NCBI GenBank assembly: GCA_014360825.1
Contig: JACIWT010000003.1
Coordinates: 124,001-188,000, forward strand
Source: Chloroflexota bacterium
GTDB taxonomy: Bacteria > Chloroflexota > Anaerolineae > UBA2200 > JACIWT01
Length of the DNA: 64,000 nucleotides
Reading direction: 5' to 3'
The notes below the pieces were generated by a model. That model was not told the origin of the DNA. It did not search any database and saw only the letters and a list, made by a program, of their open reading frames with translations. This document shows, piece after piece, positions 1 through 64,000 of the stretch; position 1 is the first letter of the stretch, and every line of letters begins with the position of its first letter. The position numbers and the translations under genes were made by a program.

Positions 1-2089
1 ATGGGCCATCCTTCGGTATTGCCCCCTCTGGTACGTGGATGTGGATGTCCACTTTGTCGAAATCCACATTTTCAATACCTAACGCTTTAGCATGTGAGCG
101 GGCATAACTCAATGCCGCTTGAGCCGATTCCTGCATCACCTCGCCCAACTGCCCTGTCAGCAGGAGTTGCCCTTTGCCTGGCATGACACTGACCTCCACA
201 GGCATGGTATCGCCGCCAGCCTCCGTCCACGCCAAAGTGGTGGCTACGCCAATTTCGTCGTCCTCTTCCGCCATGCCAAAGGTGAAACGTGGCGGCCCTA
301 GGTACTTAATTAGGGAACGACCTGTGACGTGGGTGGGGGCGCGTTTGCCCTCTGCTATCCGTCGCGTTACTTTACGGCAGATGTTAGCGATCTCTCGCTC
401 GAGGTTGCGCACTCCAGCCTCGTGTGTGTACTCGCGTATGATTTGCTTGATCGTCTCCTCGGGGAAATGAAGTGAGGAGAGCCCGTGTTCTTCGATCTGA
501 CGCGGGATCAGAAATTGCTTCGCAATCTCTATTTTTTCCTCTTCAATATAACCGGGGAACTCGATCACTTCCATCCTATCCTGCAGAGCGGGTGGGACGG
601 GATCGAGGATGTTGGCTGTAGTGATGAAGATAACTTTGGAAAGATCGTATGGTACTTCCAAATAATGGTCGGAGAAGGCGAAGTTCTGCTCTGGATCAAG
701 CACCTCAAGCAGCGCCGCTGAGGGGTCTCCACGAAAGTCGATCCCCACCTTATCGATTTCATCGAGCATGAATAGCGGATTGATTGTTCCGGCCCGGCGC
801 ATGGTCTGGATAATGCGCCCCGGCAGTGCCCCCACGTAGGTGCGGCGGTGTCCGCGTATCTCCGCCTCGTCGCGAATGCCACCTAGACTGACACGCACAA
901 ACTTGCGTCCTAGCGCCTGAGCAATAGATTTGCCCAGCGATGTTTTACCCGTGCCAGGAGGTCCCACAAAGCAAAGGATGGGGCTGCGCATTTTATTCGC
1001 TGCCATTTTTCGGACAGCGATATACTCTAAGATGCGTTCCTTCGCTTTCGGCAAACCGTAATGATTTTCATCTAACACCTTGGCGGCGTGATTGATATCC
1101 AAATTGTCTTCGCTGGCTTCAGTCCAGGGCAATTCCAAGAGCCAGTCCAGATAAGTTCGAATCACTGCGATTTCCGGGGCCATAGGGGGCATGGCAGCCA
1201 GACGGGCCAATTCTGCCTCTGCTTTACTGCGCACCTCCGCTGGCCACGCTTTCTGCGCGATTCGCTCTCGCAATTCGTTTATTTCCTGCATCATAGGGTC
1301 GCTCTCGCCAAGTTCGCTTTGTATCACCCGCATCTGTTCGCGCAGGAAGAATTCGCGCTGGCTCTTGTCCACCTCCTGTTGTACTTGGGAATGGATACGG
1401 TTCTCCAATTCCAAAACGTCAAGTTCCTTGCCCAGCAGAATGCTCACTTTCTGCAGGCGTGTGTTGGCATTGAACGTTTCCAGTAGCTCCTGCCGCCTTT
1501 CCACACTTAGAGTGAGGGTATGGGCTACCAGATCGGCCAGCCAACTTGGGTCCTCGATATTCATCGCTAAAACATAGGCATCGTCAGGCAGACTGCGACT
1601 CAGGCGCACACATTTCTCAAACAAAGCCAGCACTGCTCGCATCAATGCCTCTGTGGCCAGGGTCTGTTCGATCGTCTCCTTCACGGGGGTTACATGGGCA
1701 GTGATATAGGGTGCACTCTGCACAAAGCCCTCTAACCGCACCCGCTGTCGGCCTTGCACAAAGACGCTCGTGGTCCCATCGGGCATGCGCCACATCCGCC
1801 CGATGACAGCCTCTGTTCCCACGGTGTACAAGTCGCTTTCGCTGGGGTCCTGGACTTCGGGATCCCGCTGAGCGAAGACGACGATGCGCTGGTCGTTCGC
1901 CATAGCCGCTTCGACAGCGCGGATGGAACGATCGCGTCCTACAAAAAGTGGGACCACCATGTGGGGGAACAACACTGTATCACGCACAGGAACCACTGGT
2001 GCCTCAAACGGTTCCTCGCTGTCCGTCAACGGTAGGGTCGGAAATTTCACACCATCAAATTCTATCATTGGGAGAACCAAATCCTCCAT
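1..2089 (-). CDS. lon: ATP-dependent protease Lon (LonA), 3' end beyond the window
   Basis: Lon is the cytosolic AAA+ serine protease that degrades misfolded and some regulatory proteins. The reverse strand is open from an ATG at 2089 ([16 protein letters not shown]) to the window edge. Order seen: an N-terminal substrate domain containing [20 protein letters not shown], a helical region, a Walker A motif [13 protein letters not shown] near residue 375, a Walker B motif LFMLDEIDK near residue 440, the sensor and arginine-finger region, then the start of the protease domain. The frame leaves the window at [12 protein letters not shown], immediately before the expected catalytic Ser-Ala-Gly, so the active site itself is not visible. 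No frameshift is seen. The start is not fully settled, since a second in-frame ATG lies at 2068 (MIEFDGV). A perfect sigma70 promoter lies just upstream. Family assignment is very secure; activity cannot be judged without the missing C-terminus. Confidence 0.97.
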
Positions 2090-2119
2090 TCTCAAAGTCG
2101 TCCACTTGCAGGTAACTGA

Positions 2120-2148
2120 ATTATATCGCCCGAGGGAAGAGTTGTCAA
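2120..2148 (-). promoter_or_regulatory. lon promoter, consensus sigma70 type
   Basis: On the minus strand TTGACA (2148-2143) and TATAAT (2125-2120) are separated by exactly 17 bp, a full match to the bacterial housekeeping consensus. Transcription would start near 2113, about 24 nt before the lon ATG at 2089. I see no CIRCE-like inverted repeat in this short leader. Confidence 0.8.
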
Positions 2149-2156
2149 CCACTCGT

Positions 2157-2186
2157 TTGCGATTGGATTGTTACCTGGGGTAGAAT
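2157..2186 (+). promoter_or_regulatory. Possible promoter of the carbonic anhydrase/radical SAM pair
   Basis: TTGCGA (2157-2162) and TAGAAT (2181-2186) with an 18 bp spacer lie divergently beside the lon promoter, about 75 bp before the gene at 2260. The match is moderate, and no other good candidate is seen in the gap. Confidence 0.4.
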
Positions 2187-2259
2187 AATTACTAAATAGC
2201 GCCCATTTTAGATAATTGTATCAGGGCTACATGTCACTCTATCGGAAAGGAATCGCACG

Positions 2260-2784
2260 ATGGCAATCTACGAGTTCGAGGGTCGTGTTCCGGAAATTGG
2301 AGAGAACGCGTATGTGCACCCATCTGCCCAAATCATCGGTTTGGTGAGAATCGGGGCTGGTTGCTGGATCGGTCCAGGTGCTAGCCTGCGCGGTGACTAC
2401 GGGGAAATTGTGATTGGCTCTCACACGAGCGTGGAGGATAACTGCGTTATTCACGCCCGCCCTGGAGAACGCACAAGCATTGGCTCCTATGTTACCATAG
2501 GTCATGGCTCGGTGATTCACAATGCCACAATACACGACTGGGCGATCATTGGCATGGGCGCGGTGGTAAGCGATTGGTCGGTTGTGGGCGAGTGGAGTGT
2601 GGTAGGCGAAGGGGCTGTGGTTACCCAACGGAGTCAGGTACCTACGGGACAAATTGCCGTTGGGATCCCTGCCAAAGTGATTGGGGTGGTCAATGATGAG
2701 TACAAGGCGATTTGGACGTCTTTCAAGGACCTTTACGTAGATTTGGCCAGACGCTATCCTCAGGGGTTGAAGTTATTGCGGTGA
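2260..2784 (+). CDS. Gamma-class carbonic anhydrase / left-handed beta-helix (hexapeptide-repeat) protein
   Basis: This 174-residue protein is built of hexapeptide repeats of the left-handed parallel beta-helix type (for example IIGLVRIGAGCWIGPGASL). It carries the three His of the gamma-carbonic anhydrase metal site: one in CVIHARPGE and two in IGHGSVIHN. The family (YrdA, PaaY, CaiE, Cam) forms trimers with a metal between subunits. Some members hydrate CO2 and others have no proven activity, so the catalytic role is inferred. It has the usual length of the short YrdA-like group and lacks a signal peptide, so it should be cytosolic. The RBS GAAAGGAA lies 5-10 nt before the ATG. It is followed after 25 nt by the radical SAM gene, so the two are probably cotranscribed. 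Confidence 0.88.
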   Translation: MAIYEFEGRVPEIGENAYVHPSAQIIGLVRIGAGCWIGPGASLRGDYGEIVIGSHTSVEDNCVIHARPGERTSIGSYVTIGHGSVIHNATIHDWAIIGMGAVVSDWSVVGEWSVVGEGAVVTQRSQVPTGQIAVGIPAKVIGVVNDEYKAIWTSFKDLYVDLARRYPQGLKLLR

Positions 2785-2809
2785 GGCTCGGGGAAAAGGA
2801 GGTGCTGCA

Positions 2810-3826
2810 ATGAAGAAAGAAGCAGCGCTTTATAACAGACTGGAAGGCAATGCGGTGCAGTGTTATCTATGTGCCCACCGGTGCCACATTGCGGATGGTA
2901 AACGTGGCATCTGTCTGGTGCGCGAGAACCAAGGTGGCACGCTGTACTCCCTCGTTTACGGGCGGGCGGTGTCTCAGGCGATTGACCCAGTGGAAAAGAA
3001 ACCGCTTTTCCACTTCCATCCCGGTTCATTAACTTATTCTGTGGCTACTGTCGGATGTAACTTCCGATGTGATTTCTGCCAGAACTGGGAGATTTCCCAG
3101 GCTCCCCGAGAAGGGCGGGAGTTTCGAGAACGGGAAACTTCACCGGAAATGATCGTGGCCGGAGCGCGCCACTACAACTGCCGGAGTATCGCATATACCT
3201 ACACGGAACCGACGGTCTTTTTTGAATACACTTATGATACATCTGTGCTGGCCCGTGCTGCGGGTATTGCGAACATCTACGTCACCAACGGTTATATGAC
3301 CACTGAGATGCTTGAAGCATATAAGCCCTATTTGGACGCGGCTAATGTGGACCTCAAGGCTTTCCGCGACGAAACTTACCGCCGCGTCTGTAAAGCCAAG
3401 CTCCAGCCGGTTTTAGATGCACTCAAGTACATGAAGCAGCAGGGCGTGTGGGTTGAAGTGACTACTCTGCTCGTACCCGACATGAACGATTCCGAAGCCG
3501 AGTTGCGCGAATTGGCTGAGTTCTTAGTCAAAGAGTTGGGGCCCGAGACACCCTGGCACGTCAGCCGCTTTCACCCCGATTACAAAATGCTCGATCGTTC
3601 GGCTACGCCTTTATCCACGCTGCATCGAGCACGCGATATCGGGCGAGAAGCGGGGTTACGCTACGTCTATGAGGGTAACGTGCCATGGGCCGAGGGGGAG
3701 AACACCTATTGCTATCAGTGTGGCCGGCTCCTTATCCGCCGCTATGGTTTCAGCGTCACCGAGAACGTTATCCAAGACGGCCACTGTCCCTACTGCGGCA
3801 CTATGATAGATGGCGTGGGATTGTAA
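2810..3826 (+). CDS. amrS: AmrS-like radical SAM protein (AmmeMemoRadiSam family)
   Basis: This 338-residue radical SAM enzyme has the cluster motif CNFRCDFCQNW (CxxxCxxC) near residues 82-92. Upstream is a cysteine cluster (CYLCAHRCHIADGKRGIC), and the C-terminal zinc-ribbon-like pair is CYQCG and CPYCG. This layout is that of the AmmeMemoRadiSam-system radical SAM protein, a relative of pyruvate-formate-lyase activases; its physiological substrate is not established. The usual partner genes (AMMECR1 and MEMO1-like) are not in this window. The nearest partner here is the gamma-carbonic anhydrase 25 nt upstream. The RBS AAGGAGGTG supports the start. It converges on the LCP gene with only 8 nt between the stops, and no clear terminator hairpin is seen there. 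Confidence 0.9.
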   Translation: MKKEAALYNRLEGNAVQCYLCAHRCHIADGKRGICLVRENQGGTLYSLVYGRAVSQAIDPVEKKPLFHFHPGSLTYSVATVGCNFRCDFCQNWEISQAPREGREFRERETSPEMIVAGARHYNCRSIAYTYTEPTVFFEYTYDTSVLARAAGIANIYVTNGYMTTEMLEAYKPYLDAANVDLKAFRDETYRRVCKAKLQPVLDALKYMKQQGVWVEVTTLLVPDMNDSEAELRELAEFLVKELGPETPWHVSRFHPDYKMLDRSATPLSTLHRARDIGREAGLRYVYEGNVPWAEGENTYCYQCGRLLIRRYGFSVTENVIQDGHCPYCGTMIDGVGL

Positions 3827-3834
3827 ACACTGAA

Positions 3835-5187
3835 TTAGGGAGCGCTCAGCACCTTATCGGCGTAGTCTTGACCTAAGATGAGGCGGATATCGACTCCACT
3901 GGGTACATCCGGTGAATGTCGAATGTTTTCGGGTTCGACCGCGAACAGTGCAGCCAATGCGCTAACAGTGTAGTGCTTGCCGGTATAGTCAACGATCACT
4001 GTTTTGGGGTAGTCCGAACGATCGGCATTGCTGAAAGCCACGACGTTATAGCCCACTTGTTTCAAATACTCATAGGTACGCTGGGCCAGGCCAGCCGTCT
4101 GGGTGCCATTTTGGACCTCGATCGTAGCCGCCTCAGCAGCCAACTGGTTCTGTCCAGGCACGCTTTCTGGCGCAGTCGAACTGAACAGGCGGGAAACTAA
4201 CTCTCTGACTTTCTCCTTCTGGGGGATCAATACGGCCCAACCCTCGGGCGTGACGGTAGGTGTGGTCATGTTCTGGTCAATGAAGGCGCTCTCAATGTTC
4301 TCCTGATCTATCTCGCGAAGCAACTGTGCCAGCCGGTACATCTCATCCAGATTGAGGTCGGTTTGCACCGATGAGCCAAGTAATCTGAGGACCTCGGGTA
4401 TCTTGGTAAGAGGAATGTTCAGACTAAGCACTTTATCACGAACGGCAAGTATGACCTGCTGCTGGCGGCGAGAGCGCTCAAAATCGCTGCCCCCGTGACG
4501 TGAACGAGCGTACTGGAGTGCCGTTTTGCCATCCATGTGCTGGAAGCCCGCTGGAATGTCTACTGTCATATAGCCGTAGTTCTCATCGGGATATTGCTCA
4601 TCGTGAATGGCACGTTCCACGTTGATGTCAATGCCCCCGATGGTATCTATTAATTTCTCGAAACCGTCGAAATTCAAGCGCACATAATAATGTACTGGCA
4701 CGCCCAGTGTGTATTGAACCGTCTTTTTCGCCAAGGCTGGTCCACCACCAGGATAATTGTCCTTTTGGCCGAGAAAATGGGCGGTGTTGATGCGATTCTC
4801 ACCATATCCAGGGATGGTAACCCACAAGTCACGCGGTATGGATAGCATGGCGGCGGTCTTACTCGCTGGATCTACCGTGGCCAGGATCATCGTATCGGTG
4901 CGCCAGGGACCGGGGTCATTGCGCCGCTGATCAATGCCCAGAATAAGGATATTGACGCGCTCTCTCTTCTCCCACTGGGGCAACTGGTCGTCTGGGTTTC
5001 GGCCAAGTTGCGCGTGAGGCCAATTGGGGAGCAGGGTAAACTGGGCGTGGGCCACAATATCGCGAACAGTGCTATAGAAGAGGTAGCCAGCGAACAAGCC
5101 ACCAGCCAGGAAAGCAAAAAGCAACATGGTCAATAAAGCCTGTTGCCAGCTCGGCACTCTGGATGGTGCTGCAGCGCCCTTTCCCAT
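3835..5187 (-). CDS. LytR-CpsA-Psr (LCP) family cell-wall glycopolymer ligase with LytR_C domain
   Basis: LCP enzymes transfer lipid-linked glycopolymers onto peptidoglycan at the outer face of the membrane. The 450-residue product has a short cytosolic N-terminus and one membrane segment (about residues 17-40, LLTMLLFAFLAGGLFAGYLF). An LCP domain follows, with the typical stretches VNILILGIDQRR, RTDTMILATVD, MLSIPRDLWV, GGIDINV, and the Arg-rich motif YARSRHGGSDFERSRRQQQ. The last 110 residues form a LytR_C domain (IEVQNGTQTAGLAQRTYEYLKQVGY). The start is supported by the RBS AGGAGGAT and by an upstream promoter. Which polymer it attaches cannot be told from the sequence; the neighbouring L,D-transpeptidase and RodZ-like gene fit a cell-envelope setting. 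Confidence 0.93.
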   Translation of the reverse strand: MGKGAAAPSRVPSWQQALLTMLLFAFLAGGLFAGYLFYSTVRDIVAHAQFTLLPNWPHAQLGRNPDDQLPQWEKRERVNILILGIDQRRNDPGPWRTDTMILATVDPASKTAAMLSIPRDLWVTIPGYGENRINTAHFLGQKDNYPGGGPALAKKTVQYTLGVPVHYYVRLNFDGFEKLIDTIGGIDINVERAIHDEQYPDENYGYMTVDIPAGFQHMDGKTALQYARSRHGGSDFERSRRQQQVILAVRDKVLSLNIPLTKIPEVLRLLGSSVQTDLNLDEMYRLAQLLREIDQENIESAFIDQNMTTPTVTPEGWAVLIPQKEKVRELVSRLFSSTAPESVPGQNQLAAEAATIEVQNGTQTAGLAQRTYEYLKQVGYNVVAFSNADRSDYPKTVIVDYTGKHYTVSALAALFAVEPENIRHSPDVPSGVDIRLILGQDYADKVLSAP

Positions 5188-5219
5188 TCATCCTCCTGAA
5201 TGACTGGATTTGCATGTAA

Positions 5220-5249
5220 AGTATAACACATTCCTAAGCCATGTGCCAA
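5220..5249 (-). promoter_or_regulatory. Promoter of the LCP gene
   Basis: On the minus strand TTGGCA (5249-5244) and TATACT (5225-5220) are separated by 18 bp, 33 bp before the ATG. The transcript would carry a short leader containing AGGAGGAT. Confidence 0.55.
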
Positions 5250-5298
5250 AGCGCACCCTGAATGGCAAGTCATCTTCTACGAATTTAGTCGTCATTAT

Positions 5299-5327
5299 TT
5301 GACATTTATTCACCTGGCTATTAAGAT
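5299..5327 (+). promoter_or_regulatory. Promoter of the RodZ-like gene
   Basis: TTGACA (5299-5304) and TAAGAT (5322-5327) are spaced by 17 bp. A longer open frame begins exactly at the -35 box, so the promoter position argues for the downstream start at 5359. Confidence 0.7.
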
Positions 5328-5358
5328 TACCGCGACTCTGACCATCAGGAGCGCAACC

Positions 5359-6177
5359 ATGGCGAGAATGGGTGAATCCCTGCGTAGCGCGCGAGAGGCG
5401 AAGGGCATTTCACTGGCGCAGGCAGAAGAAGCAACGAAAATACGGGCCCTATACCTTCAGGCTATCGAGGAAGAAAACTACGGGAATTTGCCACCGCTGG
5501 TGTTCGTCCGCGGGTTCATTCGCAACTACGCCACCTATCTGGGCCTCAATCCTGAAGAAGTTTTGAGACTTGAGGGTGCCCCACCTCCGGAACCCGAAAC
5601 CCCGCTTGTTCTCCCAACCATGGAAGAGGCCGTACTGGTACCGCCTGTGGTATCACGCCTCCTTTTGATGTTAGCAGCCGTTGCGCTCCTGGCTCTTGTT
5701 GTCGGCCTGGGTGGATGGGCCATCCAGCATGGATATATCATGCTCCCCGGCTTCTCACCGACAGCCACACCTACATTCCTGCTACCTACTGCCACACCCT
5801 CGCTACTGATGCCCACCCACACGGCCACATTGCTGCCAACAGCGACACCTACTCACTCCCCTACGCCGGAGCCTGGCGTGCGGGTTGATTTGCAGATCGT
5901 CCAGCGAGCCTGGTTACGGGTTTTGGTTGATGGTGTGGAAGTGTTCACTGGCATTCTGGAGGCGGGGGAGCGGCGCACCTGGACCGGGAAGGAACGGGTG
6001 TATGTGCATTGCGGCTTTGGCATGGGTGTGGTTGCCACTGTGAATGGTCAGCCTTATGGGCCGCTTTCCTCGGAACCTGCGCCCGTGCGCGTGGAATGGA
6101 GCCGGGTGACGGGTCCACCTTCTTTGATGAGCACGCCTGGCCCCACAATCGTGCTGTTGCAAACGCCGTCGCGATAG
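5359..6177 (+). CDS. RodZ-like helix-turn-helix membrane protein with C-terminal DUF4115-type domain
   Basis: This 272-residue protein has the RodZ-like arrangement. An N-terminal HTH_25-type domain (residues 1-70, GESLRSAREAKGISLAQAEE) is followed by a membrane segment (LLLMLAAVALLALVVGLGGW, about residues 97-120). A low-complexity Thr-Pro linker (PTATPTFLLPTATPS) leads to a beta-rich extracytoplasmic domain (VDLQIVQRAWLRVLVDGVEVF) like DUF4115. RodZ couples MreB to the cell wall in rods, but no mre genes are present here and many bacteria carry similar proteins of unknown job, so the function is inference. ATG 5359 is chosen because GGAG lies a few bases upstream and the promoter overlaps any longer N-terminus. 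Confidence 0.82.
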   Translation: MARMGESLRSAREAKGISLAQAEEATKIRALYLQAIEEENYGNLPPLVFVRGFIRNYATYLGLNPEEVLRLEGAPPPEPETPLVLPTMEEAVLVPPVVSRLLLMLAAVALLALVVGLGGWAIQHGYIMLPGFSPTATPTFLLPTATPSLLMPTHTATLLPTATPTHSPTPEPGVRVDLQIVQRAWLRVLVDGVEVFTGILEAGERRTWTGKERVYVHCGFGMGVVATVNGQPYGPLSSEPAPVRVEWSRVTGPPSLMSTPGPTIVLLQTPSR

Positions 6178-6215
6178 CCGACACTTTACGATATATCGTA
6201 TCTGTGTATCAAACG

Positions 6216-6240
6216 GGCTGGACCTAGTGGCCAGCCTTTT
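6216..6240 (+). terminator. Weak hairpin with T-run between the RodZ-like gene and rimO
   Basis: GGCTGG (6216-6221) pairs with CCAGCC (6231-6236), with two further G-C pairs possible across a bulge, followed by TTTT. It may attenuate rather than stop transcription, because rimO starts directly after it and has no obvious separate promoter. Confidence 0.4.
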
Positions 6241-7584
6241 ATGCGTGGAGTGTGTCTGGTGGATAGGAGTTTTTACCTGCTGACGTTGGGCTGCCCCAAG
6301 AATACCGTTGATTCTGAAGGTATGACGCAGATTCTTTTGGAGGCAGGATATCATGAGTGCGCAGAACCTACTGCCGCTACTTTCATCATTGTTAATACGT
6401 GCGCCTTTATTGAGGCTGCGCGTCAGGAGTCCCTCGCTGTCTTGCGCGAAATAGCTGAGCAGAAGCGCCCTGGCCAAAAACTAGTGGCTGCAGGTTGTCT
6501 GTCAGAGCGTAATGGAGGGGAGTTGCAGGCTGCGATACCTGCTGTAGATGCCTGCCTCAGCACACGACACTGGGCACGCATTGCGGAAATATTAGACAAC
6601 CTATCCAGTGCATCGAACCAGCGCATCCGTCACTCTGTCTCTCCGTCCATTGTCGCCCCACTAGTTCGTCACATCTCCCCTGGCGTTAAGACTGCTTATC
6701 TTAAGATTGCCGATGGATGTAGTGCTCCCTGTACCTTCTGCGTGATACCGATGATCAAAGGCCCTGCCCAAAGCAAGCCGAAAGAACTCATCCGCACCGA
6801 GGTGCAACAATTGACGGCGGTGGGTATGCGGGAAATCATTCTTATTGCTCAGGACACCACCGCCTATGGCCACGATTGGGGTGAGCGCGAAGGGCTGGCG
6901 CATCTGTTAGAAGACATGGTCCACTGGGTGCCTCGTGGAACGTGGCTGCGGGTGATGTACGCTTACCCACAACACGTCACGTCCAGGCTCATACAAGTCA
7001 TGGCCGAGCATCCCTCCGTCTGCCGCTATCTCGATCTACCCCTACAACATGCACACCCAGCCGTTCTACGCCGCATGAAACGTCCGAGCGACGTAGATGC
7101 TGTGCGCCGCCTAATCGAGAGCCTGCGCTCTGCTATGCCTGACATAGTCCTGCGAACAACCTTTATCGTCGGCTTTCCCGGCGAAACTGATACCGAATTT
7201 CAAACCCTTCTGGATTTCATGGAAGAGGTCGCTTTTGACCACGTCGGCATCTTCACCTACTCGCGGGAAGAGGGAACAGCAGCCGCTTCACTGCCAGATC
7301 AAGTGCCTGAGGTAGTCAAGGAGGCGCGTTATACTGAGGCTATGGCCCTCCAGCAAGAGATCTCGCACCGCCGCAACCAACGCTGGGTAGGCCGTACGTT
7401 TGATGTGTTGATAGAAGGGGCAGGCGACGGTATCAGCATCGGTCGCTTCTACCGCGATGCACCCGAGATAGATGGTTACGTGCTGATAGATGGAGAATGG
7501 CCAATTGGCGAAATGCAGCCAGTGATGATAACAAGCGCGCTGGAGTATGACTTGCTCGGCGTGGTGACTCGTGAAGACGGATAG
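6241..7584 (+). CDS. rimO: Ribosomal protein uS12 methylthiotransferase RimO
   Basis: RimO is a radical SAM enzyme that methylthiolates an Asp of ribosomal protein S12. Seen in order: the UPF0004 N-terminal domain with LGCPKNTVDSEGM, NTCAFIEAA and AAGCLSERN (the three cluster-binding Cys); the radical SAM motif KIADGCSAPCTFCVIP; the TIM-barrel core with YPQHVTSRLIQVM and LDLPLQHAHPAVLRRM; and a C-terminal TRAM domain. The LGCPKN...DSE signature separates RimO from MiaB. Length fits the family. The start is uncertain: ATG 6241 has no clear RBS, whereas GTG 6259 has GGAG 8 nt upstream and gives a product starting VDRSFYLLTLGCPK. It is probably cotranscribed with the RodZ-like gene. Confidence 0.95.
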   Translation: MRGVCLVDRSFYLLTLGCPKNTVDSEGMTQILLEAGYHECAEPTAATFIIVNTCAFIEAARQESLAVLREIAEQKRPGQKLVAAGCLSERNGGELQAAIPAVDACLSTRHWARIAEILDNLSSASNQRIRHSVSPSIVAPLVRHISPGVKTAYLKIADGCSAPCTFCVIPMIKGPAQSKPKELIRTEVQQLTAVGMREIILIAQDTTAYGHDWGEREGLAHLLEDMVHWVPRGTWLRVMYAYPQHVTSRLIQVMAEHPSVCRYLDLPLQHAHPAVLRRMKRPSDVDAVRRLIESLRSAMPDIVLRTTFIVGFPGETDTEFQTLLDFMEEVAFDHVGIFTYSREEGTAAASLPDQVPEVVKEARYTEAMALQQEISHRRNQRWVGRTFDVLIEGAGDGISIGRFYRDAPEIDGYVLIDGEWPIGEMQPVMITSALEYDLLGVVTREDG

Positions 7585-7641
7585 GGCTAACAACCCTTTA
7601 GATAATTAGATACGAAATAGAGCCTATATAGATACTATTAT

Positions 7642-7670
7642 TTGACTTAGTATCGATTCTGTGCTATAAT
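7642..7670 (+). promoter_or_regulatory. Promoter of the L,D-transpeptidase gene
   Basis: TTGACT (7642-7647) and TATAAT (7665-7670) are spaced by 17 bp, with an extended -10 (TGTGC directly before TATAAT). The transcript would have a leader of about 45 nt. Confidence 0.75.
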
Positions 7671-7721
7671 TTATATTGCCTGATCATCCCGCCCACAATC
7701 TACATAGAAAGACCGCGCGAG

Positions 7722-8828
7722 ATGAATCCCTTTCGTCGTAGCCGCGAAGCTCACGTGGTGCGAGTACGCAATCTGGTGTGGCTGGGAAAAACCACCGCCG
7801 AAATCGGGCGGTGGTCCACGGCCAGGAGATGCTTCCGCAGAGCACTTGAACTAGATCCCCGGTGCGAGGAAGCGTGGCTGTGGCAAGCAGGTCTAGCCGA
7901 CAATCGCGAACAAGCCCTCGCCTATCTGGACAGGGCCCTTGTCATCAATCCGAACAGCGGCCGAGCGAAAGCGGGTATCCATTGGGCACGTCGGCATCTT
8001 GCATCAGTGACGGCAAAGCGGCGGCCAGTGCCTAAATCTTCTTTCTCACTAGCTGCCCTCAGGAGACTTCTAATTCGCAGCCTCGTGATAACGGCCATTA
8101 TCTTCTGTATCGTGATTGGACTTCAGCACGGAACGAATTTTTCTTTGCCGCTGTCTCCATTGACAAGTGGCATTACCTCGAAATCAGTTTCCCCGTCACT
8201 CACTCCTACTACAATGGAATCGCCGATTGCGGAGGCGATCATTTCTACGGCTGCAATGGCGTCCTCTGCGGATTCCAACTCGGTTGCGCTGCCAACAGTG
8301 ACACCAATAGCTGCGCCGACATTTGTTGAGACCGCTATGCCCCCTTTGTCAGCAACGCCTGTGGCCTCACTGCCAATCGGACCGGAAGACACTCTTGCTG
8401 GTTTGGCAACCACCGGTGAAGGAAACAAGGAGAAACGCATTGAGATTGATCTGAGCGCGCAGACACTCGTGGCCTATGAGGGAGACGTCCCAATTTTCAT
8501 TGCCCTTGTATCCACGGGCACCGCTTGGACGCCGACCCCGGTAGGGCAATTTCGGATTTATCGTAAGTTGCTCAAACAAGACATGTCCGGGCCTGGGTAC
8601 TACCTGGCCGATGTGCCTTACGTTCAATACTTCTTCGGTGCTTACGCCCTTCACGGTGCATACTGGCACAATGATTTCGGCCGGCCGGTTAGTCACGGAT
8701 GTGTAAACCTGACAGTTGAGGATGCCCGATGGTTGTTCAATTGGACAGAGCCAACATTAGCCCCTGGCGAGTTCGAAGTGCAATCCACAGTCTCCATACC
8801 TGGCACTCTGGTGGTCGTGCGTGAGTGA
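7722..8828 (+). CDS. Membrane-anchored L,D-transpeptidase (YkuD fold) with N-terminal TPR-like region
   Basis: L,D-transpeptidases cross-link peptidoglycan stem peptides outside the membrane. The first 100 residues look like two TPR helices-pairs (STARRCFRRALELDPRCEEAW, then ALAYLDRALVINPNSGRAK). A membrane segment follows (LIRSLVITAIIFCIVIGLQ, about 113-131), then a Ser/Thr/Pro-rich linker to about residue 235. The catalytic YkuD domain has IEIDLSAQTLVAYEGD and the active-site block HGAYWHNDFGRPVSHGCVNL, with Cys in SHGCVN. A cytosolic TPR module fused to an outside YkuD domain is unusual compared with the common LysM-YkuD or signal-peptide-YkuD layouts. The TPR call rests on pattern only. 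The start ATG 7722 is the first in frame after the promoter. Confidence 0.88.
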   Translation: MNPFRRSREAHVVRVRNLVWLGKTTAEIGRWSTARRCFRRALELDPRCEEAWLWQAGLADNREQALAYLDRALVINPNSGRAKAGIHWARRHLASVTAKRRPVPKSSFSLAALRRLLIRSLVITAIIFCIVIGLQHGTNFSLPLSPLTSGITSKSVSPSLTPTTMESPIAEAIISTAAMASSADSNSVALPTVTPIAAPTFVETAMPPLSATPVASLPIGPEDTLAGLATTGEGNKEKRIEIDLSAQTLVAYEGDVPIFIALVSTGTAWTPTPVGQFRIYRKLLKQDMSGPGYYLADVPYVQYFFGAYALHGAYWHNDFGRPVSHGCVNLTVEDARWLFNWTEPTLAPGEFEVQSTVSIPGTLVVVRE

Positions 8829-8838
8829 AATGCGCGGC

Positions 8839-8867
8839 TTGACAGGATCGTGGCTCTGTGGTATAAA
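8839..8867 (+). promoter_or_regulatory. Promoter of the T-box/aspS transcript
   Basis: TTGACA (8839-8844) and TATAAA (8862-8867) are separated by 17 bp, so transcription starts near 8874, just before T-box stem I. Confidence 0.75.
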
Positions 8868-8885
8868 GCGAATTAATGATATGGC

Positions 8886-9130
8886 ACAAACGGCGATGAA
8901 GGAGAAGAGTACGGACACACCGGAGCACAGAGAGCCGCGTTGCTGAGAGGCGGCCTCACGGGTGTCCTGAAAGACGCTCCGGAGCCGCGGGTTCGAACCG
9001 ACAGATTGCAAGTTGCGAGTAGGGCCCGCCGGGTGCTCCCGTTAACGAGCCTCGAGGCCGCTTCAAGCGGCAAAGTAAAGGTGGCACCACGGACCATGCT
9101 CCGTCCTTTGCGGACGGAGTATTTTCTTTC
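8886..9130 (+). ncRNA. T-box leader (tRNA-sensing riboswitch), probable Asp (GAC) specifier
   Basis: T-box leaders bind uncharged tRNA and switch an antiterminator/terminator pair. Stem I is visible: CGGC, a kink-turn GATGAA, GGAG, the S-turn strand AAGAGTA and CGGACAC pair back with GTGTCC, TGAA, CTCC and GCCG, with an AGAG distal-loop motif near 8930. The position of the specifier after TGAA+A gives GAC (8973-8975), an Asp codon. The T-box sequence GGTGGCACC (9080-9088) offers TGGC to pair with a tRNA ending GCCA, and Asp and Asn tRNAs both have G73. A strong terminator follows at 9099-9129. Specifier identity is inferred from loop geometry; a different register would change the amino acid. 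Confidence 0.92.
9099..9129 (+). terminator. T-box intrinsic terminator
   Basis: CTCCGTCC (9099-9106) pairs perfectly with GGACGGAG (9112-9119) around a 5-nt loop and is followed by a T-rich run (TATTTTCTTT). The upstream T-box bulge competes for the left arm region. It ends just before the aspS RBS. Confidence 0.88.
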
Positions 9131-9147
9131 CAATGGGAGGTAGTCAG

Positions 9148-10446
9148 ATGGAGCGAGTGCGGACCAATGAAGCGCATTTACACGTCGGCAAGCGGGTGCG
9201 CTTGTGTGGCTGGCTGCACAATTTGCGTCGCATGGGACGCATCAATTTCCTAGTCCTCCGAGATGGGTCGGGCACTTTCCAGGTCCTCTTGGATCAACCA
9301 GACCAGGTGGAAAAACTGAAAGGCCTGCAGGCCGAAACTGTGCTGGAGATAATAGGCACAGTGGCGGAGGAACCACGAGCACCAGGGGGACTAGAGTTAC
9401 ACGATTGCGAATTAACCGTTCTCTCGCCAGTGACGGAACCGACACCCTTCGAGATCAATAAGAAGGTGCTCAAACCAGGATTGGATGTCTTTTTAGATTA
9501 CGCGCCTATCGGATTGCGCCATCTTCAGAAGCGGGCTCTTTTCCATGCCGCTGCCATTGCGTTAAATGCCTATCGCGAATTCCTGACTAAGGCGGGCTTC
9601 GTGGAGATACAGACCCCGAAGATCGTTGGCACGGCCACAGAAGGCGGGGCGAATGTTTTCGCCATTGACTATTTCGGCCAACCCGCCTATCTGGCACAGA
9701 GCCCGCAACTCTACAAGCAGATCATGGTGGGCGTGTTTGAACGCGTTTTCGAAGTGGGCCCCGTCTTTCGCGCTGAACCACATAGCACAGCCCGCCATAC
9801 CAATGAGTACGTAAGTCTAGATGTGGAGATGGGGTTTATCCAGGATCACCGAGATGTAATGCATATCCTCTCTGAAACGATACGCCATATCGTAGCACGC
9901 TTACGTGAAGCCGAAGACCTGGCCGACCAGGCAGGATTAGACCTGCCAGATGTGCCACCGGAGATACCCAGCATCAAGTTTCGCATGGCCCAGCAGGTAA
10001 TCACAGAGCGCTACGGTGTGCCCTCGGGGGTGGAGATGGATCTTGCTCCCGCGGAGGAAGAGTTGATTTGCCGATATGCACAGGAGGAGTGGGGCTCTGA
10101 GTTCATCTTCGTCACTCATTATCCTACGGCGAAACGACCTTTCTACACTATGCCTGATCCCGTCGACCCAGAACATAGCCACAGTTTCGATCTGCTCTTC
10201 CGTGGCTGCGAGATCACAACGGGTGGCCAGCGAATTCACTTATACAGCCAATTGGTGGAAAGCATGGCTCGCCGGGGGTTGAGTGTGCGTGGCTTCGAGG
10301 GTTACTTGCAGGCCTTCAAATACGGGATGCCCCCTCACGGCGGCTTTGGCATGGGGTTAGAACGTCTAATGATGCAGTTCGCCCGACTATCCAACTTGCG
10401 TGAGGCCACCCTGTTTCCCCGCGATATGACACGCCTTTCACCCTGA
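9148..10446 (+). CDS. aspS: Aspartyl-tRNA synthetase, archaeal type, probably non-discriminating (AspRS2)
   Basis: This 432-residue class II synthetase has an OB-fold anticodon domain (1-100) and a catalytic core with motif 2 FRAEPHSTARHTNEY and motif 3 GMPPHGGFGMGLERLMM. The short length without a GAD insertion, and stretches such as TATEGGANVF and YLAQSPQLYKQ, place it with archaeal AspRS and bacterial AspRS2, not with bacterial AspRS of about 590 residues or AsnRS. The two positions known to control tRNA discrimination in archaeal AspRS (Trp26 and Lys85 in Thermococcus) align to His24 and Pro79 here, the residues found in non-discriminating enzymes. It would then also make Asp-tRNA(Asn) for GatCAB. 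ATG 9148 has GGGAGG at the right distance; the T-box controls it. Confidence 0.93.
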   Translation: MERVRTNEAHLHVGKRVRLCGWLHNLRRMGRINFLVLRDGSGTFQVLLDQPDQVEKLKGLQAETVLEIIGTVAEEPRAPGGLELHDCELTVLSPVTEPTPFEINKKVLKPGLDVFLDYAPIGLRHLQKRALFHAAAIALNAYREFLTKAGFVEIQTPKIVGTATEGGANVFAIDYFGQPAYLAQSPQLYKQIMVGVFERVFEVGPVFRAEPHSTARHTNEYVSLDVEMGFIQDHRDVMHILSETIRHIVARLREAEDLADQAGLDLPDVPPEIPSIKFRMAQQVITERYGVPSGVEMDLAPAEEELICRYAQEEWGSEFIFVTHYPTAKRPFYTMPDPVDPEHSHSFDLLFRGCEITTGGQRIHLYSQLVESMARRGLSVRGFEGYLQAFKYGMPPHGGFGMGLERLMMQFARLSNLREATLFPRDMTRLSP

Positions 10447-10518
10447 TGCTCCAAAGGGTGGCGAGACTTAGAGTATCCCGTAATCGAGGATTGTCAGCAC
10501 CCCAAACAACGATTACTG

Positions 10519-10547
10519 TTGCGAAAGCACCCCATTGGCATTATAAT
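10519..10547 (+). promoter_or_regulatory. Promoter of the M50 protease gene
   Basis: TTGCGA (10519-10524) and TATAAT (10542-10547) are separated by 17 bp. The gene starts about 20 nt downstream of the -10 box. Confidence 0.6.
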
Positions 10548-10570
10548 TACATCGCAAGCGCTAACAGGAA

Positions 10571-11656
10571 ATGAGGGGGTATATCTTGCTCTCGGCGTTG
10601 GCTGCATTTCTAGTGTTGAGTTTGCTCATGACGGTCCATGAGTTGGGACACTTGTTTGTAGCCCGGCTGGTTGGCATAAAGGCGGCAGAATTCGGCCTTG
10701 GCTATCCACCTCGTCTATTCACCCTGGGACGGATTGGGGACACCGATTACACCTTGAACCTAATACCCTTCGCCGCCTTTGTTCGCGTTTCGGATAACAA
10801 TGATTTTTCCCAAGACCTCACATTCCATAGCCACAGCGTGGGTCAGCGGTTTGCCATGGTCGCTGGCGGCGCCTTCATGAACCTTCTCTTCTCGGCGGCT
10901 CTCTTCGCCACCTGCTTTGTTACTGGCTGGGTGGAGGTTCCCGAAACGGTAGTTACAGTCGAAAGGGTATTTCCTGGTTCGGTGGGCGCAGCAGTGGGCT
11001 TTCGAGAGGGCGATGACATCCTCCTGGCGGATGAAACAGAGGTGAGTAGTGTGCTGGAACTAATCTCATACAGCCGCTCGCGGGACGGAGCCATTAGGAC
11101 CGTGGAAGTCCGTCGTAGCGGCCGCCGTTTTGCTGTTCGGCTTCCTGCAGGAAGGCCCTGGTTTGACAGGCCGGAAAGCCGCGGGGTAACCATTGCGAAT
11201 AGGGCGGGGTGGGTACAGATAGTTCGATACCCGCTCCTCGAAGCCCTTTGGCGCGGCTTCACCGAGTCGATTGCTGCTATAGTTTTCGTGTTCGCCATCC
11301 CGCTCAAAGTACTTCAGGGCCTTATCCCGCCCGATTTAGTGCGGCCAGTGGGACCAGTGGGGTTGGGGCAACTCGCTGGGCGGGCGGCCTTAGAAGTGAC
11401 CACAACTGGTCATTGGTTCTACTTCCTGCGACTGGTTGCTACCCTTAGTGCATCTTTGGCTGCCATCAATCTACTGCCCTTACCTGGTCTGGATGGCGGG
11501 CGACTGGCATTTCTAAGCCTCGAAATCGTACGCCGCAAGCGTATGGACCCAGCCAAAGAGAGTTTGATTCATTTGGTCGGTTTGGTCTTGATGTTAATAC
11601 TCCTTTTGGTCGTCACATATCAGGACATTGTGAACCCTCTCGGCTTGAAGCACTGA
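10571..11656 (+). CDS. Site-2-type intramembrane zinc metalloprotease (M50, RseP/RasP-like)
   Basis: This 361-residue multipass membrane protease has the zinc motif HELGH at residues 23-27 in the first membrane segment. A PDZ domain follows at about 105-190 (ERVFPGSVGAAVGFREGDDIL). The second metal-site motif LLPLPGLDGGRL lies in a late segment, and two C-terminal membrane helices close the protein. RseP/RasP-type enzymes cut anti-sigma factors or signal-peptide remnants; no anti-sigma or sigma gene is in the window, so the substrate is unknown. ATG 10571 has a weak RBS, whereas TTG 10586 has GAGGGGG about 6 nt upstream and could be the true start, losing five residues. The downstream subtilases may share secretion-related roles, but nothing in the sequence proves a link. 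Confidence 0.92.
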   Translation: MRGYILLSALAAFLVLSLLMTVHELGHLFVARLVGIKAAEFGLGYPPRLFTLGRIGDTDYTLNLIPFAAFVRVSDNNDFSQDLTFHSHSVGQRFAMVAGGAFMNLLFSAALFATCFVTGWVEVPETVVTVERVFPGSVGAAVGFREGDDILLADETEVSSVLELISYSRSRDGAIRTVEVRRSGRRFAVRLPAGRPWFDRPESRGVTIANRAGWVQIVRYPLLEALWRGFTESIAAIVFVFAIPLKVLQGLIPPDLVRPVGPVGLGQLAGRAALEVTTTGHWFYFLRLVATLSASLAAINLLPLPGLDGGRLAFLSLEIVRRKRMDPAKESLIHLVGLVLMLILLLVVTYQDIVNPLGLKH

Positions 11657-11813
11657 TTGGACTACCTCCTCTGCATTTCAGCCATTGCGGTGACTGTCAT
11701 ACCGATGCCCGTTTACTCAATGCATCGGATCCCCTCTTCTAGGCTCCATTCTGCATTGGCGTATCGCAGCCTGCTTGAAACCGTCTTATATAGTGGAAAG
11801 GGGACACAGTATT
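11657..11813 (+). other. Gap between M50 and subtilase genes with an inverted repeat
   Basis: The stretch contains CCGATGC (11702-11708) and GCATCGG (11722-11728), a 7-bp inverted repeat with a 13-nt loop but no T-run. No convincing promoter was found for the subtilase pair. Confidence 0.3.
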
Positions 11814-13433
11814 GTGAGAGTCCGCTGTCTTAGCCATGTGTCGTGTATTGTCTCGAGTTTGGCGATATTGTCCCTTTTGATAGCGCCTAAACCTGTGTAT
11901 TCAGACAGCGGGAGCACTCGCGTTTTGGTCAAAGCAGCGATCTCCCCAAAATCTATGAACGCGCTGTTGGATGGTCGGGGCTACATTTTGAGGCAATACC
12001 CGCAGTTAAGCCTCTATGAGGTCGTCCTTACGCCTGGCCTGGAGACAAACGCGTTGCATGTGCTTTGGGCTACTCCCTCTGTCATATACGCTGAGCACGA
12101 TCAGCGCGTGAGGGCTTTAGGAGTACCTAACGATCCCTACTGGGCGCAACAATGGAATATGAGCATTGTGAACGCGCCTGCGGCGTGGGATGTGATCACC
12201 GGATCTGAAACCGTGATCATCGCCTTTTTGGACACCGGCTTGGATCTCGATCACGAGGACTTGCAAGCGAAAATCTGGCGAAACCCCAGCGAGATACCTG
12301 GCAACGGTTTAGACGATGACGGTAACGGCAAAGTGGACGATGTGAACGGCTGGCATTTTTATCACAAACGTGTAGGCTTCGACTACGTCCCGGCCGAGGA
12401 CGGTAACGTTCAGGATGATAACGGACACGGCTCACATGTCGCGGGCATCGCTGCTGCCGATACCAACAATGGCCTCGGTGTAGCAGGGATGTGTTGGGGC
12501 TGCCGCATCTTGCCGGTAAAGGTGCTGGATTCCAATGGCGAAGGGTGGTATTCGGATATCATTGCTGGCCTGCTATATGCGGTGGAGCAGGGAGCAAGAG
12601 TGGTCAACCTGAGTCTGGGTGGGTCAGACCAGTCACAAGCATTGCAGGATGCAATTACCCATGCTCACGATGCTGGAGCGCTCCTGGTGGCCGCCGCGGG
12701 CAATGATGGTGGACCGGTGCTCTATCCAGCCGCATGTCAGCACGTTCTCGCAGTCGCCGCAACAGACCAGAGCGACCAACGCGCTTCTTATTCCAACCAT
12801 GGCCCGCAGGTGGATATCGCTGCACCTGGTGGTCCTATCTACAGTACTTGGTGGCGAGGCAACTATTTCGTCAAATCCGGCACCTCAATGGCAGCGCCCC
12901 ACGTTTCAGGTGCTGCAGCTCTCCTCTGGTCTCTCAACTCTCGTTACACCAACGTAGAGGTGGCGGATATCTTGCTACATACAGCCACGGATACCAATGC
13001 ACCTTTGGCAGCGGGATGGGATGAGTTCATCGGTTGGGGGCGGCTTGATGTGGGTGCCGCCGTAAGCCAGACGGTGAGTTTGCCCAACCGGCTCATCCTC
13101 AGCGCCCAACCCTCGTCTATTCGCATTGGTGGCGAGACGGCGATTGTCCACGCTCTTGTGGTGGATTCCCAAGACCGAGCGGTACCCGATGGCACACTCG
13201 TTACCTTCGCCGCCACCTTAGGTCGGCTGTCATCCACTATCGTTGGAACCCACGATGGCCTCGCGGAAACCACACTAACATCGGAATGGGAACCCGGCAC
13301 ATCCGTGGTCACGGCCATGGTCAATGGGGTCAGCGAGTCGGTGGAGGTGCAGTTCTGGGCCTACCGATTGTTATTCCCAAGGGTTCACAAAGACTCCATA
13401 TCATTCTTAGAGATTCACGAAACATCGCCCTGA
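11814..13433 (+). CDS. Secreted subtilisin-like serine protease (S8) with C-terminal Big_1-like domain
   Basis: This 539-residue secreted protease has a signal peptide (CIVSSLAILSLLIAPKPVYS), an I9-like propeptide ending near residue 100, and a complete S8 triad: Asp140 in FLDTGLD, His205 in NGHGSHVAG, Ser358 in GTSMAAPH. Residues about 425-520 form a Big_1-type Ig domain (LSAQPSSIRIGGETAIV, VVDSQDRAVPDGTLVTF), the same family that fills the giant surface proteins at 20.8-40.4 kb. The C-terminus contains YRLLFPRVHK, a weaker version of the tail on those proteins. GTG 11814 is chosen because GAAAGGGG sits 10 nt upstream; TTG 11775 is an alternative. Its stop overlaps the next start (ATGA-type), so the two proteases are translationally coupled. 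Confidence 0.92.
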   Translation: MRVRCLSHVSCIVSSLAILSLLIAPKPVYSDSGSTRVLVKAAISPKSMNALLDGRGYILRQYPQLSLYEVVLTPGLETNALHVLWATPSVIYAEHDQRVRALGVPNDPYWAQQWNMSIVNAPAAWDVITGSETVIIAFLDTGLDLDHEDLQAKIWRNPSEIPGNGLDDDGNGKVDDVNGWHFYHKRVGFDYVPAEDGNVQDDNGHGSHVAGIAAADTNNGLGVAGMCWGCRILPVKVLDSNGEGWYSDIIAGLLYAVEQGARVVNLSLGGSDQSQALQDAITHAHDAGALLVAAAGNDGGPVLYPAACQHVLAVAATDQSDQRASYSNHGPQVDIAAPGGPIYSTWWRGNYFVKSGTSMAAPHVSGAAALLWSLNSRYTNVEVADILLHTATDTNAPLAAGWDEFIGWGRLDVGAAVSQTVSLPNRLILSAQPSSIRIGGETAIVHALVVDSQDRAVPDGTLVTFAATLGRLSSTIVGTHDGLAETTLTSEWEPGTSVVTAMVNGVSESVEVQFWAYRLLFPRVHKDSISFLEIHETSP

Positions 13434-16400
13434 TGAGGTTACCAGTTGTGAGGGCATCCATTTGGCGCTGGCTTCTGATGTTTGCTTTGCTCAGCATATC
13501 CTTTTCCCCCTTCCCTACACACGCTGACGATCACCAGCCCACACCAGAGGAAATAGTTGCCAAGATAGACCCCCGTCTTCGTGACCTGGCACACTCCGGA
13601 AGCCAGGGGTTAGTACTGGTGGATTGCATCGTCCAGCCAGGCGTTGATTTGATGCCCCTTTTTGAACGCGCCCTTCTCCGTCCCTCGCTGGAACCCTTCG
13701 GCCCGCGCATTACCGGTTACATCCGTGCCGATCGCCTCTCCAAGTTAGCCTCATCGCCCAGCGTCCAGGCCGTCATGGCGACCGGTTTTCCGCGTCCAGA
13801 GCCCTATCCGGCATCTCTGACCCAAACGAATAATGAAGAACAGGCACTTTTATTGAGCGATGACCAGGCATGGGCCAGTGGCTGGTTTGAGAAAGACTAT
13901 GTAGGATGGGAAACCGCCTGGGCGAATGGTTTTACCGGTAATGGGGTATTCGTTGCTGTTCTCGACGATGGTGTGGACTTCGGTCATCCTGATTTGATGG
14001 GCAAACAGGCGCGGATCACTGACTCTGAATCTCCCTACTACGTCACGAACAAGGACGGCGAGCCCATGGGGTGGCCTATTGTGGTGGATGCGTGGTCTAT
14101 GCTTTGGTACGTCCTCGACCCGCCAGATGAGCACGGGAACTGGGGTTTTTATGTGAATACCCGCACGGCGCTGCCCATATCTTCAGCTCAGACGGTGGTC
14201 TTTGACGACGTCCTCTATACCGTCCCAGCGACTTCTAAGACTAACCTGGTGCGCATGGGTTACCATCCGGACCGCGCCCTGGCTTCCCTCTATGGCGAAC
14301 CCGTTGCCATCCTACTGGCTGACGAGGGCCGCGCTGACCTGGATGGCAATGGCCAACGCGACGACTACGATACGGTGTATGTGGATCTCAACCACAACCG
14401 CGACTTCACTGATGATAAACCATGTACCATTGGCGATGAAATCTCTTGCTGGGATAGCGATGGCAATGGCTACCCGAATTTGTCCGGTGGCATGATCTAT
14501 TTCATCGCGGATGGCGCACACCACATCCCGACTATGGACTATCTCTTCCCGGACACGCCACCTCCTGCCAAAGGTGACATGATCTGTTTCGCCATCAACG
14601 ATGTGGGCCGTGGTGGTTCCCACGGCACCCTCTGTGCCTCTAATGTGGCCTCGCGAGGGATCATTGATGGCTCTGGCCCCGGTCGACCAGTATGGAAAAC
14701 ACCAGGAGATGGCACCCCCGGCACCGGCATGGTACAGGCGGGTGGGAAAGATACCCTTGTTATAGCCACCGGCGACTTCTATGCGGGGGGTGCCCTATTG
14801 GACTGGTATCAGGCTCTGATGCGGGGTTACGACGGCGTCCCCGATGGCGACTTTCACTGCGATGATGCACAGATTATTAGCCAGAGCTTCGGCTCGGGCT
14901 ACACCGACATGGGTGGGTGGGATTACCTCTCCCGCGCCATTGCCGAGATGAATACCAAACTCAATCCCCACGTGACTCTGGTAGATTCAACCGGCAATGG
15001 TGGTCCTGGGTACGGCACAGTGAACAGCCCTCACCCGCCAACCGGTGTCCACGTTGCCGCATCTACCCAATACGCCTACACAGGCCCTGGGGCAGACCCC
15101 TTCTTGAGCAGGCGGCAGTGTACCTATGGCGACTTCCAGGGCCTCTCGAACCGAGGGCCCGGTGCTCTTGGCGACACGGGCGTTACGGTGATGGCAAACG
15201 GTGGTTGGGGTACTGGGGACGTGCCGGTGAATATGTTATATGGTGGGGATAGTTGGAATGCATGGACGATGTGGGCTGGGACAAGCCGCGCTGCACCGGT
15301 TGTCGCCGCTGTACTTTCGCTCATCTATGACGCCTACACCCAAGCCCACGGCGGATGCCAACCTACCTACGATGAAGCACGCGATCTACTCATGGCTGGC
15401 GCCACCTACACTGGTGAGGACCCCTTCACGGCCGGGGCCGGGTTGGTCAGCGCAGCCAACGCAACTGCTCTCGCTGCGGGATTGCCAGGCATTCGTATAT
15501 CACCCGCCCACTGGGAGGCTGGCGACTATGCAGGTGTCCAGTATCCCGGGTTCCCACATCTCCTTCACCCGGGGGAGGCGAGCGAGCAAACTTTCACGCT
15601 GTACAACCCCGGTCCAGAGGACCAAGTGGTGTTTGTCCGCGCAGGCCACCTCGTGGAGATAGGAGACCCTATTACCGGTACGCTGCGAACAGCAGACCGG
15701 TGGCAGGAATCCAGTTTCAACCCGGGGCGACCAGACTATTTGGTTCGCATTCCCAAGGCCCAGATCCCAGAGGAGACGAGGCTTATGATCGCTCGGTTGG
15801 CGCAGCCTCTGGATACCTTCGATACAGATTACTCGCCAGGGGACCCAACATCTTATGTGCCCCCAGGCAACAATGTGTTCAGTATCGTTATCTATAATTG
15901 GTGGGATGCCAACGCCGATGGCAACTTGTGGACCGACAGCAATGGCAATGGTTGCGTCAATAGCAACGAGATAGACTACGGCGAATATAACCGTTTCGGA
16001 GGAGCGGAGAACATAGCCAACGGCCAGGAGGTCCGTGTCCATGATCCCCTGGGCAGAGTGGAGACCGACATTTACCTGGGAGTTTTCCACAGTGTTCGTG
16101 CTTTGACCATCCCCACCGCTACATTGCACTACGAGGCACGTTTCTATGGCATCCAAGATTGGGATTGGATCCATTTCCTGGGTGAGGACCAAGAGCGAGA
16201 ACTTGTCCTGACTGTTCCTGCGGGGGACTCTATCTCCTTCACCGCCGCCTTGAGGGTGCCAGAAGAGTATTCCACAGGTCTCTACGGTGGCCACATCTTC
16301 GTCCACGATTCGCGCCGCACTACCGCCGTGCCAGTGGTAGTGAACGTGGCTGGCACTATCCGCCAGCCCCTAGTGCTCGGTGGGGCGGCAGCAGGGAGGC

Positions 16401-17491
16401 CCTATGATAACAGCCAGATGCACGGGTTGGGATCTGACAAACCTGAATCAGGCGACTGGCGCACGTTCTTTATGGACCAGTCGGAACAGCCGCCTGCAGG
16501 GACGCTGCTTGCTGTGCACAGCACTTGGCAGGGCGCGCCCCCGAATGATGTGGACACGCTTATCTTCGGCCCCAAGGCCGATGCGTTCAGCGCTAGTAAC
16601 CCCACATTCTTTGGACCCCATGGGTTAGCACAGGTGGGAGGCAGCGCTCGCGTGACCGTCGGTGATCGCCCGCACTGGGTGTTTGATACAAACTCGGGGG
16701 GGAGCGAGGACTGGATCTTTGCCCCGCTGAGCCGGGGCTTGCACATGGTGCGATTCCAGAACGTGCTCTTCGGCGGCGAGAGCATCTCTTTGCCTTTCCG
16801 TGCTGATGTTGGCACCGTCCAACTGGAGCCATTATCGCTCCGGTTTCCTGACGACTCCCCTGTTGGAACAATCGTGACGCTGAACCTCCAATCGAGTATG
16901 GAGTTTCCTCAGGGCATCGAGGTCCGGGCGTATGGGTTGAGCCCGGACCTGACGGAGATGCTAACTTGGGAGTCGTCCTACGCCAACATCATTCGCGAAT
17001 ACTCCCTATCTGGAGCGGGTTTACTGGAATTCGCGACTTACGCTCACGAAAGCACTGTTGCAGATGTGGATTTGCACTTGTGGCGCTGGGATGAGTCACA
17101 GAGCATGTGGGAAAAGGTAGCCTCTTCCAGCAACATTGCTGCCGAAGAGTCCATTCGCCTGCTCACTCCACCAGATGGACTCTACCGTCTCGAGGTGGTC
17201 AATTTCGCTCACCAGCCTGGTCATGTCATGTTGCATGTGCGCCGGCCCCAAGGGACTGGGATCGCGGCGCAAGATGTGCCTGATGGCTCTATCCATGCCG
17301 GACAGATGGTGACTATCACTATTCGATTGGACCAACTGCTTAGCCCAGGCAACTGGGAGGGCTGTCTTTTCCTGGGTCCGGCGGGAGCCTGGCGAGCAAT
17401 AGAGGTGCCCGTGCGTTGCGTGGTGACTCAGCAATGGCCGACGATATTTCTCCCCATCATGGTCAAGAGCGCTGAGCAGTGGCCCTGGTGA
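13433..17491 (+). CDS. Large secreted subtilase (S8) with long insertion between catalytic Asp and His
   Basis: This 1352-residue secreted protease has a signal peptide (WRWLLMFALLSISFSPFPTHA), a propeptide, then the triad Asp178 (VLDDGVDFGHPDL), His397 (GGSHGTLCAS) and Ser618 (GTSRAAPVV). Asp and His are 219 residues apart, against about 30-40 in subtilisin. The insertion carries Ca-loop-like sequences (DLDGNGQRDDYD, DLNHNRDFTDD, DSDGNGYPN). The remaining 700 residues are beta-rich and include DANADGNLWTDSNGNG. The protein ends PTIFLPIMVKSAEQWPW, the tail type discussed in the findings. A long Asp-His insertion is also known in tripeptidyl peptidase II. The ATG overlaps the previous stop, and longer upstream reading gives no signal peptide at the N-terminus. 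Confidence 0.88.
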   Translation: MRLPVVRASIWRWLLMFALLSISFSPFPTHADDHQPTPEEIVAKIDPRLRDLAHSGSQGLVLVDCIVQPGVDLMPLFERALLRPSLEPFGPRITGYIRADRLSKLASSPSVQAVMATGFPRPEPYPASLTQTNNEEQALLLSDDQAWASGWFEKDYVGWETAWANGFTGNGVFVAVLDDGVDFGHPDLMGKQARITDSESPYYVTNKDGEPMGWPIVVDAWSMLWYVLDPPDEHGNWGFYVNTRTALPISSAQTVVFDDVLYTVPATSKTNLVRMGYHPDRALASLYGEPVAILLADEGRADLDGNGQRDDYDTVYVDLNHNRDFTDDKPCTIGDEISCWDSDGNGYPNLSGGMIYFIADGAHHIPTMDYLFPDTPPPAKGDMICFAINDVGRGGSHGTLCASNVASRGIIDGSGPGRPVWKTPGDGTPGTGMVQAGGKDTLVIATGDFYAGGALLDWYQALMRGYDGVPDGDFHCDDAQIISQSFGSGYTDMGGWDYLSRAIAEMNTKLNPHVTLVDSTGNGGPGYGTVNSPHPPTGVHVAASTQYAYTGPGADPFLSRRQCTYGDFQGLSNRGPGALGDTGVTVMANGGWGTGDVPVNMLYGGDSWNAWTMWAGTSRAAPVVAAVLSLIYDAYTQAHGGCQPTYDEARDLLMAGATYTGEDPFTAGAGLVSAANATALAAGLPGIRISPAHWEAGDYAGVQYPGFPHLLHPGEASEQTFTLYNPGPEDQVVFVRAGHLVEIGDPITGTLRTADRWQESSFNPGRPDYLVRIPKAQIPEETRLMIARLAQPLDTFDTDYSPGDPTSYVPPGNNVFSIVIYNWWDANADGNLWTDSNGNGCVNSNEIDYGEYNRFGGAENIANGQEVRVHDPLGRVETDIYLGVFHSVRALTIPTATLHYEARFYGIQDWDWIHFLGEDQERELVLTVPAGDSISFTAALRVPEEYSTGLYGGHIFVHDSRRTTAVPVVVNVAGTIRQPLVLGGAAAGRPYDNSQMHGLGSDKPESGDWRTFFMDQSEQPPAGTLLAVHSTWQGAPPNDVDTLIFGPKADAFSASNPTFFGPHGLAQVGGSARVTVGDRPHWVFDTNSGGSEDWIFAPLSRGLHMVRFQNVLFGGESISLPFRADVGTVQLEPLSLRFPDDSPVGTIVTLNLQSSMEFPQGIEVRAYGLSPDLTEMLTWESSYANIIREYSLSGAGLLEFATYAHESTVADVDLHLWRWDESQSMWEKVASSSNIAAEESIRLLTPPDGLYRLEVVNFAHQPGHVMLHVRRPQGTGIAAQDVPDGSIHAGQMVTITIRLDQLLSPGNWEGCLFLGPAGAWRAIEVPVRCVVTQQWPTIFLPIMVKSAEQWPW

Positions 17492-17501
17492 CGGCGCGTG
17501 T

Positions 17502-17530
17502 TTGCAGTTTTGGAGTGATTGTGCTATAAT
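17502..17530 (+). promoter_or_regulatory. Promoter of the cobalamin riboswitch-btuFCD operon
   Basis: TTGCAG (17502-17507) and TATAAT (17525-17530) are separated by 17 bp with an extended -10 (TTGTGC before TATAAT). The transcript starts near 17537, at the riboswitch 5' end. Confidence 0.72.
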
Positions 17531-17544
17531 CAAACTAAATTGAA

Positions 17545-17705
17545 TATTGCAGCAGGGGTGACCTTGTCCGAAAGGCTAGGCTGAAAAGGGGAAGTCCGGT
17601 GCGAGTCCGGCGCTGTCCCGCAACTGTAATTCCACATTGTGGAAGAGCCAGGATACCTGCCTCTGTGCTGTTCCGAGAACCTTCGAGAGAAAGGGGGTAG
17701 GAAGC
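17545..17705 (+). ncRNA. Cobalamin (AdoCbl) riboswitch
   Basis: The conserved core of the cobalamin riboswitch is present. GAAAAGGGGAAGTCCGGTG near 17583 is followed by GAGTCCGGCGCTGTCCCGC and AACTGTAA, and the B12 box AGCCAGGATACCTGCC is at 17646-17661. It precedes a B12-type ABC transporter, as expected. With the intrinsic terminator at 17733-17767 it should act as a transcriptional off-switch when cobalamin is plentiful. Confidence 0.96.
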
Positions 17706-17732
17706 AATGATCAGAATACCATTAGATTGACA

Positions 17733-17767
17733 AACCCCTTGTCCCGATGGGCAAGGGGTTTTCGTTT
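17733..17767 (+). terminator. Riboswitch expression-platform terminator
   Basis: AACCCCTTG (17733-17741) pairs with CAAGGGGTT (17752-17760), with CCC-GGG stacked inside, followed by TTCGTTT. It lies between the B12 box and the btuF RBS, so it is a likely ligand-controlled terminator. Confidence 0.82.
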
Positions 17768-17809
17768 CCGGATGCAGAGCAAACAAAGTTGATGGAGGAG
17801 AATGCAGAT

Positions 17810-18778
17810 ATGAAGAAGTTCACTTTGGCTTTCAGTCTCACCCTTGTGGTGTGTGTGCTCTTGGTGAGCGGGTGCAGCGTATTAGCAACTCGGCCGACCC
17901 CCGCGCCACTACCCACATTTACGCCGCTCTCGCTGACGCCCACGCCAATCTCCACCTTCACTGATGATGCCGGGCGTGTGGTGCAGATCGCAGGTTCCGT
18001 CGAGCGCATTGTTTCACTTTCACCAAGCAACACGGAAATCCTTTTTGCCCTGGGCCTGGGCGACCGTGTGGTGGGCGTGACGGACTTCTGCGATTATCCA
18101 CCTGAGGCAGCAAGCATCGAGAAAATCGGTGGTATAGAACCCAACCTGGAGAAGATTCTGGCTCTGGAGCCTGATCTCGTACTAGCCATCGGCGGATCAC
18201 GCCAATTAGAAACCGTAGCCAAACTGAAGGAACTCGGTCTGAAAGTGCTGGTGTTGGCGCCCACCGACCTGGAGGGTATCTACCATGATATCCAGTTGGT
18301 GGCTGACGCCTGTGGCGTGCCTGAGGCAGGAGCCGCGTTGGTTCAAGAGATGCAAACCCGCGTCCAATCGGTACTGGATACAGTCGCTTCAACGAACACG
18401 AGACCCAAAATCTTCTACGAACTAGACGCCACCGATCCCAATAGACCCTGGACCCCAGGCCCTGGCACTTGGCATGACAAATTTATCAGCATGGCGGGTG
18501 GGGTTAACATCGCTGCCAATGCGGAGGCCGCATGGGCGCAGTATTCCAGTGAGGACATCATCGCCCAAAACCCAGACGTTATCCTGCTGGGCGATGCTCT
18601 GTGGGGCATCTCACCCGAGATGGTGGCCGCCCGTCCTGGCTGGGATGCTATTACGGCGGTGAGAAATGGAGCCGTCTATCCCATAGACGATAATCTGATC
18701 AGTCGCCCTGGCCCCCGCGTGGTGCAGGGCTTGGAGACGCTGGCCAGACTCATTCATCCCGAGGTCTTTCCTCAATAG
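17810..18778 (+). CDS. btuF: Cobalamin ABC transporter substrate-binding lipoprotein
   Basis: This 322-residue lipoprotein binds corrinoid outside the membrane for the BtuCD importer. The signal peptide ends in a lipobox (LLVSGC, Cys about residue 22), followed by a short Thr/Pro linker and a BtuF/FhuD-fold domain starting FTDDAGRVVQIAGSVERIVSLSPSNTE. The fold is shared with siderophore-binding proteins; the cobalamin assignment rests on the riboswitch. ATG 17810 has GGAGGAG 10 nt upstream. A longer frame from 17747 would begin inside the terminator hairpin and is rejected. A perfect 14-bp hairpin separates it from btuC. Confidence 0.92.
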   Translation: MKKFTLAFSLTLVVCVLLVSGCSVLATRPTPAPLPTFTPLSLTPTPISTFTDDAGRVVQIAGSVERIVSLSPSNTEILFALGLGDRVVGVTDFCDYPPEAASIEKIGGIEPNLEKILALEPDLVLAIGGSRQLETVAKLKELGLKVLVLAPTDLEGIYHDIQLVADACGVPEAGAALVQEMQTRVQSVLDTVASTNTRPKIFYELDATDPNRPWTPGPGTWHDKFISMAGGVNIAANAEAAWAQYSSEDIIAQNPDVILLGDALWGISPEMVAARPGWDAITAVRNGAVYPIDDNLISRPGPRVVQGLETLARLIHPEVFPQ

Positions 18779-18789
18779 AATCTGAGGCA

Positions 18790-18826
18790 CATCCGAGCGG
18801 ACGAGAGGAGTACGTCCGCTCGGATG
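18790..18826 (+). other. Perfect 14-bp intercistronic hairpin between btuF and btuC
   Basis: The arms at 18790-18803 and 18813-18826 are exact reverse complements (CATCCGAGCGGACG) around a 9-nt loop, AGAGGAGTA. No T-run follows, so it is unlikely to be an intrinsic terminator. It may protect the btuF mRNA end or reduce expression of btuC. See the separate finding. Confidence 0.85.
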
Positions 18827-18847
18827 CAGCGCGAGGTAATAACAAAT

Positions 18848-19888
18848 ATGAACAGCATACGTGGGAAAAGATCGGTCGTTTTGATAGCTCTGGGTTTATG
18901 CCTGGTGCTTTGCATTACGTTGGCCGCTTCTCAAGGCAGCGTTACCATCAGCCCAGATACGGTGGCGGCGATCATTGCAAGTCGCGTGATGAGGCTCTCA
19001 TCAACGCCTATCTGGAAAGCCGCAGAGGAGGCTATCATCTGGGATATTCGCTTGCCCCGAGTGCTAACCGCCGTGATTGTAGGGGCAGCGCTCTCAGTGG
19101 CGGGGGTGATATTCCAGGGCTTGCTGCGCAATCCGATGGCTGATCCTTATATCATCGGGACCTCGGGCGGTGCGGCATTAGGCGCTACTATCGCTATGCT
19201 CCTGCCGGTGGGCAGGACTTGGCTCGGATTCACACCCATCCCGGTTTTCGCCTTCACTGGGGCGCTTTTGGCAGTGCTCGCCGTCTACAATATTGCCCGC
19301 GTGGGCCCAGCCACCCCTATCACCACACTCCTCCTCTCGGGCTTTGCGCTGAGTTCCATGATGGCAGCACTGATGTCCTTCCTGATGCTGCTTAGTGGAG
19401 ATGCACTGCGAAAGGTGGTGTTGTGGACGATGGGTGGGGTTAGTACCGCTGGTTGGGTACCATTGACCATTGTGATTCCGCTCGTGATGCTGGGAATGCT
19501 TATGGCCTATGGTATGGCACGAGATCTCAACGCCTTTCTCTTAGGCGAGGAGCAGGCTGCTTACCTGGGTGTGCGAGTAGAACAACGGAAATTGGCCCTG
19601 CTGATGGTAGGTTCGCTACTTACTGGGGCTGCGGTTTCGGTTAGTGGACTTGTGGGCTTCGTTGGATTGGTGGTGCCCCATGCAGCGCGTCTCATCCTCG
19701 GTCCCGATCACCGCCTGCTCCTGCCAGCATCAGCGCTCTTAGGTGGCTCATTTCTGGTGTTGGCCGATCTGATTGCTCGGATGCTCTTATCGCCAACAGA
19801 ACTGCCAGTGGGTGTTGTCACCGCAATGATGGGTGCGCCCTTCTTTATCTACCTGCTGCGCCGCAGCAAGAAGGAATATAATTTCTGA
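18848..19888 (+). CDS. btuC: Cobalamin ABC transporter permease (BtuC/FecCD family)
   Basis: This 346-residue FecCD-type permease has about ten hydrophobic segments and the family landmarks LPRVLTAVIVGAALSVAG, GLLRNPMADPYIIGTSGGA, SVSGLVGFVGLVVPH and LPVGVVTAMMGAPFFIYLLRR. It forms the dimeric membrane channel with BtuD. ATG 18848 is used because an earlier in-frame ATG at 18824 lies within the hairpin stem; GAGG at 18833-18836 is a moderate RBS. BtuD follows after 10 nt with a strong RBS. Confidence 0.93.
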   Translation: MNSIRGKRSVVLIALGLCLVLCITLAASQGSVTISPDTVAAIIASRVMRLSSTPIWKAAEEAIIWDIRLPRVLTAVIVGAALSVAGVIFQGLLRNPMADPYIIGTSGGAALGATIAMLLPVGRTWLGFTPIPVFAFTGALLAVLAVYNIARVGPATPITTLLLSGFALSSMMAALMSFLMLLSGDALRKVVLWTMGGVSTAGWVPLTIVIPLVMLGMLMAYGMARDLNAFLLGEEQAAYLGVRVEQRKLALLMVGSLLTGAAVSVSGLVGFVGLVVPHAARLILGPDHRLLLPASALLGGSFLVLADLIARMLLSPTELPVGVVTAMMGAPFFIYLLRRSKKEYNF

Positions 19889-19898
19889 GGAGGTATCC

Positions 19899-20765
19899 GT
19901 GACCATCGAAGTGCCGCGTCATCCCTTTTCGGCATTGGTGGGCCCGGCTATGCCCCTGACAAGCCAGGCGGAGTACGTGCTTTATGCTCGTGGCGTGAGT
20001 TTCTCTTACTATGATGGCGATGTGCTTTCGGATGTTACCTTGAAATTGCAGTGCGGTGAACTCGTGGGACTCATCGGGCCCAATGGCTCTGGTAAAACCA
20101 CGCTGCTGAAGTTACTGAGCGGGCTTCTCAAGCCCAAAGCCGGCGCTGTGTATTTGGGGGGACGCGATGTGCGATACATCCCCCGACGCGAGATGGCTCG
20201 TCGCATAGCCGTGGTACCGCAGGACCTAAATGTCCCCTTCGCCTTCACCGTCCACGAACTGGTGATGATGGGCCGCACCCCTTACATTCGGGCTTGGCGG
20301 GGCGAGAGCAAGCGAGACCGTGTAGTGGTCGAGCGGGTGATGGAGGCCACAGGCACGATTGAATTAGCCGAGCGTCCCTTCAATGAGTTATCTGGAGGAG
20401 AGCAACGTCGTGTGGTCATTGCCATGGCTCTGGCCCAAGAGCCGGAGATCCTGCTCCTGGACGAGCCAACAGTACACCTGGATATCAACCACCAGGTTGA
20501 GATGCTGGAACTCATCAAACGATTGAATGCAGGGGACAAAGTCACCGTGTTGGCCGCTATACACGACCTGAACCTGGCCGCCCTTTATTTCGAACGCTTG
20601 GTGCTATTGAACAGAGGTCGGCTGGTGGTGGATGGTCCGCCGGAACGAGTGTTAAACGAGTTTACCTTGCGTGGCGTCTTTGGTGCCGATGTTCGAGTGT
20701 TGGAACACCCAACCTGCCAAGGTGTGCCCCAGATCACAGTGCTGCCTCACGCACTGGAAAGATAG
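19899..20765 (+). CDS. btuD: Cobalamin ABC transporter ATP-binding protein
   Basis: This 288-residue ABC ATPase has Walker A GPNGSGKTT, a Q-loop in VVPQDLNVPFAF, signature LSGGEQRRV, Walker B ILLLDEPTVHLD and the H-loop AAIHDLNLAALY, typical of the FecE/BtuD group. It energises BtuC. GTG 19899 has GAGGAGG 5 nt upstream, the latter starting inside the btuC stop codon. The family also contains heme and siderophore importers, so specificity is taken from the upstream riboswitch. Confidence 0.93.
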   Translation: MTIEVPRHPFSALVGPAMPLTSQAEYVLYARGVSFSYYDGDVLSDVTLKLQCGELVGLIGPNGSGKTTLLKLLSGLLKPKAGAVYLGGRDVRYIPRREMARRIAVVPQDLNVPFAFTVHELVMMGRTPYIRAWRGESKRDRVVVERVMEATGTIELAERPFNELSGGEQRRVVIAMALAQEPEILLLDEPTVHLDINHQVEMLELIKRLNAGDKVTVLAAIHDLNLAALYFERLVLLNRGRLVVDGPPERVLNEFTLRGVFGADVRVLEHPTCQGVPQITVLPHALER

Positions 20766-20807
20766 CGAGTGACGCTTTCACAGAGGCCCTCCTGTGGGGG
20801 AAAACAA

Positions 20808-20843
20808 GAGAGGGGACTGGCTCCTGCGAGCCAGTCCCCTTCT
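20808..20843 (-). terminator. Terminator hairpin between convergent btuD and the 1647-residue surface protein gene
   Basis: GGGGACTGGCT (20812-20822) pairs with AGCCAGTCCCC (20829-20839), an 11-bp perfect stem with a 6-nt loop. Flanking GAGA/TCTC adds pairs. Reading the minus strand, the stem is followed by CTCTTGTTTT, so it serves best as the terminator of the leftward gene, and perhaps of btuD as well. Confidence 0.75.
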
Positions 20844-20857
20844 CTCGTGGGATGACG

Positions 20858-23800
20858 TTAACGGGTGTTGTTTTTCATGATAAGTGGCATGTACACCTTC
20901 AGCGCTGCCTGGAAAGTCACATAGGTGAAATTGCCACGGCCGTTCTCTGCACGGGCCCAAACCACGGCTATGTGTGGGACGACGTCGGCCCGCAAGTGTG
21001 CGATGGCAATGCCGCTTGTGGTAGTGCTGGTATAGGCGGTCGTGCCACTCTCGACCCACGTTCCGAAGTTCGTGGTGAATCCGATTCGCGTGCCGTTCTC
21101 GACGGTGTTACCCTTTTCATCTTGTACCAAGGCCGAGACCGTAGACACTGCCAGGCCGTCAGCAGGGATGTTCGGTGGATAAGCGGCCACGTCCACATAG
21201 TACGGCGGTCCGGGGATGAAATAGGCGGAGGCCGTACCGATCACGCTGTTCACAGTGGCCGTCAGGTGCACTGTCCCAGCGATGTCGCCCGAGCGCAGTG
21301 TGGCCGTGGCTACTCCTCCAGTCGTGGTTGCATCATAGAAACGGCTGCCGGTGAGGAAGAGCCCCTTATCGGTCTGGAACTGCACGGCAGTCCCATCGTC
21401 CACGGGGTTACCTGCACAGTCTTGCACTCGCGCGTTCACCGTCATGTCGTGTCCGAGGATGGGCACCGAATCTGGAGTTGTGGTTATTGTCACACTAAAG
21501 GGCACGCCGGCAATGATGTCCAGGTTTGCCGGTCCGATTTGGCCACCGGATTGCACCACTACCTGCTCCGTCTCTGGGATGTGGGGTAGGATCTCGTTGC
21601 GAGAGCGGACAGTCGTCGTTACCATACCGTTAATCGTGCCCATCTGCGTGGGCGAGAACGAGACCAAATTCTTGTTGGCGGAGAAGGTTGCTAGCGTGCC
21701 ATTTTTTACCCGGTTCAACCATTTGTCCACAATCACGGCAGAGAGGGTCGCGGTGCCCCCACAGTTGCGGATGGTGGTGGGTAGGACAGTGGAATCAATA
21801 TAGGCTGGCGGGCCGGGATCAACCGTTATTGTGACCACTTTCGTTGCCGGACCGCACGTGATAGTGATGGGAGCCAAGCCCGGCTGGACATCACTGCGGT
21901 AGGTGGCCAATGCTACTCCTCCCGCTGAAGTGGTTGTAGTGTAGATATTTGTGCCACTTTCTAAGAATGCCCCGCCTAAGCCACTCGTCCGATAGGTTAC
22001 GGTAAGGCCAGCCGGCAAGCGGTTATTGCCGCAATCTTCAACAATAGCCTGGATAGAGGCATAAGAATTCAGCCCGGTGTCGCGGACGGTGATAGTGGGC
22101 GCGTCTATGTACGTGTTGATGTGATGCGGCGGACCCTGTACCAGTGCTACGGTTGCGCTGCCGCTGGCCGCTGAGTCTGCCGCATAGACGACGACGCGCA
22201 AGAAGCCTGCGCCGAGAACACCGCCAGTGGTCAGGGTAGAAGTGGCTACCCCGCCCACGGTGGGCACGATAGACGGGTCGAAGGAACCCTGACCGCCCAT
22301 CTCGACGTTGAAGAAGATGTTGGTTCCATCAGGCACCGGGGAGCCGAACCGATCTGTGGCCGTTACGGTGACTACGCGCTGAGCACCACACAAGGGCACT
22401 GGCGAAGGCCCGGCCACGGCTACCGAGACGGTGTATGCCATCCCGGCCCGGAATGTTACCGTGGTGTCACCCATACGCCCGTTCTCCGTCGTGGCCGTGA
22501 TGATTGCCGTGCCTGGGGCCTCACCCGAGGTCAGGGCAACAATCGCATTGCCATCCATTGTCGTCGCGCTGATTGTCGTAGTGGGCGGCGGAAAGCCACC
22601 GAGCGTTGTGGTGAAGGTAACCAGCAAGCCGTCCATCACGTTATTGCGGTAGATGTCCGTTACATGTGCCCGGATGGTAGATCTCTCTCCGCCTACGGAG
22701 ATGACCTCTGGCGCTGCAGTAACTGTCACAGTGTAGGCCTCGAGTGGTAGGAATTTCACCTGCACGTCATCCACTACCCCCGCGGCGGCGATACCCCAGA
22801 CCGTGGCCGTGCCCGCCACATCTCCCGAACGCAGTGTGACAACCGCCTGCCCATCGGTCGTGGTTGCTGATGTGGTGGGATTAGTTGGGAGCCCGCCCAA
22901 TGTGGTATTGAAGTTTACTGGCGTGCCGTTGGCTACTGCATTCCCCCAGGCATCCCTGACGGTAGCCGTGATCAGGCAGTCCTGGTTGTGCACCAGTACG
23001 CCCGTGTACTGCGAAGTCAGTGTGATGGCTGCGGGCAAGCCAGGGATGACGGTGAGCGTTACACCCATTTGATTATTACCACCTACTGGGTCGTTAGTGC
23101 GTGAGCCAATACTCGCCGTGTTCGTCAGCCCCCAACTCAGGGGCCAGGGCACACTGGGATCCACCCGAGTAGTCAATGTGATCCAGCCCCGGGCACTGGG
23201 ATTTACCGTGCCCACATTCCAGACATGGTCCTGAGGAGACGCAGGTGTTGGGTATCCCACATTCGGGGTGGACGTGGAGGTCACAAAGAGCAACCCGGTG
23301 ATGGGCAATGTATCCGTCACCCGCACCCCTGTCGCTGCGGCTGGGCCAAGATTATGGTACTCCACAGTGAAGGTCACCAGTCCATTGGGCCGAACAGCAG
23401 TAGTTGGCGACAGCAGGGTCTTGGTGATTGCCGTATCGGCTCCTTGGAAAGTAATGGCCGCCGTACCGGTGACCACACCTGGCAAAGTGGTCAAGGCAGT
23501 GATGATGCGGCCGTTGGGGGCAGTAGCCCAGACTTCACCTGTACCCGGCGTGGAGGCTGCAGTCAGGAGCGTGGTGGCACGACCACCGCTGGTGGTCGTG
23601 CCGGAGCGGAATGCATCGATAAAGATCCAGCCACTTGTGCATTGCACCGTCACGGTATAGCGGCCAGAGGCGAGTGTGTTAGTGAGCACTCGCTCGACCT
23701 TGTACTCGATGGGGCCACTGGTGTTCATGTCTATAGTTGCAATGGGAGAAGGGCTCGTGTTCAGGTAGACGCTGGCTGTGCCACCCGCCACACTCTTGAG

Positions 23801-25801
23801 GTAGATCACCGAAAACGCTGTACCAGTAAACGACCAGGTAGCCGTATCCCCGACGTTGTTGGTAGCAGCATATTGGCCACCGCTAGCGCTACCATCTGGT
23901 ACAAGCGCCCACCCAGGACCGGCCAAGGTAACGCCGGGGTCGTTCTCTTCTGCATAGCCGAAGATCGTGGACCCCATTGTGCTCGTGAAGCCCACGAATG
24001 TACCATCAGGCACCAGTTGTCCTGCCCCGTCCCAAACGGTAGCGCGTAGCGTAGACAGGCTTGTGCCGTCGGCGGGGAGAGTGCTGGGATCGGCCGTCAA
24101 TTGGAGGGTGGCTGGCACACAGAGGGCCGGCTCGTAGGTCACCAGACCCAGGGCTGCTGAGTCATAATTATGCCGGATTTCATCTTCGATGTCACGCAGG
24201 TTGCAAACTCCCCAGTCGTTAATCGTGGCAGTGATATCACGGCTGTAGTTCTGCAAATACAAGGCCCGCTGGCTGCCCTGGAAGCCACGGAACCGGTTGG
24301 CCGCTGTAACACTGCCGCCAAGGATGGTAGTATGCGCACCCGTTGCAGTGGCAGGCGCCCGATACATGCGTATGCCGGTCGGTGTACCCGTCGTGGCGGC
24401 GATGAAGGTGTTGCTATACATCTTCGTGTTCTGCACGATGTTCGGAGTCACCTGGGTCATGCTGATGCCTATAGTAGCCCGATTGAAGGTGTTGTCCTCC
24501 AACGTCAAATCATAGGCCCAGTCGTAGATTAAAATGCCGGCCTCATTTCCCACCGCGCCGTTGGAACCATTGATGACGTTGTTCCGCACAACGGTCCCGG
24601 TGATGGGGTTGTCCAGGCGAATATGCGAATCATGATTTTTCAGGGAGCCGCTGGCGTACCCCAATGTATTGTTAGCGATTACAACCGGCCCGGGCACGAC
24701 GGCCGGTGGGGAAGGGTTCTCGATGTAGATGCCTACCAATTCATTTCCCGTAATCACGTTGCCAGCGCTCACGCCAATCTGGCCACTGGCTTCCTTGATG
24801 TGGATTCCATGCTGATTGAAACCGTGGATCTTGCAGTTATCAATCTTGAAACCTGTTATGTTTGGCCATGTCGAGCCGTCGAAGTTTGCGATACCGACAT
24901 CAGGGCCGGGGACAGCCCATGGATTGGCCTGTATGGTCATATTAGAGAGGGTGACATTGTTTGCTCCAATGCCGACGGCATAGCCTCCATTGACCTGTAT
25001 CACCGTCAGGTCTGGTCCGGCTCCGGTAAGAGTGATAGACTTTGTGACAGTGATGTACTCGCGGTAAGGTAGGAATGGCTCATTAGGGCCAATGTGTACC
25101 GTCCCGCCTTCCGCGACAGCCTTTAGACCGTCGGTGATGGCCGAAAATGCAGTTACACCCCATAGGTGACCGTCGTTGCCTAAGTCCGAGGCATAATTGT
25201 CATCCACCCATACTTCCAAGGGTGCGAACCATACGGCGTCGGCCACCACATTGGGAACAGGCGCGGGCTGTGCTGGTCCATCGTTGAGTTCGACGTATTG
25301 ACTAGCCGGTACACCACGATCGAAATAGTAAATTCCCAATAGTACCCAGCCCGAGTTGCCGCCGGGAGCAGGCACGAGGTTGCCGAGGTAGTCCAGTTTC
25401 TGATTCACGTACACTGTCTTCGTGCCGTATTTGTGGCGGATGGTATAGCGGGCCCGATCTGTCTGCGCGTCCTGGTTGGCCCAATAGTGCACGTATACCT
25501 TATACCAGCCCGCATCGAGGTCTGGCTTCCATTTCACGGTGTGGCCTGTGCCATCCTGAGGGGTGTAAATGCAAGCCCCTCCATAGCCTCCGCCAGGGAA
25601 ATGGCTCCAGCCAGTCGGGGCGGGAGGGAAGGGGCCAGGTGGTTCGAACCCGGGGCCACCGTCGTCAATCAGGTAGCCGGTGGAGGACGGAGCCAGCACA
25701 GAGGCCCGCTGAGCAGTGACTATATAAGCCGATCCTAAGAGAACCACCGTGGTGACAGAGGCGAGGATAAAGAGCCTGACAAATCTTGCCCGGAGAATCA
25801 T
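20858..25801 (-). CDS. Modular secreted surface protein: golvesin-like domain, beta-helix, nested Big_1, DUF11, seven Big_1 repeats
   Basis: A 1647-residue secreted protein. Approximate order: signal peptide (FVRLFILASVTTVVLLGSAY, 10-29); golvesin/Xly-like domain (38-190, WYKVYVHYWANQ); right-handed beta-helix (198-560, starting WVDDNYASD, with ITGNELVGIYIEN-like coils); a Big_1 domain beginning LTADPSTLPADG (565) into which a jelly-roll of about 115 residues is inserted (617-733, ending IDAFRSG); a DUF11 domain (790-905, VEYHNLGPAAATGVRVTDTLP); seven Big_1 repeats of about 100 residues (918-1640); and the tail VYMPLIMKNNTR. It is a smaller relative of the 3888-residue protein encoded at 28.8-40.4 kb. 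A role in cell-surface adhesion, sheath or matrix is inference. ATG 25801 has GGGGG 8 nt upstream; the frame extends 14 codons further without RBS. Confidence 0.85.
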   Translation of the reverse strand: MILRARFVRLFILASVTTVVLLGSAYIVTAQRASVLAPSSTGYLIDDGGPGFEPPGPFPPAPTGWSHFPGGGYGGACIYTPQDGTGHTVKWKPDLDAGWYKVYVHYWANQDAQTDRARYTIRHKYGTKTVYVNQKLDYLGNLVPAPGGNSGWVLLGIYYFDRGVPASQYVELNDGPAQPAPVPNVVADAVWFAPLEVWVDDNYASDLGNDGHLWGVTAFSAITDGLKAVAEGGTVHIGPNEPFLPYREYITVTKSITLTGAGPDLTVIQVNGGYAVGIGANNVTLSNMTIQANPWAVPGPDVGIANFDGSTWPNITGFKIDNCKIHGFNQHGIHIKEASGQIGVSAGNVITGNELVGIYIENPSPPAVVPGPVVIANNTLGYASGSLKNHDSHIRLDNPITGTVVRNNVINGSNGAVGNEAGILIYDWAYDLTLEDNTFNRATIGISMTQVTPNIVQNTKMYSNTFIAATTGTPTGIRMYRAPATATGAHTTILGGSVTAANRFRGFQGSQRALYLQNYSRDITATINDWGVCNLRDIEDEIRHNYDSAALGLVTYEPALCVPATLQLTADPSTLPADGTSLSTLRATVWDGAGQLVPDGTFVGFTSTMGSTIFGYAEENDPGVTLAGPGWALVPDGSASGGQYAATNNVGDTATWSFTGTAFSVIYLKSVAGGTASVYLNTSPSPIATIDMNTSGPIEYKVERVLTNTLASGRYTVTVQCTSGWIFIDAFRSGTTTSGGRATTLLTAASTPGTGEVWATAPNGRIITALTTLPGVVTGTAAITFQGADTAITKTLLSPTTAVRPNGLVTFTVEYHNLGPAAATGVRVTDTLPITGLLFVTSTSTPNVGYPTPASPQDHVWNVGTVNPSARGWITLTTRVDPSVPWPLSWGLTNTASIGSRTNDPVGGNNQMGVTLTVIPGLPAAITLTSQYTGVLVHNQDCLITATVRDAWGNAVANGTPVNFNTTLGGLPTNPTTSATTTDGQAVVTLRSGDVAGTATVWGIAAAGVVDDVQVKFLPLEAYTVTVTAAPEVISVGGERSTIRAHVTDIYRNNVMDGLLVTFTTTLGGFPPPTTTISATTMDGNAIVALTSGEAPGTAIITATTENGRMGDTTVTFRAGMAYTVSVAVAGPSPVPLCGAQRVVTVTATDRFGSPVPDGTNIFFNVEMGGQGSFDPSIVPTVGGVATSTLTTGGVLGAGFLRVVVYAADSAASGSATVALVQGPPHHINTYIDAPTITVRDTGLNSYASIQAIVEDCGNNRLPAGLTVTYRTSGLGGAFLESGTNIYTTTTSAGGVALATYRSDVQPGLAPITITCGPATKVVTITVDPGPPAYIDSTVLPTTIRNCGGTATLSAVIVDKWLNRVKNGTLATFSANKNLVSFSPTQMGTINGMVTTTVRSRNEILPHIPETEQVVVQSGGQIGPANLDIIAGVPFSVTITTTPDSVPILGHDMTVNARVQDCAGNPVDDGTAVQFQTDKGLFLTGSRFYDATTTGGVATATLRSGDIAGTVHLTATVNSVIGTASAYFIPGPPYYVDVAAYPPNIPADGLAVSTVSALVQDEKGNTVENGTRIGFTTNFGTWVESGTTAYTSTTTSGIAIAHLRADVVPHIAVVWARAENGRGNFTYVTFQAALKVYMPLIMKNNTR

Positions 25802-26096
25802 ATCATGCCCCCTTGTTGGTGTGTGTGACCAAATGTCCGGCACGCAGAAAAAACATTAGAAAGGCAAGGTTCGCTGCCTATTCTACCACATTAGACGATT
25901 GGCTTGGCGAAAAGATACGGGCTTGCTCTAAAGCGCGAAACGCAGCATCGAAAACATTATAGCGTGTAACAATTCGTGGTGTCAAACTCTGTGGGTTCTC
26001 TAATGTTGGGCTCGTCCACCAAGCGGTCTGGATAAAAACATGGTCGAGGATAGCCTTTTTAGTGAGAGGCACAACTTGCCCCTATCTTCGCACCCC
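25802..26096. other. Intergenic stretch without a supported gene
   Basis: The gap lies upstream of the leftward surface-protein gene. A 64-codon minus-strand frame (25878-26072) has no recognisable domain, RBS or homology that I can name, and I do not call it. TAGAAT on the minus strand near 25884-25879 could be a -10 box, but no matching -35 is seen. Confidence 0.3.
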
Positions 26097-26288
26097 TCAA
26101 CCACTTGTAGGCACGCAGGAATCAGCCGTCTTTCTTCCTGTTCCCCCAGTAACACCAAAGAGGCTAATGACTTTCACTACCTTGCGGCTGCCGCAGACGG
26201 GGCAGACTAGATCGGGTTTGGTGCTGGAACGCACCAGAACCTCGAATTTCTCGTTACAATCTTCACACAAGTATTCATAGATGGGCAT
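26097..26288 (-). CDS. FmdB-family zinc-ribbon regulatory protein
   Basis: This 63-residue protein starts MPIYEYLCEDCNEKFE and has a second knuckle VCPVCGSRKVVK, the CxxC-CxxC zinc ribbon of the FmdB/CxxC_CxxC_SSSS family. The C-terminal tail is Gly/Ser/Thr-rich (GVTGGTGRKTADS). The family was named for a putative regulator of formamidase/amide utilisation, but its function is generally unknown. ATG 26288 begins the conserved motif and has GGGAG upstream; 12 extra in-frame codons are ignored. It may belong to the leftward group with the NTPase, 137 bp upstream. Confidence 0.88.
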   Translation of the reverse strand: MPIYEYLCEDCNEKFEVLVRSSTKPDLVCPVCGSRKVVKVISLFGVTGGTGRKTADSCVPTSG

Positions 26289-26425
26289 CGTTTTCCACTC
26301 CCATGAAGGTTTGACTGCGCCCACGCTTATCAGAGTGCAGCACCGATTGCATGTACCCCACCAGGGTATATGATACTCTGACCCAGATTTTTGTCAAAAT
26401 GCCGGATCACTTGTCTGCGCTAAGG

Positions 26426-26965
26426 CTATGGCAAGAACATCCTCTGGACAATAGTCTGGGGCAGGGTATTTCGGTTGTTCACGGTGGCTTTGAAGCAGGT
26501 GAAGTTCACTTCTGGTAACCGTGTCTGCAAGTGGTCCAATAGAGTCTCGCGAACGACGATCAGGGTGCGGGAGAAGATTCCGGCCCGCAGAATGGGGAAA
26601 ACCACAAGGAATCCTTGGCTGCTTTCTAGTTCCAACCGGCCCACCTCATCCACAATCAACAGATCACATCGCGAGTCTACGGCGCGTTCCACCCTTGCTT
26701 GTCCCCACGCTAGCGCTCGCGGGTCAAAACTGTACATCCCCACCCGTGGACCACCTAAGTCCACATCGGTGCGGGCTAAGCAATACTGTTCGCCAGTGGC
26801 CACATCTACAATGGCCAAACCCAGCCGAGTTCCGTCTTTGGCCACTATGGGCGGCGTCAAGATGCCTCGCACTGTGTAGCCGCGTTCTCTCACCAGGGCG
26901 ATGACTTTCTGGCAGATGGTGGTCTTGCCGATATGGATGGGCCCGGTGAGCACGGCATTTATCAT
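26426..26965 (-). CDS. THEP1-like nucleoside-triphosphatase (NTPase_1 family)
   Basis: This 179-residue P-loop NTPase has Walker A GPIHIGKTT at its N-terminus, the family stretch GILTPPIVAKDGTRLG, and Walker B CDLLIVDEVGRLEL. These match the THEP1/cancer-related NTPase group, which hydrolyses NTPs slowly and has no settled biological role. ATG 26965 overlaps the stop of the DUF123 gene (ATGA), with GGGAGGAG 10 nt upstream, so the genes are translationally coupled. A longer reading of 39 codons has no support. Confidence 0.88.
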   Translation of the reverse strand: MINAVLTGPIHIGKTTICQKVIALVRERGYTVRGILTPPIVAKDGTRLGLAIVDVATGEQYCLARTDVDLGGPRVGMYSFDPRALAWGQARVERAVDSRCDLLIVDEVGRLELESSQGFLVVFPILRAGIFSRTLIVVRETLLDHLQTRLPEVNFTCFKATVNNRNTLPQTIVQRMFLP

Positions 26966-27429
26966 GGTATACGATCTCCTCCCAAAGCACCAGCAGCAAT
27001 ATGCACAGTTCCTGGTAGGCGTGCGACCAGCATTGCATCTGGCTCTATGGAAAAGGCCAATAGGTGCGTGACACACTGACAATCAGATGCACCGAATCCG
27101 GGAATGGGCTTCGTCGCGCCGGGCAGGCTACTTAAGGCCTGGGCCCACTTACATTCCAACCGCTGAGGAGACTCGGTCCACCAGATCGCACGCCACTGCG
27201 TATGTGGGCGCAGATAGTCAATGTGCCAGCGCAAGGGATTTCCCTTGCGGGCATGTCGAGCAATGCGCGCCGCCAAGCCCCCTGGTCCTCTGGCACTACC
27301 CACATAAGTGTAATAGCCTGGCTCAAGATCGAACGTGCCCAGCCCGCCCACAATTAGAGACAACTCCTTCGGCAAGTAGAGTATCAGAACATAGGTGCCA
27401 GGGCGAGGAGGTGGTGAGTGGTTTATCAC
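26962..27429 (-). CDS. DUF123 / GIY-YIG-like protein
   Basis: The 155-residue product contains GTYVLILYLPKELSLIVGGLGTFDLEPGYYTYVGSARGPGG in outline (key elements GTYVL, GYYTYVGSA, LAARIARHAR, WHIDYL). This is the pattern of the DUF123 branch of the GIY-YIG fold, which also occurs fused to endonuclease III in archaea. A nuclease or nucleic-acid role is possible but unproven. GTG 27429 overlaps the preceding femAB stop (GTGA), with GGAGG 5 nt upstream. Upstream in-frame ATGs (27462, 27450) lie within femAB and are less well supported. Confidence 0.82.
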   Translation of the reverse strand: MINHSPPPRPGTYVLILYLPKELSLIVGGLGTFDLEPGYYTYVGSARGPGGLAARIARHARKGNPLRWHIDYLRPHTQWRAIWWTESPQRLECKWAQALSSLPGATKPIPGFGASDCQCVTHLLAFSIEPDAMLVARLPGTVHIAAGALGGDRIP

Positions 27430-28472
27430 AGCCGCCTCCGCCAAGCCCATGCTTGCCGCCACAAGGCGTAAAGTGGCTTGATATACACGTAATCATACGC
27501 CCCTATGTAGCGCACGACCCGTCCTCCAAAACCGAACTTGAACCTGTAGAGTCCCCAGGGCAGGTCATCCTCGCGCTTGGCCTGGGCTGCCATGTCCTCG
27601 TACTCATAATCGGGGACGCCCCACAGGTCGTAGAATTCACAACCTTGTTCCCTGGCCCAGCGCATGGCTGTCCATTGCAAGAGATGGTTGGGCATTCGCT
27701 GGCGCTCTTCATTCGATGATCCGCCGTACATATAATATGCCTTGCGACCAAAGGCGAAGACCATCAGTGCGGCCAGTGGCCGGCCTTCGTACTCCGCAAT
27801 GAACAACTGCGCCTGGCTGCGGGGAGCGAAGAGCTCCCACACCGCCTTGTAGTAGGCCGGGCTGTGCACACTGAATCCATCTCGTTGGCCGGTGATCTCC
27901 ATCAGACGGGCGAAGTCAGCCAGGTTCGTAGCATCACCTGGCCGGACAACCACACCTTTGCGCTCGGCCAAGCGGACATTGTAGCGCGTCTTAGGTTTCA
28001 TCTGTGCCAGTATCGCCCCTTCATCAGGCCGGAGGCTCACGATCACTGTGCGCCGGGGCTGGACGGTCTCCGCGCTGGGTACAAAGCCCCTCTCGCGCCA
28101 CCAGCGATGGGCCATCTCACCCTCTTCCCAATCTGGCTCTACCTTCAGATAGATAGCACGCGAATGACGGGCCAGGCGATGGATGGCAGCGAGGAGCGCG
28201 TAAGCAATCCCATCGTCAGTGGCGAGGAAAACCGGCCCTTTGGGCACGTAAGCCACACTGAGCCCAGCCAAAGGTCGGAAGAGAACTTGGGCAGCGGCCA
28301 CCATCTGCCCGCCGGCGTGGACGGCCACGCGGCGGGGCACCCAGCCGAACCGACCCTTGAGTTCGCCCCAAGCCCAAGTCTGGAGAAGATGACCACCAGG
28401 AGCACTACGCTGAAATTCGTCCCACGAGTGTGAGGAGGTCTCGTCAATTGTAACCTTGATGGGAGGAACCAT
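27426..28472 (-). CDS. FemAB/FemX-like peptidyltransferase (peptidoglycan branch aminoacyltransferase family)
   Basis: This 348-residue protein has the double GNAT-like FemAB pattern: GGHLLQTWAWGELKGRFGW, RAIYLKVEPDW, LAQMKPKTRYNVRLAERKGV, and the late motif NHLLQWTAMRWAREQGCEFYDLWG. FemX-type enzymes add amino acids from aminoacyl-tRNA to lipid II stem peptides at the inner membrane face. With no muropeptide data, the amino acid and even the substrate are open. The gene heads a tight leftward operon (FemAB-DUF123-NTPase, 4-nt overlaps). ATG 28472 follows GGGAG/GGAGG. A TATAAT on the minus strand (28507-28502) may be the -10 box, but the -35 is poor. Confidence 0.87.
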   Translation of the reverse strand: MVPPIKVTIDETSSHSWDEFQRSAPGGHLLQTWAWGELKGRFGWVPRRVAVHAGGQMVAAAQVLFRPLAGLSVAYVPKGPVFLATDDGIAYALLAAIHRLARHSRAIYLKVEPDWEEGEMAHRWWRERGFVPSAETVQPRRTVIVSLRPDEGAILAQMKPKTRYNVRLAERKGVVVRPGDATNLADFARLMEITGQRDGFSVHSPAYYKAVWELFAPRSQAQLFIAEYEGRPLAALMVFAFGRKAYYMYGGSSNEERQRMPNHLLQWTAMRWAREQGCEFYDLWGVPDYEYEDMAAQAKREDDLPWGLYRFKFGFGGRVVRYIGAYDYVYIKPLYALWRQAWAWRRRL

Positions 28473-28616
28473 TCCTCCGTCTCCCTTAAAATATTAGGGT
28501 TATTATACCTAACGAAAGTGAAAACTGCCCATTTTCATTTGCGTATCTTTTGGGAAAGGCAAACGTCTTCACGAAAGAGAACCCTTTATTTGTACTGGAT
28601 GGCCGGTCTAGAGTCT

Positions 28617-28646
28617 TTGACACGGTACGCTTTCGTGCTGTATAAT
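28617..28646 (+). promoter_or_regulatory. Promoter of the giant surface-protein gene
   Basis: TTGACA (28617-28622) and TATAAT (28641-28646) are both consensus, spaced by 18 bp. The start would be near 28653, leaving a 5' leader of about 113 nt. Confidence 0.75.
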
Positions 28647-28683
28647 TTGTATTAAACTGAAATTAGACTGACCTCGGTACGCA

Positions 28684-28714
28684 TGCGGTCGTCTGACCGG
28701 AAGTTTCGACCGCA
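28684..28714 (+). other. Hairpin in the 5' leader of the giant gene
   Basis: TGCGGTCG (28684-28691) pairs with CGACCGCA (28707-28714) around a 15-nt loop. It lies between the start of transcription and the RBS and has no T-run. It may stabilise the long transcript; a regulatory role is speculative. Confidence 0.55.
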
Positions 28715-28765
28715 GTCCTCTGTTTGCAATGCAAAAGCAGATTAGGGAGAGAGGAGACTCACGAA

Positions 28766-31700
28766 ATGAGAGCCCCAGACCACATTACCACTGGCAATCC
28801 GGTCGGCAAGCAGCGTGGCCGGTTGATTTTCCTCTCAGCAGCGATCTTTCTCATCGCTTTCATCTCCATTTTCCTTGGGCCTGCGTTTTTGTTCCAATGG
28901 AGGTCTAGCGAAGCGGCACCATCCGGTCCGGATGATGGATTACCTCATCTAGCCTCTACGTTTAGTGCCACCTCCACTGTTACGGAGGTAAACTTCCAGC
29001 AAGGGGTTTTCCCTACCGCGGGCTACTCGGGTTGCTTAGATACCTCGATTGTGGCTTGGCAAGAATGGCCTCACGACGACCTCTGGCTGCGAGCAGGCCA
29101 ACTTTCCTATTACCGACCACTCATTTACTTTGATCTCACCCCCGGCGGCATTCCCACCGGCGCCTATGTAGAGTCGGCAACGCTCTATGTATACGCCTAC
29201 ACGCGAAACATGGTCCGTGAGCTCGAGGTGGAGCCGTACTACGTAACTCGCACTTGGAGCGCACCTGATGCCACCTGGACCTATGCCACGCTCACCGATA
29301 CCTGGGGTATCGCTGGTTGTGATGATCCGACTACTGATCGTGCGCCTCATCCGAGTTCCACTACAACGTATAACACCGTCGGCACGTGGCACTCTTTTGA
29401 CGTGCGGTCTATTGTACAGCAGTGGGTGGACGACCCAACAAGCAACCATGGCATGGTCCTCGTCGCGAGGACCCCCTCGGTCATCTATTACTATTGGAGT
29501 AGCCAGTGCAATGTGGCGGAGTATCGCCCCCGCCTCCGGATTGTATATGGCGCGGCACCTCCCACCACACCTACACCCACCCCGACACCAACCAAGACGA
29601 ACACCCCGGGTCCTTCGCCCACACCAACCCGAACACCTACCGTGACGCCTACCCTGCCTGGCCCACCCGTCATCTTAGACGATGGCGACCCTGGTTATTC
29701 CCGTTCCGGAGCCTGGTTTGACGCTGTTGGCAACGGTGGATACGCCAATGACTACGATTACGAGACCGACGTACTGACTACCAATACCGCTAGCTGGCAA
29801 CCACCAGCCTCAGATCCTGTCCCGGCTGATGGGATGTACGAGATCTTTGCTCATTGGAGTGTGCACTCTGCCCGGCCTGTGAATGCGACTTATACCATCC
29901 ATTATCAGGGTGGGACGGCTACTGTCCAGGTGGACCAAACGAAAGACGCGGGCGGTAGTACCGTGCCCGACTTCACTGCATCCGGCTGGAAGAGTCTGGG
30001 TATCTATCCCCTCGCGGCAGGTACAGTCAACTATGTGGAGATTTCCAGCGTTTCTCCGGGCGACACCTGCGCTGATGCAATTCGCATTGTCCCTACCGGC
30101 TTGCCGGGCCAGCCGTACAGTATAGAAGTTGTCGCCGACCCTTCCAGCATTGTAGCCAATGGCACTGCTACTTCTACCATCCGCGCTACAGTGCGCGACC
30201 GCTTCGGCAACCCAGTCGCTAACGGCACAATGGTGGGCATTACTTGCACTGCCGGGGCCTCCGTACCCACAGCCTACGCCGAGGCCGAACTCGCCCCCGT
30301 CGTGCAATCCGGCACTTGGGTGACGGTGGCGAATGCTAGCGCCAGCGGAGGTAACTTCCTGCGGTCCAGCACGGCTGGCTCCGAACTCTCCTGGAGTTTC
30401 ACTGGCTCGGCTGTTTCACTGGTGTATGCAACATCTCCCACCGGCGGCATCGCCGATGTGATTGTAGACGGGAGTTTTGCCACCCAGATTGATATGTCCT
30501 CTGCAGCGACCAAGTGGCAAGTCGAGCGCGTGATCCGCAATAATTTGACTTTTGGTCCGCACACCATTGTGGTGCGGGTGATCAGCGGCATCGTACGAGT
30601 GGACGCCTTCCGCTCTGGGGTAATCACGTCCGGTGGTCTGGCCACCGTCAATCTTACCGCAGGCACGACGCCAGCGGTAGTGACAGTGCGTGGCACGGCG
30701 CTGGGCATTGACTACGTTGGATTGGCCCCTGCCTGGCCAATGGACGAAACCACTGTGACCACAGCAGGGCCCTTTGAGGTCTGGGTAGATGACGACTACA
30801 CTCCGGGTGGTTACAACGATGGCCACCAGTGGGGCTATGATGCCTTCAATAAAATATACGATGGCGTGACCAAAACGATCAGCACTGGCACAGTGCATGT
30901 TTTATCTGGCACCTACAACGAGAATGTGGTGGTTACCAAGACCCTGAGCATCCTGGGCGTGGGGGCCGACACAGTCATCTTAGACGGCGTCAGCGATACT
31001 GGGACGGGCTTCTACATTGATCAGGTCAGCAATGTTACTATTTCCGGCCTGACGATCAAGAACTTCAGCCGAGGCATTGATATCCACGGCACCGGGGCGA
31101 CCAACGTTTACACCATCACCATTACTAATAATATCTTCGACTCCAATGGAGTGAGTGCTGGTTCTGAGGCTATCTACGGCACCTACGTATTCAATAGCAT
31201 CCTCTGCAACAACATCATCCGTAATGGTCAGGATGGCATAGACCTGTGGCTTGCTAACAATGTGGTGATCTGCTACAACGAGATTTACAACAACAAGGGT
31301 GTTGGCGTCTGGATCGAGCGCGGCGACAACAACTCCATTGACAACAACCATATCTACAATAACCGGCACATTGGCGTGCGTATCACCAGCCCCGCCAACA
31401 ACAACGGCATTTTCAACAACCACATCCACGACCAGTACTGGGATGGCATTCATCTTGGCTCTGCCGTGGCCGGCACCCAGATCGTGAGCAACACCATCAC
31501 CAATACGAATAAGATGCAGATGGACGGAAATGGCAATGTGCCGAGCGTGGACGAGAACGACGGGGCCATCACTTTGGTGAGCACTACCAACACCAATATC
31601 CTGGACAACGTCATCCAAGGCGTATCGAATGCTGAAGGTACGAACGGCGACACTGCCGGCATCCATTTGCGCAACCCAGCCAACACGAATTGCATTATCG

Positions 31701-34700
31701 AGCGCAACTCCATCACCTATAACGCCAACCACGGGGTGTACATTCGCGCCGCCGCCGGCCGCCCGGTATTGCATCGCAACACTATCTGCGGCAACGGCAA
31801 ATTCGGGATCATAAACAACATGGCGCTCCCTGCGGTGGACGCTGAGGGTAACTGGTGGGGCCGCAACAGTCCTACCCAGGGACTTACACCACCCCGCGAT
31901 ATTTATTACGATGGCATAACCGACAGTGTGGATGAGGACCCACAAATCCGAATCACGTTGACCCGCTATCCCACCGCTATCGCTGCTGACGGTGTGTCTA
32001 CTTCTACTATCACGGCCACTGTGCGCAGTACGAGTGGCCACGACATCATTGATGGTTCGCTCGTCACCTTTGCTACCAATAGAGGGACCTTTGTTGGCGG
32101 GCCCACCGTGCCTACATTGAATGGTGTCGCCACCATTCTCTTGCGCGCGGGCACCGTTGCTGGCACTTCGTACGTGACAGGGACATTACCTTGTAACGGC
32201 ACAGCAAGCACCACAGTGAACTTCACTGCTGGCCCACCGGCAAACCTCTCTGTCGTTGCTATCCCCAGTGCGATACCTCGGGGTGGTCCGCCGGCTGGTC
32301 AAGCGGTGATCAGCGCTACCCTGAAGGACATCTATGGCAACCCCGTACCCGGGGAGGTTGTAACCTTCACGGTGGATACCACTTACGCCTACCTGGTCGG
32401 CGCGCCGCCCGTGGTGGACACGACGGATGCCCTCGGTGAAGCCACGGCTACCTTGCGCTCACTCGACCTGGTTGGAACTGCCCAGGTGACAGCGACGGCA
32501 GCCTCACTGATTGCCAATACCACGGTTGACATCACTGGCGGCCCCCCCGTTACTATCACTGTGACGGCTGATCCCACACACCTGCCAGCGAACGGCGTTG
32601 CCCAATCGCTCATCACTGCCGTGATAAGCGATGCGTGGGGCGGGCCCGTGCCCGATGGTACGATGGTTGGCTTCACCACTACGGCGGGCTCAATGATCCA
32701 CGCCTACACTGAGGCAGAGAGTGGCGAGGTGTTCAAAACCACCGGCGATTGGACCACCGCAGCCGACGCCAGCGCCAGCGGTGGACAATTCGTGTATACC
32801 GACAACCCTGGCGCTTTCGTCAGTTGGTCTTTCAGGGGCCAGGCGGTGTCCTTGAGATACGTGAAATCGCCTCTGGGCGGGGTCGCTGAAGTCTCTGTGG
32901 ACGGCGTGGTGCGCAAAACCATTGATATGTCTGCCGCCGGCGTCCAATGGTTGGAGGAGATCATTGCCTCGGACCTTTCTCCAGGCGCACACCAGATCCG
33001 AGTGCTGTGTCTAAGCGGGCGGGTTTATGCCGACGCCTTCCGCTCTGGTACCACGACCACAGACGGCGTAGCGACAACCTATTTGACGGCGGGCGTTACA
33101 CCGCTGGTTACCGCTATCGTCTGGGGGACGACGGGCATCGAAACCGGTATCATCACCGACGACGCCAGCGTGTTCTTCGAACAGTCCAGCGTCGTCTGGG
33201 TGGACGACGATTGGGTTGGACTGCCAAACGGAACAGATGTCGGGTCAGGTCGCATTATTGGGTCTAACGCTGCCGCGACCATCCAGGATGGCCTGAGCCT
33301 GGTGCAGACGGGCGGCTCGGTATTTGTGTTAGGTGGTACCTACTACGAAAGCCCGCTGATCACCAAAACCCTGAACTTGGTGGGGTTCGAGCCTGGCCAC
33401 AATGCCGTTGTGGACGGCTACAATACTCTGACCTATGGCATCCGTGTGGATCCGGGCGTGGATAACGTCCTCATCTCTGGCTTCACTATCCAGAACTTCC
33501 GGCGCGAGGCTGTCCGCGCCATCAACACAGCCGGGAATCCCGGCGAGGGTCTGCGCGTGCTGGATAATATCATCCAGAGCAACGACCGGCAGTATGGCGA
33601 CCTCACGCCGAACTGGACCAGCGCTATCTCTGTTACCTACGTGATGGGCGGCCAATTCGTGAGCAACGTCATCTCAGGCAACCAGGGTGGCCTCTACTTG
33701 CGCGAATCCAACGGCAACCTCATCCAGAGCAACCAGATTTACAACAACAACCGCTACGCCATCGAACTGGAAGTCTGTGACAACAACATCGTGGATAGCA
33801 ACGAGATCCACGATAACGAGAGTTATGGCATCCGCGTTTACGGGGCAGGTATCAGCAACACCATTTCCAGCAACATCATCCACGATGTGTATTGGGATGG
33901 CATCCGCGTGGAATCTGGAGACACCACGCGCGTGATCAGCAACACCCTTTACAATACGAATAGGCGCATCAACAATGGCGAGGGTCTGAGCAGTGGACCC
34001 AATTTAGGTGCGATTGTGCTACGGGACAGCACAGATAGCCTGGTACAAGACAACTGGATCTACAACACCCAAGACGCCGAGGCGACGATTTACTCGGGCG
34101 GCATCGTCCTGGACGGGAATAATAGCGGCATTACTATCTTGTACAACTTGCTGCATGACAATACTCACAGCGGCATCCGCATCCTAAACCCTGGCTGGAC
34201 GGGCACCGTCCCCGAGATCCACGGCAATAGCATCTATGGCAATGCCGATTATGGCATCGCCAACTTGCAGCCAGGCACGCCTGTGGACGCAGAGTGTAAC
34301 TGGTGGGGCCGCAATACACCCACCGTGGGCGCAGTGCCGCCACGCGATATCTATAATGGAGTAGGGGCCAACGTGGACTACAACCCGCGCCTCCAGATCG
34401 TTCTCACTGCCAACCCCACTTCTATCCCAGTGGGCGGGTTGAGCAGTTCCGAAATCAGGGCTATTGTTCAGTGTACCAGCGGTGGGACGCTTTATCACAT
34501 CCGCAACGGCACACCAATCACCTTTACCACGAATCTTGGCGCCATCACTGGCCCTGTGACCACGACGATGACCGATGGTATTGCCACAACGGTCCTGCAC
34601 TCGGGTCTCACCGCAGGCACAGCAACAGTAACGGGTTGCATCCCGCCACTACCGACTGGATGCAACACGGTGGATGTAGAGTTCGTCCCCGGGCCTCCGT

Positions 34701-37700
34701 TCAGCATCAGCATGGTGGCCGTGCCAAATACCATTCCGACGGGACTTGCTACTTCCATAGTTACTGCTACGGTCCGCGACCAATTGGGTAACCTGATTGA
34801 TGGCGCGACCATCTACTTCTCGGTGAATCCACCCACTTTGGGCACGGTCAATCCAGTCTCGAGCGTCACGGCAGCGGGCGTGGCTACGACCACTTTCCGC
34901 TCTGCGACCACGCCCGGGGTGGCCACTGTCAGTGCCAATTGGGGTTACGTGACCGGCTCGGTGCCTATCACGATCACGGCAGGCGCACCTTACACCATCA
35001 CTCTCGTGGCCTATCCCACCAGCATTCCCGCCGACGGGGTCTCCACAGCAGCCCTGACGGCTACTGTGGTGGACCTCTTTGGCAATCCGGTGCCAGATTG
35101 CACACTGGTGGGCTTCACCACGACGCTTGGCTATCTGCCCTTCACTTATACCGAAGAGTCGGCGCTCAGTCCGGCAGCCTGGGTGGGCACGTGGACCACG
35201 GCCTCGGACCCCGCCTTCAGTGGCGGCTCCATTCGGTATACATCCGATAACACCGCCGCTGTCACCTGGCAGTTCACCGGCACTGCTGTCTCGCTCATCC
35301 ACAGCACGGCGTCGAATGGCGGAGAAGCGCGGGCTTATGTGGATGGCCTAGGTCCCTATGTCATGAACATGTATTCGGCCAGCACTCAGAACCGCGTGGA
35401 AAGCCAAATCCCCATTTGTGTGCCGTATGGGGTGCATAACGTGCTTATCGAAGCCCAGTTGGACCCTGGTGAGTTCATCTGGGTGGACGCTTTCCGTTCT
35501 GGGCTGGGCACAATCAACGGCATGGCTGTTGCAGCGCTCAGATCCACCACCACCCCTGGCACTGCTACCGTTTATGCCACTGCAGCCGGCAATCCCGCGC
35601 TGCAGACCTCCACGACTGTGGAATTCGCTCAGCCGTGCACCGTCTGGGTGGATGACAATTGGGTTGGGACGCCCATTGGCACGGATTTGGGCGGCGGTAA
35701 GGTCTACGGCTACAGCGCCTTCGCCACAATTCAGGCTGGCGTGGATGCCGTGTGCGATGGCGGGACTGTTTACGTCCTCGACGGCCTTTACAGTGAGCAG
35801 GTCAGTATCACCACCAAGAGTTTGAATCTCTTGGGTGCTGGTAGCGCTACGACCACCATCCAAGGGCCGGCGGGCATCACTGCCACCGCTCAGATCGGGA
35901 CGCGAGGCATCTACGTTTATCGGCGCGATAACGTGACCATCTCCGGCTTCACTATTCGTCGCTTCGATTACGGCATCTACTTGCACGGTACGGCAATAAA
36001 CAATGTCGTCGGTGCGATCATACAGGATTGCGTCTTGGAAGACAACGATGCCCATGGTTCGGGCGTCCCGAACAACGCCAGTGCTATCTTCGGGCAGTAT
36101 GTGACCTCCAGCCTGCTACGAAACCTGACCATTCGACGCGGTCAGGCCGGCATTCAACTGGAAAACTCCAGTTGGAACGACATCTCGAGCAACCTGATCT
36201 ACAACAACAATCAGTACGGGATTATGTTGTACAACGGTCAGGGCAACACCTTCAATAACAACGACATCTACGATATGCGCGAAGGTGGCATCTACAATGT
36301 CGGTAGCACCGACTCCAACACGATCATGAACAACCGCATCCACGACACGTCTTGGGATGGCATCCATATCGGTACCCTTGCCACCAATGCTCGCGTCGTA
36401 GGTAACACAGTGTACAACACCAACCTGAGTTACCTGAACGGTGAGGGAGTTGCTGCCGATGATGCTGCTCCAGTGCCTCGGCGGAGAGCGAACCGCGGTG
36501 GTATCGTCCTGTGGAGCACGATGACCACCACAGTCGAGTATAACACCGTCTACGGCGTCTCGAATGCCGGGCTTCAGTTGCCCAATTCCGCTGGCATCCT
36601 GCTCGCCGGCCCGAATCCCGGCTCGATGGTGCGCTATAACGTCAGCCGCAATAACACCAACCACGGCATCTGGCTCTCCACTGATGCGGTGCCCGGTACA
36701 AACCGGCCGGAGTTCCACGGCAACACCATCTGCGGCAACGGCAAGTTCGGCTTCATCAACACAGGGGCCAATACTGCGGACGCCACGGGCAACTGGTGGG
36801 GACGCAACACACCTACCACTGGATTGACGCCGCCACGCGACATCTACTCCTCATCCGTGCTCTGGGATCCGCCCATTCGCATCACATTGACTCGCTCGCC
36901 AACGAGTATGACAGCCGATGGTGTGTCCACGGCCGTCGTGACTGCCACGGGGACCAGTGGCACGTATAATATCCTGAATGGCACATTATTCACTTTCAGC
37001 ACCGACATCTATTCTACACTGATCACCCCGTCTATCGTGCCTTCGGCGAATGGCGTGGCCACGGCCACTATCCGGGCTGGTACAGTGGTGCCGCCTGCTC
37101 CCAATCGCACCTATATCACCGTCACCACCGAGCCATGCAGTTACACGGATTCAACGCATGTGACCTTACGGCCCGGCCCACCGTACACCATTACGTTGCA
37201 GGCCTCGCCAGTTTCCATCCCGATCCTGGATGGCCCGAGTTACATCACAGCCACAGTAACCGACCGTTACGGCAATCTGGTTGCCGATGGTCTCTGGACA
37301 CTGAACATCAGCACCGATCTCGGTAACTTCGACGCCCCGTTAGGGCCAACTAACGTTACCCGTGCTGTCGTCGGTGGGCAGGCCTACGTCCAGTTGTATT
37401 CCGCTGACATCTGTGGCGTGGCCCATGTGCAGGCGAATAGCAATGAAGTGCCCGGCGTGAGCGGCAGTGTCAATGTTGGCATCATAGGTGGACCTCCTGC
37501 TTCGGTGGGTGTCGTGGCCAGTCCTCCAGTGTTACCGGCCGACGCTCTCTCCACTTCCACCATCTACGCTACCGTTGTAGCCACGGGCACAGGTGGGTGC
37601 CCGGTGGAGGATGGCACCTTCGTTGGCTTTGACAATCTTGGCGGGCTGGGCAGTATCCCGTACGACTTTGTGGAAGCGGAGTTTGCTCCTGTTCTGCAGT

Positions 37701-40432
37701 CTGGCAACTGGATTACGGGTACGAATGCGAACGCCAGTGGGGGCATGTTCCTGCAAACGGACGAGCCCGGTGCCTCCTTGACCTGGCAGTTCTACGGCAA
37801 AGCAATCGCGGTCAAGTATAGACGCGGCACTGCTGGCGGCTTGGCCAACGTCTACGTGGATGGCCTCTTCATCAAGCAGATTGATATGTCGCTGGGCTGG
37901 ACAGAGTGGCAAACTGAGCAGGTCATCGCGAATAACCTAACCGAGGGTGTCGCCCACACGATCCAGGTTTCCTGCCTGAGCGGACGGGTGTGGGTGGATG
38001 CATTCCACTCTGGCTCAACGACCCAAGCGGGCGTAGCGACTTGTATCCTCACCGCGCACGACGACCTAGGCGAGACGACTATCCGTGCCACGGTTGGTCC
38101 GTTGACGACGCCGGTTACTTACACAGCGTTCAGCGATGTAGTGATACAGTTCCGTCGCTCGCGTCTGAGCATCACCAAGTCGGTCGTACCCACTGTGGCG
38201 CACCCGAGTGAGATCGTAACCTTCACGTTATACTACACCAACACGAACACGGGGATCGGAACAGATGCCACTGGCGCAGCCACCAATGCCACCATCGTGG
38301 ACACGTTGCCGCCCGGGCTGGTCTACGTGAGTTCCACTTCTTCGCCTGATATCGGCAGTCCGACGGGTTCTAACCCATATTCCTGGAGCGCGGGCACCCT
38401 CGCACCCGGTGGGAACGGCTGGCTCAGGATACAGGCGCTGGTAACCACAACCGTTGGCTGGGGCCAGAGCACCATCTTGACCAACACGGCCACTATCACC
38501 ACGACCACGCGTGATAACGACCTGGCCAACAATACCACGGCTATCACCCTTGAAGTGAAGCCCGGCCCGCCGCACCAACTGTTGCTCACCGCCGACCCGC
38601 CAAGCATCCCGGTGGGCGGAGGCACGTCGAATATCCAAGCTACGGTTACCGATCAGTGGGGCAACCCAGTATTGAACGGCACACCGGTTACTTTCACCAC
38701 TGACCTGGGGGGCTTCCCAGTGGTGCAGAGCATCACAGGAGCAACGACGAACGGCGTAGTCAACCAGACCCTGACCTCAGGCCCGATCGCGGGTACGGCC
38801 CACGTTGCGGCTGAGGTAAACGGCATCACTGATACCGTGAACGTACAGTTCACACCATTGTCGCCTTTCACCATAACAGTGGCGGCTTACCCAAGCACCA
38901 TCGCCGTTGGCGGAGAGATGGCCTACATCGTCGCCACGGTAGTGGATCAATATGGCAACCGCGTCGCCGATGGCTGGTCGGTCTCATTCGAGGCCTCGAT
39001 GGGATCTCTATCTCCTAACATCACAACCACGGTAGGCGGCGATGCTCTCACCCAGTTGACATCGGGTGATGTCGCCGGCACGGCTTACATTACCGCCACC
39101 TGCAACGGGCGCATCGGCACAACCACCGTGCAGTTTGTGCCTGCTGAAGAGCGGCAGGTGACATTGCAGGCGGATCCACCCATCGTTCGTGTCGGCCTTG
39201 GTCAAGCGGATGGTTCCAGACTGATCGCCACTGTACGCGACCTCTTCGGGAACCTTGTCGGTGGGCGGGTCGTGACTTTCACTACATCGCTGGGCACTTT
39301 CCCCAACGGAATGAATACGTGGGTGGGCATGACCAGCAATGCCTCTGGGAGCCCAGATTTTGGAAAAGCCATCGTGCGATTGCAGTCCATTACTGTGGGG
39401 ACGGCTATCGTGAATGCCGAGACCGAATATGGCTCTGCCTCCACGCAAGTCAGGTTTATACCTGGTCCCACTGAACACATCAACCTAACCATTCACCCGC
39501 GTATCATCCCCATCTGTGGTGGCACAGGCATTATCACAGCCACAGTACAAGACATGTTCGGCAATGCTGTGCAAGATGGCACGTTGGTCGGCTTCTCCAT
39601 CTTCAGCATCGGCACAGTGGACCCAGGGTCGGTGCCCACGGTCAATGGTGTGGTCACGGCAGTGGTGCGTTCGGAGTCGCAGACGGGCTGGGCAACAGTG
39701 CAGGCGGAAGTGCGCGAGGGCGGCGCTTACGAAATCCAGCATGCCGACGTGTACTTCATAGTTGGCAAGCCGGATCATATCGTCATCTTCCGCGAGCCGT
39801 GGGAGATCCAGGTGGGAGGCCAGGTATCGCGTATCACAGCATTGGTGCAAGACTGCGGCAACAACAGCGTGGCGGATGGGACAGTGGTAACATTCACCAC
39901 GAGCCTGGGCACATTTGGTAGTGGCACCACGGTTACGGATACTACGCGGGCTGGGCTCTCGAGTGTCTATCTGACCTCGGGGAATAGACCGGGCACAGCA
40001 ACCATCTCAGTTCAAGCCGATTCGCAGACCAACTATGCCACTGTGGACTTCATCCCCGGTCCGCCGTACACGATCACGTTGAGTGCTAGTCCGCGCTCTA
40101 TCCCTGCCGATGGCGTAGCAACTTCCACCATTGTGGCTGTCCTGCAGGATTACTATGGCAACCCAGTAGCCGATGATACTGTAGTACGCTTCAACGCATC
40201 ACTCGGTACGTTCAACGGTATCAACCGCGCCGAAGAGTACTCCAGAAATGGGCAGGCCTCTGCGGTGCTAAAATCCGGCACGACACCAGGCCGGGCCTAC
40301 GTAAACTGCAACTCTGGGGCTGCCTACGCTCAAACTTACGTGGACTTCTATTATGCGCCCACACCCACACCGACACCCGAATGGGCCTACTACTTGCGGA
40401 TGCCCATCATCATCAAGAAGTTTGCTCGTTAG
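28766..40432 (+). CDS. Giant modular surface protein (3888 residues) with triplicated Big_1/jelly-roll/beta-helix unit
   Basis: One uninterrupted frame. Approximate order: membrane or signal segment (19-45); DNRLRE-type domain (70-265); Thr-Pro linker; golvesin-like domain (299-447); then three copies of a unit made of Big_1 with a nested jelly-roll, a beta-helix starting WVDDD/WVDDN and ending NWWGRN, and two Big_1 domains. Helices lie at about 672-1052, 1475-1868 and 2292-2700. A fourth nested Big_1, a DUF11 domain (3132-3265), six Big_1 repeats, a Pro-Thr spacer and the tail YYLRMPIIIKKFAR follow. The jelly-rolls end in VDAFRSG, ADAFRSG, VDAFRSG and VDAFHSG. ATG 28766 has GAGAGGAG upstream. 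A structural, adhesive or polysaccharide-binding envelope role is inferred; no catalytic motif was recognised, although beta-helices can be lyases. Confidence 0.88.
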   Translation: MRAPDHITTGNPVGKQRGRLIFLSAAIFLIAFISIFLGPAFLFQWRSSEAAPSGPDDGLPHLASTFSATSTVTEVNFQQGVFPTAGYSGCLDTSIVAWQEWPHDDLWLRAGQLSYYRPLIYFDLTPGGIPTGAYVESATLYVYAYTRNMVRELEVEPYYVTRTWSAPDATWTYATLTDTWGIAGCDDPTTDRAPHPSSTTTYNTVGTWHSFDVRSIVQQWVDDPTSNHGMVLVARTPSVIYYYWSSQCNVAEYRPRLRIVYGAAPPTTPTPTPTPTKTNTPGPSPTPTRTPTVTPTLPGPPVILDDGDPGYSRSGAWFDAVGNGGYANDYDYETDVLTTNTASWQPPASDPVPADGMYEIFAHWSVHSARPVNATYTIHYQGGTATVQVDQTKDAGGSTVPDFTASGWKSLGIYPLAAGTVNYVEISSVSPGDTCADAIRIVPTGLPGQPYSIEVVADPSSIVANGTATSTIRATVRDRFGNPVANGTMVGITCTAGASVPTAYAEAELAPVVQSGTWVTVANASASGGNFLRSSTAGSELSWSFTGSAVSLVYATSPTGGIADVIVDGSFATQIDMSSAATKWQVERVIRNNLTFGPHTIVVRVISGIVRVDAFRSGVITSGGLATVNLTAGTTPAVVTVRGTALGIDYVGLAPAWPMDETTVTTAGPFEVWVDDDYTPGGYNDGHQWGYDAFNKIYDGVTKTISTGTVHVLSGTYNENVVVTKTLSILGVGADTVILDGVSDTGTGFYIDQVSNVTISGLTIKNFSRGIDIHGTGATNVYTITITNNIFDSNGVSAGSEAIYGTYVFNSILCNNIIRNGQDGIDLWLANNVVICYNEIYNNKGVGVWIERGDNNSIDNNHIYNNRHIGVRITSPANNNGIFNNHIHDQYWDGIHLGSAVAGTQIVSNTITNTNKMQMDGNGNVPSVDENDGAITLVSTTNTNILDNVIQGVSNAEGTNGDTAGIHLRNPANTNCIIERNSITYNANHGVYIRAAAGRPVLHRNTICGNGKFGIINNMALPAVDAEGNWWGRNSPTQGLTPPRDIYYDGITDSVDEDPQIRITLTRYPTAIAADGVSTSTITATVRSTSGHDIIDGSLVTFATNRGTFVGGPTVPTLNGVATILLRAGTVAGTSYVTGTLPCNGTASTTVNFTAGPPANLSVVAIPSAIPRGGPPAGQAVISATLKDIYGNPVPGEVVTFTVDTTYAYLVGAPPVVDTTDALGEATATLRSLDLVGTAQVTATAASLIANTTVDITGGPPVTITVTADPTHLPANGVAQSLITAVISDAWGGPVPDGTMVGFTTTAGSMIHAYTEAESGEVFKTTGDWTTAADASASGGQFVYTDNPGAFVSWSFRGQAVSLRYVKSPLGGVAEVSVDGVVRKTIDMSAAGVQWLEEIIASDLSPGAHQIRVLCLSGRVYADAFRSGTTTTDGVATTYLTAGVTPLVTAIVWGTTGIETGIITDDASVFFEQSSVVWVDDDWVGLPNGTDVGSGRIIGSNAAATIQDGLSLVQTGGSVFVLGGTYYESPLITKTLNLVGFEPGHNAVVDGYNTLTYGIRVDPGVDNVLISGFTIQNFRREAVRAINTAGNPGEGLRVLDNIIQSNDRQYGDLTPNWTSAISVTYVMGGQFVSNVISGNQGGLYLRESNGNLIQSNQIYNNNRYAIELEVCDNNIVDSNEIHDNESYGIRVYGAGISNTISSNIIHDVYWDGIRVESGDTTRVISNTLYNTNRRINNGEGLSSGPNLGAIVLRDSTDSLVQDNWIYNTQDAEATIYSGGIVLDGNNSGITILYNLLHDNTHSGIRILNPGWTGTVPEIHGNSIYGNADYGIANLQPGTPVDAECNWWGRNTPTVGAVPPRDIYNGVGANVDYNPRLQIVLTANPTSIPVGGLSSSEIRAIVQCTSGGTLYHIRNGTPITFTTNLGAITGPVTTTMTDGIATTVLHSGLTAGTATVTGCIPPLPTGCNTVDVEFVPGPPFSISMVAVPNTIPTGLATSIVTATVRDQLGNLIDGATIYFSVNPPTLGTVNPVSSVTAAGVATTTFRSATTPGVATVSANWGYVTGSVPITITAGAPYTITLVAYPTSIPADGVSTAALTATVVDLFGNPVPDCTLVGFTTTLGYLPFTYTEESALSPAAWVGTWTTASDPAFSGGSIRYTSDNTAAVTWQFTGTAVSLIHSTASNGGEARAYVDGLGPYVMNMYSASTQNRVESQIPICVPYGVHNVLIEAQLDPGEFIWVDAFRSGLGTINGMAVAALRSTTTPGTATVYATAAGNPALQTSTTVEFAQPCTVWVDDNWVGTPIGTDLGGGKVYGYSAFATIQAGVDAVCDGGTVYVLDGLYSEQVSITTKSLNLLGAGSATTTIQGPAGITATAQIGTRGIYVYRRDNVTISGFTIRRFDYGIYLHGTAINNVVGAIIQDCVLEDNDAHGSGVPNNASAIFGQYVTSSLLRNLTIRRGQAGIQLENSSWNDISSNLIYNNNQYGIMLYNGQGNTFNNNDIYDMREGGIYNVGSTDSNTIMNNRIHDTSWDGIHIGTLATNARVVGNTVYNTNLSYLNGEGVAADDAAPVPRRRANRGGIVLWSTMTTTVEYNTVYGVSNAGLQLPNSAGILLAGPNPGSMVRYNVSRNNTNHGIWLSTDAVPGTNRPEFHGNTICGNGKFGFINTGANTADATGNWWGRNTPTTGLTPPRDIYSSSVLWDPPIRITLTRSPTSMTADGVSTAVVTATGTSGTYNILNGTLFTFSTDIYSTLITPSIVPSANGVATATIRAGTVVPPAPNRTYITVTTEPCSYTDSTHVTLRPGPPYTITLQASPVSIPILDGPSYITATVTDRYGNLVADGLWTLNISTDLGNFDAPLGPTNVTRAVVGGQAYVQLYSADICGVAHVQANSNEVPGVSGSVNVGIIGGPPASVGVVASPPVLPADALSTSTIYATVVATGTGGCPVEDGTFVGFDNLGGLGSIPYDFVEAEFAPVLQSGNWITGTNANASGGMFLQTDEPGASLTWQFYGKAIAVKYRRGTAGGLANVYVDGLFIKQIDMSLGWTEWQTEQVIANNLTEGVAHTIQVSCLSGRVWVDAFHSGSTTQAGVATCILTAHDDLGETTIRATVGPLTTPVTYTAFSDVVIQFRRSRLSITKSVVPTVAHPSEIVTFTLYYTNTNTGIGTDATGAATNATIVDTLPPGLVYVSSTSSPDIGSPTGSNPYSWSAGTLAPGGNGWLRIQALVTTTVGWGQSTILTNTATITTTTRDNDLANNTTAITLEVKPGPPHQLLLTADPPSIPVGGGTSNIQATVTDQWGNPVLNGTPVTFTTDLGGFPVVQSITGATTNGVVNQTLTSGPIAGTAHVAAEVNGITDTVNVQFTPLSPFTITVAAYPSTIAVGGEMAYIVATVVDQYGNRVADGWSVSFEASMGSLSPNITTTVGGDALTQLTSGDVAGTAYITATCNGRIGTTTVQFVPAEERQVTLQADPPIVRVGLGQADGSRLIATVRDLFGNLVGGRVVTFTTSLGTFPNGMNTWVGMTSNASGSPDFGKAIVRLQSITVGTAIVNAETEYGSASTQVRFIPGPTEHINLTIHPRIIPICGGTGIITATVQDMFGNAVQDGTLVGFSIFSIGTVDPGSVPTVNGVVTAVVRSESQTGWATVQAEVREGGAYEIQHADVYFIVGKPDHIVIFREPWEIQVGGQVSRITALVQDCGNNSVADGTVVTFTTSLGTFGSGTTVTDTTRAGLSSVYLTSGNRPGTATISVQADSQTNYATVDFIPGPPYTITLSASPRSIPADGVATSTIVAVLQDYYGNPVADDTVVRFNASLGTFNGINRAEEYSRNGQASAVLKSGTTPGRAYVNCNSGAAYAQTYVDFYYAPTPTPTPEWAYYLRMPIIIKKFAR

Positions 40433-40482
40433 CCTGGTGTCGGGGTAGATTCGCGTTCTTCATAGGAGGCTTGGAGACAATA

Positions 40483-40511
40483 GAAGAGCCCTCCCATTGG
40501 GAGGGCTCTTC
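40483..40511. terminator. Bidirectional terminator between the giant gene and the PrsW gene
   Basis: GAAGAGCCCTCCC (40483-40495) pairs perfectly over 13 bp with GGGAGGGCTCTTC (40499-40511) across ATT. The genes on both sides converge here. T-runs are short on each side, so efficiency is uncertain. Confidence 0.75.
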
Positions 40512-40528
40512 GCGTTGTCGTGAGAGTC

Positions 40529-41557
40529 TCAAAAAGCGAGGCTGGCGAAGCCCAAGAAGGCCACAGCGCCGTTCCAGATCCCATGAAGGGCTACGCTCAG
40601 GAGATACATAGCCAGGAGCAGCGGAACACGCCGTTCCACTAGAGCATGATACCACCCTAATCCCATAAGTGCCCCCGCCACACCATGTACTGCCATGGTG
40701 ACCAATCGCAGCCCGATGAGCACTGGCCAGTCGTCTAACAGGATAGCCACGTTTATTGCTGTCTCCACTGTGGCAAAACCAAGACCACACGTCAGTCCCC
40801 ACAGTATCGCCTCGTTTCTGCTTGGACGGCGGTAGGATAGGAAGGCGACGCCCAGCCCTTTGATTGCCTCTTCAAATAATGGCCCGAGGAAAAGGACAAG
40901 GGCCGCGACGATGATCAGCATCGGGGGTGATGAGAGCAAGTAAACCCAGGCAGAAGGTTGTTCTAAGATCGCTGGGTTGCTCAACAGATCCATCAATTCT
41001 TGGATTCTGGCCTGGCCCCCGGGTAAGACCATTGTCAGGGAAACGGTCATCGTGCTCACCAGAAAGATGCCGATGAACTCTGCAATAGCACTTAATGCCG
41101 GGGCGAGGATGGTGCCGTAGGCTAATTGCAGCACTTCGGTTCGCCAGTCTGCCCCTGGCCAACGCCGGGCAGCGACCGACAATATTGCCAGGGCGGGTAT
41201 GGAAACGGCGAAGATATGGAAGGGCGGGAATAGGTAGGCCGACGCCAAGCCAATCCGCCGCATCGTCTCTCCGATGATCAGTATTGTTGCGAAAAGCAAG
41301 GCCAACAGCCAGGTCGGGGGTAATTGAAACACCTTGCTAGGCTGCCCGCGCAGACTGTTGAGCCCTTGAAAAAAGAGCAAAAGTCCCACCATCCCAGAGA
41401 CAAAGACCAATACGCCCAAGATCGTGTTGAGGCGCAAGGCCTCATTCGCGCTTCGCCCTCCCCACAGTGGGACCACCAAACAAACCACCAACCCCAGTAG
41501 CGCCGTGAGAGTGAGGATGAGCCCCGTGATGGCTACACCCGCCTTAATGCCTCTCAA
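40529..41557 (-). CDS. PrsW-like intramembrane glutamic protease
   Basis: This 342-residue multipass membrane protein has the PrsW motifs: a Glu-Glu pair in LGPLFEEAIKGLGVAF, a His in MAVHGVAGALMGLGWYH and a late HGIWNG. Members cleave anti-sigma factors (as in Bacillus subtilis) or other membrane proteins, but many are uncharacterised. No anti-sigma gene is in the window, so the substrate is unknown. TTG 41557 is preferred because GGAGGAGG precedes it by a few bases; TTG 41575 would add MRGGGN. It is the last gene of the leftward surE run. Confidence 0.85.
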   Translation of the reverse strand: MRGIKAGVAITGLILTLTALLGLVVCLVVPLWGGRSANEALRLNTILGVLVFVSGMVGLLLFFQGLNSLRGQPSKVFQLPPTWLLALLFATILIIGETMRRIGLASAYLFPPFHIFAVSIPALAILSVAARRWPGADWRTEVLQLAYGTILAPALSAIAEFIGIFLVSTMTVSLTMVLPGGQARIQELMDLLSNPAILEQPSAWVYLLSSPPMLIIVAALVLFLGPLFEEAIKGLGVAFLSYRRPSRNEAILWGLTCGLGFATVETAINVAILLDDWPVLIGLRLVTMAVHGVAGALMGLGWYHALVERRVPLLLAMYLLSVALHGIWNGAVAFLGFASLAF

Positions 41558-41580
41558 ATTCCCTCCTCCTCGCAACCTGC

Positions 41581-43875
41581 TTAGCGGTTGCGCTCACCCT
41601 GCAATAGGGCGGACAATATCATCACCGCTGCTCCTTTATCCAACGGCTCGTTGTTGTTCCCACATTTAGGCGACTGGATGCAACTGGGGCAACCTTCTGT
41701 GCAAGGGCAGTCGCGGATTGCTACCAGCGTCGCCCTCCAGAGTTCGGGCAGCAGTTCGTACCCCTTTTCTGCGATGCCAACGCCGCCAGGGTGGGCATCG
41801 TAGATGAATATCTCGGGTTGCCCCGTGTCTGGATGCGTTGGCGTGGAGAGCCCACCGATGTCCAGCCGGTCACACATGGCAAAAAGGGGTAGCATACCGA
41901 TCGCAGCGTGCTCTGTGGCGTGTAATCCACCGTGAAAGTCCAACCCACGCGCAGCGATGGCGATCCGTGTTTCCTCTGGCACCTCGAACCACACTGCGGT
42001 GGTGACGAAGGACTGGGGCGGCAAATCCAGCATTTCCTCCGATAGCACGGTATCTGTGAACTGCTGGAGCCGCCGGAAGCCTATCACCTGTTGAGTAACC
42101 GCCACCTGTCCGAAATGCGCCATCGTCTTGCCTATTTTGCATTCCCGCTCCACTCTGATCACCCGCACCTCATTGATTTCACGAGGCTCGGTGTAGTAGT
42201 TCACGTCAGTGGGTGAGGCATAGGCGATGCGTGTGCTGAGATCCAGATGTGTAATGAGGTAGGTTTCCCCTTGGTGCAGGTAGATGGCCCCCGGATATAC
42301 GCGCAAGAAAGCCGTGTCACCCTCAATTTCCTCCATCGTGCGGTAATTATCGGACTCGTCGAGGAGGACGTATTTCTCCGGTGAGGCTGAGCGTAGGCTT
42401 ACTCTTTGCGCTGGGTAGTCGGGGATGCTGTAGTACCAACGTTCACCGCGATACTCCAGCGTTCCGTTGCGTTCTAATTGAATCATAGCCTGGACGAACC
42501 CGGGTCCAAATAACACCTCGTCGTCGTTTGTGAGTGGTCGCTCATAGGCGGCGCAGGGCAAATGTTTTTCCAAGAGATGCACGTTGTCCGGGTCAATCAA
42601 GGCGTGTTCGTGTGGCCGACCGAATAACTCTGTCGGATGGCGCATGAAGTACTGGTCAATTGGGCTATCTTGGGCGATGAGCACGGCTAACGAGTGGCGG
42701 ACGCCACGCCCGGCACGCCCGGCTTGCTGGCGCATACTGGCGATAGTGCCCGGATAGCCGACCAGCACTGCTGCGTCCAGACTACCTACATCCACACCCA
42801 GTTCCAGAGCGTTGGTCGCTGTTACACCCAGGAGTCTGCCGCTGAAAAGTTCTCGCTCGATCTCCCGCCGCTCCTCGGGCCGATACCCGGCGCGGTAGGA
42901 CCGGATCAGAGAAACCAGATCGGGATCATCTTTTTCCAAGATCTCTCGGGTGTAGCGTAGGATTAACTCGGCTATCTTCCGTGTGCGAGTGAAGGTGATG
43001 TTGCGGATGCCGTGTCGCACCATCTCGGTGAACAGCGTAGTGGCCTCCACATTCGGGCTGCGACGGGTCGTGCGTGCGGCGTCGATGAAGGGAGGGTTCC
43101 AGAGGACGAAATCTTTGGCCCCATGGGGAGAGCCATCGGCATCAATGACTGTGACTGGCACGCCAGTGAGTTGTTCTCCGTGCTCAGCGGGGTTGGCGAT
43201 GGTGGCTGAGCAACAGATGAATTGTGGGCTGGAACCATAGTACTCGCACAGGCGGCGTAGGCGGCGCAAGACGCAGGCTACATGCGATCCAAAGATACCC
43301 CGATAGACATGAGCCTCGTCTACCACTACATATTTCAGGTTCGCGAGAAATTTTGCCCACAACCCGTGGTTGGGCAGAATACCGACGTGCAGCATATCTG
43401 GGTTGGTGAGGATGATGGCCGCCGACTTGCGAAGACGCGTGCGTGCTCGCTGGGGCGTATCGCCGTCGTAGGTCCCGAAGCCCACGTGTTTCAACGCCGC
43501 GCGCGTGAGTTGTTGCAGGGAGCGCAGTTGGTCCTGAGCCAATGCTTTGGTGGGAAAAAGGTATAGCGCCCGTGCATGCCAATCGCGGATCACTGCCTCA
43601 AGCACTGGCACGTTGTAGCACAGTGTCTTCCCGCTGGCCGTTGTGGTGGCTACCATCACGTCTTCACCGTCGAGGGCTGCGTCAATGGCTGCTGCCTGAT
43701 GGGAGTAAAACTGTCCGATGCCTGTCTCTCGAAGAGCCCTTGTTATCTCTGGCGATAGCGTGTGCTGTGGCGTGCCGAAGCGAGCCTGGCGGGCGGGCAG
43801 GTGCTCGATATGTACGATTTGCTCCCTATACTCTTTCTGGCTACGCAGGTAATTCAAAAATTCAGGTACGTTCAC
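41581..43875 (-). CDS. MrfA/YprA-like DEAD/H-box helicase with DUF1998 C-terminus
   Basis: This 764-residue superfamily 2 helicase carries motif I ATTTASGKT, the DEAH-type motif II VVDEAHVYRG, motif III CSATIANP, and motif VI QQAGRAGRG. The C-terminal DUF1998 region ends in a four-Cys cluster CPCTEGCPSCIQSPKCGN. This combination is that of Bacillus MrfA, a 3'-5' helicase in mitomycin-C repair. Its usual exonuclease partner MrfB is not adjacent. The start is GTG 43875 with AGGA upstream, 8 nt after the preceding lipoprotein stop. Confidence 0.92.
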   Translation of the reverse strand: MNVPEFLNYLRSQKEYREQIVHIEHLPARQARFGTPQHTLSPEITRALRETGIGQFYSHQAAAIDAALDGEDVMVATTTASGKTLCYNVPVLEAVIRDWHARALYLFPTKALAQDQLRSLQQLTRAALKHVGFGTYDGDTPQRARTRLRKSAAIILTNPDMLHVGILPNHGLWAKFLANLKYVVVDEAHVYRGIFGSHVACVLRRLRRLCEYYGSSPQFICCSATIANPAEHGEQLTGVPVTVIDADGSPHGAKDFVLWNPPFIDAARTTRRSPNVEATTLFTEMVRHGIRNITFTRTRKIAELILRYTREILEKDDPDLVSLIRSYRAGYRPEERREIERELFSGRLLGVTATNALELGVDVGSLDAAVLVGYPGTIASMRQQAGRAGRGVRHSLAVLIAQDSPIDQYFMRHPTELFGRPHEHALIDPDNVHLLEKHLPCAAYERPLTNDDEVLFGPGFVQAMIQLERNGTLEYRGERWYYSIPDYPAQRVSLRSASPEKYVLLDESDNYRTMEEIEGDTAFLRVYPGAIYLHQGETYLITHLDLSTRIAYASPTDVNYYTEPREINEVRVIRVERECKIGKTMAHFGQVAVTQQVIGFRRLQQFTDTVLSEEMLDLPPQSFVTTAVWFEVPEETRIAIAARGLDFHGGLHATEHAAIGMLPLFAMCDRLDIGGLSTPTHPDTGQPEIFIYDAHPGGVGIAEKGYELLPELWRATLVAIRDCPCTEGCPSCIQSPKCGNNNEPLDKGAAVMILSALLQGERNR

Positions 43876-43883
43876 GCGACATC

Positions 43884-44582
43884 CTATGGTCTCGCCTCGA
43901 CCAGCAGAAACACTGTCATGCCATTGTCATATTTCACCATATAATGTGGGGCCTCAACCGCGTACCACACCCATTGCTTAGTTGAGACGAAATTCAGTTC
44001 CACCTGGTAGGCCTCAAATGTACCAGCAGGCGTCTCTACCATCTCGCGCCCCAATACTTTGAGTTTGGTCGTGATCTGAGACCCGTTGGTAGGCACAACT
44101 GTAGTAAACCGAGCCACATAGTCATCGCTATAGGGCAATGCTCGTAAGATCACCAATAACTGGTCGTTATCGTAGGCGTCCGCTGAAACGCGAAGGTTCG
44201 CGGACTTCTCGCCATCCCTCGTTTGCGCCGAGATGTGCAATCTATCGTCGGTATAGGTCGTATGGAGCGTGAAGTCATTTGCAGTACCACTCAGAGCGCG
44301 CTCGCCACGGAGAGGCTTTAGGTCACTGGCCCGCATGCTCAGAGAGATCTCGTCTTTGATTTCCCCGAGTACGAACGTTGCCTGTAACTCGTAGACATCT
44401 TCTGTTCTGCGGATCATCCACATACCAGTGCCAACCTCATTGCCCTGTTGGTCACGTATGGAGTACACAGTCTCCTCCTGGTCTCCCCATGGCACGGTGA
44501 GTGGAAGTGGTTCGCCACCGGTTACCTGACAGGTCGTGGCCAGCAGGAGCACTATTAGACCTAAGCGAAGGGATTTGTGCAT
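43884..44582 (-). CDS. Lipoprotein, DUF3108-like
   Basis: This 232-residue protein has a lipobox (LLLATTC, Cys about 18). The mature part is beta-rich and includes EETVYSIRDQQGNEVG, LHTTYTDDRLHI, MVETPAGTFEAYQVEL and YMVKYDNGMTVF, the pattern of DUF3108-like proteins with a beta-barrel-like fold. Its role is unknown. It sits between the exporter permease and the helicase, so it may be an accessory of the exporter, but this is context only. Confidence 0.7.
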   Translation of the reverse strand: MHKSLRLGLIVLLLATTCQVTGGEPLPLTVPWGDQEETVYSIRDQQGNEVGTGMWMIRRTEDVYELQATFVLGEIKDEISLSMRASDLKPLRGERALSGTANDFTLHTTYTDDRLHISAQTRDGEKSANLRVSADAYDNDQLLVILRALPYSDDYVARFTTVVPTNGSQITTKLKVLGREMVETPAGTFEAYQVELNFVSTKQWVWYAVEAPHYMVKYDNGMTVFLLVEARP

Positions 44583-44598
44583 GTTGCCCCTAGCATCA

Positions 44599-45381
44599 TT
44601 AACGCCAGCGAGTCAGGATCTCCTCGCGCTGGAAGAGCCGAACACCCACATACAGAGCGATCACATCAAGCAGGGCCAAGACCACAGCAGCGATGGCAAA
44701 AGCCCGGGTGGTGTAAAACACTTTGCCGGCTACCTGTAGCAGACTGAAGCCGACCAGGGGGATGATAATGAAGCCCGCAATCTGCTCTGCCACTCGGACG
44801 TCATTCACCCGAGATGAAACGATCACTGCCAGCGCCACCGACAGAAGGCAGCAGAGTGGCGCGATGATGAGCATAGCCAGCAGCCACATTAAGTTGACCA
44901 AGAGTGGCCTTACTGGCGGTGTGGCGAGGAACCACGCGCCCAGCGCGAAAATGCCGAAGGCAAGCCAAGTGGTCAGGACAGCAGGGATCGCCGCAGCCAG
45001 CGATTTGCCCAATAGGAGTTCCCCGACCGTGATCGGTGTAGCCAGGAGTGGTTCCAGGCTGCGCTGTTGTTTCTCGCCGATGATACTAAAAGAAGCAATG
45101 GTCATCGGGATGAACAGTGGCATCATGAGGAACATGAACAGGAACTGGCTGACGATGATAACCTGCATGACCTCATTTGGTGCCAGACCTGCCAACTGCG
45201 GCGCGACCCGGTAGTACATCTCCACCTCTTCGGCTGGCACTTCCTCCGCGCCCGTCAAGTGGAGCATAAGAAGTGGTATGGCTACTAGGAGCACGGGCAC
45301 CAGAAACACGCTGAAAAGGAGGAGCCGGTTACGGATAACTTCCGTCCACTCTTTACGAACGATCAAGATCACCTTTTTCAT
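44599..45381 (-). CDS. ABC-2 type exporter permease (NatB-like)
   Basis: This 260-residue membrane protein has an N-terminal cytosolic amphipathic stretch (VRKEWTEVIRNRLLLFSVFLVPVLLVAIP) typical of NatB/YhaP-type ABC-2 permeases. It also has the conserved ISGEKQQRSLEPLLATPI-like loop (here IIGEKQQRSLEPLLATPI) and six or so hydrophobic segments. Its ATG overlaps the ATPase stop by 4 nt (ATGA), which fixes the pair. Sodium or drug export is possible; substrate unknown. Confidence 0.85.
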   Translation of the reverse strand: MKKVILIVRKEWTEVIRNRLLLFSVFLVPVLLVAIPLLMLHLTGAEEVPAEEVEMYYRVAPQLAGLAPNEVMQVIIVSQFLFMFLMMPLFIPMTIASFSIIGEKQQRSLEPLLATPITVGELLLGKSLAAAIPAVLTTWLAFGIFALGAWFLATPPVRPLLVNLMWLLAMLIIAPLCCLLSVALAVIVSSRVNDVRVAEQIAGFIIIPLVGFSLLQVAGKVFYTTRAFAIAAVVLALLDVIALYVGVRLFQREEILTRWR

Positions 45382-46295
45382 CGCCCGTCCTCTTTGACCA
45401 AAGCCAGGTATATTTCCTCCAGCGAATGCTCCAACTCTTTCACATATTGCACTTCAGCCCCAGCGGTTGCCAACTGTCTGACGACGATCGGGTTCTGCCT
45501 TTCTGGGTCGTTTAGCCGAATGAGCATCTGCTTGTCGTCCATCCAGCGCACTTCTTGGACGAAATCCAACTCCTGCACAGCCTTCAGGAACCGATCCGAG
45601 CAGTTCGCCACTTGTACTACGGTTGTGCGTCCGAAGAGTCGGCGCCGGAGGTTCTCCGGGGTATCCACCGCGATGAGGCGAGTGCGCAATACTGCAATCC
45701 GATCGCATAAGCGCTCGGCTTCGTCCAGGTTGTGGGTACAGAGGAAGATGGTGCGTCCCTCACCTCTTAACTCTTCAATGAATTCGCGGACGGTCTTTGC
45801 CGCCTCGGGGTCCAGGGCAGCGGTGGGCTCGTCCAGAAAGAGCAACTTGGGCTCATGAATGAGGGCACGGGCGAGGGCGAGTTTCTGCTTCATACCCTTT
45901 GAGAACTCGGCCACTGGCTCATCGCGTCGCTCCCACAGGCCGAGCATGCGCAGATATTTCTCTACCTGTGGCCGATAGTTCTCCACTTCGTACATTTGCG
46001 CGTAGAAACTTAAGTTTGCCTCGGCGCTCAATTTCTCATACAGCCCTGGTGACTCAGTGAGAATACCCGTGGTGTGCCGGATGGCTATATTCTCTTGCCC
46101 AACCCGAAAGCCGTTGACAATAGCCTCCCCAGAACTGGGCGCGATCAGGCAAGCGAGCATGCGCACTGTGGTGGTCTTTCCTGCGCCGTTCGGACCCAGA
46201 AAACCGAATACTTCGCCCTCGTGTACATCCAGATCGAGGGACTCCACCGCTGTCTTGCCATTGAACCGTTTGGTCAGTGCGTACGTCTTAATCAT
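45378..46295 (-). CDS. ABC exporter ATP-binding protein (NatA-like)
   Basis: This 305-residue ABC ATPase has Walker A GPNGAGKTT, signature FSKGMKQKLALA, Walker B LLFLDEPTAALDP and the H-loop FLCTHNLDEAERL. The signature is FSKGMKQ instead of LSGGQ, as common in the NatA/DrrA group. A C-terminal regulatory extension follows (EVQYVKELEHSLEEIYL). It pairs with the permease via the 4-nt overlap. Seven bp separate it from surE, so it is likely cotranscribed from the surE side. Confidence 0.92.
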   Translation of the reverse strand: MIKTYALTKRFNGKTAVESLDLDVHEGEVFGFLGPNGAGKTTTVRMLACLIAPSSGEAIVNGFRVGQENIAIRHTTGILTESPGLYEKLSAEANLSFYAQMYEVENYRPQVEKYLRMLGLWERRDEPVAEFSKGMKQKLALARALIHEPKLLFLDEPTAALDPEAAKTVREFIEELRGEGRTIFLCTHNLDEAERLCDRIAVLRTRLIAVDTPENLRRRLFGRTTVVQVANCSDRFLKAVQELDFVQEVRWMDDKQMLIRLNDPERQNPIVVRQLATAGAEVQYVKELEHSLEEIYLALVKEDGR

Positions 46296-46301
46296 AATCG
46301 C

Positions 46302-47099
46302 TCATTCTAACAGAGCCTGCAAGGCGTTCCAATCCGTGTGAGCACTTAGATCTATCGTGATCGGTGCAACGGACACCACCCGCTCCACCATCAGGGCGTA
46401 GATGTCAGAATCGGGCTCGGCTGCCTCTGGAGAGAAAACGCGCCGATAACCGTTCATTTGTTTATTCCCATTCTCGTCTTCCGTCACAACGGATTGAAAA
46501 TACCTCAATCGTGAGACCCGCGTCAGCCGCCAAGGCGTTGCGGGTGTGGCATCGCACGGTATATCTACCTTCAGCACGTCTACCCCTGTTGGTAGGCCAT
46601 GAGCCAACACGCGCTCAGCAAAGTGGCGCGTGAAAACCGCTGCCACTGAGAAATCTACCTCCTCGCTGTGGGTGAGATGGAGCGATTCCTCCGTCTCCAG
46701 TGAGACGGCTAATCCAGGGATGCCGAAACTCGCACTCTCCAGGACTGCGCCCACGGTTCCTGAGATAGTGATGCCTGACCCTACGTTCTCCCCATAGTTG
46801 ATACCGGAGATCACCAAATCTGGCAGCCGTGGAGCGAAGCGGAGCAGCCCGTGACGCACTGCTGTCGCTGGTGATGAGGTCAGTGCAAAAGTTTCGACTC
46901 TCTTGCCTCGGATACTCATGTTGTGGCGGGTTGTCTCAACTGGCCCAGGCGGGAAACTCCGGCTGGAGCCCGATTGTTGGTCCCGAGGGGCTACAACGAG
47001 CACGTCGCCCAGATCGTAAACAGCCTCCACTGCCGCGCGCAGGCCCGGCGATTCGATCCCATCATCATTGGTGATGAGAATCAATGGTCGATCTCCCAA
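46302..47099 (-). CDS. surE: 5'/3'-nucleotidase SurE
   Basis: SurE dephosphorylates nucleoside monophosphates and is linked to stationary-phase survival. The 265-residue product starts MGDRPLILITNDDGIESPG and has VVAPRDQQSGSS and SGINYGENVG (metal and active-site regions), with a C-terminal YGVTVTPL-like end replaced by APITIDLSAHTDW. The start is TTG 47099, supported by GGAGG 6 nt upstream. It is the first gene of the leftward run; its own promoter was not found. Confidence 0.95.
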   Translation of the reverse strand: MGDRPLILITNDDGIESPGLRAAVEAVYDLGDVLVVAPRDQQSGSSRSFPPGPVETTRHNMSIRGKRVETFALTSSPATAVRHGLLRFAPRLPDLVISGINYGENVGSGITISGTVGAVLESASFGIPGLAVSLETEESLHLTHSEEVDFSVAAVFTRHFAERVLAHGLPTGVDVLKVDIPCDATPATPWRLTRVSRLRYFQSVVTEDENGNKQMNGYRRVFSPEAAEPDSDIYALMVERVVSVAPITIDLSAHTDWNALQALLE

Positions 47100-47269
47100 G
47101 ATGAGCCTCCGTGATGTACTATTTTCTTGCAGGCAAGCGGGCGAACGGCGCGCCGCTCGCCCTGCTCGCTATTGCGGCCAGTATTATCGCCTATTTGAGA
47201 ACGGCAGTCAAGGTCAATCTTTCAAGGTTTTTCACTTGCTCTGCGGGCCGGAGCGACTACAGGTCAGCG

Positions 47270-47298
47270 TTGCTCGTGTGCGCAAAACGTGCTATACT
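47270..47298 (+). promoter_or_regulatory. Promoter of the glycosyltransferase gene
   Basis: TTGCTC (47270-47275) and TATACT (47293-47298) are separated by 17 bp with TGC before the -10 box. It lies inside an upstream extension of the open frame and supports the start at 47381. Confidence 0.55.
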
Positions 47299-47380
47299 TG
47301 TAGGCTGCATCCCGCAAGGGATCTTCGTTCTGCCAGGCTGCGGTGGAATAGACTGTCAACTGAAGGAAAGAATTTCGTTG

Positions 47381-48850
47381 ATGTTATTCGTCGAAATCAC
47401 CTACTTATTTTGCACCCTGCTCCTGGCCATCTATGGTCTGAACAGCCTATACCTTATCTGGCGATTCTGGCGCACGCGGAAACGGGACGTGCCCCGCCCA
47501 CCCGATCCAGATATATGGCCCACCGTCACTGTGCAATTGCCTATCTATAATGAATTGTATGTGATAGAGCGGTTGCTGGGTGCGGTAACGGCGCTGGATT
47601 ACCCGAAGGATCGGCTTCAAATCCAGATACTCGATGATTCCACTGATGAGACGGCCACTGTCGTCCGCCGCGCTGTAGCCCAATACCGTGCCCGAGGCTA
47701 CGACATCTCCTGCATTCATCGCCACGTCCGGCGTGGGTATAAGGCTGGCGCGCTTGCCGACGGACTTCGCTTAGCCCGGGGCGAACTAATTGCTATCTTC
47801 GATGCCGATTTCGTGCCCAGCCGGGATTTCCTGTGCCAAACGGTGCCCTACTTCGCCATGCCGGATCTTGGCTGTGTCCAGACCCGCTGGGAACATGTGA
47901 ACGGGGATTATTCGACCTTCACCCGTGCGCAGGCGATGGGTATTGACGCCCATTTCTTCGTGGAGCAAGCAGCGCGCAGTCAGAGCGATCTCTTCATGAA
48001 CTTCAACGGCTCTGGTGGCGTGTGGCGGCGGGAATGCATTGTCTCGGCTGGGGGTTGGCAAGGCGATGTGTTGACTGAAGATTTGGATCTTAGTTATCGC
48101 GCTCAACTTCAGGGCTGGCGCATCCTCTTTTTGTCTTACGTAAGCGTACCTGGTGAACTGCCACCACAGATGGATGCTCTGCGCCGGCAACAATTCCGCT
48201 GGGCCAAAGGGAGCATCCAGACAGCGCGCAAACTGCTCCTACCCCTACTATGCTCTCGCCAGCCACTGCGCATCAGATTAGAGGGCGCTATTCATCTGAC
48301 CAACTACCTGGTCCACCCCATTGTGCTCGTTATGCTTTTGCTTATGCTACCGCTTAGTCTGAGCCCCAACCATCTATCTGGCCTCCTGCCCTACTCACTT
48401 CTGCCGGCCCTTGGTCCACCTTTGTTGGTAGCAGTCGCGGCGATGCAGCGGGGCAAACCATATCGTTATTGGCCCCTCTCCATGCTCTTGCTGCTTCTCA
48501 TTGGGACAGGACTATCACTGAGCAATGCAATAGCCGTGGCGGAAGCCGTCCTGGGGCGGGGGAGCGAGTTTCAGCGCACGCCGAAGTTCAATGTTCGCAG
48601 CCTCCATGATCGCTGGGAGCGGAGCATTTACTCGCTGCCACACGATTGGAAGCCATGGTGCGAACTGGCGTTGAGCGCGCTCGCGCTTATGCTGATGCTG
48701 TTCGTTTCTGTTCAACAGAAGCATATCCCCTCACCCTGGCTGGCGGTGTACACTCTGGGCTATGGTTATGTGGGTCTGCTCAGTCTGTCTCAGTCATGGC
48801 GACAGCGCCGTGCACCCAAAATACGCCCGGCACTGGCAGGTCGGATGTGA
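47381..48850 (+). CDS. Processive-type GT2 glycosyltransferase (cellulose/glucomannan synthase-like)
   Basis: This 489-residue membrane glycosyltransferase has an N-terminal membrane helix (LFCTLLLAIYGLNSLYLIW). A GT-A domain follows with VTVQLPIYNE, ILDDSTDET, the metal site DADF (IAIFDADFVPS), the catalytic TEDLDLSYR and the Q-x-x-R-W motif QQFRWAKGS. About five C-terminal membrane helices complete it. It matches the CelA/beta-glucan/CslA-type synthase family that assembles and exports beta-linked polysaccharide; the polymer is not predictable. ATG 47381 has AAGGAAAG upstream; the frame is open 90 codons further, but an apparent promoter lies there. Confidence 0.9.
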   Translation: MLFVEITYLFCTLLLAIYGLNSLYLIWRFWRTRKRDVPRPPDPDIWPTVTVQLPIYNELYVIERLLGAVTALDYPKDRLQIQILDDSTDETATVVRRAVAQYRARGYDISCIHRHVRRGYKAGALADGLRLARGELIAIFDADFVPSRDFLCQTVPYFAMPDLGCVQTRWEHVNGDYSTFTRAQAMGIDAHFFVEQAARSQSDLFMNFNGSGGVWRRECIVSAGGWQGDVLTEDLDLSYRAQLQGWRILFLSYVSVPGELPPQMDALRRQQFRWAKGSIQTARKLLLPLLCSRQPLRIRLEGAIHLTNYLVHPIVLVMLLLMLPLSLSPNHLSGLLPYSLLPALGPPLLVAVAAMQRGKPYRYWPLSMLLLLLIGTGLSLSNAIAVAEAVLGRGSEFQRTPKFNVRSLHDRWERSIYSLPHDWKPWCELALSALALMLMLFVSVQQKHIPSPWLAVYTLGYGYVGLLSLSQSWRQRRAPKIRPALAGRM

Positions 48851-48899
48851 GACGATCGTAGTGTATAGCGCTGCGCCGAGGTTATGAGACATCACGCGA

Positions 48900-48928
48900 T
48901 TTTGCGTTCGCTTCGGTTATGCTATAAT
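48900..48928 (+). promoter_or_regulatory. tRNA-Arg promoter
   Basis: TTTTGC (48900-48905) and TATAAT (48923-48928) with 17 bp spacing and an extended -10 (ATGC before TATAAT) precede the tRNA by 14 bp. Confidence 0.55.
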
Positions 48929-48942
48929 GGATGTGAACGAAT

Positions 48943-49016
48943 GCCCCTGTAGCTCAGTGGACAGAGCGAGGGCGTCCTAAGCCCTGTCGTCGGGGGTTCG
49001 AGTCCCTCCAGGGGCG
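48943..49016 (+). tRNA. tRNA-Arg (anticodon CCT)
   Basis: The 74-nt sequence folds as a cloverleaf. The acceptor GCCCCTG pairs with CAGGGGC, the D-stem is GCTC/GAGC, and the anticodon arm AGGGC-GTCCTAA-GCCCT gives anticodon CCT, which reads AGG codons. The T-arm GGGGG-TTCGAGT-CCCTC follows. The discriminator base is G and the 3' CCA is not encoded. Confidence 0.95.
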
Positions 49017-49084
49017 CTGTCCGGGTAGTGAGAGGTCATTTTTCGGGGCGAGTTGGCTTCTGCTTGTACAGTTTTGTGAGCCTT

Positions 49085-49708
49085 ATGACTATCTCTTCCC
49101 TGATCATCGGTGTCGCTGGTGGAACGGCGTCGGGCAAGACGACCGTAGTCGAGGCTATCCTCGATCGCGTGGGCCGAGAGCGCATCGCCTATATCCAGCA
49201 CGACTCGTACTACAAAGACCTCAGCCACCTGCCCTTCGAGGAGCGAAGGCGCTTCAACTTCGACCATCCCGATGCACTGGAGACCGATCTCCTCATCCGA
49301 CACCTCCAGTCTTTGCGGAACGGCCGACCCGTTGAGGTGCCCGTCTATGACTTCACCTGCTATTGTCGGCTGCCCGAAACGCGACATGTCGAACCACGTC
49401 CGGTGATCATCATTGAGGGATTACTCCTCCTCGCCGAACCGGCGCTCCGTGACTTAATGGACGTCAAAATCTACGTGGATACAGACGCTGACCTGCGCTT
49501 CATCCGTCGCCTCAAGCGTGACGTGGCAGAGCGAGGCCGCACGGTGGACTCGGTGATCGAACAATACCTGGCTACCGTGCGCCCGATGCACCTGGAATTC
49601 GTGGAGCCTTCCAAACGCTATGCCGACGTGATTATCCCGACTGGGGGACAGAACGTTGTGGCCCTGGATTTGGTGACGGCGCGAATTCTGTCTTTGCTGG
49701 GTGAGTAA
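49085..49708 (+). CDS. udk: Uridine kinase
   Basis: Uridine kinase phosphorylates uridine and cytidine in pyrimidine salvage. The 207-residue cytosolic product has the P-loop GVAGGTASGKTTV, DSYYKD, FDHPDALE, VPVYDFTCYCR and IIIEGLLLL, and the lid RFIRRLKRDVAERGR. The length is normal. ATG 49085 precedes the P-loop by 9 residues; RBS is weak. It overlaps psuG by 8 nt if psuG begins at GTG 49701. Confidence 0.96.
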   Translation: MTISSLIIGVAGGTASGKTTVVEAILDRVGRERIAYIQHDSYYKDLSHLPFEERRRFNFDHPDALETDLLIRHLQSLRNGRPVEVPVYDFTCYCRLPETRHVEPRPVIIIEGLLLLAEPALRDLMDVKIYVDTDADLRFIRRLKRDVAERGRTVDSVIEQYLATVRPMHLEFVEPSKRYADVIIPTGGQNVVALDLVTARILSLLGE

Positions 49709-50651
49709 ACCCATTTTCTCCAAACTTAGCAATGCTATGCGAATACACCCCTATGTGAAATGCGCCTTGGATGCCGGTGAGGCCGTTGTGGCCATGGAGT
49801 CCACACTCATCAGCCACGGCCTTCCTTTTCCGGAGAACCTGCAGGTGGCCCAGGCAATGGAACAGGCCATACGTGCCGAGGGCGCGATCGCAGCCACCAT
49901 CGCTATCCTCAGCGGCGAACCCATTATAGGTTTGGACAATGCTCAGATGGAGTACATCGCCCGGAGCAAAGAGGTGCGCAAATGTAGCCGGCGCGATTTG
50001 GCCATCGTCGTAGCCAAGGGACTGGATGGGGCCACGACAGTCTCCGGGACAATGGCTTTGGCACATAAGGCGGGCATCCGCGTCTTCGTCACCGGCGGCA
50101 TCGGGGGAGTACACCGCGGTCATCCTTTCGATGTCTCGGCGGACTTGGAGGAACTGGCCCGCACGCCTATGATAGTGGTCTGCTCAGGGGCCAAAGCGCT
50201 TTTGGACCTGGAGGCAACCCGGGAGCGCTTGGAGACGCTTGGCGTGCCTGTTCTGGGATACCAGACGGATCACTTCCCGGCCTTCTACACCCGGGAGAGC
50301 GAGCTGTCGGTGGATATGCGTGTAGATGGACCAGGGGAAGTCGTGGCTATTGCCCGGGCGCGAGATGAATTAGGACTCCAGGCTGCAGTGCTTGTAACGG
50401 TGCCTGTGCCGAGGGAGGACGAACTGCCTCGCGAGGAAGCCGAAAGCGCCATCGGAGAGGCAGTTCGGCTGGCAGAAGAAAAAGGCATACGCGGGGAAAT
50501 GGTCACGCCCTTCATTTTGGCTCGAGTTGCTGAATTGACACAGGGACGTAGCCTGCGCGCTAATCTCAGCCTATTGGTCAACAACGCTCGGGTGGGCGCA
50601 CGTATCGCCCGGGCCTTTGTAGTTGGACAAATGACATCTTTTGTGCTATGA
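49701..50651 (+). CDS. psuG: Pseudouridine-5'-phosphate glycosidase
   Basis: PsuG splits pseudouridine 5'-phosphate into uracil and ribose 5-phosphate. The 316-residue product includes VAMESTLISHGLPFPENL, GLDGATTVSGTMALAHKAGI, VFVTGGIGGVHRG, YQTDHFPAFYTRESE and the C-terminal LLVNNARVGARIA, as in the family. The kinase PsuK that normally makes its substrate is not adjacent. Instead it follows udk. GTG 49701 gives an 8-nt overlap with udk; ATG 49737 gives a product beginning MRIHPYVKCAL and is also possible. Confidence 0.95.
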   Translation: MSKPIFSKLSNAMRIHPYVKCALDAGEAVVAMESTLISHGLPFPENLQVAQAMEQAIRAEGAIAATIAILSGEPIIGLDNAQMEYIARSKEVRKCSRRDLAIVVAKGLDGATTVSGTMALAHKAGIRVFVTGGIGGVHRGHPFDVSADLEELARTPMIVVCSGAKALLDLEATRERLETLGVPVLGYQTDHFPAFYTRESELSVDMRVDGPGEVVAIARARDELGLQAAVLVTVPVPREDELPREEAESAIGEAVRLAEEKGIRGEMVTPFILARVAELTQGRSLRANLSLLVNNARVGARIARAFVVGQMTSFVL

Positions 50652-50652
50652 T
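50623..50652 (+). promoter_or_regulatory. Promoter of the ECF transporter operon
   Basis: TTGGAC (50623-50628) and TATGAT (50647-50652), spaced by 18 bp, have TTGTGC before the -10 box (extended). It overlaps the psuG stop codon. Transcription would start near 50659, giving a leader of about 180 nt. Confidence 0.6.
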
Positions 50653-50658
50653 AATATT

Positions 50659-50837
50659 AAACCATCCACCGCAGACGAGCGGGGGTGAGGTTTACCTACC
50701 TTCAAGCGAATAGGGAAGACCCCAGGCGCTTGGATCGTGTGCGACCGAGACGACCGCAGGTTTGGTCTTCGTGGCTTGCGGGTTTCCGGCGTGACTGGGG
50801 CCCGCAATTTGTTTTCCCAGCACTTTGGCGAAGGATA
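50659..50837 (+). promoter_or_regulatory. Structured 5' leader of the ECF operon, candidate riboswitch or attenuator
   Basis: The leader is non-coding in appearance and rich in pairings. GGGGT near 50683 pairs with ACCCC near 50719. GACC (50751-50754) pairs with GGTC near 50763. A terminator-like hairpin (TTGCGGG 50776-50782 with CCCGCAA 50801-50807, then TTTGTTTT) ends 22 nt before the ecfA1 start. CCGCAG just upstream could pair with TTGCGG of the terminator left arm, an antiterminator-like alternative. No TPP, FMN or cobalamin consensus was recognised. Function is inferred from layout. Confidence 0.6.
50776..50815 (+). terminator. Leader terminator before ecfA1
   Basis: TTGCGGG and CCCGCAA form a 7-bp stem with an 18-nt loop followed by TTTGTTTT. 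The position right before a start codon suggests conditional termination, not the end of the preceding gene. Confidence 0.6.
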
Positions 50838-51677
50838 ATGGAACCGCTGATCCGTGTGGAAAATCTGGAATATGTCTACCCCATAGGTCGGGGAGGGGGA
50901 ATTCCTGCCCTGCGTGGCATCCATTTGAACATTCAGAAGGGGGAGTATGTCGCTATCATTGGTGCTAACGGTTCGGGCAAATCTACCCTGGTCCGGCACC
51001 TGAATGCCCTGCTCCTACCCACCAAAGGCGACGTCTGGGTAAATGGTTGGAACACTCGCGACGCGGATCATATCCGTGACATCCGTCAGACAGTGGGCAT
51101 GGTCTTTCAAGTGCCGGACAACCAAATTGTGGCCACGGTGGTGGAAGAAGATGTGGCTTTCGGCCCGGAGAACCTCGGCGTCCCTGATGAAGAACTGCCC
51201 GCGCGTGTAGCCTGGGCCCTGGAGACAGTGGGGCTCTTGGCTCAGGCCAAACGCGCCTCTCACCTCCTCTCGGCGGGGCAAAAACAGCGGTTGGCTATCG
51301 CTGCGGCTTTGGCGATGAAGCCGCGTTGCCTGATTTTGGACGAGGCAACGGTCATGCTGGACCCGGTTGGTCAGGCGCAGTTGCTTGAGACAGTTCGTCG
51401 CCTCCACCACGAAGGCACCACGATCATTGCTGTGACGCATATGATGGAGGAAGCAGTGGAGGCAGGCAGAGTTGTAGTGTTACATGAAGGCCGGGTAGCA
51501 ATGGAGGGTACCCCTGCTCAAGTGTTCAGCGACGCTGGTGCACTGCGTCGTCTCGGCTTGGATGTGCCTCCGATCTCTCGATTGGCCCATCTGCTGGCCG
51601 AGCGTCAACCGGGGTTTCCCACCGACATTTTGACAGTGGACGCGTTCGCCGATGCAGTGTGCCCAACAACGAGGTGA
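50838..51677 (+). CDS. ecfA1: ECF transporter ATPase, EcfA1-like
   Basis: This 279-residue ABC ATPase has Walker A GANGSGKST, the Q-loop GMVFQVPDNQIVATVVEEDVAFGPENLG (a stretch typical of ECF ATPases; key residues FQVPDNQ), signature LSAGQKQRLAIA and Walker B CLILDEATVMLDP. It energises vitamin uptake together with EcfA2, EcfT and an S-component. ATG 50838 begins the conserved MEPLIRVENLEYVY, with GAAGG upstream. A 51-codon extension would be translated from the structured leader and is rejected. Confidence 0.93.
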   Translation: MEPLIRVENLEYVYPIGRGGGIPALRGIHLNIQKGEYVAIIGANGSGKSTLVRHLNALLLPTKGDVWVNGWNTRDADHIRDIRQTVGMVFQVPDNQIVATVVEEDVAFGPENLGVPDEELPARVAWALETVGLLAQAKRASHLLSAGQKQRLAIAAALAMKPRCLILDEATVMLDPVGQAQLLETVRRLHHEGTTIIAVTHMMEEAVEAGRVVVLHEGRVAMEGTPAQVFSDAGALRRLGLDVPPISRLAHLLAERQPGFPTDILTVDAFADAVCPTTR

Positions 51678-51682
51678 TCTCG

Positions 51683-52555
51683 ATGGCGCTGGATGGTACA
51701 CCCTGGATCGAAGTGGAAGATTTGCATCACACCTACCTGAAAGGGACACCCTTGGAGGCAGTGGCCCTCCGCGGGGTCAGTCTCAAGGTTTGGCCTGGGG
51801 AGATAGTGGGACTAGTGGGGCCGACTGGCTCGGGCAAATCCACTTTGCTGCAGCATCTCAACGGCCTGCTTCGCCCCCAGCGGGGGATGGTGCGTGTGCT
51901 TGGTATGGACTTGGGTGATCCCTCTGTGGATGTGCGCCGGGTGCGCCGACGGGTTGGACTCCTCTTCCAGTACCCAGAGGACCAACTGTTTGAACGATAT
52001 GCAGGCGACGACGTCGCTTTCGGGCCCCGCAATATGGGTTTGCCTTTGGCGGAAGTTCGCACTCGTGTGAAAGCGGCGATGGACGCAGCGGGCTTGCCCT
52101 TTGATACATACAAAGACCGGCTGACTCTCACCCTCAGTGGAGGTGAACGGCGAAGGTTGGCATTGGCTGGCGTGTTAGCATTGGAACCGCAGGTGTTGCT
52201 ATTAGATGAGCCGACTGCAGGATTGGATCCCCATGGACATCGATCCCTTTTATCCTTGCTTACTCGTTGGCGGGATCAGAGTGAGCGATCTATTGTGCTA
52301 ACGTCGCACAACATGGATGATCTGGCTCTGTTGGCTGACCGATTGTACGTGCTGGTGGATGGGCAAATCATCCGCGAGGGGACACCTCGCGAGGTATTCA
52401 GCGATCCTGGTTTTCTCCTGGAACATGGGCTTGGCTTACCGACCGCGACCCAGGTAGTGCGAAGTCTCCACCAGCGAGGTTGCCAAATACCCGCAACTCT
52501 ACTGACAATGGAAGAAGTCGTTGAGGCGATCACGGAATTGGTCTACCGTGTCTGA
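51683..52555 (+). CDS. ecfA2: ECF transporter ATPase, EcfA2-like
   Basis: This 290-residue ABC ATPase has Walker A GPTGSGKST, the Q-loop FQYPEDQLFERYAGDDVAFGP, signature LSGGERRRLALA and Walker B VLLLDEPTAGLDP. It is the second ATPase of the module, downstream of ecfA1 by 5 nt. ATG 51683 has GAGGTGAT upstream. EcfT overlaps its end by 8 nt, so translation is coupled. Confidence 0.93.
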   Translation: MALDGTPWIEVEDLHHTYLKGTPLEAVALRGVSLKVWPGEIVGLVGPTGSGKSTLLQHLNGLLRPQRGMVRVLGMDLGDPSVDVRRVRRRVGLLFQYPEDQLFERYAGDDVAFGPRNMGLPLAEVRTRVKAAMDAAGLPFDTYKDRLTLTLSGGERRRLALAGVLALEPQVLLLDEPTAGLDPHGHRSLLSLLTRWRDQSERSIVLTSHNMDDLALLADRLYVLVDGQIIREGTPREVFSDPGFLLEHGLGLPTATQVVRSLHQRGCQIPATLLTMEEVVEAITELVYRV

Positions 52556-53426
52556 ATTCGAACTGCTACGCTCGGTGACTCTTGGGCAGTACCTGCCCAC
52601 GGGGTCCTTTCTACATCGGGTGGACCCCAGAGCCAAACTAGCAATGGGGATATTGTTGGTCGTGGGCGCTATTGCGACCTCCAGTCTGACCGGCTTAACC
52701 TTCGTCCTGACAATAGTAGTGGTCGGGTTCATAGTGGCCCACATCCCGCTGGGGTATGGACTTTCTGGCATCAAGCCGATGTGGCCCTTCCTGGTCCTCT
52801 TGGCTTTGCTCCAGGTGGTGGCCATCCCCCAGAATGATGTGAACACGGTGGTACTGGCGCAGTGGTGGTTTATTACCCTGACGGTTAGAGATTTGATCGC
52901 TGCCGCTTTGCTTTTTCTGAGATTCACAGTGATGGTTTGGGGTTTGAGCCTGCTTTCCTTTACTACCACAACTACAGAATTGACCCACGGCACTGAGCAC
53001 TTACTCAGGCCATTACAGCGCCTAGGCCTGCCCACTCATGAATTCGCGCTAATGGTCAACATTGCTCTCAGGTTTGTGCCTTTGCTGGCTGAAGAAACAG
53101 AGCGGTTGATGAAGGCCCAGGCCTCGCGGGGCGCGGACTTTGGCGGCGGACGTCAGCTGAATTTTATCCAACGGACGCGCAAACTAATCCCTTTGCTGGT
53201 TCCACTTTTCTTATCCAGCCTCCAACGGGCGGAGGACCTCATCCTGGCAATGGAAGCCCGTTGTTACACCGGGGGCAGGGGGCGCACACATTTGATTCAT
53301 TTGCATGCCTCGTGCGTGGATTATCTGGTTTTGTTTCTCATCTTCGCTGTTTTGGCTGTGGCCATTGCGACTGGAATTTTTTCCGCCGACCTTGTGGCCT
53401 GGCGGATTCTGCAAAATCTAATGTAA
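52548..53426 (+). CDS. ecfT: ECF transporter transmembrane component EcfT
   Basis: This 292-residue protein is the scaffold subunit linking ATPases to the S-component. It starts with LGQYLPTGSFLHRVDPRAKL, the family's N-terminal motif, followed by several membrane helices and coupling helices with QASRGADF (Ala-Arg-Gly type) and AMEARCYTGG. It begins with GTG 52548 (overlap 8 nt with ecfA2). An earlier TTG at 52521 would add MRRSRNWST. Confidence 0.92.
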   Translation: MSEFELLRSVTLGQYLPTGSFLHRVDPRAKLAMGILLVVGAIATSSLTGLTFVLTIVVVGFIVAHIPLGYGLSGIKPMWPFLVLLALLQVVAIPQNDVNTVVLAQWWFITLTVRDLIAAALLFLRFTVMVWGLSLLSFTTTTTELTHGTEHLLRPLQRLGLPTHEFALMVNIALRFVPLLAEETERLMKAQASRGADFGGGRQLNFIQRTRKLIPLLVPLFLSSLQRAEDLILAMEARCYTGGRGRTHLIHLHASCVDYLVLFLIFAVLAVAIATGIFSADLVAWRILQNLM

Positions 53427-53441
53427 TTCAAGGAGGGAACT

Positions 53442-54017
53442 ATGGGTACAGAAACAGCAGTTCGGTCCACGCCAGTGCGAAAAATCGTCATATCTGGAGT
53501 GCTGGGGGCAGTGGCTATCTTTTTGGGTTGGAGTCACCTGGGCTTTATCCCGTGGGTGGCAGGTGTGGCCATTACCATTATGCACGTGCCAGTGATCATC
53601 GGCGCAGTTCTGGAAGGGCCTCTAGTGGGCACGGCCATCGGCCTCATCTTCGGGTTGTTCAGCATGATCCAGGCTGTGTTGGCGCCAACCGGCCCGGTGG
53701 ACGTCTGGTTCCAGAACCCTATCATCTCAGTTCTCCCCAGATTGTTCATAGGGATTGTGGCTTGGCTAGGATACAAGGCCCTGCGGGGTATCAATGAACC
53801 AGTGGCACTGATCCTGGCGGGTGTCTTGGGCACTCTGACGAACACCGTGTTGGTGTTGGGTGCCATTGGGCTGTACAAGTACCTACCCTGGGCTGCACTT
53901 CCGCCCATTGTCATCAGCAACGGCCTGCCCGAAGCTGTCGTGGCCGCAATTCTAACCCTCGCCGTTGTGGGGGCTTGGAAGCGTATTGAGACGGGGAGAC
54001 GCAAATCACAGTTGTAA
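53442..54017 (+). CDS. ECF transporter S-component, probably pantothenate (PanT-like)
   Basis: This 191-residue membrane protein has about five or six helices and the stretch MHVPVIIGAVLEGPLVGTAIGLIFG, as in the ECF S-component family with PanT-like members (HIPVIIG, EGP, GLIFG). It selects the substrate for the module. The gene is directly followed by coaX, pantothenate kinase, so pantothenate is the likely cargo; this is context and partial motif resemblance, not proof. RBS AAGGAGGG precedes the ATG. Confidence 0.8.
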   Translation: MGTETAVRSTPVRKIVISGVLGAVAIFLGWSHLGFIPWVAGVAITIMHVPVIIGAVLEGPLVGTAIGLIFGLFSMIQAVLAPTGPVDVWFQNPIISVLPRLFIGIVAWLGYKALRGINEPVALILAGVLGTLTNTVLVLGAIGLYKYLPWAALPPIVISNGLPEAVVAAILTLAVVGAWKRIETGRRKSQL

Positions 54018-54035
54018 GGTCCAGTGGCCACTCAA

Positions 54036-54071
54036 GTTCAAGGGACTGCACGGGCGCAGTCCCTTGAACTA
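54036..54071 (+). other. Perfect 15-bp intercistronic hairpin between the S-component gene and coaX
   Basis: The arms AGTTCAAGGGACTGC (54036-54050) and GCAGTCCCTTGAACT (54057-54071) are perfect complements with a 6-nt loop. No T-run follows, and coaX RBS GAGGAG lies 6 nt after it. It resembles the btuF-btuC hairpin. Confidence 0.85.
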
Positions 54072-54090
54072 AACAATGAGGAGAAAAAGT

Positions 54091-54873
54091 ATGCTGCTTT
54101 GCATTGACATTGGCAATACCAACATCGTTCTCGGCCTGCATGGCGACGGCAAGTGGCTGGCTCAGTGGCGTATCCGCACCGCCCCGGACGTTATGCCGGA
54201 TGAGTACGCCATGCTCCTGAAGCAGTTGCTGGCGGATAGAGGGTGTTCATTCACCGAGATCACGATGGTTACGGTAGCCAGCGTGGTGCCTCCGTTGACG
54301 GGCGTTTTCAGTGAACTATGCCAGCGCTATTTGGGCAAGCAAGCATTGATCATCGGCCCGGGCGTGCGAACTGGGATGCGCATTCGGATTGACAACCCCG
54401 CGGAGCTGGGTGCAGACTTAGTATGTGATGCTGTGGCCGCCTATCAGCGCTTCGGCACCGCCTGTATCGTAGTGGATTTCGGCACCGCGACCACATTCAG
54501 CGCTATCGCCAAGAACGGCGATTTCCTGGGTGTAGCCATTGCCTTAGGGCTGGGAGTCGCTGCCGACGCCCTTGCGGCCCGCACTGCCCAATTGCCACGT
54601 GTTCACTTGATCCCACCACCCACAGCCATTGGCAAAAACACCGTTCATTCTATGCAGTCTGGTCTGATATTCGGTTACGTCGGGCTGGTGGAGAGTCTCA
54701 TTGCCCGTATCCAAGGCGAACTGGGTGGGCATGCCAAAGTCATCGCCACCGGGGGACTAGCCCCTGTCATTGCTTCCCTCACGCACGTGTTTGATGAAGT
54801 GGATCCTTGGTTGACCCTGGAGGGAATCCGCATCATCAGCGAGCGAAATGCTTCTGAGGGAGGGCTGAGATAA
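54091..54873 (+). CDS. coaX: Type III pantothenate kinase
   Basis: CoaX phosphorylates pantothenate, the first step of CoA synthesis. The 260-residue product starts MLLCIDIGNTNIVLGLHG and has VASVVPPLTG, IDNPAELGADL, IVVDFGTATTFS and ATGGLAPVIA, covering the two ATPase-fold phosphate motifs. The usual GADR appears as GADL, keeping the Asp but not the Arg, and the P of the usual IxPG segment is replaced (IALGLGVAADAL). ATG 54091 has GAGGAG 7 nt upstream; five extra codons would come from the RBS region. It ends the ECF operon. Confidence 0.93.
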   Translation: MLLCIDIGNTNIVLGLHGDGKWLAQWRIRTAPDVMPDEYAMLLKQLLADRGCSFTEITMVTVASVVPPLTGVFSELCQRYLGKQALIIGPGVRTGMRIRIDNPAELGADLVCDAVAAYQRFGTACIVVDFGTATTFSAIAKNGDFLGVAIALGLGVAADALAARTAQLPRVHLIPPPTAIGKNTVHSMQSGLIFGYVGLVESLIARIQGELGGHAKVIATGGLAPVIASLTHVFDEVDPWLTLEGIRIISERNASEGGLR

Positions 54874-54917
54874 CAACGGGGTGATGCTGTCACAGGACGC
54901 ACGATTCGGGGAAAACA

Positions 54918-54955
54918 AAATGACCAGTTACTAGACATAACTGGTCATTTGTTCA
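54918..54955 (+). terminator. coaX terminator
   Basis: AAATGACCAGTTA (54918-54930) pairs perfectly over 13 bp with TAACTGGTCATTT (54938-54950), 7-nt loop, followed by GTTCATTTG. It probably ends the ECF-coaX transcript. Confidence 0.8.
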
Positions 54956-54988
54956 TTTGCACAAGCATCAAGCCCTTTTCAGAGTGGT

Positions 54989-55064
<76 letters not shown>

Positions 55065-55082
55065 ATAGGATATTCTGTAAAA

Positions 55083-55111
55083 ATTATAGCACAAAACTGC
55101 CAAAAGTGAAA
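55083..55111 (-). promoter_or_regulatory. tRNA-Pro promoter
   Basis: On the minus strand TATAAT (55088-55083) has TTGTGC before it (extended -10). The -35 is a poor TTTCAC at 17 bp, or TTTTCA at 18 bp. It lies 19 bp before the tRNA. Confidence 0.55.
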
Positions 55112-55139
55112 AAGAGAGGGTATGGGGTAACAAAATGAT

Positions 55140-55862
55140 CTAAGAGATGCCCGTTCTGATATGTTGTGCGAACTCTGCCGGCAACCCGGACTTCTCAATG
55201 GCCCGCGCAGCAGCCTCTGTATCGTATTCCACACGCGGGAACTGCACTCTCAGCTTGCCATTATCCACGTCTATTACTGCGTAGCAGGCACGTGGGTCGC
55301 CGTCTTTCGGCTTTCCTACAGATCCATCGTTAATCACGTGGCGGCCACCGGAGAGGATGCGGTGATATGGTAGGTGAGTGTGACCACAGACGAGGATGTC
55401 AGCCGCCGCCATATCCATAAGCCGGATTACACTGCTTTCTAAACGGTCTTGAAATAAATATTCATTGGTTCTGCGCGGGCTGCCGTGCACCAACACTACA
55501 TGGAGGCCACCGACTCTGTATTCCACACGAGGGAGAAGGCTCCGTAGGAACGCTTTGTTCTCTGCTGTAACGTGTTCCCGATGCCATAGGAGCGACTGCT
55601 GCCCGCGCTGCACCTCCTCTTCCTCGCGGTAGGCACAGCCGCAATCATCGCGGTCGTAACCTACACCGTCGTCATAGTTACCCTGAATGGTGGGGACACC
55701 CAATTCGCGTAGCCGGAAGATAACTTCGTTAGGAAATGCGCCGTAGCCAACCAAATCGCCTAGACATACCACGTGATCGGCTTTGTGTTGTGCCAGGTCC
55801 GCGAGCACAGCGTCAAGGGCGTGAATATTAGCGTGAATGTCCGAGAACGTAACGATGCGCAT
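55140..55862 (-). CDS. Metallophosphoesterase (calcineurin-like, YfcE/MJ0936-type)
   Basis: This 240-residue phosphoesterase has the metal motifs DIHANIHAL, GDLVGYG, GNYDDG, VHGSPR and GHTHLPY in order. MJ0936-type members are phosphodiesterases with unclear natural substrates. No signal peptide, so cytosolic. ATG 55862 is preceded by AAGGAGG, and a promoter is seen (55885-55913). Confidence 0.93.
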   Translation of the reverse strand: MRIVTFSDIHANIHALDAVLADLAQHKADHVVCLGDLVGYGAFPNEVIFRLRELGVPTIQGNYDDGVGYDRDDCGCAYREEEEVQRGQQSLLWHREHVTAENKAFLRSLLPRVEYRVGGLHVVLVHGSPRRTNEYLFQDRLESSVIRLMDMAAADILVCGHTHLPYHRILSGGRHVINDGSVGKPKDGDPRACYAVIDVDNGKLRVQFPRVEYDTEAAARAIEKSGLPAEFAQHIRTGIS

Positions 55863-55884
55863 GTTCGGCCCTCCTTAGGTGGTC

Positions 55885-55913
55885 ATTATACAGCGCCACT
55901 GGCTGGAAGCAAA
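55885..55913 (-). promoter_or_regulatory. Promoter of the metallophosphoesterase gene
   Basis: On the minus strand TTTGCT (55913-55908) and TATAAT (55890-55885) are 17 bp apart, 22 bp before the ATG. Confidence 0.5.
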
Positions 55914-55966
55914 CTTTCGACACCATTTGACCCTCGGTCATTGGGACGCAGTAGCGATGCTGTTTC

Positions 55967-55999
55967 GCACTTTGGTCGGCATTGGCTATACTAAAGTGC
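55967..55999 (+). promoter_or_regulatory. Inverted repeat around a possible -10 box before the amylase gene
   Basis: GCACTTT (55967-55973) and AAAGTGC (55993-55999) are exact 7-bp arms flanking TATACT (55987-55992). The arrangement would fit an operator or hairpin at the transcription start. No clear -35 was found, and the regulator is unknown. Confidence 0.35.
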
Positions 56000-56027
56000 A
56001 ATTCTGCATTCTCCCTTGGGGGAAACG

Positions 56028-57728
56028 ATGGGCAGACGTGACCTCTTATTTACGTTCCTAATCACTGTTTTTGTTCTGACAAGTTGTGCTCTGCAACAAC
56101 CAACCTTTACACCGACAGCTTTGCCCCTTCCTACCGCTACCCTTGCTCCTACCCAGGTGGCGACCCCTTCTGCGACCACGGTCATTGAATCGCCTACCCG
56201 CTGGTGGGACGATTGCATTTTCTACGAAGTGCTGGTGCGCAGTTTCTATGATAGCGATGGCGATGGATACGGTGATCTGGAGGGCTTGATCCAGAAATTA
56301 GACTATCTGAATGATGGCGACCCCGAGACCACCGGTGATCTGGGCATCACTGGCCTTTGGCTCATGCCCATTTGCGAAGCAACAAGTTATCACGGCTATG
56401 ATGTGACGGATTATTTTAGTGTGGAGTCGGATTACGGCGATGAGTCGACTTTCCACCGTCTGGTTGAAGAAGCACACAAACGCGGCATCTACGTTATTGT
56501 AGATATGGTGTTAAACCACACTTCGGAGAAACACCCTTGGTTTGTGAATGCCCAGACCGGCCCACAGGCCGAGCACTATGACTGGTATATCTGGTCAGAG
56601 ACCAACCCCAGTTATAAAGGGCCTTGGGGACAAGATGTCTGGTTTCCTGCTCGAGAGCAATATTATTATGGAGTATTTGGTAAGTCTATGCCTGACCTCA
56701 ATTACCGCAACGAGGAGGTCACGGCACAGATGCTGGAGGTAGTACGCTTCTGGCTAGAGGATATGGGTGCGGATGGACTGAGGCTCGATGCGATCAAGCA
56801 TCTCATTGAGGAAGATCAGCGCCAGGAAAATACTCAATCCACTCACGATTGGCTGCGCCGCTTCCGCGCTTTCTACAAAAATGTGAAACCAGATGCGTTC
56901 GTGGTTGGCGAAGTGTGGTCTCCGACCAAAGACGTTGCGCCCTACGTGGGCGATCAACTGGACGCTTGCTTCGAGTTCGATCTGGCGAGTGCTATTCTGA
57001 CTAGCATCAACGAGGGTAGCCCAGCCCGGCTGAAGGTTGCCCAGTTGTTGGTGGAAAATTCGTACCGTGACCATCAGTATGCCATTTTTCTCTCCAACCA
57101 CGATCAGGTGCGCGTTTTCTCGCAACTAGGGCGCAGTGAGGAGAAAGCACGCCTGGCCGCGACCATCTACCTGACTTCACCTGGCATCCCCTTCATATAT
57201 TATGGAGAGGAGATCGGCATGGCTGGCAATAAGCCCGACCTTTACATCCGCAAGCCCATGCAATGGTCCGACGCCCCACGGGCTGGCTTCACTACTGGCA
57301 TCCCGTGGACATCCGTCAACTTAGACTACACCACTAAGAATGTCACTGCGCAGCAGGATGATCCCGACTCTCTTCTCAATCATTACAAGCGGTTGATTAG
57401 GCTGCGAATGCAACATGCGGCCTTGCGCACCGGCAGTTTTACTTTGCTGGGCACCGATAACCGTCTGGTGTACGCTTACCTTCGTCATAATGAAAGCGAA
57501 GATATTGTGGTGGTCCTGAATTTCTCAGATAAACCAATTGAATCGTACGCCCTCTCTGCGCGGGAGGGCAGCCCTATGAAGTTCGGGACCTATGTGGGAC
57601 AGGAATTGCTTACGGGGGAAGACGCAGGGGAAGTGCGCGTCACCAGTGCAGGAGGATTCCAGGGTTACAAGCCGGTGCCTGTCTTGTCTCCACGGGCTGG
57701 ATACGTGATCTTGCTAAAACGCCAATAA
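56028..57728 (+). CDS. Alpha-amylase family (GH13) lipoprotein
   Basis: This 566-residue exported enzyme has a lipobox (FVLTSC, Cys about 20), a Thr/Pro linker and a GH13 barrel. Conserved regions include DMVLNHTSEKHPWF (I), GLRLDAIKHL (II, nucleophile Asp), FVVGEVW (III, acid Glu) and FLSNHDQVR (IV, Asp). A C-terminal beta domain ends the protein. Substrate is alpha-glucan or maltodextrin; the subfamily resembles neopullulanase/oligo-glucosidase types, but a precise activity cannot be read. ATG 56028 has GGGGG upstream. Confidence 0.94.
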   Translation: MGRRDLLFTFLITVFVLTSCALQQPTFTPTALPLPTATLAPTQVATPSATTVIESPTRWWDDCIFYEVLVRSFYDSDGDGYGDLEGLIQKLDYLNDGDPETTGDLGITGLWLMPICEATSYHGYDVTDYFSVESDYGDESTFHRLVEEAHKRGIYVIVDMVLNHTSEKHPWFVNAQTGPQAEHYDWYIWSETNPSYKGPWGQDVWFPAREQYYYGVFGKSMPDLNYRNEEVTAQMLEVVRFWLEDMGADGLRLDAIKHLIEEDQRQENTQSTHDWLRRFRAFYKNVKPDAFVVGEVWSPTKDVAPYVGDQLDACFEFDLASAILTSINEGSPARLKVAQLLVENSYRDHQYAIFLSNHDQVRVFSQLGRSEEKARLAATIYLTSPGIPFIYYGEEIGMAGNKPDLYIRKPMQWSDAPRAGFTTGIPWTSVNLDYTTKNVTAQQDDPDSLLNHYKRLIRLRMQHAALRTGSFTLLGTDNRLVYAYLRHNESEDIVVVLNFSDKPIESYALSAREGSPMKFGTYVGQELLTGEDAGEVRVTSAGGFQGYKPVPVLSPRAGYVILLKRQ

Positions 57729-57732
57729 AACG

Positions 57733-59115
57733 CTACGAGGAGGCGCTTCTATCTAAGTGTTCAGTAGGGGAATCCACTGGCGCTACTGTTAACGTAAAGG
57801 TAAATTCTGAACCCTTCCCGACCTCGCTTTTCACCCAGACGCGCCCTCCGTGGGCTTCTACTAGTTGCTTGACGATGGCTAGCCCCAACCCCGCTCCGCC
57901 TGTCGTCCGTGCCCGCGACTTATCCGCTCGGTAGAATCGTTCAAAGACATAGGGTAAATGTTCGGGGGCGATGCCTATCCCCGTGTCTCGAACACTCACC
58001 TCAACCTCGGAGCCTACTGCTCTGGCTGCTACGGTCACCTCTCCACCTGCTGGCGTATAGTTCATGGCGTTGGTTAGCAAATTGCGCAATATCTGCCCCA
58101 CTCGCTCTGGATCGGCATCCACGAGTGGTAGATCCGCCGGCACGTCCACATGGAGGGAGAGTCCTTTTTCAGCCGCTTGGGTTTGAAGCGCATTCACCGT
58201 TCTTTCCACCACATCTGCCAGAGCCAGTGGCTGACGCACCAGCCTGAGTTGTCCTGCTTCGGCCAAGGCCAGTTCCTGTAAATCATCCACCAGATGGCTC
58301 AGCAGCATCGCTTCTTCATAGAGGGAGTCGATCACTGTCGGGTCCGGCTTCATCATCCCTTCCCTTATGGCTTCCAAGTAACCGCGGATGTTAGAAAGCG
58401 GGGTGCGCAGTTCGTGGGCCACGTCGGTTACCATGTTGCGTCGCAATTGGTCAAGGTGGGTCAGGCCATCCGCCATGGCATTGAAGGCGCGGGCCAGTTC
58501 GCCGATCTCATCCTTGGATTGCACTCCCACTCGCTGACTAAGGTCGCCTTTCTCCATCCTGCGCGCGGCGGCTGTCAGAGCCTCGACCGGACGTAGAATT
58601 CGACGGGAGAGGAATAACGTCAATACCACTGCCGCAAATCCCGCAGCCAAGACCGCTAGTATAAGCGAACGGTTCACTGTGCCAATGAAGGTCCCCTCAC
58701 CAGCACGGCTCCCGGGTTCACTGGGTGGGCCAATGTAGACCAGGCCAACCGGCACGCCCCTGGAAGTAATAAGCGCAACAGGCCCGGGCCAATCTTGGCT
58801 AACCACTTGCCCTACCAACTTCCGGTCTGAGTCGGCGAGAATTTTCCCCATCCCATCAGCCAAAATGATTCGTTCGCCGGTAATCTGTCCCATCTGCTCT
58901 ACCAAAGGCTGCACACCGTCCCAGTTCTGGCTAGCACGGTAATACATAGCCAACACGTTCTCGAATCGCTGGTGGCGCATCATCCCACCGTATTCGATAT
59001 AGCGCTGGAACTCGCTAGTGGTGGCGCGGCTCGCGGACAGAGCGACGGTCCCTACCGCAACCATCACCACGAGGCTCATCATTAGAAGCAGGCGAAAGCG
59101 CAGACTATGGAACAT
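57733..59115 (-). CDS. Sensor histidine kinase (HAMP-HisKA-HATPase)
   Basis: This 460-residue kinase has two membrane segments (about 7-29 and 151-173) around an extracellular region. A HAMP domain follows ([19 protein letters not shown]), then HisKA with the phosphorylated His in [16 protein letters not shown] (about residue 235). The ATPase domain has N-box [15 protein letters not shown]1 [14 protein letters not shown]-box [13 protein letters not shown] and G2 GGAGLGLAI. It follows its response regulator with a 1-bp gap. The sensed signal is unknown; neighbouring MacAB-type genes suggest envelope or toxic-compound stress, without proof. Confidence 0.95.
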
Positions 59116-59116
59116 C

Positions 59117-59824
59117 TTATTCCTCGGCGAATCTGTAACCTACCCCGTAGACTGTCTGGATATAGGTTTGATGCCCAGGGTCGGGTTCGATTTTCTTGCG
59201 CAGGTTCATCACATGGACGTCCACGGTGCGCTCCAGACCCTCGTAATCGAAACCAAAGACTCGATCCAGGAGTTCCAAACGGGTGAAGGCACGCCCTGGT
59301 TCCTTGACCAGTGTCTCCAGTAATTTGAATTCCCTGGGTGTTAAATGGACGGGTTGTCCTCGTACCCGGGCCTCATGACGAACAAAATCCACCACCAGAT
59401 CACCGAAGTGCACCTCTGGCGGGCCTTCTTGCTCCCCTTCGCCTGCCCGCCGAAGCACAGCCCGCACCCGAGCCAGGAGCTCTCGTGGGCTGAAGGGTTT
59501 GGTCACATAATCGTCGGCCCCTAACTCCAGGCCCAATAATTTGTCCTCCTCTGTAGTCCTGGCAGTGAGCATGATGATGGGCACTTGGTTGCCCTCGCCT
59601 CGCAGAACGTGGCAGATGTCAAGCCCATCCATACCTGGCAGCATTAGATCTAGGATGATCAAATCCGGTCGCTTCTGGCGGGCTAATCCCAGAGCCTCTC
59701 GACCCTCATAGGCAGTCAATACCCGATAACCATCTTTCTCAAGATACAACTTGATCAGTTCGACTACTTTTTTGTCGTCGTCCACGACGAGTATATTCCG
59801 GTCAACTTTTCTGGCTACCACCAA
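59117..59824 (-). CDS. OmpR/PhoB-family response regulator
   Basis: This 235-residue regulator has a receiver domain ([18 protein letters not shown]; phospho-acceptor Asp in [39 protein letters not shown]) and a winged-helix DNA-binding domain ([44 protein letters not shown]). It is likely paired with the adjacent kinase. Targets are unknown; the MacAB operon to the right runs in the same direction, with a small membrane gene between. Confidence 0.96.
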
Positions 59825-59985
59825 TCTACACTCCGAAACCGATCAATTTCTTACCGCTAGTTACGAGCTGTAATATTTTCCAGGTGCTACTGCTTATGCC
59901 GGAAAAGTATGCCCATCTCCCCAAAAAGGATAGTAACACCATCGTCCGTGTTCACTTTCCCGATTTGCCGACGCAACACACTTAC

Positions 59986-60363
59986 TTATTGCGTTGACGG
60001 GGTGGGGCCTGCAGCAGGCGGTGACTTGTGCCAGTAACGGCCGGCTACAAAGGCTAGTACAACCAGTGCCGCGAAAAACACCAAGCGCATTAGCCCGCCC
60101 GCGACGCGGAGTAGCCAGGCGCGCCACATTATGAACCCGCGCCCAAGGGTGAGGTGTCTGCCGTCGAATGGCCTCCAACCAAAATCGGAACGGTATGCCT
60201 TGACTCCCCATCCCAGTAGCCGGTACACGGCCGCTCCCAAGCTCCAACCGCGCTCACCACCACTGCGCCAATAGACTATCTCTCCCCAATGGAGCAGGCC
60301 CAGTCCAAAAAGGACCACGAGAATCACAAGCACTCCAATTGCCAATTTCCATGTCTTAGACAT
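59986..60363 (-). CDS. Small membrane protein, unknown function
   Basis: This 125-residue product has two membrane helices (about 7-27, IGVLVILVVLFGLGLLHWGE; and 83-107, LMRLVFFAALVVLAFVAGRYW). A central hydrophilic stretch rich in Trp, Gly and Arg and a short Pro-Thr tail (SPPAAGPTPSTQ) complete it. I do not recognise a family. ATG 60363 is used; GTG 60366 is directly before it, and GGGGG lies about 9-14 nt upstream. Its place between MacB and the response regulator suggests an accessory role, by context only. Confidence 0.55.
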   Translation of the reverse strand: MSKTWKLAIGVLVILVVLFGLGLLHWGEIVYWRSGGERGWSLGAAVYRLLGWGVKAYRSDFGWRPFDGRHLTLGRGFIMWRAWLLRVAGGLMRLVFFAALVVLAFVAGRYWHKSPPAAGPTPSTQ

Positions 60364-60498
60364 CACTCTATCCCCCTGAGTCAGGAAACTTGGTTTTTTC
60401 TTAGATGCTCGCTCCGATAACCAAGCACATTATACCAATACCGGGCGGCCAAGAAAGGCCCCTGTTATGAGGGGATCACGGTGTCATTTGAAAACCTG

Positions 60499-61734
60499 CT
60501 ACTCATATCTCAATGCGTCGATAGGGTTCAGGGCCGCGGCGCGGCTGGCCGGATAGATGCCAAAGAAGAGCCCCACCGCGATGGATACGCTCAGCGCCAT
60601 AATCACACTTTCAGGGGTAACCAGAGCACGAGTACCTCCCAGCAGCGGGGTAACGACTCGCGCAGCACCATAACCGGCTAGAACGCCAACGAGCCCACCC
60701 GTAAGGCTAAGTACCACTGCCTCCACGAGAAATTGGGCCAGAATGTCGCGTCGTTTGGCTCCCACCGCCTTGCGAATGCCGATCTCTCGCGTCCGCTCGG
60801 TTACGGAGACCAGCATGATGTTCATGATGCCGATGCCCCCTACTACCAAAGAGATGGCTGCTATGCTGCTGAGCAGCATAGTAAAGGTCTGTGAAGTCTC
60901 CTGCACCATCTCCACGATCTGGGCCTGGTTTTGTATGATAAAGTCATCAGCCTGGCCCATCGTCAGGCCATGGCTGGCCCGCAGGATGGCGGTCAACTCC
61001 GCCTGGGCCAAATCCATCTTGTCCGCAGAAACTACCTGCACATTGATGGCTTGCAGTGATCTGTTGCCTGCCCCGCCAAACTTGATCTGGGCCGTGCTCA
61101 GAGGAATGAAAACTTGGTCGTCCAAGTTCTGGAAGCCGCCGGCAGTTCCTTTGCTGGCCATGATGCCCACAATTTCGTAGTTTTGACGGTTGATCTTGAT
61201 CGTTTTGCCCAGGGGATCAATGAGCATTGCCTCTCCAAAGAGGTCCTCAACCACCGATGCCCCCAGTACAACCACCTTGGCCTGGCTTTTGAGGTCCAGT
61301 TCTTCAATAAAACGGCCTCGTGCGATCTGCCAGTTGCGCACTGTGAGATACTCCGGAGTAACCCCCAGGACGGTGGTCTGTGTGTTCTTGTTGCCGTACA
61401 CTACTTGGGCGCGAGTGGAGTATTCTGGCGCGATGGCAGATACAGAGTTGGCCAGACGGGTGATGGCCTCCACGTCATCGTTGGTCAGACTCTGGGCGCT
61501 GGCGACTCCCATAGAGACGCCGCGCACAAAGACCCTTCCTGGTGAGATGACCAGCAGGTTGGAACCTAGGCTCTCAAACCGCTCCGTTACTTGTGCCTGG
61601 GCCCCGGCGCCAGCGGCCACCAGGGCGATCACCGCTCCCACGCCGATAATGATGCCCAGCATCGTCAGCCCGGCGCGCAACTTGTTAGATGCAATGGACT
61701 GCAAGGCTATCTTCACGCTTTCGATCACGTTCAT
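60499..61734 (-). CDS. MacB-type ABC permease (FtsX family)
   Basis: This 411-residue permease has an N-terminal membrane helix (GLTMLGIIIGVGAVIALVAAGAG), a large MacB_PCD periplasmic-type domain (about 45-270), then three membrane helices with the FtsX pattern (LLSSIAAISLVVGGIGIMNIML, RTREIGIRKAVGAKR, LVGVLAGYGAARVV). In this group the ATPase is a separate protein, encoded upstream at the right edge. ATG 61734 begins MNVIESVKIALQSI, with GGGAGATGAGG upstream; longer upstream reading overlaps the MacA gene in another frame and is rejected. Confidence 0.93.
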   Translation of the reverse strand: MNVIESVKIALQSIASNKLRAGLTMLGIIIGVGAVIALVAAGAGAQAQVTERFESLGSNLLVISPGRVFVRGVSMGVASAQSLTNDDVEAITRLANSVSAIAPEYSTRAQVVYGNKNTQTTVLGVTPEYLTVRNWQIARGRFIEELDLKSQAKVVVLGASVVEDLFGEAMLIDPLGKTIKINRQNYEIVGIMASKGTAGGFQNLDDQVFIPLSTAQIKFGGAGNRSLQAINVQVVSADKMDLAQAELTAILRASHGLTMGQADDFIIQNQAQIVEMVQETSQTFTMLLSSIAAISLVVGGIGIMNIMLVSVTERTREIGIRKAVGAKRRDILAQFLVEAVVLSLTGGLVGVLAGYGAARVVTPLLGGTRALVTPESVIMALSVSIAVGLFFGIYPASRAAALNPIDALRYE

Positions 61735-61738
61735 AGCC

Positions 61739-63316
61739 TCATCTCCCTTGTACGACGACCCGGGAACCAAAACCGAAGAAGCCCCCGAAGCCACGGAAAA
61801 TACCTGTCTGCTGCGTCGTTGAGGAGTACTGGAGCACCACCTGGTCGCCCTCGTTGAGGCCACGCAATACCTCAACGTATGTTCCGTCGCTCAATCCTAA
61901 TTCCACCCGTGTCGCCACCGCGGTGCCGGTGGAGGGGTCTTGCACCATGACTATGTTCCCTTCTTCTCCTTGCTGTACCGCCAGCACTGGTAGCAATAAG
62001 GCGTTCTGGCGTCGTCCTACTATGATCTTCACGTTGGCGGTCATCCCTGGGCGTAGAGGGACATCGTCTGCGCCTTCGAGGCTCACGGGCACTTCGTAAC
62101 TGACCACATTCTGCACCAGTTTCCCCTCCAGGGGGACTTCGAGCACTTTGCCTTGGAACTTGCATCCTGGGAAGGCATCGAAGGTGATCTCTGCTTCTTG
62201 TCCCACTTCCACCTGGCTGATATCGGTCTCGTCTACGATGGCTAACACTCGCAGATTGGAGAGGTCGGCCAGGGTAACCACGGTGATGTTGGAGGAGACG
62301 AGATCTCCCACCTCTGCGCCCACGGAGATGACAGTGCCGTCGAAGGGTGCGACCATAGTGGCTGCATCGAGGGCGGTCTGGGCATCTTCGAGGGCTGCTT
62401 TGGCGGCATCGTAGCGGGCCTGGGCTAATTGGACGGTTTTGGGATCGGGGCCGGCCAAGATGGTGGCCAGGGTGTCTTTTGCTTTGGCCAGGTTGTATTC
62501 GGCCTGTGCGACTTTATTGCGGGCCTGGGCCTGTGCCAGGCCTGCTTGTAGCCCGGCTAATGTCTCCTCGGCCTCAATGACTTCATTCTGGGCGTTGAGC
62601 AGATCCAAGGCGGCCCGGGCCTTGGCTACCTCCAAGGCGTCTTTGGCATCAAGCATGCGATTGTAGGCCAGGAGTTCGCGATCTCTTCCTTCCTCGGTAG
62701 AAATCGGACCCTCCAGCAGTTTGCCGTGTTCTACTTCGGCTACGTTGGCTAGCCACTGCAAGCGATCAATCTGCTCCTGGATCGAGTGGTCGTTTTGCAG
62801 GGCAGCCAGCCTGTCCTTGGCCTGTTGTAGCGCACGGATCGCGTCTTGCAGTGCTTTCTCTGGGGTATCCAATTTGGCTTCCGCCAACGCAGCCTCAGCC
62901 AGAGCCACATCCAGTTCGGCTTTCTGCCGATCCAGTTCGGTGTAGGGGTTTTTCGCCTTTTCCAGCGCGTCCTCCGCCGAGAGCAGTTCCGATTTTGCCT
63001 GGTCCACCGCCCTTTGGAGTGAGGAGGGGTCAATGCGAGCCAGCACGTCTCCTTTGCGCACCTGCTGGCCTGGCGTAACGTTGAGTTCAATGAGTGGGAC
63101 CTTGGTGACGTCGAAACTCAGCTGTGCTTGACGTGGGGCATAGACCTCGCCGGTGGGATTGATGGTCGCCACCAGGTTCCCTCGCTCCACTGTTACCACC
63201 TGACTGAAGTCGGTTGTCTGACTCTGGCCTCGCAGCACTCGGACTCCCAGCAAGACCAATGCACCTACCAGGATCACCGGCAGCGCCCATTTGAATAGGG
63301 GCTTTAACTGCTTCAT
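61739..63316 (-). CDS. MacA/HlyD-like membrane fusion protein
   Basis: This 525-residue adaptor has an N-terminal signal-anchor (FKWALPVILVGALVLLGVRVL) and a lipoyl/barrel-sandwich half (GNLVATINPTGEVYAPRQAQL). A long alpha-helical coiled-coil hairpin at about 90-340 is rich in Ala, Glu, Lys and Gln (AEAALAEAKLDTPEKALQDA). The second lipoyl half (ATMVAPFDGTVISVGAEVGDLV) and beta-barrel domains follow. The hairpin is longer than in MacA of enteric bacteria. It links the MacB exporter to the envelope exterior. ATG 63316 begins MKQLKPLFKW; a 29-codon extension would overlap the DUF5666 gene. Confidence 0.92.
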   Translation of the reverse strand: MKQLKPLFKWALPVILVGALVLLGVRVLRGQSQTTDFSQVVTVERGNLVATINPTGEVYAPRQAQLSFDVTKVPLIELNVTPGQQVRKGDVLARIDPSSLQRAVDQAKSELLSAEDALEKAKNPYTELDRQKAELDVALAEAALAEAKLDTPEKALQDAIRALQQAKDRLAALQNDHSIQEQIDRLQWLANVAEVEHGKLLEGPISTEEGRDRELLAYNRMLDAKDALEVAKARAALDLLNAQNEVIEAEETLAGLQAGLAQAQARNKVAQAEYNLAKAKDTLATILAGPDPKTVQLAQARYDAAKAALEDAQTALDAATMVAPFDGTVISVGAEVGDLVSSNITVVTLADLSNLRVLAIVDETDISQVEVGQEAEITFDAFPGCKFQGKVLEVPLEGKLVQNVVSYEVPVSLEGADDVPLRPGMTANVKIIVGRRQNALLLPVLAVQQGEEGNIVMVQDPSTGTAVATRVELGLSDGTYVEVLRGLNEGDQVVLQYSSTTQQTGIFRGFGGFFGFGSRVVVQGR

Positions 63317-63332
63317 CTTCCCACCTCGCTTC

Positions 63333-63788
63333 CTATTGGCTGGGTGTCGCGGATGGGAGTGCCCGCATGGACTGAATGGAGCGAGCAGTGATACTGCCAT
63401 CATCGTTCCGAGTGCCTGAGATGATCACCCGCTCGCCCGTCTGCAGGTCTCCCACGTTCACAGACATGTATTTCTCAATCAAGGTGGTATCGGTCGTTTG
63501 CACGCGGAGGGTTCCTTCCTCAGTGCTCACGACTAAAGCATTGCCCTCGATCTTTTCGATGGTGCCCATAATGCCACCACCTACTCTCTGCACGCCGCTC
63601 TGTCCGGGCTGTGGGGTCTGAAACGGAATCACAAACTGACCACCTTGGCCTCGGGCTCGTTGCTGGAAGAACAGGGCTGGATTCTGCATAACCCGGTTTT
63701 CACCTACCTTCATCCCGCCCCAGAAGGCTCCACCTGCGACGACGGCCAGAACCGCTATGGCGATTAAACCGATCGTGATTTTCTTCAT
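63333..63788 (-). CDS. Secreted/anchored DUF5666-like protein in MacAB operon
   Basis: This 151-residue product has a signal-anchor (ITIGLIAIAVLAVVAGGAFWGG), a Gln/Pro-rich spacer and an OB-like beta domain (GTIEKIEGNALVVSTEEGTLRVQTTDTTLIEKYMSVNVGDL in outline; key elements GTIEKIEGN, VSTEEG, GERVIISG). It fits the DUF5666 type found near exporters. Role unknown. ATG 63788 follows GGAGGAG. It lies between the ATPase and the fusion protein. Confidence 0.78.
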   Translation of the reverse strand: MKKITIGLIAIAVLAVVAGGAFWGGMKVGENRVMQNPALFFQQRARGQGGQFVIPFQTPQPGQSGVQRVGGGIMGTIEKIEGNALVVSTEEGTLRVQTTDTTLIEKYMSVNVGDLQTGERVIISGTRNDDGSITARSIQSMRALPSATPSQ

Positions 63789-63849
63789 GATCTCAACTCC
63801 TCCCTACAATGTCTGCAATCTAACAGACGCAATGTCTTGCACAACTTTC

Positions 63850-64000
63850 TTAATGACCTTTGTCAGTGCCTGAGGTCTGATCCGAGATCTGTCCATCCAA
63901 CATACGGACGATGCGTCCGGCTTGCGCACCAATTGTCGGTTCGTGTGTCACCAGGACGATGGTAATTCCTTGCTCCTGGTTCAGCCGTTTCAAGATGGCC
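63850..64000 (-). CDS. MacB/LolD-type ABC transporter ATPase, C-terminal end only
   Basis: The minus strand is open from the window edge to a TAA at 63852-63850. The visible end [31 protein letters not shown] contains the H-loop VTHEP, and the C-terminal ...[17 protein letters not shown] closes the protein. This is the expected ATPase for the MacA-MacB pair that follows. Walker motifs lie outside the window. Confidence 0.85.

Follow-up and report, generated by a model that had tools for sequence, protein, structure and literature searches.

The analysed stretch of DNA (the window) is 64,000 nt long and comes from a Chloroflexota bacterium (Anaerolineae-type). Two giant ORFs were read from it (Table 1). 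Both are real, and the lengths of 1647 and 3888 residues given in the original prediction were reproduced from an in-frame ATG, at residue 15 in each case. Pfam Big_1 (PF02369, cut-off 34.9 bits) matched the large protein P0001 with 229.5 bits and P0002 with 116.2 bits. Most of the nested Big_1 units are separated in the chain by beta-helices. On the best reading, each protein is exported and forms a long stalk of Big_1 domains and beta-helices, with four side arms on the large protein and one on the small. The two genes lie on opposite strands in the window, whereas in relatives from the order they are direct neighbours with a common orientation. A FemAB-family ORF (27426-28472, -) is located between them. 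Two overlapping subtilase (S8) ORFs are found at 11775-17491 (+), the first of which ends C-terminally in an ordinary Big_1 domain.

Table 1. Coordinates of the two giant ORFs, the parts of the five nested units and the internal control domain
Feature	Position	Strand	Remarks
Large ORF	28724..40432	+	3902 aa from TTG; 3888 from ATG at codon 15
Large protein, layout			signal-like N-terminus, DNRLRE domain, Golvesin_C, 4 nested Big_1 units, beta-helix segments
Large protein, layout (continued)			DUF11, 12 uninterrupted Big_1, C-terminal tail YYLRMPIIIKKFAR
Small ORF	20858..25843	-	exported; 1661 aa from GTG; 1647 from ATG at residue 15
Small protein, layout			Golvesin_C-like, beta-helix, 1 nested Big_1 unit, DUF11, 7 uninterrupted Big_1, tail LKVYMPLIMKNNTR
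Unit 1 Big_1 N-part	30113..30274	+	profile 2-52; 52.4 bits
Unit 1 insert, CBM-like beta-sandwich	30275..30619	+	YAEAE...DAFRSG
Unit 1 Big_1 C-part	30620..30778	+	profile 59-84; weakest, 12.2 bits; spliced host 66.5 bits
Uninterrupted Big_1 directly before unit 2	32234..32545	+	internal control in structure model
Unit 2 Big_1 N-part	32546..32704	+	52.0 bits; strands A-C in AlphaFold2 model
Unit 2 insert, CBM-like beta-sandwich	32705..33049	+	CE2_N match at residues 1360-1430
Unit 2 Big_1 C-part	33050..33187	+	strands E-G; model confidence low at end
Unit 3 Big_1 N-part	34988..35146	+	58.6 bits; AlphaFold2 model
Unit 3 insert, CBM-like beta-sandwich	35147..35503	+	AlphaFold2 model
Unit 3 Big_1 C-part	35504..35635	+	strands E-G; 30.4 bits
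Unit 4 Big_1 N-part	37496..37666	+	26.6 bits
Unit 4 insert, CBM-like beta-sandwich	37667..38014	+	ends DAFHSG
Unit 4 Big_1 C-part	38015..38152	+	16.8 bits; spliced host 47.4 bits
Unit 5 Big_1 N-part	23957..24115	-	41.1 bits
Unit 5 insert, CBM-like beta-sandwich	23600..23956	-	
Unit 5 Big_1 C-part	23444..23599	-	21.0 bits; spliced host 61.3 bits

Five Big_1 domains were said to be interrupted by about 115-120 residues ending in DAFRSG or DAFHSG. This observation was confirmed: the insert is 115-119 residues long in all five hosts, and the mapped inserts agree in both ORFs with the coordinates first given for them. The motif DAF[RH]SG occurs exactly five times, compared with 0 on average in 200 shuffles. 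The Y-x-E-x-E/D start ascribed to the inserts is looser than claimed, as unit 3 begins with YTEES and unit 5 with YAEEN.

A Big_1 profile was built solely from the 19 uninterrupted domains of both proteins, independently of the motif used in the original prediction. The five N-parts matched profile positions 2-51 (26.6-58.6 bits) and the five C-parts matched at about 58-96 (12.2-30.4 bits). The inserts alone scored 0.5-4.6 bits. After in-silico excision of the insert, the hosts scored 47.4, 61.3, 66.5, 69.3 and 88.6 bits, within the leave-one-out range of the uninterrupted domains (42.4-104.5 bits). Every wrongly ordered join of the parts scored below the correct splice. Ten related genomes contributed 39 further nested units with the same insertion point; in these, N-parts end mostly at profile positions 51-57 and C-parts start mostly at 56-59. 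Insertion each time at the same place in Big_1, as had been claimed, is thus upheld by agreeing part boundaries here and in the ten relatives. Within both proteins the inserts are just 30-55% identical to one another, so the nesting is an old, maintained arrangement and not a recent tandem copy.

Structure models were calculated with AlphaFold2. For unit 3, an alignment of 44 nested units was used, and the model had a mean pLDDT of 96.5, a pTM of 0.88 and all residues at or above 70. Strands were predicted at residues 4-10, 13-15, 21-29 and 41-46 before the insert and at 180-186, 192-200 and 207-215 after it. The second model (pLDDT 91.6, pTM 0.75) comprised an uninterrupted Big_1 domain, as a control, followed by nested unit 2. 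The control strands were 4-10, 13-15, 23-31, 42-47, 52-54, 60-63, 69-76, 81-89 and 92-101. In unit 2, strands 107-113, 116-118, 124-132 and 144-149 precede the insert (residues 158-272), and strands 279-285, 293-300 and 308-317 follow it. Strands A, A', B, C and E, F, G are alike in the two domains, and the insert replaces the region of residues 52-63 of the control. It is therefore modelled where an uninterrupted domain has its C-D loop and its edge strands. Because the strand order of unit 2 parallels that of the control, the residues after DAFRSG are predicted to supply Big_1 strands E, F and G. Pairing of strands between the two Big_1 halves may be inferred from strand order, model confidence and sequence match. 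As modelled, the nested Big_1 is a complete Ig-like sandwich, with strands A-C before the insert and E-G after it.

A succession of a truncated Big_1, a CBM-like domain and a separate small domain was the arrangement that the original prediction had set against nesting. It is strongly disfavoured and hardly credible. HMMER does report the two halves as separate matches, and the C-part of unit 1 taken alone is the weakest of the five. Against it, the C-part has only about 44-53 residues, its three strands match E, F and G of the control, that of unit 3 is modelled at a pLDDT above 90, splicing restores the full Big_1 score and the junction keeps one position throughout ten related genomes. Separate sequential domains were not what the AlphaFold2 models gave. 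The structure prediction of a single unit, proposed as the check, was confident and placed the missing Big_1 strands after DAFRSG. The domain-in-domain architecture of the five units is well supported by sequence comparison and by the predicted structures.

The inserts had been described as carbohydrate-binding-like jelly-rolls, and this was borne out by Pfam, PDB sequence and Foldseek matches to CE2_N, CBM6, CBM35 and CBM36. Pfam CE2_N was matched in the whole large protein P0001 (5.9e-10, 39.6 bits, cut-off 27.9). The unit 2 insert alone reached 19.1 bits, under the Pfam cut-off, which makes the insert at least a divergent CE2_N subfamily. Insert-family members taken alone matched CE2_N weakly at E up to 1 in 41 of 51 cases (best 2.5e-08), and a few matched CBM_6 (best 2.4e-06) and CBM_35. 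When an insert profile was compared with PDB sequences, the best relatives were CBM35-bearing glucanotransferases and CE2 esterases, headed by the CBM35 of cycloisomaltooligosaccharide glucanotransferase (3wnl, 3wnk; E 0.001). Matches to designed 'Bagel' proteins and de novo trefoils were judged to be due to chance. Foldseek retrieved CBM35, CBM36, CBM6 and CE2 structures for the insert (7ehg, 1w0n, 7ay3, 2wz8, 2w3j; TMt 0.60-0.69), and Yersinia InvE/InvD and intimin for the Big_1 host. No match to the whole unit was present among the PDB or viral-prediction Foldseek matches listed (best TMq 0.45). CE2_N (PF17996) and the CBM6/CBM35/CBM36 modules are thus the best sequence family and fold for the insert. 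In CE2 enzymes, however, the domain precedes the esterase, whereas here it lies within a Big_1 loop. The CBM35 of cycloisomaltooligosaccharide glucanotransferase is also inserted in another domain, but its host is a catalytic barrel and not an Ig domain.

The most conserved insert residues are W70, W95 and D168, and also E57, G99 and H151. The E-x-E at the start of the insert and the D at its end are conserved; residues of this kind are the usual calcium ligands. Key residues and full length are kept in all 44 nested units. Free-standing copies with the same start and end were found at the C-terminus of ORFs of about 550-680 residues that have GH5 or GH39-like matches and come from this genome (L056) or from relatives (L053, L058, L060). 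Since it shares start and end with these copies, each nested copy is a whole domain bounded by its natural ends. Members of the insert family also stand free and in tandem in a 3067-aa ORF with FG-GAP/transglutaminase domains (L055) and in a 931-aa ORF with SBBP/DUF7948 domains (L054).

Sixty relatives were searched for nested units. Among the six other genomes of the order, five gave full-length matches, as did five further genomes of the class; nesting is kept across several of its families. Across the phylum, 301 genomes were scanned with a strict cut-off and only ten candidates scored per genome, a design in which distant cases can be missed; one other genome with a full-length unit was found (G042), which was already among the ten related genomes. 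The original prediction had called for the insertion point to be sought in other phyla. A scan of 84,980 species' genomes seeded with one conserved Big_1 peptide, in which distant cases can be missed, gave three loci, all Chloroflexota and all from three of the order members already counted. A viral scan with a single sequence gave no relative, and a plasmid search gave just one partial, ordinary Big_1 match, in Stenotrophomonas. An exact DNA pattern for DAFRSG gave no match in the own genome; the chosen codons were too specific.

Nested units number five to six per genome. Relatives of the same order carry five units plus one, compared with four plus one here, the large ORF of the order relatives (L043-L047) having a fifth nested unit that is absent from the present large protein. 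No orthologue with an empty site was found among the fetched relatives, which add a unit and never show the same unit without its insert. This insert family was the only one seen in the Big_1 loop in these relatives. Partial Big_1 matches without a jelly-roll were set aside as continuous Big_1 domains with divergent C-termini, or as domains cut by the end of a stretch. On a Big_1 tree (100 columns, poorly resolved), insert-bearing hosts cluster, with 7 changes compared with 22.9 after shuffling. Host and insert distances correlate (Mantel r 0.62, to which shared orthology contributes), and nested and free-standing inserts are largely separate on the insert tree (3 changes compared with 9.4). 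Host clustering and the host-insert correlation are in keeping with a small number of insertions, after which whole units were copied. The inserts of units 1 and 4 are mutually closest (55% identity, SH-aLRT 93), which suggests copying or conversion within the large protein after the split from related order members.

The same clustering and correlation, by which the units look copied whole, would also be expected if the repeat chain had simply been copied together and the nesting were an old frozen accident without functional consequence. This seems very improbable, as key residues and full length have been kept in 44 units despite the low identity within one genome, and the arrangement persists in several families of the class.

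For RTX adhesins, the projection of ligand-binding domains from split Ig-like domains has been published (PMC10865825, PMC12077191). The design also appears in a 2024 Proteins paper, as cited in these two articles. The published pairs are V. cholerae FrhA SBD-UKD, A. hydrophila AhLap and M. primoryensis MpIBP; their structures come from modelling and in part from experiment, and fucose binding has been proven for some of the domains held out in this way (PMC10865825, PMC12077191). As in the present proteins, an Ig-like domain discontinuous in sequence carries the inserted domain, a whole sugar-binding-type beta-sandwich emerges with both ends together, and the protein is very long and repetitive with Ig-like extenders. 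In the RTX adhesins, however, insertion follows the first beta-strand, as in the FrhA UKD (12 residues) and the AhLap RTX-like domain (PMC10865825, PMC12077191), whereas here it occurs after strand C, about 54 residues in. RTX adhesins have one set of different domains near the C-terminus, whereas several copies of one insert family are found here along the chain. The host here is moreover a Big_1 domain (invasin family), and the proteins come from a different phylum. The RTX nonapeptide GGxGxDx[LIVFYW] was absent from both nested proteins, and their C-terminus is a YMPLIMKN-type tail, not one of type I secretion. They resemble split-domain adhesins yet are not RTX adhesins, because they have no RTX repeats and a different C-terminal tail. 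The Big_1/invasin-intimin group (PF02369, PF09134; InvE 5n40, InvD 5ldy, invasin 1cwv) shares the sequence family and fold of the host, but the invasin structures align without a comparable insert. The lectin-like D3 of intimin is reported to be a terminal domain (PMC7718877).

No direct precedent for a Big_1 with an inserted domain, for such Chloroflexota adhesins or for a CBM nested in an Ig domain was found in the open-licence literature. The suggestion of an undescribed architecture therefore stands for the Big_1/CBM pairing and the insertion position but not for the general split-Ig design, which is published for RTX adhesins. The split-domain principle is already known; the present proteins differ in their Big_1 host, the insertion after strand C, the lack of RTX repeats and the five to six copies per genome. 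There is about an even chance that Chloroflexota evolved the split-Ig presentation of glycan binders independently, with a different Ig family and loop and in serial use, as a case of a convergent general rule.

We consider it probable that the split Big_1 domains hold out glycan-binding, CBM-like arms and that the proteins serve at the surface as an adhesin or scaffold with glycan-binding units in series. The first part of Big_1 to be laid down would be strands A, A', B and C. The chain would then exit through the C-D loop, fold a complete CBM6/35/36-type beta-sandwich (CE2_N-like) and return to complete strands E, F and G. Big_1 would stay in line as a stalk segment and the CBM-like domain would be held out sideways, with both termini towards the stalk and the opposite face exposed. 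Such lateral presentation of the insert is the most likely mechanism. The inserts would bind glycans and both proteins would serve in adhesion, the most likely job being multivalent binding of extracellular or cell-surface polysaccharide, for adhesion or aggregation. With four and one arms, beta-helix, Golvesin_C and DNRLRE, the two proteins resemble an adhesin or scaffold that binds polysaccharide multivalently.

The insert of the split Big_1 could instead be purely structural, a spacer, a stabilizer or a protein-protein (self-assembly) contact without glycan binding. The units do recur at regular places between beta-helix blocks, and all six conserved residues named above could be core or structural-calcium residues. 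We regard this as unlikely, since the families and folds closest to the insert have to do with carbohydrates, glycoside-hydrolase-like proteins bear free-standing copies as appendages and the domains presented by the split Ig domains of the RTX adhesins studied include confirmed sugar binders.

If Chloroflexota did arrive at this presentation independently, it would be a general rule by which ligand-binding domains can be located in giant surface proteins. The split-domain rule drawn from RTX adhesins extends to another phylum, Ig family and insertion loop. The inserts are predicted to be glycan binders held away from the stalk. Ordinary annotation misses split domains, as Pfam yields broken Big_1 pieces and leaves the inserts below cut-off. 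Recognition of the units gives correct construct boundaries for proteins of uncultured bacteria and points to their probable ligand-binding domains.

A C-terminal tail of the form (Y/F)-(L/M)-P-(L/I/V)-(I/V)-x-K was noted at 40391-40432 (+), 20858-20899 (-) and 17440-17491 (+). Both nested proteins end in this tail, as do the adjacent S8 peptidase ORF and most of the complete relatives, and it may serve to sort or anchor exported proteins of Chloroflexota. Tails of the same form are present at the orthologue ends in L043, L044, L045, L046, L047, L048 and L052, and in a Big_1 ORF in L059.
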